From Fragum whitleyi (Eukaryota > Mollusca > Bivalvia > Cardiida > Cardiidae): a stretch of DNA of 64,000 nt. Numbering within the stretch: position 1 is the stretch's first letter; each line of letters begins with the position of its first letter. The DNA lies in NCBI GenBank assembly GCA_948146395.1, contig OX411544.1, positions 40,655,419-40,719,418 on the forward strand, read 5' to 3'. Positions 1 to 64,000 of this stretch are shown piece after piece. A program made the position numbers and the translations under genes. The notes beneath the pieces are model-generated. The model was given only the letters and a program-made list of their open reading frames with translations, was not told the DNA's origin and made no database searches.

Positions 1-115
1 AGGTTATAGTTGCTATCTAATTTAAAAAAGTTTTAACAAAATGTAAATTTCTCCCACATTTCACTGAGCAACAATATTGCAGTATGAAAATGTAAAGCAA
101 GTTGATTCTTTGCAG

Positions 116-262
116 GGGCTCTATACCAATGAATACAGCCTTCTACAGGAGAGATGACATTAATACAGAAATATCACCCTCAACATATACTGGCACCTCA
201 ACCTCTATCAATGCCAGAGAGAGTTTACTCATTTATTTAGAGGTTTCAGATATTTTTGAGAG
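116..262 (+). CDS. Third-last exon of an unidentified multi-exon gene
   Basis: The exon starts after a 3' splice site (gattctttgcag) and ends at AG before gtatgt. Read with one carried-in base it is open for 49 codons and ends in ARESLLIYLEVSDIFER. It is serine/threonine-rich in its first half and helix-like in its second. The reading frame continues without a break into exons at 1341-1415 and 2188-2221, and all three junctions are phase 2, which is the best evidence that the model is real. I do not recognise the protein; no signal peptide, membrane segment or catalytic motif is visible in this C-terminal part. Upstream exons lie outside the window. Confidence 0.62.
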
Positions 263-1340
263 GTATGTTTTCAAATTCATCATTTTTTTTTTCAAATGAT
301 TACCATTTTGATGTAGCAGTTATAACATATCAAGGATTTTGAGTTACATATTTTGTCCTTGGAAAAAAAAGAATATCTCTTGCACCACTTGGAGATAAAC
401 ACAATTACCATTTTTACACACAATTGCCATGCATGCTGAAAGAAAAGCAGCATTATGATGATAAAATTATTGGGTAGAAAATTCAAAAAATGTTCGATGT
501 CACCTGTACACTGTTTAAGGAAATTTAGGCGTGTAATGGAAAAAGGGGCCATGTGGATATTGTCCTGATTTAGTGAACCATGTCATGTCATGGAAAAAGT
601 GACTTCATAGTGCAATTGAAAGGAAACAACTCCCTATTTCAGTATTTATTTGGTTGATCCTTTCAAAGGTTATTCTTCAAGATGAAGAATAACCCTTTCA
701 TTCCTAAGATGCACAATCACAGTTAATGATAATGATAATCCTTTTGGCGGCCTATTTTGTGTTACAGTACTCTTGAACATTCACAATGTCATTATTTTCT
801 GGGTCAGTCAATCTGTTAACCAGTCTGGTCCATTTTGTCAAAACTCTTACTCCCTGCATTTATGATTAGATTTCAAAAGAACCTTGCACAATTGCTGCTC
901 TCAATCTTGAGAAGATGTTCAATTTTAAAGAAGTTGTCTGAAATTCTAAGGTGAACAGTAAAGGTAAAACACAACAATTACTATGTAAGAACTCATTGCC
1001 ACAATGATAATACTTGATATCACAGCCTGTTTTACTATAGGTAGCACTTATCCCTTATCATGCTGAACTCTGGATATAGATCTAGTCCTGTTTTTGACAT
1101 GATTATAGACAAAGATTAGCCTGGACACATGTAGAATGTATCAGTTGTATGTTCCTAATTAACCAGATTGTCATTATGATTGATTTCAATTAAATTAATG
1201 ACCAAAAAATATTTTCAGTTCCTTGATTTAATTCTGTATGGAAAGGGTAAAGATAATATACAATGTACAAATCTCAAGATAGTTTTTGGCTGTAAATAGT
1301 ATCCAATTAAAAAAAGTAATGTAAATGTACTGAATTTCAG
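263..1340 (+). other. Intron of the left-edge gene
   Basis: Starts gtatgt and ends tgaatttcag. It is AT-rich. I see no repeat family shared with the rest of the window and no convincing internal exon. Confidence 0.5.
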
Positions 1341-1415
1341 AATTTCATCTGACATTGGAGAAAGTTACATATTGAAGACACAACAGGCCAAAGAGACAGC
1401 AGGATTATTTAAGAG
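1341..1415 (+). CDS. Second-last exon of the left-edge gene
   Basis: A 75-bp exon between an acceptor (tgaatttcag) and a donor (AAGAG before gtgaat). Joined in phase 2 to the previous exon it reads ISSDIGESYILKTQQAKETA and then GLFKR. The composition (K, Q, E, A) suggests an amphipathic helix. Its length is a multiple of three, so skipping it would keep the frame. Product unknown. Confidence 0.62.
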
Positions 1416-2187
1416 GTGAATGTGTTCTTGACAAATATAATAATATTTTACTTAATTATATGATAAAAGATAGTTTTGTATAAAGCTTAGTTTGAATTTG
1501 ATTTAAGTCCACTTTCAACTTAATGACATGTACTTCATAGGGTCTGGTACATATGGTGCCCTGCTGTTTGGCTCATCTTCTTGCTCAAAGTGGGCTATGG
1601 TTATTCAGCTGTGTCTGTCCTCTATTGTGTGTCAATTATGTGTCAAGATCCTGTGTGCACTTACGAGGTCACACTTTGGTCTTCAAATGTTGAAATAAGA
1701 TCAGAATGAATATCTATCAGATCAGGGACGAGCTTGAAATTTGGCCGTCTAGGATCCAAAACTAGGTCACAAGGTTTAGTGGGGTCAAAATGAAGTCATA
1801 TGCCTAGTTTTGCCATCTTTGTAAGATTGATCCCCAACGACAGCACTTAATCTATCCTACTATTTGTCTTCCACCAATGGGTTGATAATAATAGACGCAT
1901 GAGGGATAGCAGCTGGTGGCTAGGAAAGAGTGTACTAGGAGTAATGGTGTGAGAAATACTATATATCCAATGTAACATGCTGCAATATGACTGAAAAATT
2001 GTTGAAAGCAGCGTAAAAAAAATTTCATACAAACAAACAAAGCCACCTTTGTGAACATATCCTCATGTAATGGAAAATGGCCCTCTTGTTGATCTTTAGC
2101 AAGAGTCCAGTGGGAGTATTTATAATACATAAAAACTCTTCAACCTGATTGTTTCATAATAATGTTACATTCATCTTATTGTTTCAG
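1416..2187 (+). other. Last intron of the left-edge gene, carrying a SINE
   Basis: Starts gtgaat and ends ttgtttcag. A 5'-truncated SINE lies at 1849-2041. The stretch 1540-1840 has two 'aggtcac'-containing half repeats that I cannot assign. Confidence 0.5.
1849..2041 (+). mobile_element. 5'-truncated tRNA-SINE inside an intron
   Basis: Matches the body and tail of the main SINE: 'ccaatgggttgataat', 'gatagcagctggtggctagg', 'gactgaaaaattgttgaaag', ending in an A/C-rich tail (aaacaaacaaa). The tRNA-like head is missing. Sense orientation within the gene. Confidence 0.75.
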
Positions 2188-2221
2188 ACTTATCCAAAAG
2201 AGCCTATCCAAAAGGAGCTAG
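2188..2221 (+). CDS. Terminal exon and stop of the left-edge gene
   Basis: After the acceptor ttgtttcag the phase-2 frame reads LIQKSLSKRS and stops at TAG (2219-2221). The C-terminus is basic. No AATAAA is obvious in the following 500 bases, so the 3' end of the transcript is not placed. An alternative terminal exon, also entered in phase 2, could lie at 6749-6866. Confidence 0.58.
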
Positions 2222-2723
2222 AACATTAGAAGTATCAGCCTTCCATCCACACAATACCTTTTAGTAAGAAGAAGTCACATTTCTGAAGAATGAAAGATAA
2301 CTGCTTACCACATCACTTGAAAAGGACAATCAATAGAGCCGAAAGTTATTTTAAGTTAATTGTTTTAATGCCTAAACAGAAAATTCCATGGATAAACAGT
2401 TAAATCTGCACCGCGCAACCACTCAATGAACTACCTAAGACTGGAGAAATATCACTAGTGTTTTTTCTACACTATTTCTAATGAAACCTAAGAATATACG
2501 AGTTTTAATGGTAATTTGTGTTTGTTTGAAGAACTTGATAATGATTGCTTAATGAAAGTGCCACTTTCATTAAGCGATCAAAGTGGTCTCTAAATAGAGG
2601 TAGTAAATTTGAAAGTGACTGTAAGCTCATGCTTTAGTCACAATCAACTTATATGAATTAGTCGGAACTAAGGTCATTAGAGCTTCTGACCTATAGCAAT
2701 GGTGTGTTTCTTGTCCACAAACT
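2222..2723. other. 3' flank of the left-edge gene
   Basis: Probable 3' UTR followed by AT-rich sequence. A short inverted repeat, 'aatgaaagtgcc' and 'actttcattaag', lies near 2552-2577. Nothing else recognised. Confidence 0.35.
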
Positions 2724-3550
2724 TTTTAGCTCACCTGAGCACACTGTGCTCCAGGTTAGCTATTAGGATCACCATGAGTCCGTCGTGCATCGTCTGTTGT
2801 CAACAATGCTAAAACTTCTTTTCTCCTGAACCTTTGGGCAGAATTCAATGAAACCTTGCCAGAATGTTCCTTTGGTGACCCTCTTTAAAAATTGTTCGCA
2901 AAATTTTGATTTGGCTGTAAATATGGGCGTGGCTTATGTTGAGCCTGAAATCTTTTAATAACATTTCCTCCTGAACCACAAACTTTCCTCCACAAAGTTT
3001 TTAGCGCACCTGAGCACAATGTGCTGAAGGTAAGCTATTAGGATCAGCAATGAGTCTGTTGTGCATCGTCTGTTGTCAACAACGTTAAAAACTTCTTCTC
3101 CTGAACCGTTTGGCCGATTTTTATAAAACCTTGCCAGAATGTTTCCTAGGTGACCCTTTTCAGAAATTCTTTGCAAAATTTTGATTGGCCCATAAATAAA
3201 GGCTTGGCAGGGCAGGGCTTATTTGAGCCTAAAATCTTTGAACAACATCTTCTCCTGAACCACTTCGCAGATTTCAATCATAGTGTTCCTTTGATGACCT
3301 TTTCAAATTATTTTTGAAAAATTTGATTTTCCAATAAATATAGCATGGCAGGGTGGGGCTTATTTTGAGCCTCCTCAGTAAAGAATTGGTGGACAGGGTC
3401 TATTTTTACATTAAATTCCTGGAATAACATCTTCTCTTCAACAATTAGGCAAATGTGAATGAAACTTTGTTAGAAAGTTTTTTGAATGGGTTCCACTGGA
3501 CCAATAAAATTCAGGTGAGCAGTCTAGGGCCCTTCTTGCCCTCTTGTTTT
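2724..3550 (+). mobile_element. HINE-like element, family A (copy 1, two overlapping 5' ends)
   Basis: Begins in a T run with AGCTCACCTGAGC and a hairpin (GAGCAC...GTGCT). The 3' side has the complementary TCAGGTGAGC (3511-3520), then hairpin AGGGC/GCCCT (3526-3542) and CTCTTGTTTT. A second 5' end at about 2998 shows that one copy has been inserted into or joined to another. The core repeat contains 'tctcctgaacca' and 'tttcaatgaaac' blocks also found in family B. Non-coding. Confidence 0.75.
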
Positions 3551-3771
3551 GTTATTGAAATAGTCAAATCTATAGTATACAGATATATCATGCTGTAGGC
3601 TTTCAAAGGAGTCATGCACTGTGTAATTGTTTGAGAAAATTTGAATTTGTGTTTGATACAGCTTTAAAAACTTGATGGTTAACTGAAGCTAGGAAGATTT
3701 ATGATTCTTGTCAAATGCATTATTCTCGATGAGTTATATATACCCAAGAAATTCCAATAACCCAAAATAAA

Positions 3772-3945
3772 ACAGACAAGAGTTGTTGATCTTGTTGTGC
3801 ATTGTACTGCGTCTTTATAGGATTTATCCACCTATGAAGTTACAAGTTGATAGCTGTTTTACTTTTGCAGATCAACTTCTGACAAAATCTTAGTCTTTAA
3901 AATTTCAAAGGGCAATAAATCTAAAATTATGCAAGAAAGAGTTTT
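3772..3945 (-). mobile_element. HINE-like family C fragment, left half (split by B1)
   Basis: The reverse complement matches the C core of 43.9-44.6 kb ('cagctatcaacttg', 'aggtggata', 'ttgccctttgaaattt'). It resumes at 4962 after the B1 element, so the two halves were one copy. Confidence 0.6.
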
Positions 3946-4961
3946 GAGCTCCGGTGGCTGAAAAGCCACTGGGGCTATTGTCATGGCGTTGTGTCCGTCG
4001 TGAGTCCATCCGAACGTCCATTTGTAAACTTTTTCTTTAAAAATCTTCTCCTCAAAAACTACTGGATGAATTTCAACCAAACTTCACAGGAATGATCCTT
4101 GGGTGACTCTCTTTCAAAGTTGTTCAAGAAATTTTGATCCAATGAAAAACATGGATGTAATGGGCATGGCTTATTTCCAAATATGGTAAAAAGTGACTTT
4201 TCTCAGATTCTAAATGATGGATACCAATAAAATTTTACATGAATGATCCTTGGGTGACCCTTTATTAGTCTACAAAAAGTTATTGTGATTGGATGGAAAA
4301 TATGGGCAGAGGTCATTTCTCTATATGTTATATAGTGGAAACTTTGAAATTCATTTTCTCAGAATGTAAGAGATGGATATCTATCAAATTTCACTAGAAT
4401 GATCCTTGAGTGACCCTTTATCACCAAAAATTATTGTGATCGGATGAAAAATTTGTATTTTATGGGCGGAGGTCATTTCTCTATATGTTATATAGTGGAA
4501 ACTTTGAAAAATCATTTTCTCAGAATCTAATTGTTTGATATCAACCAATTTTCACTTGAATGATCCTTGAGTGACTCTCTATCAGTCTACCAAAAATTAT
4601 AATGATTGGATGAAAAATGTGTTTTTTATGGGCGGAGGTCATTTCTCAAAATGTTATATAGTGGAAACTTTGAAAATCATTTTCTCAGAATGAAAGTGAT
4701 GGATATCAATCAAACATTTTTTTGTATGATCTTTGGGTGACCTATTATCATGCAGCCAAAAATGATTTTGATTGGATGAAAAACATGTCTTTTATGGGCG
4801 GAGGTCATTTCTATATATGTTATATAGATGAAACTTTGAAAATTATTTTCAACATCAGTAGAACCCATAATATCTAAAAAATCTAGTCAAAACTTTTATT
4901 TACTTTAACGAGAATTTCAAGCCTGTGGAGTGACTCAAGCCATTCATGGCTTTCTAGTTTT
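3946..4961 (+). mobile_element. HINE-like element, family B (copy 1), nested in a C element
   Basis: Starts after gtttt with GAGCTCCGGTGGCT, whose arm pairs with AGCCACTGG just downstream. The 3' side has AGCCTGTGGAGTG, a hairpin AAGCCAttcATGGCTT and then 'tctagtttt'. The core holds about four diverged units of roughly 170 bp with 'gggcggaggtcatttctc' and 'gaatgatccttgggtgaccc'. The GTCY tract is reduced to 'gtccgtcgtgagtccatcc'. Non-coding. Confidence 0.72.
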
Positions 4962-5115
4962 ATTCTTGTGCACTGCACTTCTCCTAAAGGAGATCTATCC
5001 ACTTTTGTTGAAGTTTCAAGCTGGTAGCTGTTAAAATTTTAGAAATATGCTCTAAGACCTAAGTTTACAAGGGGGCAATAACTCCAAATTTAGACAGGTA
5101 TGCTCAGGACATTTA
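4962..5115 (-). mobile_element. HINE-like family C fragment, right half
   Basis: Continues the C core interrupted by B1: 'cttgtgcactgcacttctcc', 'gatctatccac', 'gtttcaagctggtagctg', 'caataactccaaa', all in reverse orientation. Confidence 0.6.
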
Positions 5116-5307
5116 TACTGGCGGAAGGACTGACAAGAGACCATTACTAAATCCTCTTTGCAGAAACAACAGGGGTGGTGATTATCTTTGACTCATAATA
5201 TGAAGTTTACTAAGCATGTGCTTCCGGGGCTATAATCAGCACTAGGCTAGGGTTCTGAATGCCTTGCTCATACCAACATTACTTGTGCCAGGGTCAGGAT
5301 TTTAATT

Positions 5308-5530
5308 TTTTGTTTGAATGGAGTTCTACGCCGCTTTCAACAATCTTTCAGTTAAATCATGGCAAATGGAGCATGTAACAATTGATTCCTACTATAACTT
5401 TCACCAGTACTACCATAACACCCTTACCTAGCCTCCAACTGCTATCTCGCATAGGTCAACTATTATTGGTGAAAGACAATCAAACCTGGGACCTCCTGAC
5501 AGTCCGGTGTGCTACCAACTGTGATATGTC
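5308..5530 (-). mobile_element. tRNA-SINE, diverged
   Basis: The reverse complement has the main SINE order. On the + strand it reads the tail 'ggagttctacgccgctttca', then the body 'cctagcctccaactgctatc', and ends in a degraded tRNA head (ctgacagtccggtgtgctac...). Strongly diverged, hence old. Confidence 0.75.
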
Positions 5531-5575
5531 AGGATTTGAAATAACAACCTTCAATTCCTTTATGATCATAGTAGC

Positions 5576-6165
5576 CACCCTGACAACTTAGCCAAAGACG
5601 ACCTAATTTCTTGAATAGTAAGGCCTTGATAATGGACCTTGTCAAATGGCCTTCACCTTGACCTTCACTGATGCACATCGAAGCAGGAATCTTGACAGAT
5701 GGATTTGACCTTTTAGCATGACCTTGACACCTATAGATGTACATCACTGGATCTTTCATCATGCCAGTTATGAGACAGGGCATCTATGATATGCTTGAAT
5801 AAATATGAATAAACTGAACAATGAAAGGTTTTTGGTTATGTTCTTAAGAAGTTTGACCTTGACAGATGACCTTCTCCTTGTAACATGACCTTGACTTTGG
5901 AACCAGCAGATGCAGATCATTGAGATCTATCACCATGTCAAATATTAGCCTTGCATCTTTAAGTTTTTTGGTTAAGTTTTTGAGTTATCAACCTTGACAG
6001 ATGACCTTGACCTTGTCACATGACCTTGACTTTGGTACCAGCAGATGCAAATCATTGAGATCCTTATCATGCCAAATATGAGCCTTGTATGTTGAATAGG
6101 CTTGAAGATATTGCCAATGTTAAGCTTTTTGGTTAAATTTTGCAGATAGACGGACAACGGTAAAA
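5576..6165 (-). mobile_element. HINE-like element, family F (copy 3)
   Basis: The right end (its 5' side) contains cggacaacggtaaaacaata, complementary to the F start at 52.6 and 57.3 kb. The core repeats 'tgaccttgac' and 'atcatgcca' three to four times. These are the complement of the TCAAGGTCA-rich F core. The left end is degraded. Confidence 0.68.
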
Positions 6166-6748
6166 CAATATGCAATTTCTCATGTGCATGAGGCATTGGT
6201 CGGTCTAAACAACCACACAAATAAATCAGATTATTTGTTGACCGCCTGAGGAAGAGCTATAACCCTGTCTTTCTACATAGGGCTTGGGTCAGACCTTGTG
6301 GAAGCACTTACTAGCCAGAGGCTTTGCTTTGCATACATGGAATTGATAGAGAGTCAAGAACATTATCATTTCGATGGCTCCTTGCGAAAAAACTTGAAAC
6401 TTCCTATATGTTTATAGGGAGTTAATACGTTTTTTCGATAGGCTTTATGAAAATTAATACCATTTTCTCTGGGCAATAATCTTATTCATTTATGAAAACT
6501 CATATGTACTTTTTTGTTTATACATTTTAATTTCAATCCAAGATAAATGAACATTGGTAAAATTGGTATTGTGAAAATAATTCTTCCATGTAATTAGCTA
6601 TTACATTACCTAAAGGAAATGTTTTACTAGAAAAGATAATCAATTAAGAATGATAAATGAATAAATGCTAAAACAAACATTGCTTGTTTATTCAATATAA
6701 TTTCTGTGCTAAGAAAAATTCAATAAAATACCCCCCTTCTATTTTTAG
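6166..6748. other. Unassigned AT-rich sequence
   Basis: No repeat family or exon recognised; contains a short poorly conserved inverted repeat near 6395-6425. Confidence 0.3.
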
Positions 6749-6866
6749 CTTGGCTGTTTTCAAAGGAATTTTGTACAGCCCTGGTGTTGCTGTTGGAAGT
6801 TTCTTATTCTTTGGTGTGATTTGCATTATGAACAATACGATTCTTCATGAATGTTGGGCAGAATAA
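6749..6866 (+). CDS. Candidate terminal exon with a membrane-like segment (unidentified)
   Basis: A pyrimidine-rich acceptor (ccccccttctatttttag) is followed by 39 open codons ending in TAA (6864-6866). The peptide includes a hydrophobic stretch, SPGVAVGSFLFFGVICIM, then NNTILHECWAE, so it could be a last transmembrane helix with a short tail. Entry is phase 2, the same as the left-edge gene, so it could be an alternative last exon of that gene or belong to another. The stop overlaps an AATAAA. Chance open frame is possible. Confidence 0.3.
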
Positions 6867-7721
6867 ATTTCTCGTCTCAAGGATGATCCATATAGAAATT
6901 TGGAATCTTCTGTTTGAAACCATGGGAAAAAGGCCTTAATATGAATATCCTTGTTAGCGCTCTAAATTTTGTTCAAGTCTTTATACTAATTACAAATAAA
7001 ATTTATTGAACATATTAAGAAGATGGCAACCCAAAGAAAATTTCTGCCCAGTTTGAATGAAATTTGCCCATTGTTTTCTGAGATCTTGCATTTAGTTAAC
7101 CCCTTAGATGTAGTAGCTAACTAAAGTTATAGAGAAAGCACATGCCATGTTCCAAGAGATATCTTGAATAATAACTGAAAATGTTTGATAGGCTGCCAAC
7201 TCCAAGGCCTACATAATTACCAAATGTCAAAAACAACCAAGCTAAAAAGAATTGTACAAGTAAACCTCTTTCAACAATATTTCAGTTCTATAGTACAGCT
7301 ACCTATAATGTCCTGTTATTACTTACACCAGTTCAAACACATTATTCTAACTTCCAGCGTACCATTAGGGTTTGCTGCAAATTCAACTTTGTATGCAAAT
7401 TAGTTCTCTCGCAAACAGTTTGCTGCAAATTTTCAGCAAATATTTGGGAGAGGCAATATATTTTGGTAAGGGATGCTGTTGTCAGCTTAAGAAGGATTAA
7501 GGCAAATATCAAATTGAAATCAGCAGAATTCAGGATTCACTTTAGGGTTGTTAGTCTTGTGCTTTATTGATGGTGCTAACCAGACTTGGTGTTAATGTTA
7601 ACAGAAATGAAACCAGGTGGCAAATTGCCATAAGATATAGCCTTTCACACTGTTTGATGAAGAGTAGGACAGGGGATTTAAATTGAAGTCTTGAAATCAA
7701 CAAAGGCTAAAACTTGAAAAA
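6867..7721. other. Unassigned sequence
   Basis: AT-rich; a short direct repetition of 'ttgctgcaaatt' lies near 7370-7435. No gene, RNA or known repeat recognised. Confidence 0.3.
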
Positions 7722-8847
7722 CAAGGGGACCGTTGACCCTGGATCACTCACCTGAGATGAAAGCTCTATACCCTAGATCAGTTTAAGCAATCCCAGAAAA
7801 AAGAGATTTCACATATTTAATCATCCAGCTCTGTGAATTTAAACTCTTCAAAACTAATTGGGAGAATTAGGCAATATGATTTCTCATTTCAACCCTTCCT
7901 ACCTAATTGGGTTAAATTGGCAATTTGATTTCTATCATCTTATCTTTACCAAATAAAGGCTGTTGGAGCTCTGGTTGAGATGAAGAAATTTTGAAGATTT
8001 CTAAATTGATACCTGAGAACTACCCCCTCCCCTTATTATTCTAAACCTGTTGGCAAAAGAGACTTGATTATAGCTATCAAAATAAAGATCAATGAACTGA
8101 TGAATCATGCCAAATCTACAGGCTGTTGGGGACCTGGTTTAGAAAGAGAAGAATTTTGAAGATGTCTTATTTGGTCAGAGTCCTACCAACTCTTACCCGT
8201 TGCTCTGCCCCTGGTCGTAACCCTGTCGTGATTTTAGCTACTTGATAATTATGAGCTGATTATCCATGACAAATTTTAAGCCTGTAGGGGTCATGGTTCA
8301 GTAGAAGCAGATATCTTAAAGATTTCTAGTTTGATCCAACATGTTCCCCCTCCCCAAAATGCTCTGCCTGTCCAAAACTAATGATTCAAGCTCTTTTAAT
8401 AAAGGTTATTGAGCTGATGATCCATGCAAAATTTCAAGGCTGTTCAGCCTCTGGTTCATTAGAAGAAGTATTTGGAATTAGCTAATTTGATCAAAGTTCT
8501 ACCCCCTCCCCCCCCTGGTGCTCTGCCTCTGGTGGCCCAACATTAATGATTTTAGCTATTTTGATGAAGGTCTATGAGCTGATAATCTATACCAAATTGT
8601 AGAGCATCTGGTTCAGATCAAGATGAATTTTAAAGATTTTTTTTTAAAAAAATCACTTTTGTTGCCATGGCATAGTTTTCAACCAATTTTAATTCTTTTA
8701 GTTATTCTGGGGAACATTCCTTTGAAAGTTGGTGTAAATCGGCCTAGTAGTAAAGGAAGAGTTTTTGTTTAAATATTTTTGACAGACAACAGACGAACAG
8801 CGGGTGATCATAATAGCTTACATGAGCACTTTGTGCTCAGGTGAGCT
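7722..8847 (-). mobile_element. HINE-like element, family A (copy 2)
   Basis: Reads right to left. The 5' end is AGCTCACCTGAGC with its hairpin partner (8820-8847). The core is a tandem of about 170-200 bp units containing 'gagctgatgatccatgc' and 'ctccccctc' blocks. The 3' side near 7745 has CTCAGGTGAG, an imperfect hairpin (GGGACCGTTGACCCT on the + strand), and cttgtttttc. The outer arms match copy 1 while the core differs, so families share ends but not always cores. Confidence 0.72.
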
Positions 8848-9132
8848 GAAATGCTAGGTAGATTTATGATCCATTTGCACTGCACTCTAACCATGAGAAG
8901 AATATAATTGCCAGATTTTTTGTCAGGATGAAAGACTAATGGTCTGGACAGAGAAGTGGTCACCACCTGAAAGACACTGGATGCTACGGGTGATCACATT
9001 ATATGTCCCATCTTTCGTTGGGCATATAAAAATGTCCACAACAGCTGCCTCAAACACATCATAGCTATTTACACCTATAGAACTAACAAATATGAAAGTC
9101 CCAAAGATATCTGATTGGAAAAAGAGAACCAC
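8848..9132. other. Unassigned sequence
   Basis: Lies between a family A element and a family G element; nothing recognised. Confidence 0.3.
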
Positions 9133-9395
9133 CTACGGATGCCTACACTCGGCTTTTGAGTGCTGGATGGGGAAATAATTAAGTTGAAAAAGGGGCATTA
9201 TTTGCACAAAATGCATCTAGAGTTATTCCCCTTAAAAGTATAGTTTGATCTTTTGGTGGTGAACATGTGTACCAAGTTTCAAGTCAATACCTTCAGTAGA
9301 GCTAGAGATATCACAAAATTTCAAAGTTTTTGCACAACAACGACGCCCTAGACAACAACACCAAGGCAATAGCAATACCTCAGGTTTTCTCTGAA
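9133..9395 (-). mobile_element. Family G repeat (copy 1), possible HINE-like relative
   Basis: The reverse complement carries 'gacttgaaacttggtacaca', 'tgttcaccaccaaaagatca', 'gcaaataatgccccttt' and ends in CACTC aaaagcc GAGTG, a short hairpin. The same order occurs at 27990-28215 and 48919-49205, and in part at 19905-20030. In place of (GTCY)n the 5' part has GTCGTTGTTG-type repeats. Confidence 0.62.
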
Positions 9396-10247
9396 AACAA
9401 CGAGCTATCAAATCTTGTGTAAAAGGTACACATGTATCTGGCTTGCAAACGTCATTGGAACAATAAAACTTTCGATATTTTCTTTCACGCTGAATTTAGC
9501 CCTGTGTCCTGTTTTCTTTTTGCCTCAATTTTTCATCTATAACTTTCCCTGGCCAGCCCACATGTCATATAGTTCAAGTGGATTATCCGAATCTAAGGTC
9601 CTGAAATGAGCCTCTACTCCTCCTGCAAATAGAAATAGGGGTATCCACTAAACCTCATTTCATTCTGGTTTAGTCTTTACATTACATCACTTATCCTTTT
9701 CACAGAAACATGTATTGCCATAGTTGTTGACTTATTGCCAAACAGAATCTTGCATAGATTTTCCAAATATATGATGGTCATTCTACCATGCTATATTTTC
9801 ATATTCATATTTCCTTAGGTCTATTACAGACAGCAAAACATAATTTTTGTCTGTCAGCTCCTAGGCGAAAGGTCTAAATAAAATTGCATAAATGAGTCAG
9901 GATTAAATGGGCTTGACAATTTCTCCTTTAACTTAAATCACTTGAGAATATGGCAAAGATTTGGAAATTATCTTCCATATCTGTACTAAAATAAATACTG
10001 AAAGACCAACAAGTGCAAAGCAATATACCCCCTCTTCTTCGAAGGGGGGGGGGGCATTATAATAGAATACCCCAGATAATCAATATTTAAGTAATAACCC
10101 TTCTTCTGCAACCTTGCTATTTGAGGTATAAATCTTCAAATTTGCTTCAAAGTGTATATTTTGATGCAGAATTAATAAAGCAAGTACAATTGAAATCCAT
10201 TTTTAATTGGAAGTGATATGCTCCAGATTGCCTGAATTTTGATGTTT
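9396..10247. other. Unassigned sequence with a G-run hairpin
   Basis: A C4...G12 hairpin lies at 10027-10057 (cccctcttcttcgaagggg and a longer G run). Otherwise AT-rich with no recognised gene. Confidence 0.3.
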
Positions 10248-10527
10248 GTTTGTCTTGATGGGGTTTTACGACGCTTTTAACAAAATTTCAGTCATATTGC
10301 GGCTGCTGGAGCACCTAAAAATGGATTCCTGATATTTCTCACACTTGTACTACCATTACATCCTTTTCTAGCCTCCAGCTGCTATCACACAACAAAGGTC
10401 TACAATTATCAAACAATTGATGGTGATACAAACAGGTGGAAAGTGTAAGTGCTGTTGTTGGGGACCTAACCCAAGACCTCTAGTTTGACAGTCAGGTGCA
10501 CTAACAACTGCGCTATGATGGCTGCTA
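10248..10527 (-). mobile_element. tRNA-SINE, near full length, old
   Basis: The + strand reads 'ggggttttacgacgctttta', the 'cctagcctccagctgctatc' body, then 'gacagtcaggtgcactaaca' and 'ctgcgctatgatggc' (degraded tRNA head with A box). Several small insertions and substitutions from the family consensus. Confidence 0.82.
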
Positions 10528-10759
10528 GCAAAATTTCAACAATTGACCTTGAGCTTCAACTTTCAGCTAAACAAAAGTTTACAATATATCCGAAAGTTTC
10601 CGTTTCAATTAGCAAATCTTCTCATGACCGTGTTCTATTCGAGCTTTAACGGTATTTGTTCAAAATCTATTCATAAATGTTTAGATTCTAGTCTGGACAA
10701 AGTTGGAAGTGCAGACTCCTCATTCAACTACTTACCCAAAAATACCCATATATATAGAG

Positions 10760-10849
10760 GTTGATCATGTCGGACTTGGAACAGGCCCTGGTGGTGGCTC
10801 AGCAGGCTCTTTCTTTCCGGCAGGAAATCAAACAATAACCCTTTTCCTG
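10760..10849 (+). CDS. Candidate orphan exon (unidentified, glycine-rich)
   Basis: A short AG-ending tract (tatatatagag) precedes 90 bases open in phase 0, followed by the donor gtatgc. The peptide has GLGTGPGGGSAGSFFPAGNQ followed by TITLFL; runs of G, S and P with an aromatic pair look more like selected coding sequence than chance. No partner exon was found, and the acceptor lacks a long pyrimidine tract. Unknown product. Confidence 0.25.
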
Positions 10850-11824
10850 GTATGCATCTGCCATTTGTCGGTGTAGCCTTTCATCTGGAGGTGTGTTCTT
10901 TATGTGTTCTTGAAAAAGAATGTAAATACCATCAAAATGAAGGATGAGAAATTTGTTATATTTCTTCATGAAATAGATAAAATATTACACCAATATTTGA
11001 GTATTTTTATTGACTGAAAAATTGATTTCATACCTCCTTGAAAAGAAAATGGGTATACAGCCATCTTTAGCTAAAGCGCTGTAGTCCAAAGAGATTTATG
11101 TCATAAAAGTAAAATCTTTCATTTTTTACCTTGATGATATTAGATTAGAAGAAATTCAAATTAATTACATTGGAAAGACACTAAAAGCCAAATCAAACTT
11201 GTGTTTGAATCTGCTTTGCATGTACATACAGTGAGATGAGGTTTTTCATTTCATTTCTCCATGAATTTAAAAAAAGTTTCCAAGTGAATATAAGAGTTTT
11301 TTTTTAAAATTGGGAGTATCCTGTGAATAATCAATTCAACTTGATAGCTGTAAACAGAAAATAACAATCATGACTCATTGAGTAAATGAGTAAATTTTGA
11401 TTTTGCTAAGTTCAATGAATTTTTTATACTAGTATAACTTTAGTATTGTAAAATACCAATAAATATATATATATTAAAAATCCTCTATATAAGAGAAACA
11501 GAATTTTTTGTGTGAATGGAAAAAAAGCACATCATTATAGTGCGAAGATAAATCTATCCTTTAAGATAAAATGTAAGAAATTAAAAGAAAATATTGCATT
11601 AATCTCTGTATGAATAAGATACAAGTTATTTAGTCTTTTATCACTCACCCTCCATTCAGCCTGTTTCTGCCTCCTTACTTCAACACTTTATTTTTCACTT
11701 AGTTATGGCATTTATTTCTTCTTGCTCCTAGAGAAATAAGTAGAAAAAATATACATGGATAAAATGCAACCATGTTCATTTTTCAGGGTTCCATAGGGTC
11801 ATGCTAGGCACAGACTTCAGGGTT
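10850..11824. other. Unassigned AT-rich sequence
   Basis: Includes a short (AT)n run at 11462-11475 and long A/T homopolymers. No feature recognised. Confidence 0.3.
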
Positions 11825-12620
11825 TTTACCCAGCTCTCAACAATATGTGTTATACATGTATCAAGGGGCTGGAGCATCTAACATCAGTTTTCTGGTATTT
11901 CTCAAACAAGTTTTAGCATAATTGTCAACTCTCATTTATCATGCATACCTCTATTATCGTGCATGAACTTAAGTGAGCCTCATTGAGCTTGATTGGCAAA
12001 ACTTTTTTTTCATTTTATGTTTTATTATGGTGCCCCAATAATGGTGCAGTGGGAAAAACTGAAACCATATTGCACAAAATTTAAAATCTAACAAAGGCTG
12101 GTTTAAGCTTTGCATAAGAAAATTCAGAACTAGATTTTACCTAAATGAATATATGGAATAAGCTGACTTCAGCAGTTGTAGGTGACACCAAAATATAAAG
12201 TTATAATTTTGCTTCTTTTTTGTTACTAGGGAGTTTTCTTCCAGATGCATGATAACTAAGGAGTCAATCCAATTTTTTTAAGGTAAACTAGCACTTGATG
12301 AACACAAATTTAAAGATGACGTTTTCAACGGATTTGAACCAAATTTTATTGATAGGTTCATGAAATATTAATTAGTAGAAAATTGATATTAACTGGTATG
12401 AAAGGCTGTCTTTCAGAGTCCGGGAAGGGTCAAAAGGCTTACATGCAAGATAATTGAGGTGAAGAGGATACATCCTTTGAAAGCCAGCTGGTATCCCACA
12501 TTATAAGTCTATGATTATCCATGCTGCTATGATTATAGTATCCATGCCTCTGACTGGAACCAAACCCAGGACCTTTGAATGATAATCTGATGTGCTACCA
12601 CTGGGCTATATAGGCTGCTC
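11825..12620 (-). mobile_element. tRNA-SINE interrupted by a TIR element
   Basis: 11825-11916 carries the SINE tail and 3' body (caacaatatgtg, ggctggagcatctaacatca, tatttctcaaac). 12470-12620 carries the remaining body and the head (catcctttgaaagccagctg, ggacctttgaatgataatct, ccactgggctatataggc). The about 550 bp between is foreign, so this was one SINE later split. Confidence 0.62.
11928..12465. mobile_element. Short TIR element inside the SINE
   Basis: Left part 'acctctattatcgtgcatga' (11949) matches the complement of the right part 'catgcaagataattgaggtg' (12443-12462). A second diverged copy of the arm, 'ctctcatttatcatgcat', lies at 11930. No coding capacity; non-autonomous. Confidence 0.5.
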
Positions 12621-12699
12621 AGTTATACAGCAGTTTCAATTTCAAATAAAGATATCAATTAATCACATTTATTTCTAACCACATCAAGGGTGCAGCTCT

Positions 12700-12990
12700 G
12701 ATTATATAAATTATGCAAGTGCATAATAAAAATAAAATTAATCCTCTATCGAAAATGTTGTTGATGAATGATCATAACATGGAAAATACAGCTTATTCAA
12801 GCTTTTTTTACGATGTTTTGATTATTGATCAACACTCAAATCATAAAAAGAGCCTGGGAAGGAGGGGGGTGGACAGATGACATTCATCTTTTGTCACAGT
12901 CAAAAAACAGCGCCTTTATCCTATATGTTATTTGGTGGTCGCCTTCCTGAGTGCGTATAAATTTCAAAATCCTTATTACGCCTTATGCAC
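12700..12990 (+). mobile_element. MITE family N (copy 1)
   Basis: Shares with 46444-46724, in order, 'gcaagtgc(g/a)taataaaaat', 'gttgatgaat.atcataacat', 'acgatgttttgattatt', 'attcatcttttgtcacagt' and 'gagtgcgtataaatttcaaa'. Ends tacgcc. Non-coding. Confidence 0.72.
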
Positions 12991-13998
12991 ATAACTGATT
13001 TTGGATACTATATAATTAGCTTGAGCATTAGAGATTTACTCTGACACAGCAAATTTAGTAGACGTTTTGCTGGAATATATATGTTAACCTTTTTTTCAAA
13101 GATCAGTCTGAATACCAGAATCTTTGCTGAATATATTTGATTTATTATGATATGCCCCTCTTTTTTTTTTTGTTTCATAATCGTTTGATCCAAGACATGA
13201 CAAAATCAGAAAATATTTCAAATTATTGTTTTCTTAAACAGCATAAATGAGACGGATAGAACGGTTCAATAGCGAACAGGAAAAGAATCAAACTGGAATA
13301 GGTACGAACGGTCACGGGGCGAATTGTTTCGAGCGAAAAACATACGAAGATTCGGTCAAAGCGACGTTCAGCGACTCAGAACATTAAGTCATTTCAATTT
13401 TCAAAACGAAAATGAATGACTGAAGGAGTGATGACCAAAAAAAATGAGAATAACGCATTGATCAGAAGTGCTACAGTTTTCTCCCATCGGGGCCCCTTTC
13501 CTCATTTTGTCCTCTTTTCTGCAACGAAATCTACCGTATCATTAATTTGTAGGCAAAGATCGCATTGACAACAACCATTGAAAGATTTGCAATTTTAAAA
13601 TGCGTTTCACAATCGCCTTACCTCCGAATTTCAACTCATGCTTCCGTCCGATTCACTCGCAGTGTTTTTAGACTCCATCTTTGTTTTCAATGGTAGTCCG
13701 AAACATTGCGTGAAAATAGATATTCATCAAGTTCGGCCTAAATTTAGATCATCGCGTCATACTCATTTGCATTTCGAAATTTTGGAAGGGCAAAATCAAA
13801 TTAATCTTTAAGAAATCAAGTTCACTTTTATTGTAAATATTCGTTTAAGATAACTATTTGGCCTTTGAGAAACGTTCACGAACGCATTCGGGGACTTTAA
13901 TTAAAGATGTTTAAATCCTCGAATAATCCAATTTATACTAAGTCACAGAGAGGAGTGAGAAAAAATCGTCCATTTTTTTTACCGGAAGTCGACCGGAA
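12991..13998. other. Unassigned, relatively CpG-rich segment
   Basis: 13230-13400 and 13600-13760 carry more CG dinucleotides than the surroundings. On the - strand near 13682 there is a good start context (aaagATGG) with 15 codons (MESKNTASESDGSMS), a TGA, and the donor-like GAGgtaagg shortly after. This could be a 5' UTR exon with an upstream ORF, but nothing confirms it. Confidence 0.22.
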
Positions 13999-14375
13999 GC
14001 GTAACTAGGGTTTTAAAATTTATCATGCTCTCGGAAGGCGACCAGCATAGAATATATATGATAGGCGATATGTGGACTGTGACAAAAGATGAATGCCTTC
14101 CGTCCGCTCCCCTTTTCTGTGATTTGATTGATTGATTGATTGAATGGGGTTTTACGCCGCTTTCAACATTATTTCAGTTATATCGCGGCGGCTGGAGCAC
14201 CTAACAATGGATTTCTCACGCCAGTACTACCATTACATCCTTTCCTAGCCTCCAGCTACTATCTCACATAGATCTACGATTATCGACCCATTGGTGAGAG
14301 ACAAATAGTCGGAAAGAATGAGTGCCGCCGCCGGGGATTCTGTGATTTGAGCGTTGGTGAATAATCAAAAGATCA
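13999..14375 (-). mobile_element. MITE family N (copy 2), split by a SINE
   Basis: 13999-14127 and 14338-14375 together match N in reverse: gcgtaactaggg, 'ggaaggcgacc', 'gacaaaagatgaatgcctt', then after the SINE 'tgatttgagcgttggtgaat' and 'aatcaaaa'. The far end is truncated. Confidence 0.68.
14128..14337 (-). mobile_element. tRNA-SINE with a 13-bp target duplication
   Basis: Tail (gattgattgattgaatgggg, ttttacgccgctttcaacat) and body present; head cut after 'gccgccgccgggga'. The flanks duplicate TTCTGTGATTTGA at 14115-14127 and 14338-14350, within MITE N, so the SINE inserted after N. Confidence 0.88.
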
Positions 14376-15443
14376 ATAGTATAGCGCGATTTTATTGGCC
14401 CGAATCTGACTCTTGCTTTTAAGATAAATAAATATCTGATTATTCCTACTCGCATTTGTACGTGATGTCATGGGGACAATGTTTAATGAAATATATATTT
14501 TTGATTAAAGGAGAGCGTTCCGAAAGTTTTAAGTCAGTGTATATGTAAGCCTATTTCATTCCAATTAAATCCAGATTTAGTATAACTGAACCGCTTGAAA
14601 CCCATTTTTCCTTTAAATAAAAAATGTAGATCTTTACAGAAATTTTTGTTTGTTTGTTTGTTATGATGTGTTGGAAAATAGATTAAGTAGACCTACAATT
14701 ACAGGCCACGGATACAAAATTAATTCAAAATTTATTTCAATGTGAACTAGAATCTAATTTTAGAAGAAAAAAAGGCTGATTGCCAGTGTCCCTTACTTTA
14801 TCCTTTTTTGTATTAAATTATTGCTCTAAATGCTTAACAGGCCTTTGTAAGTAGCAGATGGGAGTGTCGTTAGATTTTCTGCCTACAACGTAACGCAAAC
14901 AACGTTACGGTCCACCTTAACATTTGTTGTTTGTCTCTGACGTAGGTGAGAAAGCATTGTCGGCCGACTGGTGCTGGCAAAATCTGGCTGAACAACCCGC
15001 CAACACAAAGGCTCGCTTATCAACATTTATGATATGACCTACGTCGCGGGAGTGAAATAACCCCGTTGAATATTTTTGATTTTATACGAGTGTTATTACA
15101 CAAGTGGGATAACAATGCAAATGAGCTCAGAGCGAATAGCAACGCTATTTTGTAAGTGCGAAAGTGACGTCATAATGTATATATTTTGACGTCATTTTTA
15201 AACGGCGCTGAAATGTTGAATTTCAAGAATTTCGAAGATTTTTCGCACAAATTCGGGTCATATTATAAATAGAATGTAAAAATGAAATAAGAATTTATTA
15301 AACCCGCCATCTGAAACAGATAAAAATTCGGCGCAGCCTCATTTTTATGATGACTCTTTTGATAAATTTGGTATTACATTACCACCCATTCAATATCCTT
15401 TATTTCTATTCTGAAAGAGGTTAAGATCAGCTCTGCGAGCTTA
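14376..15443. other. Unassigned sequence
   Basis: A small inverted repeat 'gacgtaggt' / 'acctacgtc' lies at 14939 and 15038; 'taacgcaaacaacgtta' at 14890. No gene recognised. Confidence 0.3.
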
Positions 15444-15873
15444 TTTTTATCCCCGCCGTTCGGCGAAGGGGATATAGTGACGGTCTCCGTCCGTCTTTCC
15501 GTCATTTCGTTACTTAGTGTGTTCGGAGCATTTCTCCTAAAGTTTAAAAGCTACCAACTTGAAACTTTGTAGGTGGATAAATCTCATGGAGGAGAAATGC
15601 AGTGCACACAAACTACAACTCTTGCTTGTATAATTTTGGAGTTATTGCTCTTTGTTATTTATTTTGTCCGGTGCATATCTCTGAAAGTAATAAAAAGCTA
15701 CCAACTTGAAACTTTAAAGGTTGATAGATCTCATAGAGGAGAAGTGCAGTGTATAAGAACAGCAACGCTTGCTTGCATAATTTTGGATGCATTGTCCTTT
15801 GTTTTCTTAGGCTTCAGTTTACTATCAAGCTTTTATAGCGGGGGATGGCCATGTGCGACATGGCTCTTGTTTC
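15444..15873 (+). mobile_element. HINE-like element, family C (copy 1)
   Basis: T run, then ATCCCCGCCGttCGGCGaaGGGG (5' hairpin), 'ctccgtccgtctttccgtc' (GTCY tract), and two core units with 'ctaccaacttgaaacttt' and 'gatctcatggaggagaa'. Then CGGGGGAT (third arm, 15839-15846), a 7-bp hairpin GCCATGT/ACATGGC (15848-15864) and CTCTTGTTT. Complete structure; non-coding. Confidence 0.85.
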
Positions 15874-15920
15874 TTCTGTTGTAGACAAGGTTTAGATTAG
15901 CTTCAAAATCGAGTATCAGG

Positions 15921-16158
15921 GCCCGAGGTTATAAAACTTTTCTCAGGGTTAGGCTCAATTTTCTCAAATTTCAATTTGAGATTAAAGATGCATTTCAGTC
16001 TTATTACTCATTTTAATGTATTAACATAAAAGATGATATTAATAAGTTGTTATAAATAACAACTTATTTATATTATTTTTATATTTTCATACGTTTATTG
16101 TAATTTAAAATTTGAGAAAATAGAGCCTTAGCCTGAGAAAAGTTTTATAACCTTGGGC
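15921..16158. mobile_element. MITE with about 50-bp terminal inverted repeats
   Basis: Left arm 'gcccgaggttataaaacttt' then tctcagggttaggctc; right arm on the opposite strand 'gcccaaggttataaaacttt' then tctcaggctaaggctc. Arms of about 50 bp are nearly identical. The interior is AT-rich, with palindrome 'aagttgttataaataacaact'. Single copy seen here. Confidence 0.75.
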
Positions 16159-17003
16159 TGATTCTTTTCCTCATATAATCAACAATTCTGAGCACTGTAC
16201 TTTTGGACCAAATCGTTATGGATGCCAAGAAGACAGGAAAACCACAATAACGTTGTTGAGGCTACGCAATGTCATAATGACGTTTCCGGCCGAGTGATCT
16301 TACACATATATGTGTCGTTTGAAACATTGATCGTAGGTTTATTACTTTTTTGTGATTTTTAGGTAATTCGGTATTTGGCAGTAGACAAGTTTCTTTCTTG
16401 CTTTCCGATTGTCTATGGAGATCTTTGTGTCAAATGATAATTTGATAACTAAACGCATTGAAACTCGTTTTGGTATCAAATGAAAATATGCCAGGATTTA
16501 AGCTAGACTCCTTGGACTGTATCTGACTCAACGGTATCAAATTATTTGTGACGTCATGTATTATAATGCGCGATTATTATTTCTTTGTATGCCAAAACCC
16601 CGGTTGTTAAATGATTGTTGTTGTAGTGACGTTGTAAGTTTGGAATAGTCTGATGTACATAACAATTAAGGAAAAGCGAGCTTTCGATTTAATGCAGCAA
16701 CGAAGCCTGTATTGACCTGATATCAGACAGTTCATTTTTAGAAAAAAAAATGCATACACTTTCATTAATTTTTTTTCTTCTTATTGTTACGAGTTTATTA
16801 TAATCAAGCGATGAAAGATTGATGCATGATAAATGAATAATAAGTAAGTGTCTTAAAATATCAAGATTATCTGGTCTCGGCTGCGAGAAATTATCACGGG
16901 TTTAAAGGTTGCCTTCAAAAGTTTTACATTTAAAATTCGATGGCTGGTGCACCTATCCATGGTTTCTTATCGTTTCTCACGGCACGGCTAGACTATTTCA
17001 TCT
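16159..17003. other. Unassigned sequence with a possible SINE scrap
   Basis: 16915-17000 reads 'cgatggctggtgcaccta', 'ccatggtttcttatcgtttc', resembling the SINE 3' body in reverse, but too short to be sure. The remainder is unrecognised. Confidence 0.3.
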
Positions 17004-17586
17004 ACGCCTAGTTTACATTTGCCACGGCCGCCGTACGATATCGCAGCCTGCGATTTTTCTTACGATTTTTTTGACATCGTAGACAGCTACGGTCTGCGGC
17101 GTTTGTGTTCACAATGCCGCACGGTGACCGTGCGATTTTTAAAAATTTTTGGGGGAACATACCTTAAGGAGACCGTACGGATACCGTGCGATATCGCAGG
17201 GTAAAGCTGAGATTCCCGTGCGGAGATCGTACGGGTTCCGTACGGATATCGAGAGGATGCCGTGCGGTAATCGCACGATTCTACAGGTTTTATTTTGGAT
17301 GTTTGATAGTTAAGATATCGTGCGATTTCCGCGCGATCATCGCAAGGCTTCCGCACGATGTCCGTACGGCGACCGTGCGGTGTCCGCACAAGGCTACGGG
17401 CTTGCGATTTTTAAAGATGTGTATAACATATTTTTAAACGAGATCGCAGGTGTCTGCGGTGCCCGTATGACCGTGCGATGATCGCACGGGCACCGCATGT
17501 CACCGCACGGGCATCGCACGATTTTATGCTTACGGCGAGATACGGGCGCCGTACGGGCTCCGTAGGCCAAATGTTAACGAGGCTTA
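17004..17586. mobile_element. CpG-rich TIR element built of CCGTACGG-type words
   Basis: Flanked by imperfect inverted repeats ACGCCTAGTTTACATTTG (17004-17021) and CAAATGTTAACGAGGCTTA (17568-17586). The interior is packed with short words of the form CCGTACGG (17173, 17238, 17362), CCGTGCGAT, ATCGCACGG, CCGCACGGT and TGCGATTTTTAAA on both strands. GC and CpG content are far above the flanking DNA. No open frame spans it. I know no named family with this make-up. Confidence 0.65.
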
Positions 17587-18359
17587 AGTTACAGAAAGCT
17601 CAAAATGGGTAGCTCAACACAAATATCGTGCGGAACACCACTCAGCCAATCTCACGATTAACCCTATATACATAGACATAGATATACATAGACGGACTAT
17701 TTTTAAAAATTACGGGAATACTTTGGAAAAACTCGATGACGTCAGTTAAAATGACGTTAGCCCTCGAAACTTTGAGTGAAGTCATTCGACGTCGTCAACG
17801 CTACTCGTTTAAGTCACTGACGTGAAAACAACGTATCGATATATAAATATCTTTCGATTCTTAAATAACTCACCATTCTCAAAAATTTAGATTTTCAGCC
17901 GTTATTTACTGTAAAAAGTATTGATCTAACGATAGCGCCAGTTGTTTCCGAGCTATTTTTTCTTACACTATTTCCGCCTAACAAAATGCACAATTTTGTG
18001 ACATACCCATCCGCCTTATATACATCCGAGGACAGTTTACGGAAATGGCCGAGTGATGTTCGGATTGCACGAGTATGTGACCCAAACCGAAAGTTACACC
18101 AGCACTATCCCCAGCTCGTTTCAATCACGCAAAATCCCACGTCTGGGTAGTCTCTGTCGTTAGCCCGATTATCACGTGTCAATAAAGTTAGCCTATAGTC
18201 ACTGTAACGCATTTAAAACAGACCAAGAAGAATGTATCTTTTTTTTTAATTTTTTTTGCTGGGTATAGTTGTTGCTAAATTATATCTCCCTTGAACTTTA
18301 AATTGTTATCAAGTTGCAAAAAGATCATGTAATGAAAGCAATCATAGTAGGATTTTTTT
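17587..18359. other. Unassigned sequence
   Basis: Several 'gacgtca' octamer-like motifs at 17737-17830; a stretch around 18025 (cagtttacggaaatg, cgagtgatgttcgga) resembles the complement of 57180-57240. No gene recognised. Confidence 0.3.
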
Positions 18360-18567
18360 GTATGGAGATTTATGCCACTCTCACCTATCTTTCAGTTGTA
18401 TCGTGAGGGCTGGAGCACCTATCAATGGATTCCCACACCAGTACTGCCATTACACCCTTTCTTATCCTCCAGCTCCTATCCCACATAGGTCTACGATTAT
18501 CAAACCATTGGTGGGAGACAAATTGTCGCAAAGGATGAGTGCAACCGTCGAGGATCGAACCTTGGAC
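18360..18567 (-). mobile_element. tRNA-SINE
   Basis: The + strand shows 'tatcgtgagggctggagcac', 'ccattacaccctttcttatc', 'ggtctacgattatcaaacca', then 'cgaggatcgaaccttggact' (B-box part of the head). The tail is diverged and the 5' half of the head is missing. Confidence 0.8.
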
Positions 18568-18664
18568 TTATGGTTGGAAATAAATCTTATAGGACAAAAC
18601 CCGGGGGGGGGGGATCTGTTCGCTTTGCGACAGTTCTTCTTTAACTTGTGAAAAAATTGCAAAT

Positions 18665-18875
18665 AGTCTGTACCGTTTCGTCATCCTGAACACAGGATTC
18701 AAATCTCGTATGCCACTAAGTAGATTATATTGGTGAGTGGATATCAGCCCTGCGTTCAGGATGACAAAACGGTGGAAATAGTTTTCCAATTATACCCCGC
18801 TTTGTATGTGCTCTTTCGTGCGAAACGGGGTATAGTTGGATAAACATTTCCACTGTGTTGTCATCTTGAACGCAG
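18665..18875. mobile_element. Foldback element family K (copy 1)
   Basis: 18750-18875 is a palindrome with arms of about 55 bp: left 'ctgcgttcaggatgacaaaa', 'aattataccccgctttg'; right 'cgaaacggggtatagttgg', 'tgtcatcttgaacgcag'. A third arm copy lies at 18671-18697 (taccgtttcgtcatcctgaa). Shorter relatives at 21037 and 48502. Confidence 0.72.
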
Positions 18876-19549
18876 TGCATATAAACGAGAAAATCGTGAT
18901 ACTGCGATTTATTCACTCACTCTAATATTGCACGCTTTTCACAACTTCTTGTCCCGCCTAATTATCTATGCCGCCATCATTTCAATGTAGAGGACAGGTC
19001 AGAAAAAAATCAGAGGTGTGCTGGATTCTCTATTTCTTCATCCATCGTTCATTTGGGAAAAACTTTCTGTGAAATACTGGTACGTTTAACATTTTATGCA
19101 TGTATGTATTGAAAAATGAATTACTAGTAATATTCCATTGTTTAAATCAGTTAACCCTTATCCAACGAAATAAAATTTGGTTTCAAACCAATTACCAATA
19201 TTACAGTCGGCGTGGCTCAAGTTTCTACACAAGTATGAATTAGAAATCGGGCAATTTGGACTCAGATCAGACTGCACGTCTGTGCAGGCTGATCTTAGTC
19301 TATACTGCCTGCCAAAATTTCATTTTGGCAGGGAAAACGTGTCAAGCCGGAGAAGGGTCATATTAACAGTTCTATTAACAAAGCGTCGCTATGCTAATAT
19401 GTTACAGAAAATTGCACCAACAGTTTCTATCTAGAGTCAAGTCGAGACATGAGCCCGGTCTGTATTCAGAAATAAGTAATAAGCTCTCAATTGTGGAGTC
19501 GTGAGTTCGAACCTTGTTTGGACCTGCTTTCATCCGTATTCATCTCTGC
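18876..19549. other. Unassigned sequence
   Basis: 19255-19345 holds a local inverted repeat: 'atcagactgcacgtctgtgc', 'ggctgatct', and 'tgccaaaatttcattttggc' (19311-19330). No gene recognised. Confidence 0.3.
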
Positions 19550-19904
19550 TGCCGCTGTCATAGCGCAGTTGCAAGCGCGTCGGACCATCTTTCAAAAGGT
19601 CCCGGGTTCGATTCCCGAAGACAGAATCGCCGTCATAGCGCAGTTGGTAGCGCGTTCGACTGTCAATCTAGGTCCCGGGTTCGATCCCCGACGGCGGCAC
19701 TCATTCTTTCCGATTATTTGTCTCTCACCATTGGGTTGATAACCGTAGACCTATGTGAGATAGCAGCTGGAGGCTAGGGAATGATGCGATGGTTGTTCTG
19801 GTGAGAGCAATACCAGGAATCTGTTGTTAGGGGCTCCAGCCGCCGTGATATGACTGAAAAAGTGTTGAAAGTGACGTAAAACTCCATTCAATCAATCAAT
19901 CACC
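19550..19904 (+). mobile_element. tRNA-SINE with two tandem tRNA-like heads
   Basis: Two tRNA-like heads in a row: 19554-19626 and 19630-19701. Each has an A-box-like 'catagcgcagttg' and a B-box 'gggttcgattccc' or 'gggttcgatcccc'. The second head keeps GTC in the anticodon position (actGTCaat), as in tRNA-Asp. The usual body and the tail 'ccattcaatcaatcaat' follow. Not a tRNA gene: the acceptor stems are decayed and the SINE body is fused. Confidence 0.88.
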
Positions 19905-20030
19905 CGGTGTTTTGTTTGTGCCCTGGCGTCGTCGTCGGGCGAAAAATTGATATCTGGACTTTAAACTTGGCACACATGTTCTCTATCAAAAGAGCAATGA
20001 TAACTTTATACGAAATAAATTTAACAGCAG
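19905..20030 (+). mobile_element. Family G repeat fragment (copy 2)
   Basis: Contains 'tggcgtcgtcgtcgggcgaa', 'aaacttggcacacatgttc' and 'atcaaaagagcaatgataac' in the family G order; it starts at the SINE tail. Confidence 0.55.
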
Positions 20031-20117
20031 CGAATGATTGCGTCGATTAGCGGGCCAAAATTTGTTTCAGTTGAAAAAAAAAATCTTAGATATAGCTGTA
20101 GATGCAATTTCGAAGGA

Positions 20118-20236
20118 ATTCCAGTGCCCGACTTTTCCTATATGGGTGCCGGGCAAGTACAATTTTAGAGTCTACTTGTCCACGGAAAAAGTAAATACCA
20201 GGACAAATCTTGAGATGGTACTGATTAGCTCTTAGA
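20118..20236 (-). mobile_element. hAT-like MITE fragment
   Basis: One end of the CAGGGGTGTGG family: 'tgcccgacttttcctatat', 'gggcaagtacaattt', 'ctacttgtccacgg', 'gtaaataccaggacaaatct'. The terminus and the other half are missing. Confidence 0.55.
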
Positions 20237-21036
20237 GATCAATTAGAATTATGATTGCATCAAAAGGTATTAAACATTTTTAACGGAATATTTTCTTTTT
20301 TTGCAGACAATATTTTGGTTGTCCAACACTTAGTCGAGAAACTGAATATTCCTACATCTAGGTACAATTCTTGTGCGAGAAAAATATAACAAAACATTTC
20401 AATTAAGCACTCCAGCCGCAGCAATATGACTAAATATGTTATTAGCTGCGTTTAACCTTATTCACAAAATATTAATTCTTAAATATCATCAATTTTATAG
20501 CAAAACTCCACAACTATGGCAAAATTAAAGCTTTAGGCTTCAGATTAACATATCGTTAGTGTAACTCCAGAAACTCGCAACTACAGCATGAATTAATTTT
20601 TAGTATCGCGGGTTGATAATTTTAAAATGATCGTCAGTGTATTTCCAAATAAAGCTACTTTGCGATTTTCAGAATTTATCATCGTTCTTTTACAATAAAA
20701 AATCGTATCTACAGCGTATTTATAAGATGATAAAAACTATAGCTACGACATTTTAAAATCCCTTATATTTCGCCATTGTATTTGCAAACACTAGTAACTA
20801 CAGCATTGTCAGCGGAAATCTAAAACCTGGTGACTACAGGGTGATCAAAGCCATAGTTACGAGGTCAAAGAATTTTTCATTGCGTCATTCAAAACCTAGA
20901 ACTATAGCTCGATATATAATTAATCAATAAAAGGTTCAGAATTCCTCATCATTGTTATTCACACACTTCAAAATGATTTAAGCCCTGCTTACGACTTTAA
21001 TCATTGTAGGTTTAATTCTAAAACCAAGTGACTACA

Positions 21037-21120
21037 GCAGTGCGTTTAGGATGACAAAACGTTGCAAACTGTTTGCCAATTATATCCTGCTTTGTGCAAT
21101 TTTGTTATCCTGAACGAAGG
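21037..21120. mobile_element. Foldback element family K (copy 2, short)
   Basis: Arms 'cagtgcgtttaggatgacaa' and 'ttgttatcctgaacgaaggg'; middle 'aattatatcctgctttg' as in copy 1. Confidence 0.6.
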
Positions 21121-22050
21121 GCAACATTATTTAAGTTAAAGTTGAAACGTGTCATAGTTATCGTTTTATTCCAAAAGCCAGGTAATTAAAGCCGCCAGCC
21201 TAATTTAAGCTGTTGTTGCGAAGCTATAGATTAACCCATTGAAAGTTTAATTCTCAAGCCTAGTAACTAGGGTAGTATTAAAGTCTTTTTAAGGTATATA
21301 GTTACGAGATATGAGAATTAATTCTCATTTTATTCCAAATCATAGTAACTACATTCTGACATAATATTTAGTTACGAGGTTTGATTACACTTATTGTAAG
21401 TAAAATACGAAAACCTAGTAACTAGGGCAGTATCAAAGGAATAATTTCCACGTTTGATGGTTAATTTCCAAGTTTTATTCCATAGCCTTTGAACTGGTAA
21501 TTTGTTAGCTCTGCTATGTTTGGAACAAATGTTGAGCTTGACGTCGTTTGTGTAAATGAATTTGTTGACGTAAGCTTAGTAAACTAAGCTCTTCCACCTT
21601 ACTGAAGTGTGATTTACTTTATATATAAACTTGGTTAGAAACTCAGTAGTTAAGACATTGGGAAGGGGTTCTAGAGGAACTAATCGTTTCGCTCCATAGC
21701 CTTGTAGCTACAGCTCGATTTTATACGCAATTACGGGGATTTTGGACTACTCGTTGTTGGTTTAATTAAAGCAAAGCTTGTAACTACGGCAATACTTTTA
21801 TTTAGTTATGAGGTTTAGGAATTGCCCATTTATATAATGTCAGTAAATAAAGTTTAAATGAATTTTATTACAGTTAACAACATCGTGAAATTGACAAGTT
21901 GAATGATTTTGGAATGATTTCGGAATGAAATTGAAAAGTGTGTGGAGCGAGTTTTGAGTGAAATTAAAGGGAGGTAATCCAATATTGCTAATTTTGTTCA
22001 AGATGAACAAAATTAGCTATATTAATTATCTCCCTTTAATAAGATATGTA

Positions 22051-23153
22051 TAGTCCGTTTGACTTCTATATGGACCAACCTTTTCATCAACTACATAAAA
22101 TTGCGTTTGAAAGAAGGATTTGTATGTAGTAAAATCTTAATTTCAGCTTTATACCATTCCAAAAAATATTTTTATGCCCCCGATAGGGAGGCATCATAAA
22201 TTTGACTTGTCCGTCCGTCCGTCTGTCCGTCTGTCCGTCCGTCATTCCGTCCAAAACGTCTGTCCGTCCGTCATTCCGTCCAAAAACTTTAACATTGGCC
22301 ATAACTTCCTTATTTAAAATCAAAGCGGTGTCGGGGGCATTGTCATCTTACAGTGACAGCTCTTGTTTGAAAATAAATTGATTTCAAAATAATGATTTTG
22401 TCTATCTAGTTAATGTTAGTATTTTCGCATTTTCCGCTCTTAAACACGAGGGGTGAAGGAGGCTGTTTAATAGTAAGAAATTGTAAACATATATAGTAAT
22501 AACACGTGGTTTTATACTAAACATTTGACAGATGAAATGTCCATTATTCCTTATTTGGACATGGTAATTAGCATATCGACGGTCATGGCATCTTAAACTT
22601 AAATAGCACGTGATTTTTACCGTTATTACTCGCCTTCTCATCAAGTTTTCCTCGTGAAATTCCCATCTACTTCATTTAATAATGCTTTTTGATTGGTCTT
22701 TACATGTAAATATAGGGTTCATTTCAGAATGAATAAAAACAATAATCAATTATCTGGTCAAACAGTTTCGGAAAAAAGAAAATATACTCAGATTTGATAT
22801 CCAACAGTAGCAAAAATCTTCGACAAACATAATTATATTGAAATACTCGATTTTATACTAAAACAAGTCACTTAAAATCTTAAACTTTTGACTCGGCCCC
22901 TATGCAAATCAGTACTATTTTTAGTTGTACATTTCGCTGTTCCGTTTAATACAGTCACAAGTAGGTATGAAAGGCTGGAAGTTAACATGTAGACGGACGG
23001 ACAAAATCATTATTTTACATTAAAAAATTCTGAAAAACAAAATTCGTCATGGTATTAGCTGGAAAATATGATATGTCAAGAAAAATTTGCGTTTCATCAA
23101 TTAATTTGAGATTTTCGGCGAAATGTTGGTCCATATAGAAGTCAAACGGACTA
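22051..23153 (+). mobile_element. TIR element P (copy 1), TA duplication
   Basis: Terminal inverted repeats of at least 28 bp beginning TAGTCCGTTTGACTTCTATA, flanked by TA at 22049-22050 and 23154-23155, inserted in MITE M. A 2nd copy in reverse lies at 40550-43524. No transposase; non-autonomous. The TA duplication fits Tc1/mariner-like mobilisation, but PIF-like or other families are not excluded. HINE H1 is inserted near its left end. Confidence 0.82.
22171..22364 (+). mobile_element. HINE-like element, family H (copy 1)
   Basis: Minimal form: ATGCCCCCGAtaGGGaGGCAT hairpin, a (GTCY)n tract (ccgtccgtctgtccgtctg), one core ('aactttaacattggcc'), third arm TCGGGGGCAT (22331-22340), hairpin TGTCA/TGACA (22341-22358), CTCTTG. 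P copy 2 lacks it, so its edges are defined: it sits in a T5 run with no other duplication. Confidence 0.88.
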
Positions 23154-23450
23154 TAAAAGTTCTAAAAATAGCTTCGTATTTCTTCAAGAACTAATCAGAC
23201 GCTTAAAATCTCAAGAATGTCAGTGAAATCGCGATTTTGGGTTTTACTTGATTATTTTTGAAGGTGGTTGTTGATCTTAAATTTTTTAGTCATTTGAAGC
23301 GTTTTTGAGTGGCTTGAGTGAGTGTTTGGTGTGAGTGAATGGAGTGCTGAGTGAGCGATTAGGAATGATTTTGATTGAGATGAATGTCAATTTCACGATG
23401 GAACTCACACTAGCTACGAGATTGACGGACTTGTTTTGTAACGGCTTATT

Positions 23451-23641
23451 TTTATGCCCCCGATAGGGAGGCATAATAAATTTGACTTGTCCGTCCGTCC
23501 GTCTGTCCGTCTGTCCGTCCGTCATTCCGTCCGTCTGTCCGTCCGTCATTCCGTCCAAAAACTTTAACATTGGCCATAACTTCCTTATTACTATCAAAGC
23601 GGTGTCGGGGGCATTGTCATCTTACAGTGACAGCTCTTGTT
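23451..23641 (+). mobile_element. HINE-like element, family H (copy 2)
   Basis: Nearly identical to H1 except for the microsatellite length and a small indel before 'tatcaaagcggtgtcggggg'. Same hairpins and CTCTTGTT end. High similarity implies recent activity. Confidence 0.87.
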
Positions 23642-24014
23642 AAAGCTAGTAACTAAAGCAATTTTTCAATTGAAATTTTGTTACTATAATTTGATGTACG
23701 ACTTACCCTTTTAAGTTTAAAACTAAAACCTAGTAACTATAGCAAAATCAAAGGCATAGATATGAGGTTTCAGAATAACTTTTTTGTTTCATCCAGTGTT
23801 TCATTTTGCTGCGCATCCTGCATCAAAGATGCACAATTTTCACAAAGGACTCATACTTTTAAAATATGCCAGTCCTTTAGAAGCTAAATTTTAAGGAATG
23901 TTATATCTTTCATATTGAAGTGTGAAAATGACCAAAATTGTGTTAACTACTATACCAGCCGAACAAATTACCTAAGTACCTGTATTTCAAAATAGAATGT
24001 CCCAAAGATTATAT

Positions 24015-24370
24015 CAGGAGTGTCGAAATAGGGATTCTCTCTACTTGTCCATGGGCAAATAAAGTGTGATTTTCAACTTGTAAAGGATTAAAAATTACTT
24101 GTCCGCAAAACAACAGAATAGAAAGGTTTTGAGAAAACATTGTTTTTAGAGAAGAAAATGCTGAAACCAGCATTTTCTTCATTAAAGACAGTGTTTTCTA
24201 CTCTTTGGTACAAACATTAAGCTTATTTATCTCTTCGATCTATATAGGGCCATACCAAGATTTGCCCTGGTATTTACTTGTCCTAGGTCAAGTGGACTTG
24301 CAAAATGTACTTGTCCGCAGGTAGAAAAGCCCATGTCGGACAAATCGGGCATGGGAATTCCACACCCCTG
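24015..24370 (+). mobile_element. hAT-like MITE (copy 1)
   Basis: Ends CAGGAGTGTCGAAAT and ATTCCACACCCCTG. Central hairpin 'agaaaatgctgaaaccagca' + ttttctt. Internal 'acttgtccgcaggtagaaaa' and 'gggcatgggaattcc'. Left end more decayed than right. Confidence 0.78.
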
Positions 24371-24495
24371 TATATCAATCTCTGAATTTATTATCTCAAT
24401 ACATGTGCAATATTTCAATATGCCTTATGCCCATGTGCAGCTGGGAATAGGTTGGGACTCATTGTTTCAAATTATGCGAGTCCTATAGGGACCGG

Positions 24496-24852
24496 CAGGG
24501 GTGTGGAAATCCCATGCCCGACTTGTCCGACTTGGGCTTTTTCTCATGCGGGCAAGTACATATTTCTATGCCACTTGTCCGTGGACAAGTAAATACCAGG
24601 GCAACACTTGATACAGTACAACAAAGATTTTGGAGGACAGTCACCCTTTCGTTTGTTTGAAAGGGGAGAAAACATTGTCTTTAATGGAGAAAATGCTGGG
24701 TAACAGCATTTTCTTCATTTAGAACAATGTTTTTCTCAATATCTATCAATTCATTTTTGTGTGGGCAAGTTCATTTTGATCCTGGACAAGTAGGAAATTG
24801 ACTTTTACTTGTCCATGGACAAGTGGAGAAAAGACGTATTTCCACACCCCTG
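24496..24852 (-). mobile_element. hAT-like MITE (copy 2)
   Basis: CAGGGGTGTGGAAAT at the left and its complement at the right. The flanks gggaccgg / gggacccc resemble a decayed 8-bp duplication. The order is opposite to copy 1 ('ggaaatcccatgcccgactt' at the left end). Confidence 0.82.
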
Positions 24853-24967
24853 GGGACCCCTTCCTTCAAATTTCAAAATGAATCACCGTTCACCCCTATA
24901 TGAAACTGCAGTCCCGAGGTTTTAGACTAACTGATTGTAAGTTTACTCTAAAACTTAGTTACCTCAG

Positions 24968-25308
24968 CAGGGTTTGGAATTCCTATGCCCGACTTGTCCG
25001 ACGCGGGCTTTTCTACTTGCGGGCAAGTACATTTTCCTTAGACAAGTAAATACCAGAGCAAATCTTAGGACAGAACTAAAAAGATCTAGGAGAAAAGTCA
25101 CCATTATATCATTATATCAAAGGGAAGAAAACATTGTCTTTAATGAAGAAAATGCTGGGTTACGGCATTTTTTTCATTCAAAAAAACGTTTTCTCAATAT
25201 TTATCAATTAATCTTTTTGTGGACAAGATCATTTTTATCCTTGACAAGTAGGAAATCGACTTTTACTTGTACATGGACAAGTGAGAAAACTCATATTTCC
25301 ACACCCTG
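24968..25308 (-). mobile_element. hAT-like MITE (copy 3)
   Basis: Begins CAGGGTTTGGAATTCC, ends ATTTCCACACCCTG; same interior as copy 2, with 'gaagaaaatgctgggttac' and 'ggcatttttttcattc' forming the central hairpin. Confidence 0.8.
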
Positions 25309-25672
25309 TCTTACAGCCATATTAAACGAATTGATACAAGTTTTCAGAATAACTTATTTCATTCCAAAGCCTAGAAGCCGTAGCTTGATTTAAGATACAT
25401 TTACGAGGTTATGGATGTTAACATTGTGAAGACTATTTCTCAAACCTCGTAACTAAGGTTATATAAAAAAGTTACGAGGTTTCGTCGTGCAATCTACCCA
25501 GATGAGTTTTCATAATAACTTATCATCTCATTCCAAAGCCTAGTAACCGTAGCTTGATGAAAGATAATATACGAGGTTATGGACGTTCACATTGTGAAGA
25601 CTATTTCTCAAACCTCGTAACTAAGGTTATATAAAATAGTTACGAGGTTTCGTACATGCAAACTACCCAGAT

Positions 25673-26178
25673 ACATGCAATCTACAAACATTTTAAACTA
25701 CATACCATTGACATTATACTATGGTTGCGAAAATAAACCAAAGGTTGACATTTCATGCCTAGAATTAAAGAGATACATTAACAACAGTAAGTTTAAAAAG
25801 ATAATGCCCACAGTCACTGGTTTCAAACTACATCTAGAACTAGCTTCAAGAATAAATGACGTATCAAAGAACAATAATAAACAAGAAAACAGGGAAATTG
25901 TTAAAAGAAAGGTACAAAACTAATTATCTTCAACTTACTTGAAATGATTATGAAATCGAATTATTGATAAGCAATATTACGGATAGTATTGTGTTGCATG
26001 ACTGTTCTTTTTTTTAATACCTCATTTAAATTGATTTTAATTTGTCCATATAAAGTAGAACGTATTTCTCCACTGTAAATAAGAACAACAAAGAAAAAAT
26101 AGAAAATAAAATTAAAACGAATATATAATAAGGACAAATAAAAAAGAGATTGTTTTAGAACAAAACATTTATCTAATA
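25673..26178. other. Unassigned AT-rich sequence
   Basis: An 82-codon open frame at 25675-25923 (rich in N, K, I) has no splice or start context that I trust; treated as chance. Confidence 0.3.
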
Positions 26179-26194
26179 CGTATGTATGTATGTG

Positions 26195-26226
<32 letters not shown>

Positions 26227-26331
26227 TGTATGTATGTATGTATGTATGTATGTATGTATGTATGTATGTATGTATGTATGTATGTATGTATGCATGTCTG
26301 TATGTATGTATGTATGTATATATGTGTGTGT

Positions 26332-26367
<36 letters not shown>
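26179..26367 (+). repeat. (GTAT)n followed by (GT)n microsatellite
   Basis: About 140 bases of near-perfect tetranucleotide repeat, then about 45 bases of GT dinucleotide. Open frames on both strands across it are products of the repeat. Confidence 0.97.
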
Positions 26368-26368
<1 letters not shown>

Positions 26369-26632
26369 AATTCAAATATGTACGGGTTTGTGTTGGTGAT
26401 CGATGTTCATTTTTTTGTCTATACCTGTATAGACAGGATCGGTCTATGATAACTCGCTAGACTTGCACATCTTTACAGCCGACGAGTGATGAGAAAGAGA
26501 TGAAACATTTAAAGCTTGGTTTAAAGCTCCAAGGACTGAAGTTCAGAGGAGCTATTGCGATCGCATATTCCCTGCCCGTCAATGCGTATTGAAAATCTTT
26601 TCTTGTTATTGCGATAAAAGTCCAGTTTTCAT

Positions 26633-27911
26633 ATACTGACTGTCATACAAAAAGGCCTCACCAAAATTGTGAAATTACCCTTTTTTCTATCAACAGAAGA
26701 CACTTATTCATTTATAAATGAATTATAGCCTAAACCCTACATATCCTGCTATCGCAAACACTTTTTACAAACTCGTGCTTCCCATGGGAAGTTTGTCGAA
26801 AGAGTTTACTCGTGCGCCCCTGTGCGATTTTAAGAAACTATTTTGTTTTTTCAAATCTGTACAAGTGGCTTCGGTAGTCAAAACACAACTCGAACTTTAC
26901 CCAAGACGGATACAAATACTCATATCCATATTGCCAAGACTAAATAATGAAGAACGCGCCCGCATTTTGGGCATGCTGGAAATGGAAGTTCCCAAAATTA
27001 CGTAGCTAGACGTTTCAACGTATCAAGATAAACTATAGTGCATTTGGTTAGACGTGTGGACGCCACAGAAAGTCTTCAGGACAGGCGTAGATCTGGTAGG
27101 CCTCGCTCAACGTCTGTACGTCAAGACAATTTATCCGTCAACGGCACCTTCGTGAACGCTTATCAATATCTATATCGACACCTGCAGTCGTTGTTGGTAA
27201 TCACGGTAGGAATATTAGTGTAAACACAGTAGGACGCCGGTTACGTGAACGTGGGGTTGTGTTCAGAAGGCCCTATCGTGGATTGAAACTTTCACAACGT
27301 CATCGACAACAACGTCGCGTATGGGCTCAAAATAACATCGGGCGGCGATGGCGGACAGTTGTGTTCAGTGACGAGTCAAGGTTCAATCTTTCACATGCCG
27401 ACGGACGCGTTCGAATATATCGACGTGTAAATGAACGTTATGTGCGTAATTATGTTTTAGAGCATAACCACTTAGGTGGGGCGGGGTAATGGTGTGGGCC
27501 GCCATCAACCATGCATTCAAAACGGACCTGGTTGTTGTTCAAGGCAATTTGAATGTCAGGGGATACATAACCCAAGTTTTACAGCCTATTGTTTAACCCC
27601 TCTTTCGCCGACAACCTGGACTCACTTTTATGCACGATAACGCATGTCCACACACGGCGCGTATCACCGTACCTTCTGCGTAACCTGTGTAGTTCAATGA
27701 GAAGCAGACTGCAAGCAGTGATTGCTAGTCATGTTGGACATAAGCGTTATGTCACCCTTAAGGCAGTGGTCATTTCTTATCTTGAATAAAATGTGACAAA
27801 TGTTTTGTTTTAGCCTAAATCCTTACTCCACCTTTGAACAACATCCCGATCAGTATCTTCCGTCAAAAACAAATATTACGTATATTTAGTGTCCCACATT
27901 GAACCACAGCT
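26633..27911 (+). pseudogene. Tc1/mariner transposase copy 1 (decayed, internally deleted)
   Basis: The 5' end is TACTGACTGTCATA, shared with the other Tc1 pieces. Readable parts in order: LNNEERARILGMLEM (first helix-turn-helix), DRRRSGRPRSTSVRQDN (GRPR linker), QRRVWAQNNIGRRWR, VFSDESRF (first catalytic Asp, near 27370), and DNACPH (second Asp) in another frame. An in-frame TAG at 27003-27005 and frameshifts break it. About 60 codons are deleted at 27666, where ARIT joins YLLRNLC, removing the third acidic residue. The 3' TIR is missing. Inactive; a DD34E Tc1-like relic. Confidence 0.88.
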
Positions 27912-27989
27912 GTACAATTTGTTTCAAACTTTCACAGAAAAATTGTACCAACTGGCTTCAAAAGGATAGGTCGTTTTAAAAACGGGTCA

Positions 27990-28215
27990 GATTCATCAAA
28001 CGATCACTTGGCACACATGTTCAAAATCAAAAGAGCAATATATACTATCAAAGAGATAACTCCATTTGCATTTTGTTCAAGTAATGCCCCTTTTCGATTT
28101 AATTGTTTGCATTAAACAGCACCCGCAGACGGTCGTTGCACACATAGGCTGTGCTTATGTAAGGAAACCTGTCGCATTAAAATTTCACCCGGAAATAAAT
28201 AACCCAGCCGATCAG
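27990..28215 (+). mobile_element. Family G repeat (copy 3)
   Basis: 'acttggcacacatgttcaaa', 'atcaaaagagcaatatatac', 'caagtaatgccccttttcg', then hairpin-like 'cacataggctgtg'. Less complete than copies 1 and 4. Confidence 0.55.
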
Positions 28216-28431
28216 ACATATAGAGAAAATAGGTTATTGATTACCCAATAGATTTGATCCGTGATTTATGCGACTCATTAAATCATGTATTGTTTTGCCA
28301 CATGGTGACATGATTAATAAGTTAAAAAAGCAATTCTTTTGTGCCAATTGCTTGTAAGAACTTCAAGACAGTTTGTCAATGTGTCATGCCGCAAGTATGG
28401 TAAACGATAAGAGCCTAGCGGTCTAACTGGC
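28216..28431. other. Unassigned sequence
   Basis: No feature recognised. Confidence 0.3.
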
Positions 28432-28612
28432 TTTCTTCACCAATAGTTGATAATCGTAGACCTATGTGTGATAGCTGCTGGAGGCTAGGAAAGGGTGTAA
28501 TGGTAGCACTATTGTGAGAAATACCAGGAATCCGTTGTTAGCTGCTCATGTCACCGGGATATGACTAAACGATCGTTAAAAGCAGCTTTAAACTGCATCT
28601 AAACAAATAAAC
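28432..28612 (+). mobile_element. 5'-truncated tRNA-SINE
   Basis: 'ataatcgtagacctatgtg', 'gctgctggaggctaggaaag', 'gaaataccaggaatccgttg', 'gggatatgactaaacgatcg', tail 'ctaaacaaataaacaaa'. Head absent. Confidence 0.82.
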
Positions 28613-29139
28613 AAAAAGACCAAAATTATTTTCTTATTCTTGAATGATGGCAGTGCTGGATGGAAATTCTTATTTTTGAAAATGTTAGAAAATGGCCATC
28701 TTTTCTTAACCTAATGGGCTATTTGGCCCTATGGATTTTTATTCTTGGGAAGATAACTGGATTTCGTACATGAAAACTCTTTTAAAAGTTAAGAAGAAAT
28801 ATTGGAATCGGCGCATCCCATGCTTTAATGATAGTTCGTGGAGTGTGTGGATTTTTGTTGGGAAAATGTATAATATGACAATAAAATGTATTGGTTGATG
28901 CTCAAAGCTTTACTCTCTTTCCCTATTTAAGCTCTATATTATATAGTGCTACATGCGATTTGTTACCATGACAACAAGATTTGACCAATTAAAGCCACCA
29001 CACTCAGAGAAGATTGAAAAGAAAAAAAAATGTATAAAGTCTAAGTATTAGTAGTTAGAAAATGAGATTTGTCACACTTTTAGGTTTGTCTGTTTGTTTG
29101 CCTCATTTATCATACATGTATATATAGAAGTCATAACAG
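28613..29139. other. Unassigned AT-rich sequence
   Basis: Contains 'ggctatttggccctatgg' near 28718, repeated in inverse sense at 29717 (ggccaaatagcccatta); otherwise unrecognised. Confidence 0.3.
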
Positions 29140-29230
29140 CTCTGTTGTATCACCAAAGACGGGCCAAGGCGTGCCAGAAAGGGCGTCGGTCTATTCAGGG
29201 ATGACATCTGTATGACTTACAAAGATGTTG
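29140..29230 (+). CDS. Candidate orphan exon (unidentified, cysteine/arginine-rich)
   Basis: Preceded by an AT-rich tract ending tcataacag and followed by a consensus donor gtaagtatg. The frame is open for 30 codons: LCCITKDGPRRARKGVGLFR then DDICMTYKDV, with exit phase 1. The alternative acceptor at 29129 adds an in-frame stop, so the later AG is preferred. The mix of C, R, D and G looks coding-like. No partner exon was found; product unknown. Could also be a relic inside a transposon. Confidence 0.35.
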
Positions 29231-29827
29231 GTAAGTATGATTAATATCAGAGGCATCTAATAAATAAACTAACATTACCTAAGAAACTGTGACAGGATTT
29301 AAACAATGATAAGTATGATTATAAGGCAGTCATTGGTAAATTCAATTTGAGCAATGAAGGTGATATAAAATGGAGTTCATATTATTTTTAGAATTATTTC
29401 AAACGGTGGGATGCTCTCAAGAATTAAGACTTCATGTTTTTTTTTTGTTTTTTTTTTTTTTTTTTTTCAAAAAATATTTAGTACTGAAAAAGGAAAATGC
29501 TAATATGATTCTGTCTTTTCAATCTTCTGCTTTACTCATTGTTCCACGGATCTACCCTGAATTTCATAACATCTTGCATTTTTCCAATAACCATCCATAC
29601 AATACACACCATGAACTATATTAAAGGCAGGGAATGCCGCCAACCTAAAATAACCCTAATCTTTTGAAGAGTTTTCATAGAGGAACTGCAGGGATCTGCA
29701 CAAGAATAAAATCCATGGGGCCAAATAGCCCATTAGGTTTGAAATTTTTGACAATCTGCTTATATTTTCGGAAATAACAGATTCTGACATGGATAAGTAC
29801 TCCTTTTGCTTTGTTGGTTTATTTAAT
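29231..29827. other. Unassigned sequence (possible intron)
   Basis: A long T run lies at 29439-29467. No exon recognised downstream of the donor at 29231. Confidence 0.3.
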
Positions 29828-29990
29828 TGATGGGGTTTAATGTTGCTTTTAAAAATCTTTCAGTCGTATTGCAACGGTTTGAGCACCTAACAACGGATTC
29901 CTAGTATTTCTCACATCAGTACTACCATTACATCCCTCCCTAGCCTCCATCATCTATCCTGCATAGGTCTACAGTTATTAACCCATTGTC
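29828..29990 (-). mobile_element. tRNA-SINE, head missing
   Basis: The + strand shows 'aattgatggggtttaatgtt', 'gtttgagcacctaacaacgg', 'accattacatccctccctag', 'cataggtctacagttattaa'. Truncated at 'cccattgtccggctc'. Confidence 0.8.
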
Positions 29991-30234
29991 CGGCTCTTTT
30001 ATCTTTTACCCGACTTGAAGCATGAACTATTCACATATTGTCTTAAAATTCTTACAAGCACCTGACACAAAAGTATTGCTCTTTTTATTTTTAACTCATG
30101 CCATAATGTTACATGCCCTTGATTATTCAATGTGTCGCATTTATCAAGCATCAAAGACACTGCGTGATGAAACTCCAATTTTCCTTACATTTCTGCTTGG
30201 TCGGTTTATTTATTTATGGGTATTAGCTAGTTGA
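29991..30234. other. Unassigned sequence
   Basis: A 70-codon open frame here is leucine/phenylalanine-rich but has no supporting start or splice evidence. Confidence 0.25.
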
Positions 30235-30566
30235 AATTTTATCGGGACAGATCTTTATCCCGATCAGCGAGATATCACGGACTTTTGCCCGTTGTGTGTT
30301 AGTCCGTATGTAAGTGCGTAAACTCTTTGTTTGATCATCTTGGAAACTACTGGGCTAAATTCAACCAAATTGATGCTAAGGACATGCTCAGATTCCCTAT
30401 CTTAATCCTGATCGGGTTGATAATTTGGAAGATTCGGGCTGTTCGTCACCCCCAAAAAGGGTCCCATATGCTGTTATATAAAAATATTTTACACTGAAAG
30501 TAATAGTCAGAATTCAATCAAATTTCACCAGAATGATGCCCAGGAAGGGCTCTTTCGGATACAATG
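30235..30566 (+). mobile_element. HINE-like repeat, family I (5' part, cut by Tc1)
   Basis: 5' hairpin arms 'tcgggacagatctttatcccgatc', then gttagtccgtatg and core with 'ctactgggctaaattcaacc' and 'atcctgatcgggttgataat', resembling B cores. It ends directly at the Tc1 terminus, so the 3' part is displaced; related sequence resumes at 43661. Confidence 0.5.
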
Positions 30567-31473
30567 TACACTGACTGTCATAAATAACACCTCACATGCA
30601 TTTAGCTGTGGTTCAATGTGGGGCACTTAATATAAGTACTATTTGTTTTTCACGGAAGATACTGATCGGGATGTTGTTAAAAGGTGGAGTAAGGTTTTAA
30701 GCTAAAACAAAACCATTTGTAACATTTTATTCAAGATTAGAAATGACCACTGCCTTAAAGGTGTCAGTAACGCGTATGTCCACCATGACTAGCAATCACT
30801 GCTTGCAGTCTGCGTCTCATTGAGCCACACAGATTACGCAGAAGGTATCTCGGAATGCGAGCCCACTCCTGATGAAGAGCGTCAGTCAGTTGTTGCAAAG
30901 TTTGGGGTGGTGGCTGACGTTGACGCAAACGACGTCCTATGATATCCCGCATGTGTTCGATTGGATTGCAGTCCAGTGAGTTGGCTGGCCATGGCAGAAG
31001 GTCAATATTTTTGGCTTGAAGGAAGTTTGCGGTGATACGCGCCGTGTGTGGACGTGCGTTATCATACATAAAAGCGAGTCCAGTTTGTCGGCGAAAGAGG
31101 GGTTAAACAACAGGCTGCAAAACTTCGTTTATGTACCCCCTGGCATTCAAATTGCCTTGAACAACAACCAAGTCCGTTTTGAATGCATGGTTGATGGCGG
31201 CCAACACCATTACCCCGCCACCACCGAAGCGGTTATGCTCTAAAACACAATTACGCACACAACGTTCATTGACACGTCGATATATCCGAACGCGTCCGTC
31301 GGCATGTGAAAGATCGTCACTGAACACAACTGTCCGCCATCGCCGTCCGATGTTATTTTTAGCCCATACGCGACGTCGTTGTCGACGACGATGTGAAAGT
31401 ATCATAACACGATAAGACCTTCTGCACACAACACCACTTTCACGTAACCGGTGTCCTACTGAGTTTGCACTAT

Positions 31474-32411
31474 TATTATATACTTTGATATTGTCTCTAT
31501 GTATTTGAACGGGAGGAAAGTGTGCAATATTTTTTTGATATTGCATACTTTGATATTGCACTAAGATTATTGTCACGTGCACAAATGGACTGGACTACTT
31601 TCTGGTTGCTACCTCGCAATAAGTCAACATTAAATCACATTATCAACGCTTTCTTTTTGCGTTCAATATTCGAGAAATAGTTTTGTCAGAGAAAAGAAAT
31701 ACGTTTCAAGTTTTTTGAATGCCTAAGGACAATACACCAGTGTTTGTTTTCATCTATTTGAAACATTTTTCGAGAAATCAACCACTTCATCCCCTCCCCC
31801 TCTCCGTGTTTCCTCAGATGCCCCCCCCCCTCAAATTTCTTCAAAATCACTGTTTTATTTCTCCTTTATCTATATATGTTATTTTATAACCCTTTCAAAA
31901 TTAATTCATACCAATCCCTTTGTGTATATCATAATTCTAGTATCTCTCTCTTCCTCCCTATCTTTCTTTTATCTCGTCTTTCACTCCGTCCCGTCCTTCG
32001 TGACTATCGCTAGTCTGGTCCGGTATCAAGTAGGCCTACGCCGATTTAGTAAGTTCTGGAATATGTAACTGGTAAGAATGACAAATGAACAAGTTTTTAT
32101 TAATATATTTATTTCATTTCTATACAAAGTAAGTCGAAATCAACGCTTTTTATCAATCGAAAATACGAATCGACACAAAAATGTCCGCCGTCCTTTTTGT
32201 TTACACTGTCACTTCATAGCAACGGATGTATTCATCCGAACGTAAAAATATAACGGAAAGGATTTTGCGGGAAATGGTCTATGGAGTAACTATTTTTAAA
32301 AAGTGGTTTAAATTTAAACATAACAATAGTTCTTGGAGTATAAATGATGTAAAAAAAAATCATAAATAAGAATATAAACATCGTCCAACAATATCAAAGT
32401 ATACAATAAAA
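31474..32411. mobile_element. TIR insert within Tc1 copy 2
   Basis: A perfect 15-bp inverted repeat, TATACTTTGATATTG (31479-31493) and its complement (32389-32403), with a third copy of the core 'tactttgatattgca' at 31546. Tc1 copy 1 lacks the whole stretch, so it is an insertion. The interior is a pyrimidine-rich region (31780-32010) and AT-rich DNA. No frame. Confidence 0.68.
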
Positions 32412-32542
32412 AGGTTATTGAATTTAAATGGGAATATATGGTGTCGGACTCTTTCTTTTGGCGTAGTTGCCCTCGCAAGGTCGGGCACTCTGCCAAAAGA
32501 ACTCGTCCGACACAATATATTCCCATATAAATTCAATAACCT
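32412..32542. mobile_element. 131-bp foldback (hairpin) element
   Basis: Near-perfect palindrome with arms of about 60 bp: left 'aggttattgaatttaaatgg', 'gaatatatggtgtcgga', 'cttttggc'; the right arm is the complement with few changes. The short loop is 'cctcgcaaggtcggg'. It lies between the TIR insert and the Tc1 sequence. Confidence 0.8.
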
Positions 32543-33002
32543 ATAATATTCTTACCGTGATTACCAAAAGTGGCTGCAGATGTCGATGTAGCTGTTAAAA
32601 AGCGGTCACGAAGGTGCCGTTTACGGATAAAGTTGTCTTTACGTACAGACGTTGAGCGAGGCCTACCAGATCTACGCCTCTCCTGAAGACTTCCTGTGGC
32701 GTTCACACGTCTAACCAAACGCATTATAGTTTATCTTGATACGTTAAAACGTGTAGCTACGTGATTTTGGGAACTGTCCATTTCCAGCATGCCCAAAATG
32801 CGTGCGCGTTCTTCATTATTTAGTCTTGGCATTATGGATATGAGTATTTGTATCCTTCTTGGGTAAAGTTCGAGTTGTGTTTTGACTACCGAAGCCACTT
32901 GTACAGATTTGGAAAAACAAAATCATTTGTATCCTTGGGTGAATTGCGAGTTGTGTTTTGACTAACGAAGCCATTTGTACAAATTTCGAAAAACAAAATC
33001 AT

Positions 33003-33277
33003 CTCACACAGCCAAAATAGCAATTTTTGGTTTTTTTATATTGATGGGTTAGGAAAAATGTTTGTTTCGAGATGATTTCTTAACCCCTGTTTGGTATTAC
33101 TAGTAAGTGTGGGTTGGCGTTGAAATACTTGCATGTCCATCTTCTTTAAGGTCATTTAAGTTTTTTTGTGGGCTCACATTATAGCCCATTTGAGCCGTTT
33201 GGGATGTTTTTCTTAAATAAGATTCTCAAAAATGGTGTTACTTTGACTTTTCTTTTCAAATTACGTTCAATACCTAG
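33003..33277 (-). repeat. Inverted copy of the 40.0-kb hairpin repeat
   Basis: The reverse complement matches 40030-40240: 'aatttcaacgccaacc', 'ataccaaacag', 'gttaagaaatcat', and 'gggctataatgtgagccc'. Confidence 0.6.
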
Positions 33278-34243
33278 GAGACGTCGCAGTAACGTCGGGC
33301 TATTTTATGAAATTCGGTCCTATTTTTGTTTTAATTTGAAATAAAATCGTTGTACAGCCTAAAACAGCACATTATTGTACATCATTTTAAAGCTTTTGAA
33401 AAGCTCCATCCTATAGATACTAAATTCTGATATCCATGGCTGTGAAAAAAAATAATATCGCTTTTACTTTATAAAAAAAAATCGCCAAAAACCGCATGTA
33501 ACGCGTAACATGCTTCTTTTTTAATTCATATTCAAAAAGCTATAAAATCGCGGATACGCTCTTTATCATCGTAAAATTTTACACACAGATACCTAAAATA
33601 CTAGTCCTTATGCAGTGTGAATTTTGAAAAATTCAAATTTAATTTTGCGAAAATCTCTTCAAGTAAATAAAATAGGGGAAAGTGTAACGCTGCTAAAAAT
33701 AGAGCAAAAAATGACGACTAAAATATTTCAACGTAAAAATAATCACACGAAATGAAGGAAATTGTTAAATCTAAAACCATTTAATAAAAATGGTCAGTCT
33801 TTTATTTCTTCAGTTTGAATTTGGTTTATTTGCGTGTTTTAATTAAATACAAATTTTTCGTTTGAAAAAGTCTGAAAAAATGTCAAGCTTTTTGAAATAC
33901 GGCATTTTTTTCGCACCATTTTCGCGAGGAAAAAATAAACTCTTATTAAATGTCGATTAAATTAAATAAAAATTAAACTAAGGAAAATGGTCAGTCCGTT
34001 ATTTTCAAAAATATATAAAAATCTCTATTTTATGAATTTAACGCAAATGCGAGAATGCTGAAAAAGTCTGAAAAAATGTCACGCTTTCTCATTTTGATGA
34101 CGTTTTATGTTGCGAGTTTCGCGATTGATAGATTATTTCGAAATTATTGGCAGAAAAATGATATAATAACCAGTTTAATTTAAATAAGAAATTCTCCTAG
34201 GTTTAGATGAGTTTATAGTTAGCAAGACCAACAATACCAAGTC

Positions 34244-35591
34244 TTTTTATACGCCGCCGGAGGCGGACGTATATTGGCGTCATCTTCTCCGTCCGTCCGT
34301 CCGTCCATCCGTCCGTCCGTCCACTTTTCTTGTCAACGCAACTCCTCCTAAACTACTGGCTGGATCTTCTTGAAACTTGGTCAATGTTATCACCTCAATT
34401 GGTAGATGTGCATGAAGGAAGGATTTTACGGTTCGTTGATTTTTGCCTGAGTTATGCCCCTTGATAACTTAGTCTCTGGGTCCAATTTTCTTGTCAACGC
34501 AACTCCTCCTAAGTTTCTGGCTGGATCTTCTTGAAACTTGGTCAATATTATCACCTCAATTGGTAGATGTGCATGAAGGAAGGATTTTATGGTTCTTTGA
34601 TTTTTGCCTGAGTTATGCCCCTTGATAACTTAGTCTCTGGGTCCAATTTTCTTGTCAACGCAACTCCTCCTAAGTTTCTGGCTGGATCTTCTTGAAACTT
34701 GGTCAATATTATCACCTTAATTGGTAGATGCGCATGAAGGAAGGATTTTATGGTTCGTTGATTTTTGCCTGAGTTATGCCCCTTGATAACTTAGTCTCTG
34801 GGTCCAATTTTCTTGTCTCGTCGCGATATAACTGAGAGATTGTTGAAAGCGACGTAAAACCCCAATTCAAATCAAACCAATTTTCTTGTCAATGCAACTC
34901 CTTCTAAGTTTCTGGCTGGATCTTCTTGAAACTTGGTCAATGTTATCACCTCAATTGGTAGATGTGCATGAAGGAAGGATTTTATGGTTCTTTGATTTTT
35001 GCCTGAGTTATGCCCCTTAAAAACTTAGTCTCTGGGGCTTATTGCCTCAGATATGCCCCCTTAAAAACTTAGTCTCTGGGGCTTATTGAAATTGCAGCCT
35101 TGTGAATGCAACTCTTCCTAAGTTTCTGGCTGGTTCTAAATGAAACTTGGTGGATGTTATAACCGAAATTGGTAGATGAGCATGAAGTAAGGATTTTATG
35201 GTTCATTAATTTTACCCTAAATTATGCCCCCTTAAAACTGAGTATCTAGGGCTTATTGAAATAGCAGCCTTTTGAACACAACTCCTCCTTACTTTTTGTC
35301 TTTATTTAAATGAAACTTGGTCAATGTCATCACCATAATTTGTAGATGTACATGGATCAAGGATTTTATGGCTCATTTATTTCCCTGAATTATGCCCCCT
35401 TAAAACTGAGTGCCTGGGGCTTATTGAAATTGCTGCCTTGTGAAGGCAACTCCTCCTAACTTTTTGTCTTGATTTCAATGAAACTTGGTCATTTTCAATT
35501 TGGTTCTGTCAAAATAAGTAGTGTCTATAATTATTTCTGTGAAACAGCAGCAAAGTGGCGGCGTATTTTGTGACGATGGCACTCTTGTTTT
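34244..35591 (+). mobile_element. HINE-like element, family E
   Basis: T run, ATACGCCGCCGGAGGCGGaCGTAT hairpin, (GTCC)n tract at 34290-34322, then about eight core units with 'gcaactcctcctaa', 'ttcttgaaacttggtcaat' and 'ttggtagatgtgcatgaagg'. Third arm GGCGGCGTAT (35557-35566), then 'gacgatggcactcttgtttt'. The first units are nearly identical and later ones diverged. A SINE stub sits at 34818. Confidence 0.85.
34818..34876 (+). mobile_element. 59-bp SINE 3' stub with a 14-bp duplication
   Basis: Only the SINE tail (tcgcgatataactgagagat, tgttgaaagcgacgtaaaac) inserted in a HINE E unit. CCAATTTTCTTGTC is duplicated at 34804-34817 and 34877-34890. The classic result of an aborted target-primed reverse transcription. 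Confidence 0.92.
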
Positions 35592-36081
35592 CTTTTTCTT
35601 TTTTATATACCTTTTTAGTTATTCGGAAATTCAATGCTTTTGTTTATACAAAATTGATTTTGTCACGTAAATAAAGAGCGTCTACATCCTGAAAAAAGTT
35701 TATACAAACCTGAACATGATAGTTATTCACATTTTAAATAGCCCCATTTTGATATAATTCAGAATAAGGCATATGGTTGTTTCAAATGAAACGCGTTTGT
35801 TTTTTCTCCAATTTTACGCTGAAAAAATAACGTCAAATTACGTTACGCTTTATAGCCTCAGTTCGCTGCGACGTCTCTAGCGTTAGTTCGTGTTGATATT
35901 TATATTATTTTTCAATTTTCAACTTCTGATATGCTATTTGATATGCTTTAAAATGTGCCCATATGAACGGATTTAGGAGTTTTCCAAACTCCCGATTTTT
36001 GAAAAAAAAGATAGCCCTCATTATAATGCCTATTTTAACCACAAATGGTGCAAAAGTCTACGAATCAAATTTTAAAACCCA

Positions 36082-36312
36082 TACAGATAAAACACAGTGA
36101 AATTGACATACTGAATGATTGTGGAATGATATCGAAATGAAATTGAATGAGTGGGAGGAGCGTGTTTTGAATGATTTTTAAGGGAGATTACATGAAATCG
36201 CTAATTGCGTCCAAATATCCATTGCCTCCCTTTAATTGTTTTGAAAATGAATGAGTGAAGCGCTGTGTGAATGATTAAGAATGATTTTTCAAGAATATCT
36301 GTCAACATGGTC
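36082..36312 (+). mobile_element. MITE family M (copy 2, short)
   Basis: 'cagtgaaattgacatactga', 'gtggaatgatatcgaaatga', 'taagggagattac', 'ttgcctccctttaatt', and right end 'gaatgatttttcaag'. Both TIRs are decayed. Confidence 0.72.
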
Positions 36313-38428
36313 ACTTTGCGAACAATTTGTGTCAAGAAAAGATTTTTGAAAAAAAGAGGCATTTCTGTAGCCTTACAAGTCAATGGGTGCTGGTCTCAGT
36401 AAAACATACGTGAATCCAATTTTCCATGCTCATACCTATTTCATCGGCACTTAATTAAGCCCATAAGAGCGTTTTGCGGCATTCTGAAAATATACGACGG
36501 ATAAATATGTTTGTATTCAATGTTGTATTTTTGCTTTGACATTTATAAGTTCAAACGAATAAAAATCACGACGTCTAATTTTTGAAAGTTTGTCCGCTTT
36601 ACTGCCCTTTAACGTCTCGGATAAGCTCTATATAATGCAAAGTTCGCTTATGCCTTTAAATTTGGAACTGTATCAAACGACAACAACATCAATTAAGATA
36701 AGATTAAGAGTTATCAATGTTTACATCAGCTTTCTTCCTTTGAAATTTTTACACTTACAGATTATTGAGTCCTTACGGATTGCCATACTCGTAAACATTC
36801 TCAAGCATTCGCAGCCAAAACGCCTGTATCAGTTAACTGCATGTCCCTACTCACAGACATCCCTTATGGAACTGTTTATTGGTATATATATCATCTGTTC
36901 TGTTAAAATTTGCAGCATTTTTATAAGCAAATAGTGAATCTTCCTAAAAATCAAGTAAAAGAGGTGATACTTAGACGCATGCATATGGTTTGCAACGCTT
37001 TCTACAATCAAATTCTTGTAACATATATAGTTATCTTTTATCTATTTTGTCTAATTTTTCATAGAAGTCAGCTACGACATAACCTAAAAGTTCATGTCAT
37101 TTACAACAACTTTATCATTTGCTAAATACTCGTTATGACATGTTATAATCTATAAACAGATACAATTATGTCTATAGAAGAAACCTCATGGACGAGACAA
37201 AATCATAGAAATCCGTCATTCTGATGAAATGCACGATATTGGATATCTGTTAGATTACATCGGCTTTTAATAAATCAGGGGAGTATAGGGTTCTTAAATG
37301 ATGAACAGGTACAATTACCATGAACATAACAGTAATCTTTGTACATATAATCTTGCAGATTTGAACAATATCTTGCTGCCTTGGGAAATACTTGTTTGGT
37401 AAAGAACATCATAGGACATGGCCATCCGATTCTTGTTTTAATTTTGCAACCCACCTAGTGCAAACAAAAACAAACCCCTATTCAATGGATACGTATAATT
37501 ATTTAGGGTTTGTTATTGCTTAAGTAGGTACTAGCTGCTCTAGTATTGATTGATTCACATAAGTGAAAGATGGTATTTGGAAAGTTTTTCTTTGGAAGAT
37601 ATGTCCTTAAAGACATAAAAATATACTAGAAGTTTTCTTAATTGTATAGGTTGAAAATATATATGGAACAACCTCTAGATTAGATATGAACGTTCATTGT
37701 TATTACCGCTTCAAGCGCAAAACTCGCACAGTTCACTTCTCCGGTAACAGCTATGCTCGTACAAATATAAAGAAACGGACTAACTATTTTTCATTGATCA
37801 TACAAGCGAAGAGGCAAACGATAAGTATGTTGCTTTGGTTTGGAAGACGTGTGAAACATGCACAGTGACAAGGAAAATTTCTTTAAGCCAAGACAGATTT
37901 TTTTTTACCATTCATTTTAAAATAAGACCCACAAGAACAACTCCATGACATCGAAACTTTTAACTTCGATTTATCAATGAAACTTTTAAGTCATGGAAAC
38001 AGCTTCTGTCATCATCGAAAAATATTATCATTCCTTGCACTGAGTCTATTGACTTTTTCAGTACGAAACAATAAAGACAGTAACTGTGGCAATTGAAGAA
38101 AGATTTAATAAGGTGATGGTGACGGTCAAAACACTCATGGTCACCATGTTACAGATCGAATAATTGTGTCCACAAATAAAATTTCAAAGAAATTGTGTTT
38201 CTCATTCGACAAAAATAGTTTAATTCTCATACACCTCCCCATAACCTTATATCTTATAGTCAAGTCAAATCTATCAGTAAAGGGGTGTGGTGACCATGTC
38301 TGTGTGCTTAACAAGTTTGATACAGTCGACCGGGGCTACATACATATTTTAGGTATTTTCGACTACAGTGATTTTAGTCTTGTGTAAGAAAGCTTCAAAC
38401 TATAAAGTAGTGCCTACATATATACTCA
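36313..38428. other. Largest unassigned block of the composite region
   Basis: About 2.1 kb with no repeat shared elsewhere in the window. A 114-codon + strand frame at 36590-36934 is the longest here (leucine/isoleucine-rich, several SxxL runs), but no splice or start signal stands out. Whether this is host DNA or the interior of a larger element is unresolved. Confidence 0.3.
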
Positions 38429-39231
38429 AGCGCAATGAAATTGCACCACCCAAACAACTTGCACAAACTATCCTAATTGTAAAATTTTCAATCGGCTCCC
38501 TTTTATCGTCTTTCAACCTGTAAAGGAACATGCAGAAATTCGTAACTTAATATCAACCGTAATACGTCGCTGCTTGTTTGGTGGTCATTCAATAGACCCT
38601 TTTGGCTTGGTCATTTAATTGTATCTTTGAAACAATTTAATTGAAATTACTGTTTCTTAGAGAATGAAAATAAAGCATAATATTTCACATTTGTTCTAAG
38701 CAAAATGCAGCAAAGTGATCTAAACTTAAGTATTGTATGGGATTTACTAAGAAAGGAGACTTTTTTTCATTAAAATCGAAGAATCGTAAATAACCTGTTG
38801 TAACTCGTGTTTTTCGAGTGATTTTCACTCCAAAACGGCATCATAAGGCCAGTCAGGGACGCCGCATGTACGGTGTAGACCTAGAAATTAATGAGCGCTA
38901 GCATATGCACGATTCAACTGTGTATACTATGGCAATTGTTCCACTAAGTAAGAGCCAGCATTTTGTACCGAGTTAGTGGTAATATTACCAAAAATCAAAC
39001 GACAGAAATGTTTTGCAAACCTTTTTTGAGGATTTATGATTAACGATTTTATTTTACTTTTTTTCGTTAGTCATAGGTTCAAAAGGCTTTGACCGTTCCT
39101 GAACTTATTCTTACGTTACTGTGTAGTAAATGGTCCATTTAAAATTTTTAGATTGCTAATATTCATGTCTGAAGTTTTGGTACATTAAATAAATATACGA
39201 GAAAAAATAGGTGGTGCGATTTCATTGCTCG
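38429..39231. mobile_element. TIR element, about 0.8 kb
   Basis: Left AGCGCAATGAAATTGCACCA + CC (38429-38450) and right GGTGGTGCGATTTCATTGCT + CG (39210-39231) are inverted repeats of about 22 bp with few mismatches. AT-rich interior without coding capacity. Confidence 0.62.
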
Positions 39232-39643
39232 TTAGTACATTTGGAGGTTATTCAAACCAGCAAAGATGGGCTTCACGAAGCGCCGAAAATCATGCGAGGG
39301 CTTTGGATATTAAATTCATATTTATTTCTAATTCTACTCTCATCATAACCCTACATAATTTAATTGGGCTGGAGAAATGTTTAAGACAAGAAATTGATTT
39401 TCCCCGACACATTATTAGGCAAAGTATCCACGTTGGTTCATATAAGATCAAGTTAAATTGATTAAACATCTCGTTGTTGGTAAAGAGGATTTCGATCGAC
39501 ATTTTTTTCTCAACCAATAACGAATCATTTACAGCAATTTTGGTACCCGCCAACACCATAAGAAATGCCGTTGTTCTTAAAACCCAACTACGGATGCTCA
39601 TAGTCCGGCTCATATGGGATCCTTTGTAAGCCAATCAAGGGGA

Positions 39644-39900
39644 TTTGGTTCGAATTGGGGTTTTACGTCGCTTTCAACAATCTCTCAGTTACATCGCGAC
39701 GACTGGAACACCAGTACTACCACCACATCCCTTTCCTAGCCTCCAGTTGCTATTCCACATAGGTTTACGATTATCTACCCATTGGTGGAAGACAAATGTC
39801 GGAAAGGATAAGTGCCGCGGCCGGGGATCGAACCCGAGCGAATATAGACCCCTGGATTAGGAGTCCGGCGCGCTACCAACTGCGCTATTGCCGCGGCTTC
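39644..39900 (-). mobile_element. tRNA-SINE, full length, different head
   Basis: Complete: tail 'gaattggggttttacgtcgc', body, and a head ending at 39897 with 'ctgcgctattgccgcggc'. CCAATCAAGGGGA is duplicated at 39631-39643 and 39901-39913. The head has a CCTAAT loop and an extra 'tctatattcgct' in the variable region, unlike the GTC heads elsewhere, so a different tRNA donor or a composite is likely. Confidence 0.92.
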
Positions 39901-40029
39901 CCAATCAAGGGGAATATTAGACTTTAAATATGGGCTACTTGTTTATTATACCAAAAGCTATTTAAATACAATAACATGCTGAAATAATTGGAGAACCGCA
40001 ATGAAAATTACATTTTTTGTGACCATTAT

Positions 40030-40550
40030 TCAAAAAACCCCACAAAAATCGGTACATATGGGCTATTATGAGAGCCCATAAAATCCTGAAATGATCCTAG
40101 AGATCATGGACCCGAAAGAATTTCAACGCCAACCGACACTTTATACCAAACAGCGCCTAAGAAATCAATCTCTAAACAAAAAATGTTTTCCCTAAACCCA
40201 TTAATCGGAAGCTTCCAAAATTGCTATTTTGGGCTCTGTGAGAGCCCAAAAATAGTGAAAAAGCTTTTGAAATATGAGTAACAGTTTTTTTTCTAAAATG
40301 TTCTGACACAAATACATTGTAAAACTAAAGAAAACATTTTAGAATAAAAACAAAACGCATTTTCTGAACCTAGTATTAGGACAATACCCATTTTGCCCAT
40401 ATGGGCTCTTTTGAGAGCCCATAAAATCGGGAAAAAGACCCGAAAAATTTGGACCCGCATGGTTTCCGATTGCTTGACCCCTAAATTACTAATTGAACCC
40501 AGAAAATCAATTTCAGCACGAAAAGCCTACGGGATTACATAAGGCACCGC
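40030..40550 (+). repeat. Three hairpin-bearing tandem units of about 165 bp
   Basis: GGGCTattatgAGAGCCC (40068), GGGCTctgtgAGAGCCC (40228) and GGGCTcttttgAGAGCCC (40402), each followed by a(t/a)aaatc/g, with similar flanks. One inverted relative at 33003-33277. Confidence 0.6.
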
Positions 40551-43524
40551 AATATCCGATATGGGCCAATATTTCGCCGAAAATCTCAGTTTCGAGTTAT
40601 TGAAACGTATTTTTTTCTTGTCATATCATATTTTCCATCTAATACCATGACGAATTCTGTTTTTCAGATTTTTAGCTCCACTGGCCGAAGGCCAGCGAGC
40701 TATTGTCATGGCGAGGTGTCCGTCGTGCGTCCGTGCGTCCGTGCGTGCGTGCGTGCGTAAACTTTTCTTTAAACATCTTCTCCTCCTAAACCAATGGGTG
40801 GATTTTGACGAAACTTGGCCAGAATATTCCTTGGGTGACCCTCTTTTAAAGTTGTTCAAGAAATTTGGATTGACCCCCAAATATGGGCGTGGCAGGGCGG
40901 GGCTTATTTTGACCCCAAAATCTTTGAACAACATCTCCTCCTAAACCATTGGGCCAATTTCAATGAAACTTTACCAGAATGTTCCTTGGGTGACCCTCTT
41001 TGAAAGTTGTTCAAGAAATTTGGATTGACCCCCAAATATGGGCGTGGCAGGGTGGGGCTTATTTTGACCCCGAAATCTTTGAACGACATCTCCTCCCAAA
41101 CCATTGGGCCAATTTCAATGAAACTTTACCAGAATGTTCCTTGGGTGACCCTCTTCTAAAGTTGTTCAAGAAATTTGGATTGACCCCCAAATATGGGCGT
41201 GGCAGGGCCGGGCTTATTTTGACCCCAAAATCTTTGAACGACATCTCCTCCTTAACCATTGGGCCAATTTCAATGAAACTTTACCAGAATGTTCCTTGGG
41301 TGACCCTCTTCTAAAGTTGTTCAAGAAATTTGGATTGACCCCCAAATATGGGCGTGGCAGGGCGGGGCTTATTTTGACCCCGAAATCTTTGAATGACATC
41401 TCCTCCTAAACCATTGGGCCAATTTCAATGAAACTTTACCAGAATGTTCCTTGGGTGACCCTCTTCTAAAGTTGTTCAAGAAATTTGGATTGACCCCCAA
41501 ATATGGGCGTGGCAGGGCGGGGCTTATTTTGACCCCGAAATCTTTGAATGACATCTCCTCCTAAACCATAGGGCCAATTTCAATGAAACTTTACCAGAAT
41601 GTTCCTTGGGTGACCCTCTTCTAAAGTTGTTCAAAAAATTTGGATTGACCCCCAAATATGGGCATGGCAGGGCGGGGCTTATTTTGACCCCGAAATCTTT
41701 GAACGACATCTCCTCCCAAACCATTGGGCCAATTTCAATGAAACTTTACCAGAATGTTCCTTGGGTGACCCTCTTCTAAAGTTGTTCAAGAAATTTGGAT
41801 TGATCCCCAAATATGGGTGTGGCAGGGCGGGGCTTATTTTGACCCCGAAATCTTTGAACGACATCTCCTCCTTAACCATTGGGCCAATTTCAATGAAACT
41901 TTACCAGAATGTTCCTTGGGTGACCCTCTTCTAAAGTTGTTCAAGAAATTTGGATTGACCCCCAAATATGGGCGTGGCAGGGCGGGGCTTATTTTGACCC
42001 CGAAATCTTTGAATGACATCTCCTCCTAAACCATTGGGCCAATTTCAATGAAACTTTACCAGAATGTTCCTTGGGTGACCCTCTTCTAAAGTTGTTCAAG
42101 AAATTTGGATTGACCCCCAAATATGGGCGTGGCAGGGCGGGGCTTATTTTGACCCCAAAATCTTTGAATGACATCTCCTCCTAAACCATAGGGCCAATTT
42201 CAATGAAACTTTACCAGAATGTTCCTTGGGTGACCCTCTTCTAAAGTTGTTCAAAAAATTTGGATTGACCCCCAAATATGGGCATGGCAGAGCGGGGCTT
42301 ATTTTGACCCCGAAATCTTTGAACGACATCTCCTCCCAAACCATTGGGCCAATTTCAATGAAACTTTACCAGAATGTTCCTTGGGTGACCCTCTTCTAGA
42401 GTTGTTCAAGAAATTTGGATTGATCCCCAAATATGGGTGTGGCAGGGCGGGGCTTATTTTGACCCCGAAATCTTTGAACGACATCTCCTCCTTAACCATT
42501 GGGCCAATTTCAATGAAACTTTACCAGAATGTTCCTTGGGTGACCCTCTTCTAAAGTTGTTCAAGAAATTTGGATTGACCCCCAAATTCAATCTACAGCT
42601 AAATAGTTTACTTTCTTATGAGTTAATTAAGTTCATTCCTTCATGGGTCAGTTTCAACCTAGAAAAAGTCTGAATTCCTTCTGAATGTTGTTCACTTTCA
42701 TTACCTTCTATTTTCAATATCATTCTTTCAAATCTTGAGATTTTTAAGCCAGTGGAGCGATACAGGCCCTCTTGGGCCTCTTGTTTGGTGTAAAATAATG
42801 ATATTGTCCGTCCGCATACATGTTAACTTAGAGCCTTTCCTACCTCACTGTGTCCGTATTAACCGTAACAGCGAATTGTATATCCATAAATGGCTTTGAT
42901 TTGCATAGGGGCAAAAGTGTAATCTTACGTGAGTCGTTTTAGTATAAAATCGACTATTTTTATAAAATAAAGTTTGTCGAAAAATTTACTTTCTTTGGAT
43001 ATCAAATCTGAATATATTGTCTCTTTATTCAAAATCGTTTAAACAGATAATTGATAATTGTTTTTTATATATTCTGAGATGAACCCCATATCCACACATT
43101 TAGACCAATCAAAAAGTATTATTTAACGAAGTCGTTGGGAATTTCTCGAGGAAAACATGATAAGAAGGCTAGTAATAACGGTACAAATCGTCGATATACT
43201 AATGAGCATGTCCAAATAAGGAATAATGGACCTTTCTCCTTTCAAATGTTTAGTATGAAACCACGTGTATTTACAATATGTTTACAAGGTCTTACTATTT
43301 CAACAGCCCTCATCACCCCTCGTGTTTAAAAGCGGAAAATGTGAAAATATTAACATTAACTAGATAGACAAAATCATTATTTTGAAATCATTTTATTTTC
43401 AAAAATTATTTTTTGGAATGGTACTAAGCTGAAAGTAAGATTTTACCACATACAAATCCTTCATTCAAACGCAATTTTATGTAATTGATGAAAAGGTTGG
43501 TCCATATAGAAGTCAAACGGACTA
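40550..43524 (-). mobile_element. TIR element P (copy 2), carrying HINE B2
   Basis: Reverse of copy 1. The right TIR is intact (43495-43524, flanked by TA) and the left end is decayed ('tatgggccaatatttcgccg'). Segments 40561-40668 and 42787-43524 align to copy 1 across the B2 insertion. The site where copy 1 carries HINE H1 is unoccupied here (43400-43416). Confidence 0.82.
40669..42786 (+). mobile_element. HINE-like element, family B (copy 2), long 155-bp array
   Basis: 5' AGCTCCACTGGCCgaaGGCCAGcGAGCT hairpin; 'gtgcgtccgtgcgtgcgtgc' microsatellite; about 12 core units of 155 bp; third arm AGCCAGTGGAGCG (42747-42759); hairpin AGGCCC/GGGCCT (42764-42779); CTCTTGTTT. Units carry 'cttccttgggtgaccctctt'-like and 'gggcgtggcagggcggggct' blocks. 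Open frames of 60-66 codons recur every 155 bp on both strands; the period is not a multiple of three, so they are not one gene. Confidence 0.92.
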
Positions 43525-43526
43525 TA

Positions 43527-43660
43527 AATGAGTTTGCGATAGCAGGATATGTAGAGTTTAGGCAATAATTCAAATTTATAGATAAAATTATTGTCTTCTG
43601 CTTATAGAAAAAAAGTAATTTCAAAATTTTGGTGAGGCCTTTTTTATGACAGTCAGTGTA
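43527..43660 (-). mobile_element. Detached 5' end of a Tc1 element
   Basis: The reverse complement of 26633-26760: TACACTGACTGTCATAAAAA at the right, 'ggcctcaccaaaatttt', 'cctgctatcgcaaact' at the left where P copy 2 abuts it. No transposase coding part. Confidence 0.82.
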
Positions 43661-43760
43661 GTTACTTAGAATCTTGATCAAGCTGATAATTAGATATTGG
43701 CTGTAGATTCGCAAAAAAGGGTCCAGTTATTTATGTGAAAATAAAAAAAGTATTAGCACT
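43661..43760 (+). mobile_element. Family I fragment next to the Tc1 end
   Basis: 'atcttgatcaagctgataat', 'ggctgtagattcgcaaaaaa', 'gggtcc' aligns with 30400-30470, just past the point where the 30.2-kb family I copy is cut by Tc1. Confidence 0.45.
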
Positions 43761-43799
43761 TTCCTGTTTAATCCCTGCTTTATACATGCCTGTGATTTT

Positions 43800-43871
43800 A
43801 TGATTGGGAAAACATTGTGAAAAAAGAAGAAATTGCTTCTGAAAAGCAATTTCTTCTTTTTCCACACTATT
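43800..43871. repeat. Hairpin, possible MITE core
   Basis: 'aagaagaaattgcttc' tgaa 'gaaaagcaatttcttctt' forms a stem of about 18 bp with flanking 'gggaaaacattgtg' and 'cacactatttctacc', like the centre of the hAT-like MITEs. Confidence 0.4.
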
Positions 43872-43891
43872 TCTACCCTACTGAATGGTTA

Positions 43892-44666
43892 TTTTTATCC
43901 CCCGCCGTTTTCGGCGAGGGGATATAGTAATGCTCTCCGTCCGTCATTCCGTCATTCCGTCCTTCCGAGGTTCCGTCACTAAACTTGTCCGGAGCATATT
44001 TCCTAAAGTATAATAGCTATCAACTTGAAACGTTATGGGTGGATAGATCTCATGGAGGTTTTGGAGTTATTGCCCTTTGTTATTTCTAAGACTTAGATTT
44101 TGTCCGGAGCATATCTCCTAAAGTATAAAAGCAATCAACTTGAAACTTTATGGGTGGATAGATCTCATGGAGGAGAAGTGCAGTGCAGAAGAACTACAAA
44201 TCTTGCTTGCATAATTTTGGAGTTATTGCCCTATGTTTTTTTAAGACTTAAGATTTTGTCCGGAGCATATCTCCTAAAGTATAATAGCTATCAACTTGAA
44301 ACTTTATGGGTGGCTAAATCTCATGGAGGAGAAGTGCAGTGCACAAGAACAACAACTCTTGCTTGCATAATTTTGGAGTTATTGCCCTTTGTTATTTTTA
44401 AGACTTAGATTTTGTCCGGAGCATATCTCCTAAAGTATAATAGCTATCAACTTTAAACTCTATATATTGGGTTGAAAGATCTCATGGAAGAGGAGTGCAG
44501 TGCACAAGAACTATAACTCTGGCTTGCATAATTTTGGAATTATTGCCCTTTGTTATTTTAAAGACTTAGATTTTGTAGGGGCTTAATTACTTAAAGTAGA
44601 ACCCTTAATCTATTAGGCTTCAAACTTTCTCGGCGGGAGATGGCCATGTCCGACATGGCTCTTGTT
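43892..44666 (+). mobile_element. HINE-like element, family C (copy 2)
   Basis: ATCCCCCGCCGttttCGGCGaGGGG hairpin, GTCY tract (gtccgtcattccgtcattcc), about four units of 160 bp ('agctatcaacttgaaacttt', 'ggagaagtgcagtgcacaag'), third arm CGGCGGGAGAT, hairpin GCCATGT/ACATGGC (44643-44659), CTCTTGTTC. Same hairpin sequence as C1. Confidence 0.87.
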
Positions 44667-45352
44667 CAAATTAAATCCACTCTCAATTTTCGTCTGCAAA
44701 ACCTTTGAATTTGGACAGGTCTAAAATTTTGTCAAACAGGAAAGGGTAAATTCAGAAACAACTCCGCAAAATTCAACTGAAATTCACAGACTTAATACTT
44801 TGGATATGCTCTTTCGGGCTATTTATATTTATTTTTATCTACGAGCTGTCATGTCTAAAAATATACTCTATATGGTAAAAGATCTAATTAACACTCTCTT
44901 TAAGAATTAGAAAGTCCCTGTAGAAATGGTGATAGGTGACTTATTGAGAACACAAAAAAAGTCGGTAAAAATTGGTTCTTGTGTCATTAAAGTACAAATA
45001 CTTAAGGGAAACTTTAATTCTGTACTTGTACCCTTAGCAACCGCCACTAAAAGATGTGGGCATTTGAAGCTTGGTTTCTTGCATTTGAGACATGAAAAAT
45101 TGACTACTTTTCTTATTCAATATTGTATTCATTACTTATTTTCTTGTATTTTTTCACTAGTGCATCTTAATACGACGTATATTGGCTTTGGTTTTGATAA
45201 AAGAAAAAGCAAAAAATAAGCTAGTTGAATGTATTTCTATGGCAACAAAAAATGGTTCTTTTCTACTTTTCGCTTGTTGAAAAAATATGCAATTTTCTAC
45301 TTCAATTATCTCCCAATATTCATAAGCAATATTCGAAAATGAATTTTGCTTT
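44667..45352. other. Unassigned sequence
   Basis: A 97-codon + strand frame at 44926-45219 has no clear start or splice context and no recognised motif. Confidence 0.28.
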
Positions 45353-45366
45353 TTGTTCCCAACCCC

Positions 45367-45570
45367 CCGACGACGGCACTTATTCTTTTCGACTATTTGT
45401 CTCTCACCAATGGGTTGATAATCGTAGACCTATGTGAGATAGCAGCTGGAGGCAATGAAAGAATGAGGTTGTTGTACTTGTGAGAGAAATACCAGAAACC
45501 ATTGTTATGTGCCTCAGTCGCCGCGATATAACTGAATGTTGAAAACGTTAAACTCTATTCAATGAATCAA
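45367..45570 (+). mobile_element. tRNA-SINE, head-truncated, 14-bp duplication
   Basis: Begins at 'ccgacgacggcac', the last part of the head. Body and tail (caatgaatcaa) present. TTGTTCCCAACCCC (45353-45366) and TTGTTCCCATCCCC (45571-45584) flank it. Confidence 0.9.
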
Positions 45571-45584
45571 TTGTTCCCATCCCC

Positions 45585-45884
45585 AAAAATTATCATGATG
45601 TATTTTTATGAATTTCTTACAATTGATGATAGAAGGGTGTACTCTGAAAGGACTTTAATCATACTTGAAGTGGACTCTTTACTTTTTACCTTTGAATTTA
45701 AGTAAATTTTCGAGTTAAACTAGAGGTGCTAGAGCAGCTGATTTTCTCAACATGCTTAAATCTACTGATAAGTTTAGACCAGCATTTAAGGAATGAATGA
45801 ATGTTTATTTCAACTCAAAAAGTGTTATTTATTATCACATGCGGAAATATTTCTGCAATGAAAAATTCATGATCCATAAATAAC
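45585..45884. other. Unassigned sequence
   Basis: Nothing recognised. Confidence 0.3.
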
Positions 45885-46215
45885 ATATTTAAAATTGACC
45901 TCCGCCCACTAAATAAATATTTTTATACAATCACAGTAATTTTGAGCAATCTGATAATGGTTCACCCAAGGCACATTCCATTGACATTTGGTTGATATCC
46001 ATCATATCCATCATAAATATTCTTAGAAAATGATTTTCAAAATCCCAACTAAATTAAATTTGGAGAAATGACCTCCGTCTATACAAGATATAGTTTTCAT
46101 CTATTCACGGTATTCTTTTTTTATCTGAAATGGGTCATCAAAGGATCACTAAAGTCAAATTTGGTCGACAGTCATCAGTAAAAATCTTAGAGAATGATTT
46201 TCAAAGTTTCCATTA
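45885..46215 (-). mobile_element. HINE-like family B fragment
   Basis: The reverse complement matches B1 core units: 'gggcggaggtcaatttt', 'ggagaaatgacctccgtc', 'agaatgattttcaaagtttc', 'gatggatatcaacc'. No ends preserved. Confidence 0.62.
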
Positions 46216-46365
46216 GTTTAAGACATAAGTGGTAAATCAAAAGGTCTCAAATGGGTGCATCATGCGGTTCGTTTGTTTATTATAGTACCTCTTTCAAAAG
46301 TATTGCAATTTAGTCACGGTATTCGGTTCACCTATTCGAATCCCCATCGTTTTCCACACAAGTAT

Positions 46366-46835
46366 AATCATGACGTTTCATCTAAGCCACCACCTGTCCT
46401 TCCTACTTAGGTGAATCCTTCGCCGATTTGGATAGACAAATGACAAGGGCGTAGCTCCCATTACGCACATTACGCAAGTGCGTAATAAAAATGAATCTTT
46501 CATCCGAAAAATGTCGTTGATGAATAATCATAACATCGAAACTACAGCTTATTTAAGCTGTAGTTACGATGTTTTGATTATTCACCAACGCTAAAATCAC
46601 AAAAAGGGAGCGAACGGAGGGCATTCATCTTTTGTCACAGTGCACTTTTCGCTTTATCTTATATATTCTTTGGTTGTCGCCGTCTGAGTGCGTATAAATT
46701 TCAAAGTCCTAGATACGCCTATGAATGAGGCCTGTCACTATGACTTATGACAAGTATCGGTTAGGCAAGCCTGGGAACGAACTCATGACAGGTCTGAGAA
46801 CATGACGCGTTACCGACTGAGCTAAGTAATGTTGA
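46366..46835 (-). mobile_element. Second tRNA-SINE type (copy A), split by MITE N
   Basis: 46366-46443 and 46725-46835. The reverse complement has an A-box-like 'gctcagtcggtaacgcgtca' and B-box-like 'gagttcgttccc', then 'cataagtcatagtgacaggc' and 'cacctaagtaggaagg'. Same order as 59629-59822, which lacks the N insertion. Confidence 0.68.
46444..46724 (+). mobile_element. MITE family N (copy 3)
   Basis: GGCGTAGCT at the left and the complement AGATACGCC at the right; palindromic centre 'acagcttatttaagctgta'. ATGA is duplicated (46440-46443, 46725-46728). The 59.6-kb SINE copy supplies the empty site. Confidence 0.75.
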
Positions 46836-47110
46836 TAGAATGAGTGGGCCGCGAAAAAAAAAGCCAAGTATAGGAGAGTACTTTGATTAAGGATTAAACT
46901 CCACTTGAGATTCCAAAAAATAACACTTTTTAATTGATGATATCTTGACAAATACTTATCAAACTTTTTGACCATGGACTCTGAAGTTAAATGCCTCGCG
47001 TAACATTTCCTATAATATTTTGTATATTTTGTATAGCCATGATTTTTCTATGGGTGAAAGAATACTACTCTGTACTTGGTTTTACATAATATTTGTTTTG
47101 TTTGTTTGGG
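46836..47110. other. Unassigned sequence
   Basis: Nothing recognised. Confidence 0.3.
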
Positions 47111-47758
47111 GTTAAAAGCTGCTCTTTCACAGTTCTTCAAAGAAAAATAGAAATCTGGTTTTTAGATTCGGAAATTAGCATTTTCTGGTGTTTAAGAATC
47201 GCACATGGGTATGGCACTAACAACTCATTTTAGAAAAATTAAGCTTGAATGTTCTAAGCGGCAAGGCCGGTGATGGAACCAGTCTATTATATCCAGTCTG
47301 TAAATAACGAAATTGTTATTTTTCAAGACCAGCAATTTCCAGTGAGTTCAAAGATCAATTTTACATTGAAACTGATAGGAGATAACGGTTTCTCGAACCT
47401 CACTCTTGCTTGCGGAACTAAATAATGTTTCGTTTTTTCGCATGTATCGATATGAAGTTTCCCAATTGACAAATACTTTCGTCCTTGATCTTTGATTGAA
47501 TGGATCAAACAGGCAGAATTGCATGTGTAAATAGTTGGCTCAAATTTTAGAATAACCTTTTAGGCGTTAGTAGTTGCTTTACTTTTTCAGAATCGAATTC
47601 CGCTAAAATCAGGAATATCTGTCTTTTTTCCTTTTCTTACCAAATCGATTCTTATATTGTAAAGTTTTCAACACGATGAAGTCATAATTTCCGATTAATT
47701 CTACAAAAAAAAATAATCAAAATTCGCATTTCCTAATCTGTGAAAGAGCAGCTTTAAC
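47111..47758. mobile_element. TIR element, about 0.65 kb
   Basis: GTTAAAAGCTGCTCTTTCAC at the left and its complement (ctgtgaaagagcagctttaa) at 47739-47758. Interior AT-rich; imperfect similarity of the arms extends inward ('cggaaatta' on both sides). Confidence 0.72.
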
Positions 47759-47949
47759 GCTTACTTCAACATAAGTGCTAATATTTCTTGAAGGTTGGAG
47801 AATCTATTCATAGTATCCTGTTGATCTTCACACCTGTGCCATCACGTTTTATCCAATCCATCAGCCGTCCATTTCACTTATGCGTACTATATTCTAATCA
47901 CAAATGACGCTACAATGACTGAAGTCAAATATTGATGTTACTTGGCCGA

Positions 47950-48135
47950 GCCATGTGTCGATTTCGAGACCCAAATTATTTCCCTTTGTCATTTTGAAGA
48001 CTTAGGTATTGTCCGGACGATATCTGTAAGTACACTTGCTAGCATCTGGAGCTTTTACAGTTGCATAGAAGTGAAATACATAGGCACAAACATATCTTTC
48101 CTGTTTGGTTCTGAAGTTATTGACCTTTCTTGATT
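47950..48135 (+). mobile_element. HINE-like family C fragment
   Basis: 'tttccctttgtcattttgaa', 'gacttaggtattgtccggac' and 'gatatctgtaagtacacttg' follow the C core; no hairpins retained. Confidence 0.5.
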
Positions 48136-48501
48136 GCATCAAAATTGATTGAATTGTTTATATCAAAATTTACAAACTATTGCATGAAAAAGTGAGATGT
48201 ATTCTAGTATATCCGAGAATGCTCTTCATTGTCTTGACCTATAGAATACCAGAATAATTTAAACTTGAGCTTTCCTCGGCTGTCACGCAAAGCATCAAAA
48301 TTATTCTTTTGTTTTGGATAGTGATGATAAGTCTGTAGCTTATTAATAAGCGCGTGGTGAAAACTTTGACCAGACTGTGGATATGCATAGGCCGATCTGA
48401 GTTTGTTGACGTGTTGACTTGCAAGTAGAATTTACTGAAAAATAAGTGTAATTTTCTTTCGTGTGTTTTCGTAGAAAACCTTAGGTATTGCTATAGCCTT
48501 G
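48136..48501. other. Unassigned sequence
   Basis: Nothing recognised. Confidence 0.3.
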
Positions 48502-48632
48502 CCCTGTGTTCATGATGTAGAAGCGTTTCTCGGGCGCTTTGAGATGGTACCCTGCTTTGCACGTACACAAACGTGCAAAGCGAGGTTTCAGTTCGAAAGC
48601 GCTTCGCTTACGCTTTCATCCTGAACGAAGGG
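48502..48632. mobile_element. Foldback element family K (copy 3)
   Basis: Arms ccctgtgttcatgatg and catcctgaacgaaggg; 'gcgcttt' and 'aaagcgc' inside; central hairpin CTTTGCACGT/ACGTGCAAAG. Confidence 0.65.
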
Positions 48633-48647
48633 TTGGTGTCATCGTCG

Positions 48648-48918
48648 ATGGAGCCGCCGTCGGAGCGTCGGACTGTCAATCTAGAGCTCCCGGGTTCGAT
48701 CCCCAACGGCGGCACTCATTCATTCCGTCTATTTGTCTCTCAATTATGGGTTGATAATGGAATACTTATGAGAGATAGCAGCTGGAGGGTCGGAAAGGAT
48801 GTGATGGTTGACTGGTGACAGAAATACCAGGAATCCATTATTAGGTGCTCCAGCCTCCGCGATATAACTGAACAAATGTTGAAAGCGGTGTAAAACTCAA
48901 TTCAATCAATCAATTCAA
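48648..48918 (+). mobile_element. tRNA-SINE with a 10-bp duplication
   Basis: Head (gactGTCaat, B-box gggttcgatcccc), body and tail (caattcaatcaatcaattca) present; the 5' head is partly lost. GTCATCGTCG at 48638-48647 and 48919-48928; the target is the GTCGTT tract of a family G element. Confidence 0.9.
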
Positions 48919-49205
48919 GTCATCGTCGTTGTCGACGTCGTTGTTTTCGTTGTCGTCGTGCGAAAACTTTGACATTTTGTGATATCGCTGTTACTACTGA
49001 AAACATTCACTTGAAACTTGGCACACGTGTTCACCATCAAAAAAGCAACCTATACTTCTAAGGAGCATGACTTTAGATGTATTTTGTGCAAACTATGCCC
49101 CTTTTTCGACTTAGATTTATTTAGCCATTGAGCACTCAGCAGCAGAGCGGATTTATTTCGCCATTCAGCACTCAACAGCCGGGCGTAGGCACCAGTAGGC
49201 GATGT
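48919..49205 (+). mobile_element. Family G repeat (copy 4)
   Basis: Trinucleotide tract (cgtcgttgtcgacgtcgttg), 'cacttgaaacttggcacacg', 'tgttcaccatcaaaaaagca', 'caaactatgcccctttttc', then 'gccattgagcactcagcagc' and 'gccattcagcactcaacagc' (the end duplicated). Confidence 0.65.
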
Positions 49206-49652
49206 TCTTGATCTATATATTTAAATATCTTCGTATTTTTTACCAACATAAACGTGGTTAGAAAGCGTATCGTTTTGAACAGAACATTTTAGTCGACTAG
49301 TTCAACTCAGTACAGAGTAACAAAACAGAGGTTTCTTGTGACTCATATAAGATAATTTTGGGAGTCATAGTTTCCATATGAGAGTCCCAGCTCGCAAAAA
49401 GATTTTAGTTATGCTATTTCAATAACAATTGGAACTAAAAGCTTGAAACTTTACAGGTGTTTACAGGGAAGTCTCAAATATCATAATATCTGTGAGTGAC
49501 TAAAATCCCACATAGCCTCAGTTTATTTAAGCTGTAGAAACGAGGTTTAAGTCTTTCGACAACGATTTACCTAAATGTGCTGTTACGAGGATTCCAACAA
49601 TAATTTGAACAACCCAGACAATTGTTAAATTAGGTATATAATCTCACTTGTT
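49206..49652. other. Unassigned sequence
   Basis: 49520-49560 (cagtttatttaagctgtag, aaacgaggtttaag) resembles the 20-25 kb satellite blocks. Otherwise unrecognised. Confidence 0.3.
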
Positions 49653-49995
49653 TTTAGCTCCACTGGCCGAAAGGCCAGCGGGCTATTGTCATAGCGGGGT
49701 GTCCGTCGTTCGTGCGTCCTTGCGTGCGTCCGTCTGTCCGTAAATTTTTACTTCTTCTCTTTAAGTAATGGATGGATTTCAAATTTCACAGGAATGTTCC
49801 TTGGCTAATCCTCTATCAGATTCCTTCAAGAATTTTAATTGGTTGAAAATCATGGCTGTGGTTGGCGTTGCTAATTTCCATGTATGTTAAAGGTGGCTTT
49901 TCTCAGAAACTAATCGATGGATATAAACCAAACTTCACATGAATCATCCTTGTATGACCCTCTATCAGTCTACAAAAATTATTGTGAACAGAACA
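49653..49995 (+). mobile_element. HINE-like element, family B (copy 3, 3' truncated)
   Basis: AGCTCCACTGGCCgaaaGGCCAGcGGGCT hairpin, 'gtgcgtccttgcgtgcgtcc' tract and about one and a half core units; ends without the third arm or 3' hairpin. Confidence 0.78.
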
Positions 49996-50408
49996 GCGGA
50001 AAAGCGTTCTTTATGCATACCGCCTTAAACAAATAAAATTACATGTGAGTTAATAGTTTGAGCTCATTTAAAAGAAAAAATCGATTTTGTAGGCCCATTT
50101 TGATTCTTAATCACGAATTTATCTTTTATTAACACGCTCTGTTAACATGATTTCTTGCCTATATGGCTCCTCAATTAATTTCAGTTGAGTAAAAGTGAAT
50201 CTCCTTCTTGGCATAATGGTTCGGGTTCGATTGTCAATTCAGCACGTACATTTATCCGCATTTTAACTGGTTTCTATCTTTTTTGTATATCCTTTCTATT
50301 TCCATGCTACACCGAATATGTTGAGGTGAAGAAAGAACACAGTGATGGTAACCTGAAACAAACACAAATGCTGGGGCGAACAAAAGGCAGCATCTAAGTG
50401 GTTGTAAC
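49996..50408. other. Unassigned sequence
   Basis: Nothing recognised. The last eight bases are the target duplication of the next element. Confidence 0.3.
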
Positions 50409-50764
50409 CAGGGGTGTGGAAATACGAGTTTTCTCCACTTGTCCCTGGACAAGTAAAAGCGGATTTTCTACTCGTCCAGGATCAAAGTGAACCTGTCCGC
50501 TAAAGAGTAAATAGAAAAAAATTGGAAAAAACATTGCCTTTTGATGAAGAAAATGCTGGTATCCAGCATTTTCTTCATTAAAAACAATGTTTTCTACCCT
50601 ATGATATGAACATCAAGTGATTTCTCTCTTAATTCTTTTAAGTAACATTCCAAGATTTGCCCTGGTATTTACTTGTCCTTGGACAAGTGGCTTAGAAAAA
50701 TTTACTTGTCCTCAAGTACAAAAGCCCGAGTCGGACAAGTCGGGGATGGGAATTCCACACCCCT
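50409..50764 (+). mobile_element. hAT-like MITE (copy 4), 8-bp duplication
   Basis: CAGGGGTGTGGAAATAC at the left and GGAATTCCACACCCCT at the right, flanked by GTTGTAAC at 50401-50408 and 50765-50772. Central hairpin 'gaagaaaatgctgg / ccagcattttcttc'. TIR sequence and duplication length fit the hAT superfamily. No transposase. Confidence 0.87.
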
Positions 50765-50772
50765 GTTGTAAC

Positions 50773-51102
50773 CCTAACAATGGCAGAAAAGCTGCAGAAT
50801 GTTCAGGTTTTGGTCTTTCATGGACTGGAGTAGACGCGACAGTTGATGTTGCAGCCTGGTAGATCTGGCATGTTTGTTGGTCAGGCAAATAAGTGGAGTG
50901 ATGCCCTTCCACAACTTGGCGACTGTGACCTCAGCAAATTGTTCATGATGCGGCATTTCACATGCGTTTCTGTGTTTTGCCTTACTTAAGTCTCTGCAAG
51001 GTCAAAGTAAATTACGGTATTTGGTAGCAAAGATCTTGACAAATGTTAAATTGTTTTGCTTTATGTGCCAGACAGGTAAAGTAGACTATTTTCTATGTCT
51101 TA
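50773..51102. other. Unassigned, possibly coding-derived sequence
   Basis: 50780-50950 has a base composition closer to coding DNA, and on the - strand a frame with PDQQTCQIYQAATSTVASTP. No splice signals or motifs support it, so no gene is called. Confidence 0.25.
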
Positions 51103-52128
51103 TTAGTCCCCCACCGGTTACCGGTTGGGGAAATAAAGGTTTGCTCGATTCCGTCTGTCCGTCCGTCCGTCCGTCCGTCACGCTTTTGTCCGGGCTATAT
51201 CTTTTAAACCATATGTGCTAGCAACTTCAAACTTTGTACACTTATAGATCTCATTGAGGAGAAGTGTCATGTTCAAGATCCATAACTCTGCCACACCCAC
51301 TTTTTGAGTTATTGCCCTTTGTTGTTTTTAGCCTTACATTCTTGTCCGCATCATATCTCCTAAACTATAAGTGCTAGCAACTTCAAACTTTGTACACTTA
51401 TAGATCTTATTGAGGACAAGTGTCATGTTTAAGAACTATTATTCTTAAGAACTGTTACACCCACTTTTTGAGTTCTTGCCCTTTGTTGTTTTTACCTTTA
51501 CATTTTTGTCCGGAACATATCTTCTAAATCATAAGTGCTAGAAACTTCAAACTTGCTACACTTATAGATATCATTGAGGACAAGTGTCATGTACAAGAAC
51601 TGTCACTCTGCCATGTCTTCTTTTTGAGTTAATGCCCTTTTTTGTTTCTATCCTTACATTTTTGTCTCGTACTTATCTCCTAAACCATAAGCCCTAGCAA
51701 CTTGAAACTTTGTACACTGGTAGATCTCATTGAGAAGAAGTGTAATGCACAAGAACTGTTACTCTGCCACATCCACTTTTTTAGTTATTGTCCGTTGTTG
51801 TTTTTTATCCTGACATTTTTTACCGGACCATATCTCCTGAGCCATCAGTGCTAGCAACTTCAAACTTGGTACACTTATAGATCTCATTGAGGACAAGTGG
51901 CATGTACAAGAATCATTCTTCTCTGCCCACTTTTGGAATTTTTCTCATTGGTTGTTTTTACTCTTATATTTTTGTTTGGGACATTTTTTCAAAACCTAAT
52001 GTGCAAGCAACTTCAAATTTTGTATACAGTTATAGATCTAGTAAGTAGGAGATATATTAAAAGAAAGGATTTTTTGTTATCCGGTGGGGGACTCCTGTAT
52101 TGCATCGCAATACGACATGCACTTGTTC
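51103..52128 (+). mobile_element. HINE-like element, family D
   Basis: AGTCCCCCACCGGTtACCGGTtGGGG hairpin, 'gtctgtccgtccgtccgtcc' tract, about five units of 165 bp ('gtgctagcaacttcaaactt', 'cacttatagatctcattgag'), third arm CCGGTGGGGGACT (52081-52093), 7-bp hairpin GTATTGC/GCAATAC (52097-52113), then 'cacttgttc'. Complete; units diverge towards the 3' end. Confidence 0.87.
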
Positions 52129-52347
52129 AAAGTATAATCTACCATTAATCTATTGTCTGGCCCCCTTTAAATAATGATATATTCAAAGGAACATATAAAT
52201 GAGAGGCGAGGGTCTTTAGCCTTCTAGTCAAACATTTCACTTGTTGGTCAGGTAATAAATAGCACAGAAACTACTTGCACTTGCTCTAGTTTCGGTTAGA
52301 TGTTCATTCTATTGTAATTTAGATAAGTGATAACAGGCAATTATTAT
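52129..52347. other. Unassigned sequence
   Basis: Nothing recognised. Confidence 0.3.
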
Positions 52348-52557
52348 CCAACTTAAAAAAAAGAAATTAACGAAACTATTTTTATAACAAAGAATTTCAA
52401 TGAAACTGTCTAAAGTTTGACATTCAAAGAGATTATTTGTACTAAAACAAATAAATCCAACTTAAAAAAGAAATTAATGAAACTGTTTTTATAATAAATA
52501 TTTTTAATGAAAGTGTCTAAATTTTAACATTCAAAGAGATTATTTGTACTAAGCAGC
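52348..52557 (+). repeat. Tandem duplication, period about 109 bp
   Basis: 'caacttaaaaaa', 'gaaattaa(c/t)gaaact', 'cattcaaagagattatttgt', 'actaa' occur twice at about 109-bp spacing. Confidence 0.75.
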
Positions 52558-52613
52558 ATGGGACTAAATTGTTTTGATCATATTAATTGTACCAAGGGTG
52601 TAGAAATACATAA

Positions 52614-53165
52614 TTTTTATGCCCCCGTATAGAAAGATCGGGGGCATATTGTTTTACCGTTGTCCGCCTGTTGTCTGTCTGTCCGTCCGTCTGTCTGTCT
52701 GTCTGCTGCAAAAGTTAACCAAAAAACTTAACATTGCCTATATATTCAAGCCTACTCAAGATACAAGCGTGGATTCGATCCCCGCCGGCGGCAAATATCC
52801 TTTCCGACGTTTTTCTTTCATCAATGGGTAGATAATCGTAAACCTATGTGAAATAGCAGTCGGAGGCTAGGAAAGGGTGTAATGGTAGTACAGGTGAAAG
52901 AAATACCAGGAATCCATTGTTAGGTGCTCCGGCCGCCGCGATATAACTGCAAGATTGTTGAAAGCGGCGTTAAACCCATTCAAAAAAACAAACAAGATAC
53001 AAGGCTCATGTTTGGCATGATGATAGATCTCAATGAACCGCATCTGCTTATACCAAGGTCATGTGACAAGGTCAAGGTCATCTGTCAAGGTCAAATAACT
53101 AAAAAACTTAACCAAAAAACTTAACATTGCCAATATCTTCAAGCATATTCAAGATAAAATGCTAA
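52614..53165 (+). mobile_element. HINE-like element, family F (copy 1), split by a SINE
   Basis: T run, ATGCCCCCGtatagaaagatCGGGGGCAT hairpin, 'gtccgtccgtctgtctgtct' tract, core 'aacttaacattgcc' and 'caagatacaaggctcatg', 'tcaaggtcatctgtcaaggt'. The 3' end is missing. Confidence 0.8.
52768..52992 (+). mobile_element. tRNA-SINE in HINE F1, 11-bp duplication
   Basis: Head reduced to the B-box half (ggattcgatccccgccggcg); body and tail complete (cccattcaaaaaaacaaa). CAAGATACAAG at 52757-52767 and 52993-53003; the joined flanks recreate the F core. Confidence 0.93.
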
Positions 53166-53565
53166 TATTTGGCAAACTTCTCTTAGTATGTGGTTTGCAT
53201 CCATAATTAAATGAAGTTAATACCTAAGCTTGAACAGATTTTCTAGCTACTTTGACAACGTTGTTTAGACAATAAACAATGAATGACAATGAAATTGATT
53301 TTTCATGGCTGGTAGTCTTAAAAACATTGTTGGATGTGGTAAAAGTCTAATCAAATTTAAATTGTTTTTACATCTATTGAATCAAAATGGAAATCTTACA
53401 TCTTAGATAAATCTCTCTCAATTCTGCTTCTTGGGGTCTCCACAAATACCCTATAAAGATGAAATGAATAATCCTTTTGTTCTAGCATTGTGAATCACTG
53501 CTGAGAAGGCCTTTTTATTGTTTTCATATTTTCCTATGAATTTCCATCACATTTCATCAGTTATC
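53166..53565. other. Unassigned sequence
   Basis: Nothing recognised. Confidence 0.3.
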
Positions 53566-53790
53566 AGCCAAGCCGAGTTAGTCAGCAGGTATCACATTTG
53601 GCTGTCTATCTGGGGATTTTGAGTTCAAATCCTGGCTCAGCCAACTTTTTATCTGTTGTCTGACATAAGCCATTATGTCAATCCTCATTTGTCTCCCATC
53701 AATGGACAAATGCTAAGTAGTAAGATTAAGTGGGTTTGGCAGCTGATGGCATAAATGAATTTGTGGTTGGTAAATCTTGATTTTTTTTCA
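53566..53790 (+). mobile_element. Third tRNA-SINE type
   Basis: Head 'ccgagttagtcagcaggtat' (A-box-like) and 'gagttcaaatcctggctcag' (B-box), followed by an unrelated body ('gtctcccatcaatggacaaa'). It is not a functional tRNA: the anticodon arm cannot be formed well. Single copy. Confidence 0.55.
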
Positions 53791-54334
53791 AGAACTTAAT
53801 TAGTAAAAGTCTGGTGATTTATGGTTTTTATTCCTTATCATTAAATTACCCATGTAGGACTGCATTACACTTTTCCTGAGCCTATTTAGCATGTTTTTAT
53901 AAGTATATCTTGTCATTTCTTTGGTCTCAAGTCCGATCATTTCTCAGGCAACTTTCATTCGACATTTCGCAAGTCACAAGTTGACATGTCTCAGTGTCCC
54001 GCACCGATGAATGAATGATAAGTAGTAAACCTTACTGATTTAGATATATTATGCCTCTGTTGTATTGGTGTGAAAATGTGAAGTATTTTTCGACAGGCGC
54101 ACTAGCAACTACAATATATCTGCAAAATTGTTGGAAATAATCTTTTACCCAATATAACTGAGATTTTTGAGTTTTTTTCTTACAGGAAAAAGAAGGACTT
54201 TAGTTATGCTTACCAAATTGTATACTATTAGTTTAATTCATCATTTACTTTGTTTATGGTTCAACCCTATTTATTTTACTTCGATTGGGAAACAGGTTCT
54301 TACAACTTAGATTAATCCCTCTCCATTGTGCTTC
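53791..54334. other. Unassigned sequence
   Basis: Nothing recognised. Confidence 0.3.
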
Positions 54335-54475
54335 CTGGAAAATTCACCAGTACTTGAACCGATTGTGCTGGGCAATGAACGAGCCTAGATCTGTGGTCGC
54401 TCCCGGGCATCGTACTCAGGGCCTTTTGGTCAGGAGGCCAACCCTCTACCTCTAGACCACGGACACCTCTTTGTC
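54335..54475 (-). mobile_element. Fourth tRNA-like SINE head
   Basis: The reverse complement reads 'gtccgtggtctagaggtaga' (A-box), a pairing arm 'ggcctcctgaccaaaaggcc', and 'gagtacgatgcccggg' (degraded B-box). A body-like 'cgaccacagatctaggctcg' follows. Could be a decayed tRNA pseudogene. Confidence 0.5.
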
Positions 54476-56076
54476 ATTATAATATACTACTGTATAACAG
54501 CGACGGTTCTTAGAATCGGTTTTGCCATTGATAGTTTGGTAATTGTCAATTTGATAAGTGCTATTGTTTTTCAGTTAAGGTGCCTTCTGAATCCCACGGG
54601 CAACCTTATTGATTTTAATTTATGCATGTATTATTTTTTTGCCCAAGTTGGGCTTTGGGGCTAGCCAGTGTATTTGCTTTGGGCAGCCCATTGTAACATT
54701 GAAGTTTTGACTGAATGCGATTTGTTTAGCCAAGCGGTTTGTAAACATCAACACCAAGGAACCGAAACAAATTATTGTTGTCACCAGGTAGTTATAACAT
54801 ATAAGTTGTCGGTGTGACAATTCCTAGTCATCTCCCAGATATGATTATAGTTATTGGCTTGAGTTTGGGCATGTATATTCTTTGTCACAGGGTCAAGGGT
54901 TATGAAAATGCAGCCAGAGGCCGATGAGGCTTGTCTTACAAATGATAGCTTACCAGTAGTACATAAAGATAGGTATTATTGCCTAAAAGTTACAATTGCC
55001 CATTGATGATATTCCTTGCATTGCTTCTAAATGGAAATTATTAGGTAAGAATCTGATAGTAGGCTTTAGGCATTGATATACTTAAAGGTATTTCCTATTC
55101 AGCACTGGTAATCTCTGAGCTTTCATGCAATTTTTTTAATTTGAATTGTCTGACCATTTTGTTTCCTTGGTAAACTACTCGTGTCTTAAAAGATTTAACA
55201 TGAGTATGTTGACACGAACTTAAACAAGTAAGCGTGATGCTTTTAATTTGAAATACGCTTATTTAAAAAATGTGTTCGGATTTTGTTTAAACCAGCGGAT
55301 GTATTGTTGAGTAATCTCCCCCACTGACACACGTCTTTATTCGCTTATTCGCTATTATATCGTGAACAAATCCATACATAACGGGTCCTCCTGCACAATG
55401 GCTTATTCGTGGCGTTTCAAGTTAGCTAAAGAAGCAAGCTTGATTTGAATAGATCAAGGTGATGGACTTAATCTCGTATTATGCACTAATATGATTTATA
55501 TTGACTTGCAAATCGCCATAAATGACGTGTGAATAAAAATCGACAACTTGCATTATATATCTTTTGTTAATTTTCACTCAAAAACTTGGCGCATGAGATT
55601 ATTTGGGAAAATAAATGCATTTTTTGTCTTATTTAGCAAACGAGTACTTATTGATTGACTAGTTAGAAATTAAGGGAACATAGAAACCTTGTCCGTTCTA
55701 ACATTTTTTTATATTGTTGAGGAATTAAAATATATTTTGTAGGTATTTTTAAGATTTAAGTTCATTGTGGTACAATTTCGTGTTTAATGACCGATTGCTT
55801 GTTTGCAGCGTTTGTAAGTTAGTGAAGCTAATCATCCCGCGAAAGATGCTTGTAAATTTAAACGCGCGAAAGCATTTCCTAGTTTACAACAAATTGTAAT
55901 AAGTACCGAGATATTGAACCTAGGATAAAACAGGCAGAAACAACCCAATAAGTGTTGGCTAGGACATGTTCGTATGAAAGACTAGCAACACCTTAAGCAT
56001 CCAAGTCCTGAGATCTGTCCAAGGTTCAGGAAAATTGGCGTCTGCAAGCGCCGCAGGAGTGGTACCCTCCATTACA
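54476..56076. other. Long unassigned AT-rich block
   Basis: No repeat shared with the window and no convincing exon on either strand. 'ttgcccaagttgggctttgg' (54640) is a small palindrome. Confidence 0.3.
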
Positions 56077-56519
56077 TACAGTAAACAACATCGTGAAATT
56101 GACAAGGTGAATGATTATGGAATGATTAAGGAATGAAATTGAATGAGTGTATGGAGCGAGTTTTGAGTGAATTCAATGGGAGGTATTCCAGTATTGCAAA
56201 TTTTGTTCAGGATGAACAAAATTAGCAATAATGATTACCTCCCTTTAAGAAAATATGCATACAAGTTCAATAGATAGATTCTTATTTCTTCAAGGACCTA
56301 TCAAACGCTTACAATTTCAATTTATTAAATGATGTCCCGATTTTTTTCCCCGGCTATTTTCATTTTGAACGAAGTTGTTGTTATATGTTTTTCAGTGAGT
56401 TTGGAGCGATTTTGAATGGTTTGAGTGAGTGTCTGGAATGAATGAATGGAGCGCTGAGTGAGCGATTTAGAATGGGTTTGATTGAGTTAAATGTCAATTT
56501 GACGATGTAATTAACTGTA
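56077..56519 (+). mobile_element. MITE family M (copy 3), uninterrupted
   Basis: tacagtaaacaacatcgtga at the left and the complement of gtcaatttgacgatgtaa + ttaactgta at the right. Interior palindrome 'gcaaattttgttc / gaacaaaattagc'. Serves as the reference for the M1/P nesting. Confidence 0.88.
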
Positions 56520-56788
56520 GCGAAGCATATCTAAGTATCTAAGTATCTATCGAGTGAAGATTGAAGCGTTCGCGATCATACTGTTATTCTGAACCAATGA
56601 GGGTACTGGCAGCTTTCAATATGAACAGTTTTCTAGCAAGTTGTCCTGAACCTACTGCCAACCTTTTCCAAAGCGACAGGTCATAAGGTAATACAAATTT
56701 CTCAACTAAATCTTATCTACATCTAGTTTTAATCGAGTAAATAAAATAAATCAAGGATCTATTTAAGATATGATTGAAATCACAAATA
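56520..56788. other. Unassigned sequence
   Basis: Nothing recognised apart from 'agtatctaagtatcta' at 56531. Confidence 0.3.
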
Positions 56789-56800
56789 CCAATTATTTTC

Positions 56801-57067
56801 GTCGCCGTCATAGCGCAGTTGGTAGCGCGTCGGACTGTCAATCTAAATGTCCCGGGTTCGATCCTCGACGGCGGCATACATTCTTTCCGACTATTTATCT
56901 TTCACAAATGGGTTGATAATCGTAGACCTATGTGAAATAACAGCTGGAGGCTAGGAATGTGGTTTTACTGGTGAGGGATATATAAGGAAACTATCGTTAG
57001 GTGCTCCAGCCGCGCGATATAACTGAAAAATGTTGAAAGCGGCGTTAAACTCCATTCAATCAATCAA
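56801..57067 (+). mobile_element. tRNA-SINE, full length
   Basis: Complete head: A-box 'catagcgcagttggtagcgc', loop actGTCaat, B-box gggttcgatcctc, 'gacggcggca'. Body and tail 'ccattcaatcaatcaa' follow. Imperfect 12-bp duplication ccaattattttc / ccaatacttttc (56789-56800, 57068-57079). Confidence 0.93.
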
Positions 57068-57079
57068 CCAATACTTTTC

Positions 57080-57265
57080 ATAATAGATATCGTGCATGTT
57101 CGTCAGATTGTACGATGTAGAAAGGGCCCCAAAGAGGTCAACTTTCAATTTCGAAAAGCAGTCGGCAACGTTCTACATATAATTTGCCATTCGGAACACC
57201 GCTCGGACATTTCCGTAAACTGGAAAGTACCTCGGACGTAAGTGTAGTAATTTTTGGTCAATTAT
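57080..57265. other. Unassigned sequence
   Basis: 57180-57240 has 'acatttccgtaaactgg', also found in complement near 18035. Otherwise unrecognised. Confidence 0.3.
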
Positions 57266-57984
57266 TAGGTATCGAAAGATCGGGGGCATATTGTTTTACC
57301 GTTGTCCGTTTGTCTATCCGTCCGTCCGTCTGTCTGTCTGTTTGCAAAATTTAACCAAAAAACTTTGCATTGCCAATATCTTCAAGCCTATTCAAGATAC
57401 AAGGCTCATATTTGGCATGATGATAGCTCTCAATGATCCGCATCCGCTGGTACCAAAGTCAAGGTCATGTGACAAGGTCAAGGTCATCTATCAAGGTCAA
57501 ATAACTAAAAAACTAAACTAAAAAACTTGATATTGCCAATATCTTCAAGCCTATTCAAGATTTAAGGCTCGTAATTGGCATGATGGTAGATCTTAATGAT
57601 CCGCATCCGCTGGTTCCAAAGTCAAGGTCATTTGACAAGGTCAAGGTCATCTATCAAGTAAAATTTCTCAAAAACTTAACCTGGAAACTTAACATTGCCA
57701 ATGTGCTCAAGCCTATTCAAGATACAAGGCTCATATTTGGCATGATGATAGATCTCAATGATTCGCATCTGCTGGTTCTTAAGTCAAGGTCATCTGTCAA
57801 GGTCAAATAACTCAAAAACTTAACCAAAAAACTTAAATTGTTCAGTTTATTGAAGCTTACTATAGAGACCCTGTCTCATAATTGGCATGATGAAAGATAT
57901 GAGTGATGTATCAAGGTCAAGGTCATGCTAAAAGGTCAAGGTCATCTGTCAAGGTCAAACTTTGAAAAAAATGATGTTACGGGA

Positions 57985-58014
<30 letters not shown>
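57266..58014 (+). mobile_element. HINE-like element, family F (copy 2)
   Basis: The 5' arm is partly lost ('atcgaaagatcgggggcata'); tract 'ccgtccgtccgtctgtctgt'; four core units with 'ttcaagcctattcaagatac', 'atttggcatgatgatag' and repeated TCAAGGTCA; third arm TACGGGAGCAT (57978-57988), hairpin GTGTTT/AAACAC (57991-58005), CATCTTGTTTT. Confidence 0.85.
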
Positions 58015-58016
<2 letters not shown>

Positions 58017-58024
58017 TTTTTTTT

Positions 58025-59155
58025 CAGTCTGCTAGGCTGCCAACTTCACTCAGCTGGGCTGCTAGACTGCCAACTTCATATTTCTTGCAGTTTAGCAGCG
58101 TAGCATCCTAAAATGATATCTTCCGTGTTTTTCTAAGTTTTAAGTTCTCATTAAGGATCCGATCCGGAACAAATCTTCTTCACTAAAAATTCAGTTTTTA
58201 CGGTTTGAACAAACTCCTCGTGTATTATGCGAGTGTAATATGAAAAAAATTGTTTATTATTTTTTTTAGTCTGCTAGGCTGCCAACTTCACTGCGGTAGG
58301 TTGCCAGACTGCATACTTCACATTTCCAGCAGTGTAGCAGCTTAGGATTCTTAAATGACCCGACGGCGGCACTCATTCTTTCCGACTTTTTGTCTCTCAC
58401 CAACGGTTGATAACCGTAGACCTATTTGAGATATCGGCTGGAGGCTAGTAAAAGATGAGGTGGTTGTACTGGTGAGAGAAATACCAGGAAACCATTGTTA
58501 GGTGCTCCAGTCGCCGGGATATAACTGAAAAATTGTTAAAAGCAGCGTTAACCTCCATTCAATCAATCAATCTAAAATGACCACGTTCGTATTTTTCAAA
58601 GTCTTAAATTCTTATTATTGTAAGGACCAGATTGGTATTTTCAGAGCAATTTTCGGGACATGTTTGTCGGAAAAGTCGAAGAAATCGAGACATCCGGAAC
58701 AAATCTACTTTCAAAAGAAAAAAACAGTTTTTACGGTCTGAACTAACTTCTCGTTTATTATGCTAGTGTCAGATATCAATAATTTTTTATTTTTTTTTCA
58801 TTCTGCTAGGCTGCCAACTTCACTCTGCTAGGCTGCCAGACTGCTAACTTCACATTTCCATCAGTCTAGCAGCGTATCATCCTATATGACCACTATCGTT
58901 TTATTTCAAAGTTCTCTTCTTTGTAAGGACTAGATTGATGTGTTCAGAGCAATTTTCGGGACATTTTAATCGGAAAAGTTGAAGAAATTGAGATATCCGG
59001 AGCACATCTACTTTTACTAGAAATTCATTTTTCACGGTTTAAACTGATTTTTCGTGTATAACTAGAGTGTCAGATATCAATAATTTGGTTATATGTTTTT
59101 TAGTCTGCTAGGCTGCCAACTTCACTCTGCTAGGCGGCTGTGCTGCCAACTTCAC
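58025..59155 (+). repeat. Tandem array of 'ctgctaggctgccaacttca' units
   Basis: Units start near 58025, 58266, 58800 and 59103. Each has two to three CTGCTAGGCTGCCAACTTCA words, 'agcagcgtagcatcctaaaa', 'gagcaattttcgggaca', 'ccggaacaaatct' and 'tttttacggt(t/c)tgaac'. Spacing is about 240-325 bp after removing the SINE. No frame. Confidence 0.8.
58361..58574 (+). mobile_element. tRNA-SINE in the tandem array, 8-bp duplication
   Basis: Starts 'cgacggcggcactcattctt' (end of the head), full body, tail 'ccattcaatcaatcaatct'. AAATGACC at 58353-58360 and 58575-58582. Confidence 0.9.
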
Positions 59156-59159
59156 GGAC

Positions 59160-59560
59160 CAATGCCGGAATCCGATCTCAAAGATTATTGAATCGGTCGA
59201 TGCCCTACCTTGATCAGTCGCCGGCTTGTCATCGATTTTGTAACAGATTCGAATCTCTAAGTGTCGGACAAAAACCCCAAGGGACAATAGCCCCCTAGGG
59301 CAAAGCCCCAGCTTTTGTCTTGAGGGTGGGGTGTTGTCCCAAGGGGCTTTTGTCCAAGGGGGCCGGAACCCGATCTAAAAAAATATTGAATCGGTCGATG
59401 CCCTGCCTTGATCAGTCGCCGGCTTGTCATCGATTTTGTAACAGATTCGAATCTCTAAGTGCAGGACAAAAGCCCCAAGGGACAATAGCCCCCTAGGGCA
59501 AAGCCTCGGCTTTTGTCCTGCGGGTGGTGGGTGTTGTACCAAGGGGCTTTTGTCCAAGGA
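59160..59560 (+). repeat. 198-bp duplication containing a 22-bp palindrome
   Basis: 'gattattgaatcggtcgatg'-like, 'cagtcgccggcttgtcatcg' and 'gggacaatagccccctaggg' occur twice, 198 bp apart. Within each, 'ggacaaaagccccaagggac' faces 'gtcccaaggggcttttgtcc' as an inverted repeat with a C/G-rich loop. Confidence 0.82.
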
Positions 59561-59628
59561 GGCTTTTGTTCGCACCCCGCAATCTCGTCGCAGAACCTGG
59601 TTCTTCTAACCATGACTTCACTTTTCAA

Positions 59629-59822
59629 TCATAACGTTTCATCTAAGCAACCACTTGTCCATCCTCAAGTTCTAAGACTATCATTGCCCATTGTGTAAAA
59701 CAAATGAGGCCTATCACAATGACTTTTGACAAGTGTCCGACGGTTTGGTTAGCCGGCTTACGAACCCACGAACGCGAGTTTGGGAGTAAGACAAATTACC
59801 AACAGAGCTAATGAACTCGCGG
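59629..59822 (-). mobile_element. Second tRNA-SINE type (copy B)
   Basis: The reverse complement has 'tagctctgttggtaatttgt' (A-box-like) and 'gtgggttcgtaagccgg' (B-box-like), then 'caaaagtcattgtgatagg', 'ctcatttgt' and 'gaggatggacaagtgg'. Intact at the site where copy A carries MITE N. Confidence 0.66.
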
Positions 59823-59829
59823 CTTGACG

Positions 59830-62150
59830 TTTTTAGCTCTACTGGACTCAATCCAGCGGAGCTATTGTCATGGTCTGGTGTCCGCCATGAGTGCATGGGT
59901 CCGTCCGTCCATCTTTTAACTTTTTCTCTAAACATCTTCTTCTCTGAAACCACTGGGCTAATTTCAATGAAACTTTACCAGAATGTTCCTTGGGTGACCC
60001 TTTTCAAAAATTGTTCATGAAAATTTGATTGGCCTATAAATATGGCTGTGGCAGGGCGGGGCTTATTTTGAGCCCAAAATCTTTGAACAACGTATCATCC
60101 TGAACCACTGGGCCAATTTCAATGAAACTTTACCAGAATGTTCCTTTGGTTGGCCTTTTCAAAAATTGTTCATGAAAATTTGATTGGCCCATAAATATAG
60201 GCGTGGCAGGTAGGGGCTTTTTTTGAGCCCGAAATCTTTGAACAACATCTACTCCTGAACAACTGGGCCAATTTCAATGTAACTTTACCAGAATGTTCCT
60301 TGGGTGACCCTTTTCTAAAATTCATGAAAATTTGATTGGCTATAAATATGGCTGTGGAAGGGCAGGGCTTATTTTGAGCCCAAAATCATTGAAAAACATA
60401 TCCTCCTGAACCACTGGGCCAATTTCAATGAAACTTTACCAGAATGCTCCTTGTGTTGCCCTTTTCAAAAATTGTTCATGAAAATTTGATTGGCTATAAA
60501 AAGGCTGTGGAAGGGCGGGGCTCATTTTGAGCCCAAAATCATTGAACAACATATCCTCCTGAACAACTGGGCCAATTTCAATGAAACTTTACCAGAATGC
60601 TCCTTGGGTTGCCCTTTTCAAAAATTGTTCATGAAAATTTGATTGGCCCATAAATATAGGCGTGGCAGGGCGGGGCTTTTTTTTTGAGCCCGAAATCTTT
60701 GATTAACATCTACTCCTGAACCACAGGGCCGATTTCAATGCAACTTTACCGGAATGTTCCTTGGGTGACCCTTTTCTAAAATTGTTCATGAAAATTTGAT
60801 TGGCTATAAATATGGCTGTGGAAGGGCAGGGCTTATTTTGAGCCCAAAATCATTGAATAACATATCCTCCTGAACCACTGGGCCAATTTCAATGAAACTT
60901 TACCAGAATGCTCCTTGGGTTGCCTTTTCAAAAATTGTTCATGAAAATTTGATTGGCCCATAAATATGGGTGTGGCAGGGCGGGGCTTTTTTTGAGCCCG
61001 AAATCTTTGAACAACATCTACTCCTGAACCACAGGGCCGATTTCAATGAAACTTTACCAGAATGTTCCTAGGGTGACCCTTTTCAAAAATTTTTCATGAA
61101 TTGGCCCATAAATATAGGCGTGGCAGGAGGGGGCTTAACTTGAGCCCGAATTTTTTTAATTACATATACTCCTAAGCCTCTGAGATATCTATGAAACTTT
61201 ACCAGAATGTTCCTTGGACGGCCCTTTTCAAATGTTCGGCCGCCGTCATAGTGCAGTTGGATAGTGCGTCGGACTGTCAATCTAGAGGTCCCGGGTTCGA
61301 TCCCCGACGGCGGCACTCATTTATTCCGACTAGTTGTCTCACCAATGGGTTGATAATCGTAGACCTATGCGAGATAGCAGCTGGAGGCTAGAAAAGGATG
61401 AGATAATTGTACTGGTGAGAGAAATACCAGGAATCCATTGTTAGGTGCCCAAGCCGCGGCTCTATAACTGAAAAAATGTTGAAAGCGGCGTAAAACTCAA
61501 TTCAATAAATCAGTTTTCAAATATTGTTCATGAAATTTTGATTGGCAAATTGAATTGGGCGTGGCAGGGCGGAGCTTATTTTGAGGCCGAAATCCTTGAA
61601 CAACATCTCCTGAACCACTGGGCCAATTTCATTGAAACTTTACCTGGATATTCCTTGGGTGCCCCTTTTTAAAAATTGTTCATGAAAAATTGATAGGCCC
61701 ATAAATATAGGCGTGGCAGGGCGGGGCTTATTTTGAGCCCAAAATCTTTGAACAATATCTTCTCCTAAACCTGGGCTAATTTCAATGAAACTTTACCCAG
61801 AATGTTCCTTAGGTGACCCTTTTCAACAATTGTTCATGAAATTTTGTTTGGCCCATAAATATGGGCGCGGCAGGGCGGGGCTTATTTAGAGCCCGAAATC
61901 TTTGAAAGTTATCTCCTGAACCACTGGGCCAATTTCATTGATACTTTACCAGAATGTTCCTCTGATGAACGTTTTTAAAAAATTGTTCGCAAAATTGTGT
62001 TTGGCCCATAAATATGGGCGTGGCAGGTTGGGGCTTGAGTTCCTTCTGAATGATGGTGACTTGTATTACCTTCTATTTTCACTATCTCACTTTCAAATTT
62101 TGATATGTTGGAACCACTGGAGCCATACAGGCCCTCGGGGCCTCTTGTTT
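59830..62150 (+). mobile_element. HINE-like element, family B (copy 4), long
   Basis: AGCTCTACTGGactcaaTCCAGcGGAGCT hairpin, 'gggtccgtccgtccatc' tract, about 13 core units of 140-160 bp ('ttaccagaatgttccttggg', 'gggcgtggcagggcggggct'), third-arm region GAACCACTGGAGCC (62111-62124), hairpin AGGCCC/GGGCCT (62129-62143), CTCTTGTTTT. A SINE is inserted at 61234. Units are more diverged than in copy 2. Confidence 0.88.
61234..61513 (+). mobile_element. tRNA-SINE, full length, in HINE B4
   Basis: Head from 61239 (gccgccgtcatagtgcagtt) with GTC in the loop and B-box gggttcgatcccc; body; tail 'caattcaataaatcag'. TTTTCAAAT at 61225-61233 and 61514-61522. Confidence 0.93.
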
Positions 62151-62421
62151 TTAGATAAGCATACAAAAGTAATGTGGAGCCGAAAGAAGTAGGTCGCGAA
62201 AAAGTTTGTCAAATGTCAGAGAGTACTTTGCTGGGTTCAAAAGAAAATGGAACATCATGACAGAAGATGAATGGAACAAAAATTGTCATGCTACCAGAGT
62301 GTGCTACGTGTGGTCATCTGTGATAGAGGATTGTCTCCGGAAGATGTTTCATCTCTGTGGTACATTTGTTTCACTCGTCGAAAAAAAAACAGCCTTCATA
62401 AATGCTTGTGCCATTGGTGTT
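62151..62421. other. Unassigned sequence, open on the + strand
   Basis: A + strand frame runs from 62206 across the M4 boundary; the part before it has WNIMTEDEWNKNCHATRVCY, which is not repeat-derived here. No acceptor or donor is convincing. Possible degraded exon. Confidence 0.25.
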
Positions 62422-62850
62422 ATAATTAAAAACATAGTGAAATTGACACTTATTCTGATCAATACCATTCTTAAACGCTCACTTAACGCTCCATTCATTC
62501 ATTGCAAACACTCAATCAAATCGATTTAAAACGCTCCAAATTTTAGAAAACATTTCGAAATCGGCTAAAACAATCAACATTTAAATCAAATCGATCAAAT
62601 TATTCTGCGATGATATTTGATGGTGTTGATTTTAAAGTGTCTTGAAGACACACAAATTGAAAATAACGTATACTTTGTTGAAGGGTGGTTATAAATATGG
62701 CTTATTTTCTTCATCTTGAACAATATCAGCGATAGAAATTAACCTCCCTTTAATTTCACTCAAACCTCGCTCCTCGTGCTCATTCAATTTAATTTCAAAA
62801 TTATTCCAAAGTTATTTATCTTGTCAATTTCACGATGTTCTTAACTGTAA
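62422..62850 (-). mobile_element. MITE family M (copy 4)
   Basis: Left end 'aaaacatagtgaaattgaca', right 'gtcaatttcacgatgttctt' + aactgtaa. The interior order is reversed relative to copy 3 (cgctcc...cattcatt first). Confidence 0.85.
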
Positions 62851-63014
62851 TAATGAATGAAAATGTATGATCGATTCAATATGACCATGGCGAATGAAAG
62901 GTATCAATCAGTTCACGGTTACAAAATCGCCAAACTCGAAACCGTTCACGGTTTAGAGGGTTAATCTGAAGAAGCCAAACGAGTGCATGTTTCTTGAATT
63001 TCCTTCATCACTGC

Positions 63015-63420
63015 TACAGTTAAAAACACCATGAAATTGACAATCATTCCGATCAAAATCATTCAAAATCATTGACTCAGCGCTCCATTTATTCATTTTA
63101 AGCACTCACTCAAACAATCAAAAACGCTCAAAAATCATTCAAAAGATTTAAGATCAACAACGGATTTTAAATTAAATGTAGATAGAAAAAAAATCGCGAT
63201 TTCCCTGACCTAATTGAAGAAGTATGAAGCTATTCATTGAACTTGTATTCAAATTTTATTAAAGGGACGTTATGAATATAGCTGATTTTGTCCATCCTGG
63301 ACAAAACTAGAAATATTGGATTACCTCCCTTTAATCTCACTCAAAACTAGCTCCACGCACCCATTCAATTTCATCCCAAATTCATTCATTTCGTCAATTT
63401 CACGATGTTCTTAACTGTAA
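63015..63420 (-). mobile_element. MITE family M (copy 5)
   Basis: tacagttaaaaacaccatga at the left; gtcaatttcacgatgttctt + aactgtaa at the right; same interior order as copy 4. Confidence 0.87.
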
Positions 63421-63457
63421 TTACGAAAATGTTACTAGAGTTTCTTTTAACACGACC

Positions 63458-63851
63458 GCAGTTAAAAACATCACGAAATGAACAATCATTCCAATCAAAA
63501 TCATTCACTCACCGCTCCATTCATTCATTTCTAACAATCCCTTAAAAGCATTAAAAAAAGCTCGAAAATCATTAAAAAATATAAAATCAACAACAGATAT
63601 TTAATCAAATATAGACAGATAAAATATCAATTTCCCTGACATTATTTAACAAGTAGGAAGCTTTTCATTGAACTTGTATGCGAATTTTATTAAAGTGAGG
63701 TAATGAATATGGCTAATTTTGTTCATCTTGAACAAAATTAGAAATAATTGATTACCTCCCTTTAATTTCACTCAAAACTCGCTCCACACACTCACTCAAT
63801 TTCATTCCAAAACCATTCATTTAGTCAATTTCACGATGTTCTTAACTGTAA
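63458..63851 (-). mobile_element. MITE family M (copy 6)
   Basis: gcagttaaaaacatcacgaa at the left; right end as copies 4 and 5; palindrome 'gctaattttgttc / gaacaaaatta' inside. Confidence 0.87.
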
Positions 63852-64000
63852 TAAAAATGAAAATGTATGATCGATTCAGTATGTCCATGGCCAAATAAAG
63901 GAGCTCAGTTCACGGTTACACATTCGCCAAACTCGAAAACGTTCACGGTTTATAGGATTAATCTGAAGAAGCCAAACGAGTGCATTTAACTCGAATTTCC

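Follow-up and report, generated by a model that had tools for sequence, protein, structure and literature searches.

Interrupted 5' hairpins, a complementary third arm and two autonomous partners of Helentron-associated repeats in Fragum whitleyi

A 64,000-nucleotide stretch of the genome of the bivalve Fragum whitleyi (the window) harbors repeats whose left end is an imperfect hairpin, the outer arm of which (arm 1) is complementary both to its hairpin partner (arm 2) and to a segment near the right end (arm 3), which raises the question of what kind of element bears such ends and what a third arm might do. The seven arm pairs quoted for families A to F and H in an earlier note on this DNA were all located as exact strings in the window, and both arms lie within a single element for six of them; the arms of the F pair (52619 and 57978) seem to come from two separate F copies. 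They are read so because the second F copy, with its arm 2 at 57281, has no arm 1 and because a search with four exact spellings of the 3' arm of F gave nothing between 52640 and 57282; alternatively, the pair may represent a single 5.4 kb element with a nested copy. The features are collected in Table 1, in which the better C copy (43897-44666) was absent from the pairs quoted earlier.

Table 1. Elements and element ends in the window, all on the + strand
Feature	Span	Arm 1	Arm 2	Core repeats	Arm 3	3' palindrome	CTTGTT	Remarks
Family A element (HINE)	2728..3548	2728-2742	2746-2761		3511-3520	3526-3542	3543-3548	Ends of the type borne by autonomous Helentron Y
B-like 5' end	3946..4025							Hairpin without interruption if G-T pairs are counted
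Family C copy 1	15449..15871	15449-15458	15461-15473		15838-15846	15848-15864	15866-15871	Arm pairing imperfect
Family H copy 1 (H1)	22174..22367	22174-22183	22186-22194, bulged A		22331-22340	3' hairpin	22362-22367	
Family H copy 2	23454..23641	23454-23463	23466-23474		23605-23614		23636-23641	
Family E element	34249..35589	34249-34258	34262-34272, bulged A	Present	35557-35566		35584-35589	
Family B element (HINE)	40674..42785	40674-40686	40690-40701	40779-42587 (155 bp)	42748-42759	42764-42779	42780-42785	Similarity to Helentron X; empty paralogous site known
Family C copy 2 (C2)	43897..44666	43897-43907	43912-43923, bulged A		44631-44641	44643-44659	44661-44666	Better kept
B 5' end	49656..49730	Present	Present					Microsatellite; no 3' partner found
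Family D element	51105..52127	51105-51117	51121-51134 (decayed)	51184-52039	52081-52093	52097-52113	52122-52127	
Family F copy 1, 5' end	52619..52705	52619-52627	52639-52647					GTCY microsatellite; own 3' end not found
Family F copy 2	57281..58013	Lost	57281-57289	Present	57978-57988	Present	58008-58013	
Second B element (B2)	59835..62149	59835-59846	59852-59863		62114-62124	62129-62143	62144-62149	Two mismatches of arm 3 versus arm 1

Conservation of the third-arm complementarity across families is supported, whereas the description of these families as sequence-unrelated was overstated. Their arms form two groups, one with an outer AGCTC common to A, B and further families I and J, the other (C, D, E, F, H and K) beginning with AT or AG followed by C-rich sequence, and an arm matches those of other families at 6.2 of 10 positions within its group versus 3.3 of 10 across groups. 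In 12 family representatives, which are hand-picked well-kept copies from two related arm groups and not 12 independent events, the pairing of arm 1 with the arm 3 of the same element extends to 114 of 120 positions, a value reached by 0 of 100,000 within-group shuffles; the outer arm 1:arm 2 pairing (58/60) was reached by 76 of 100,000. One arm 3 mismatch is carried by the C representative. Moreover, matched changes in all three arms, from C/G/G to T/A/A, distinguish D2 from D at position 8 and K from H at position 5. When 5' and 3' ends were picked without regard to complementarity, scores of at least 7 were obtained for 15 of 83 pairs in 5'-to-3' order on one strand and at most 6 kb apart, including a few that join neighbouring copies, versus 2 of 49 wrong-order pairs and 152 of 3269 pairs from other loci or strands, the last including same-family pairs. 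The three-arm plan is also present outside the window, in ten random 20-kb stretches of the 1.22 Gb assembly (38 contigs) taken together, with a complete element not in every stretch.

Arm 1 follows a T run, and in ten window elements arm 3 lies 17 to 28 bases from CTTGTT, which is closer than the 38-60 bp of mites (PMC4067079) and similar to the 20-30 bp of Helitron2 (PMC3627910). CTTGTT follows the 3' structures of every element; the longer CTTGTTT given in the earlier note is not constant. Helentrons and HINEs, as described by Thomas et al. in 2014, possess subTIRs of 11-15 bp, a 3' palindrome and TT insertion, the Helentron protein being Rep/PIF1/AP-endonuclease and the HINEs being Helentron deletion derivatives (PMC4067079). 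All of these structural and protein features have counterparts here: subterminal inverted repeats at least about 11 bp long, of which the 5' copy is terminal and the 3' copy further in; a short palindrome close to the 3' terminus, free of interruptions in 9 of 12 representatives and interrupted or weak in E, H and I; and T-rich insertion without target site duplication for B, C2 and H1. The 12 representatives also display the Helitron2 arrangement of a 5' hairpin using the 5' ATIR and a 3' ATIR upstream of the 3' hairpin. Canonical Helitron1 was rejected, since it needs 5'-TC, CTRR-3' and no 5' hairpin, whereas the ends here are T^A...CTTGTT with a hairpin.

Partners were found for two of the 12 families, A and B: autonomous Helentrons in the same genome, 15.6 and 16.7 kb long respectively, that have these ends in common with them, and near-identical copies exist for both. 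Helentron X (C12), the partner of B, contains one open frame, 2469 aa long, that matches Herpes_teg_N, DUF6570, Helitron_like_N, PIF1 and, with a score of 20.4 that falls below the Pfam cut-off, Exo_endo_phos; the frame is flanked by arms, palindrome and CTTGTT the same as those of window B. Agreement of window B with X amounts to 90.2% across 1349 bp beginning at the 5' end and to 97.6% in the final 42 bp. With different flanks, the 3' terminus of X is identical in five of five copies read and the 5' terminus in four, the copy C8 having no 5' end at the predicted place. Helentron Y (C7), the partner of A, has an open frame of 2508 aa, and its family, scanned for domains in the C1 copy, shows Exo_endo_phos above the Pfam cut-off (29.6 versus 24.5) as well as the Helentron-type S in VEFQQRGSPHIH (motif from PMC4067079). 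Nine other listed Y copies all end within 15 bases of the CTTGTT end, six of them exactly there, and the start of five of seven near-identical copies falls at the T run before AGCTCACC or no more than 6 bases from it, while two start inside the element. The ends agree among the 5 X copies read and the 9 further Y copies aligned. The Y and X proteins are 38-44% identical, and both Helentrons have at their 5' end the GTCY microsatellite as well as core repeats of 155-170 bp.

These two Helentrons strengthen the relation to Helentron-associated elements suggested in the earlier note, and the assignment of the window repeats as Helentron-associated non-autonomous elements is supported. A cut-and-paste TIR transposon as partner would have counted against the note; the A and B partners encode Rep (HUH), PIF1 helicase and a C-terminal AP endonuclease and are of rolling-circle type. 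At the insertion sites, no target duplication beyond T's was found at three empty sites, where the extra T's are attributable to either element or target. The B element (40674) has its empty paralogous site at window 23136-22905 (minus) and H1 at 43521-43283 (minus); for C2, the insertion point is crossed by 11 host-repeat alignments from the random stretches, four of which were read as empty sites.

The mutually exclusive folding of hairpin and end-to-end panhandle, thought in the earlier note to be perhaps undescribed, was in fact proposed by Bao and Jurka in 2013 for Helitron2, in which the 5' ATIR and a downstream partner form the 5' hairpin, the 3' ATIR lies upstream of a 3' hairpin some 20-30 bp from the end, and pairing of the two ATIRs would destroy the 5' hairpin and fix the replication endpoint (PMC3627910). 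The window elements likewise combine an ATIR-type 5' hairpin with a 3' arm just before the 3' hairpin; Chlamydomonas members of Helitron2 insert after TTTT. Compensatory mutations were reported there for two related Culex elements (PMC3627910), while 12 families of one genome are compared here, and the A and B partner proteins differ from Helitron2 in having an endonuclease domain. The three-arm layout has also been published for DINE-1/INE-1 of insects by Yang and Barbash in 2008, who compared homologous elements of 12 species and noted the hairpin interruption, in their account without a functional reading (PMC2374699), and for the bivalve Cg_HINE/pearl elements by Vojvoda Zeljko et al. in 2020, whose 5' subTIR, complementary IR, GTCY microsatellite, satellite-like tandem core, 3' subTIR, palindrome and oligo-T sites are arranged as in the window (PMC7492417). 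The plan and the proposed switch are therefore not new here; what is added are the autonomous partners for A and B and a regular mid-stem interruption bypassed by the arm 1:arm 3 helix, of which the Helitron2 description makes no mention (PMC3627910). The Helentrons here differ from those of Thomas et al. in the microsatellite and core repeats, and also in their herpes-tegument-like protease domain (PMC4067079), which is known for Helentrons (PMC9741609). FoHeli of Fusarium, too, has asymmetric inverted repeats and terminal hairpins, and its joined ends suggest a circle, but its two quoted 5' hairpin stems are uninterrupted (PMC5148889).

The stop signal of Helitron-like transposons bears on the capture of neighbouring genes and the spread of satellite-like repeats. 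End-to-end pairing in place of the 5' hairpin has been a concrete printed proposal since 2013, of which no test was seen in the literature found by a limited search. With at least 12 families of different arms and two near-identical autonomous sets in one genome, a test becomes practical, since the full-length relatives of two families have unbroken long reading frames and their termini are known. The A and B partners moreover link satellite-carrying HINEs with autonomous Helentrons, a link beyond the reach of the oyster study, whose Cg_HINEs had no relatable autonomous Helentron (PMC7492417).

The 5' hairpin is broken mid-stem in all 12 family representatives and, under one filter, in 35 of 37 hairpin copies, the exceptions being D copy L003 and window F (52619), joined by window 3946 if G-T pairs count. 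The interruption keeps its position while its sequence varies. In 11 of 12 representatives the arm 1:arm 3 helix continues past the break (longest run 7 to 14 bases) and is longer than any hairpin helix; it has the lower predicted energy in 11 of 12, as calculated without the penalty for closing the 0.2 to 17 kb loop. In family A the two states are nearly equal in predicted energy (A1, -15.0 and -15.9; A2, -12.5 and -12.4). This bias is predicted to favour end-to-end pairing, as the 2013 model needs.

We lean towards the reading that the repeats are short gene-less Helentron derivatives (HINEs) and that their copying ends when arm 3 replaces the 5' hairpin by pairing with arm 1. The HINEs are predicted to be moved by the Rep-helicase-endonuclease of the A and B Helentrons. 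Rep would recognise the interrupted hairpin on single-stranded DNA and nick at T^A, after which the helicase would peel off the strand. Once exposed, the 3' arm would invade the hairpin, the weaker structure, and displace it by pairing with its outer arm, at which point copying of the displaced strand would stop. The panhandle would keep the 5' end next to the 3' palindrome and to CTTG^T, where the second cut and the joining would take place. More tentatively, and with less confidence than the above, Helentron ends may constitute a one-way strand-exchange switch, in which the broken 5' hairpin is the Rep landing site and arm 3, whose match is arm 1 rather than arm 2, replaces it after 3' unwinding. 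Such a switch would tie the recognition of an end to the termination of replication with no need for a terminator protein, every arm family being its own orthogonal version of it.

The three arms might instead be three Rep binding sites read as double-stranded DNA, two that face each other at the 5' end and a third at the 3' end, which co-evolve with Rep and have no pairing role. Complementarity alone is also inverted repetition, three jointly changing arms would be expected likewise, and A and B differ in their arms as in their proteins; however, a plain site predicts neither a break of arm 2 in every representative with arm 1:arm 3 running past it in all but one, nor the self-complementarity of the inner hairpin stem outside the common site, so that we consider this explanation unlikely, though the best placed of the alternatives. 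Rather improbable is an interruption that serves only recognition of a single-stranded hairpin by Rep, the 3' arm being a second recognition site without any hairpin-panhandle exchange. The HUH enzyme TnpA-REP of E. coli requires an unpaired place in the stem, it and the IS608/ISDra2 transposases contact unpaired stem bases, and what seems to matter in E. coli REP is that the bases are unpaired, not which bases they are (PMC8266576), in keeping with an interruption retained here despite varying sequence; the extension of the arm 1:arm 3 helix past the hairpin's outer stem would be left unexplained.

Cut-and-paste MITEs with subterminal inverted repeats, as which DINE-1 and pearl were once filed (PMC2374699, PMC7492417), are a highly improbable reading: it is contradicted for A and B by their Rep and PIF1 helicase partners, which are not of DDE type, and the empty sites of B, C2 and H1 speak against it, so that this class was rejected. 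Least credible of all is chance complementarity in C-rich or T-rich sequence. Short arms do match often in long windows, and a search for the reverse complement of arm 3 after T runs alone stayed close to its controls at several thresholds (score 8, 46/96 versus 30 and 38; score 11, 5 versus 4 and 9); chance is nevertheless contradicted by the complementarity-blind choice of ends, the cross-family permutations and the termini common to many copies.

The elements read in the window, which covers 64 kb out of a 1.22-Gb genome of 38 contigs, present their parts in the order T run, arm1, loop, arm2, GTCY microsatellite, arm3, short 3' palindrome and CTTGTT, where arm1 and arm2 are the arms of the 5' hairpin and arm3 lies near the 3' end; several elements also harbor a tandem core of ~150-170 bp units between the microsatellite and arm3. 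Every arm string quoted in the earlier note was recovered from the window by string search, and in six of the seven quoted arm pairs both arms belong to a single element. The family F pair is the exception and appears to unite a 5' end, at 52619, with a 3' end that belongs to a second F copy devoid of arm1.

The three-arm pattern is real, but it was mistaken for an undescribed one. The suggestion that the plan, together with a switch from 5' hairpin to arm1:arm3 panhandle, may be undescribed falls because the layout and a hairpin-destroying pairing have already been published. In these accounts, DINE-1 possesses a subTIR, an adjacent partial or interrupted inverted repeat, a GTCY microsatellite, central repeats and a 3' stem-loop (PMC2374699); the anatomy of Helentrons and their short gene-less derivatives (HINEs), with their partners, is known in mite, mosquito and flies (PMC4067079); and the oyster Cg_HINE has the same layout but no autonomous Helentron that could be linked to it (PMC7492417). 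For Helitron2, two alternative pairings with compensatory mutations were reported, and the 5'-3' pairing was suggested to destroy the 5' hairpin and fix the endpoint (PMC3627910). What is added here consists of the family members, two autonomous partners and a regular interruption of the 5' hairpin.

Chance was rejected as the source of the complementarity. A laxer design, which started from each 3' end and looked upstream for a T run followed by the reverse complement of arm3, gave 70, 46, 24, 12 and 5 of 96 at scores of 7, 8, 9, 10 and 11, versus 64, 30, 12, 8 and 4 and 68, 38, 18, 10 and 9 in its two controls, and was abandoned, since the controls lay near the test, for ends picked without complementarity in the window and ten random 20-kb stretches (T run and GTC microsatellite for the 5' end, palindrome and CTTGTT for the 3' end). 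Of the 83 pairs that lie on one strand in 5'-to-3' order and no more than 6 kb apart, a set that takes in pairs across neighbouring copies, 15 then had matching arms, versus 2 of 49 wrong-order pairs and 152 of 3269 pairs from other loci or strands, the latter control including same-family pairs. Families I, J and K and a relative of A, termed A2, came from the random stretches, and D2 entered via a fetched D copy in stretch L003.

The families had been regarded as sequence-unrelated, a view that gives way to two arm groups, one starting with AGCTC (A, A2, B, I and J; in the copy that represents A2, the first A is replaced by T) and the other with AT or AG followed by a C-rich stretch (C, D, D2, E, F, H and K). 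Over the 12 family representatives, arm1 pairs with its own arm3 at 114 of 120 positions, a total reached in none of 100,000 within-group partner shuffles, while its match with other families averages 6.2 of 10 in the same group and 3.3 of 10 in the other group. The outer five bases of arm2 are paired at 58 of 60 positions, which was equalled in 76 of 100,000 within-group shuffles. Twice, between families whose arms resemble each other, all three arms changed in step, namely from D to D2 (arm1 C8, arm2 G and arm3 G to T, A and A) and from H to K (C5, G and G to T, A and A). Across the families, the three arms stay complementary while their sequence varies.

A genome search with the Pfam profile Helitron_like_N returned at least 150 scored matches among 260 candidates. 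Many of the matches lie in an uninterrupted frame spanning 1200 to 2628 aa, and there are several sets alike in length and score, of which two, X and Y, were examined further. The many open frames of 2400-2600 aa, several recurring at equal length and score, suggest recent Helentron activity. Both X and Y are intact Rep-helicase Helentrons, sharing their ends with families B and A, respectively, so that the autonomous partners sought for the families have been found for these two. The X frame on contig C12 encodes 2469 aa with Herpes_teg_N, DUF6570, Helitron_like_N and PIF1 domains and a sub-threshold Exo_endo_phos; when the flanks were extended, ends of family B were located on both sides, the 5' end 5.4 kb upstream and the 3' end 3.9 kb downstream, and these delimit the element. 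The window B element is 90.2% identical to X across 1349 bp from the 5' end, including microsatellite and core repeats, and 97.6% identical over the final 42 bp.

The full 1501-bp X query was matched at 99-100% in seven copies, C12 counted. In four further copies examined for termini, with differing flanks, the 3' end falls at CTTGTT in all four and the 5' end coincides with the T run in three; in the copy on C8 (L045), the 5' end was not seen at the predicted place. The point where X12 and X16 first diverge was rejected as the 3' end of X, since the C16 copy carries an insertion there. A complete family A HINE that immediately precedes the Rep-helicase frame was likewise rejected as the 5' end, because both copies examined (C12 and C16) match further upstream and B ends were later found; one Helentron thus carries the HINE of another family. 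On C14, two X copies lie close together in the same orientation, perhaps tandem or nested, and cannot both be full-length and separate because the spacing is too small. A dispersed repeat of ~210 bp, 74-86% similar, occurs in X and in 12 window stretches longer than 150 bp.

The open frame of Y on C7 encodes 2508 aa; in the C1 copy of this frame, where the domains were scanned, they are the same as in X, with Exo_endo_phos above the Pfam cut-off. Five of seven near-identical Y copies begin at 1439 to 1445 of the query L043, in which the T run ahead of the A starts at 1445, and the copies on C8 and C1 begin inside the element, at 1508 and 2003. Nine other copies, among the matches listed, end at base 1518 to 1534 of the query used for the 3' end, in which CTTGTT ends at 1519. 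At least 22 copies at 90-91% have only about 1445-3090 in common with Y, which makes them candidate HINE derivatives. The X and Y proteins are 38% identical in the N-terminal part and 44% in the C-terminal part.

Positions of elements and accompanying features
Feature	Sequence	Position	Strand	Remark
Helentron X, family B ends	X	1320-18061		16.7 kb
Family A HINE inside X	X	5574-6814		L031:74-1314
~210-bp repeat	X	5144-5359		
~210-bp repeat, examples	window	14126-14326, 19690-19902, 61306-61511	both strands	similarity to X
Two X copies	G000 C14	3400283-3413473	same orientation	
Helentron Y, family A 5' end	Y	1450		element of 15.6 kb
Helentron Y, family A 3' end	Y	17015-17020		
D2 at the end of a D element	L003	1501-2600		CTTGTT, then AGTCCCC directly
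Possible extra family	L011+L012 joined	6749	minus	arms ATACCCCCCACC...; interrupted hairpin; 3' end not found
(GTAT)n microsatellite	window	26180-26368		~47 units
Long inverted duplication	window	26835-32928		

Comparison of B, H1 and C2 with their empty paralogous sites revealed that the element was gained without duplication beyond T's, which are assignable neither to element nor to target, in agreement with the TT insertion published for Helentrons (PMC4067079). A cut-and-paste MITE was rejected on the strength of these three sites and of the Rep and PIF1 helicase domains in the partners of A and B, and a canonical Helitron1 because the ends have the form T^A...CTTGTT with a 5' hairpin. No D copies adjoining Rep genes were seen by eye in an unsystematic look through the genome match listings. 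In L003, the D2 element begins right at the CTTGTT of a D element, a junction that points to insertion at the 3' end of its relative.

When a well-preserved copy of each family was folded under DNA parameters, the 5' hairpin proved to be interrupted in all 12 representatives: a single unpaired base stands on the 3' side in seven (A1, A2, C, D, E, H and K) and on the 5' side in D2 and F, whereas B, I and J have an internal loop. At the 3' end, the hairpin is without interruption in 9 of these 12 representatives. Of the two alternative pairings, the 5' hairpin is the more irregular in 11 of 12: there the arm1:arm3 helix, whose longest run measures 7 to 14 bases across the representatives, exceeds every hairpin helix, the two being equal in A2; the single arm1:arm3 mismatch of family C lies beyond the longest helix. 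The arm1:arm3 helix is also predicted to be lower in energy in 11 of 12, with the cost of the long loop left out (hairpin and arm1:arm3, in kcal/mol: H, -6.5 and -15.0; K, -6.3 and -16.9; E, -9.0 and -15.5). Among all copies passing one filter, 35 of 37 have an interrupted 5' hairpin, a set that is not a random sample because the route to the D copies was sequence similarity and that to X and Y their Rep genes; the exceptions are the F copy at 52619 and the D copy in L003, and beyond the filter a third uninterrupted hairpin stands at window 3946 if G-T pairs count. No paper on a bulge in Helentrons was found in the literature covered, to which subscription journals mostly do not belong, and the mid-stem interruption may still have been reported.

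Such an arrangement probably operates as follows: on single-stranded DNA, Rep would recognise the hairpin with its interruption, as its HUH relatives do (PMC8266576), and nick at T^A, the helicase would displace the strand, the freed arm3 would oust arm2 from arm1, and the resulting panhandle would bring the ends together, enabling the second cut. In canonical Helitrons, the 3' hairpin acts as terminator and transposition passes through circles whose ends are joined (PMC5876387); the proposed exchange would add end-pairing to that scheme. The main rival, which treats the arms as repeated binding sites whose pairing is idle, seems to us less likely, and the break in arm2, absent from arm3, speaks against it.

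The window also contains a (GTAT)n microsatellite and a long inverted duplication, in which five of the listed arm pairs are 89-93% complementary and one 75%. Its frames include SVNTVGRRLRERGVVFRR, which we take to be Tc1-like, suggesting that each arm contains a fragment of a Tc1/mariner-type transposase.
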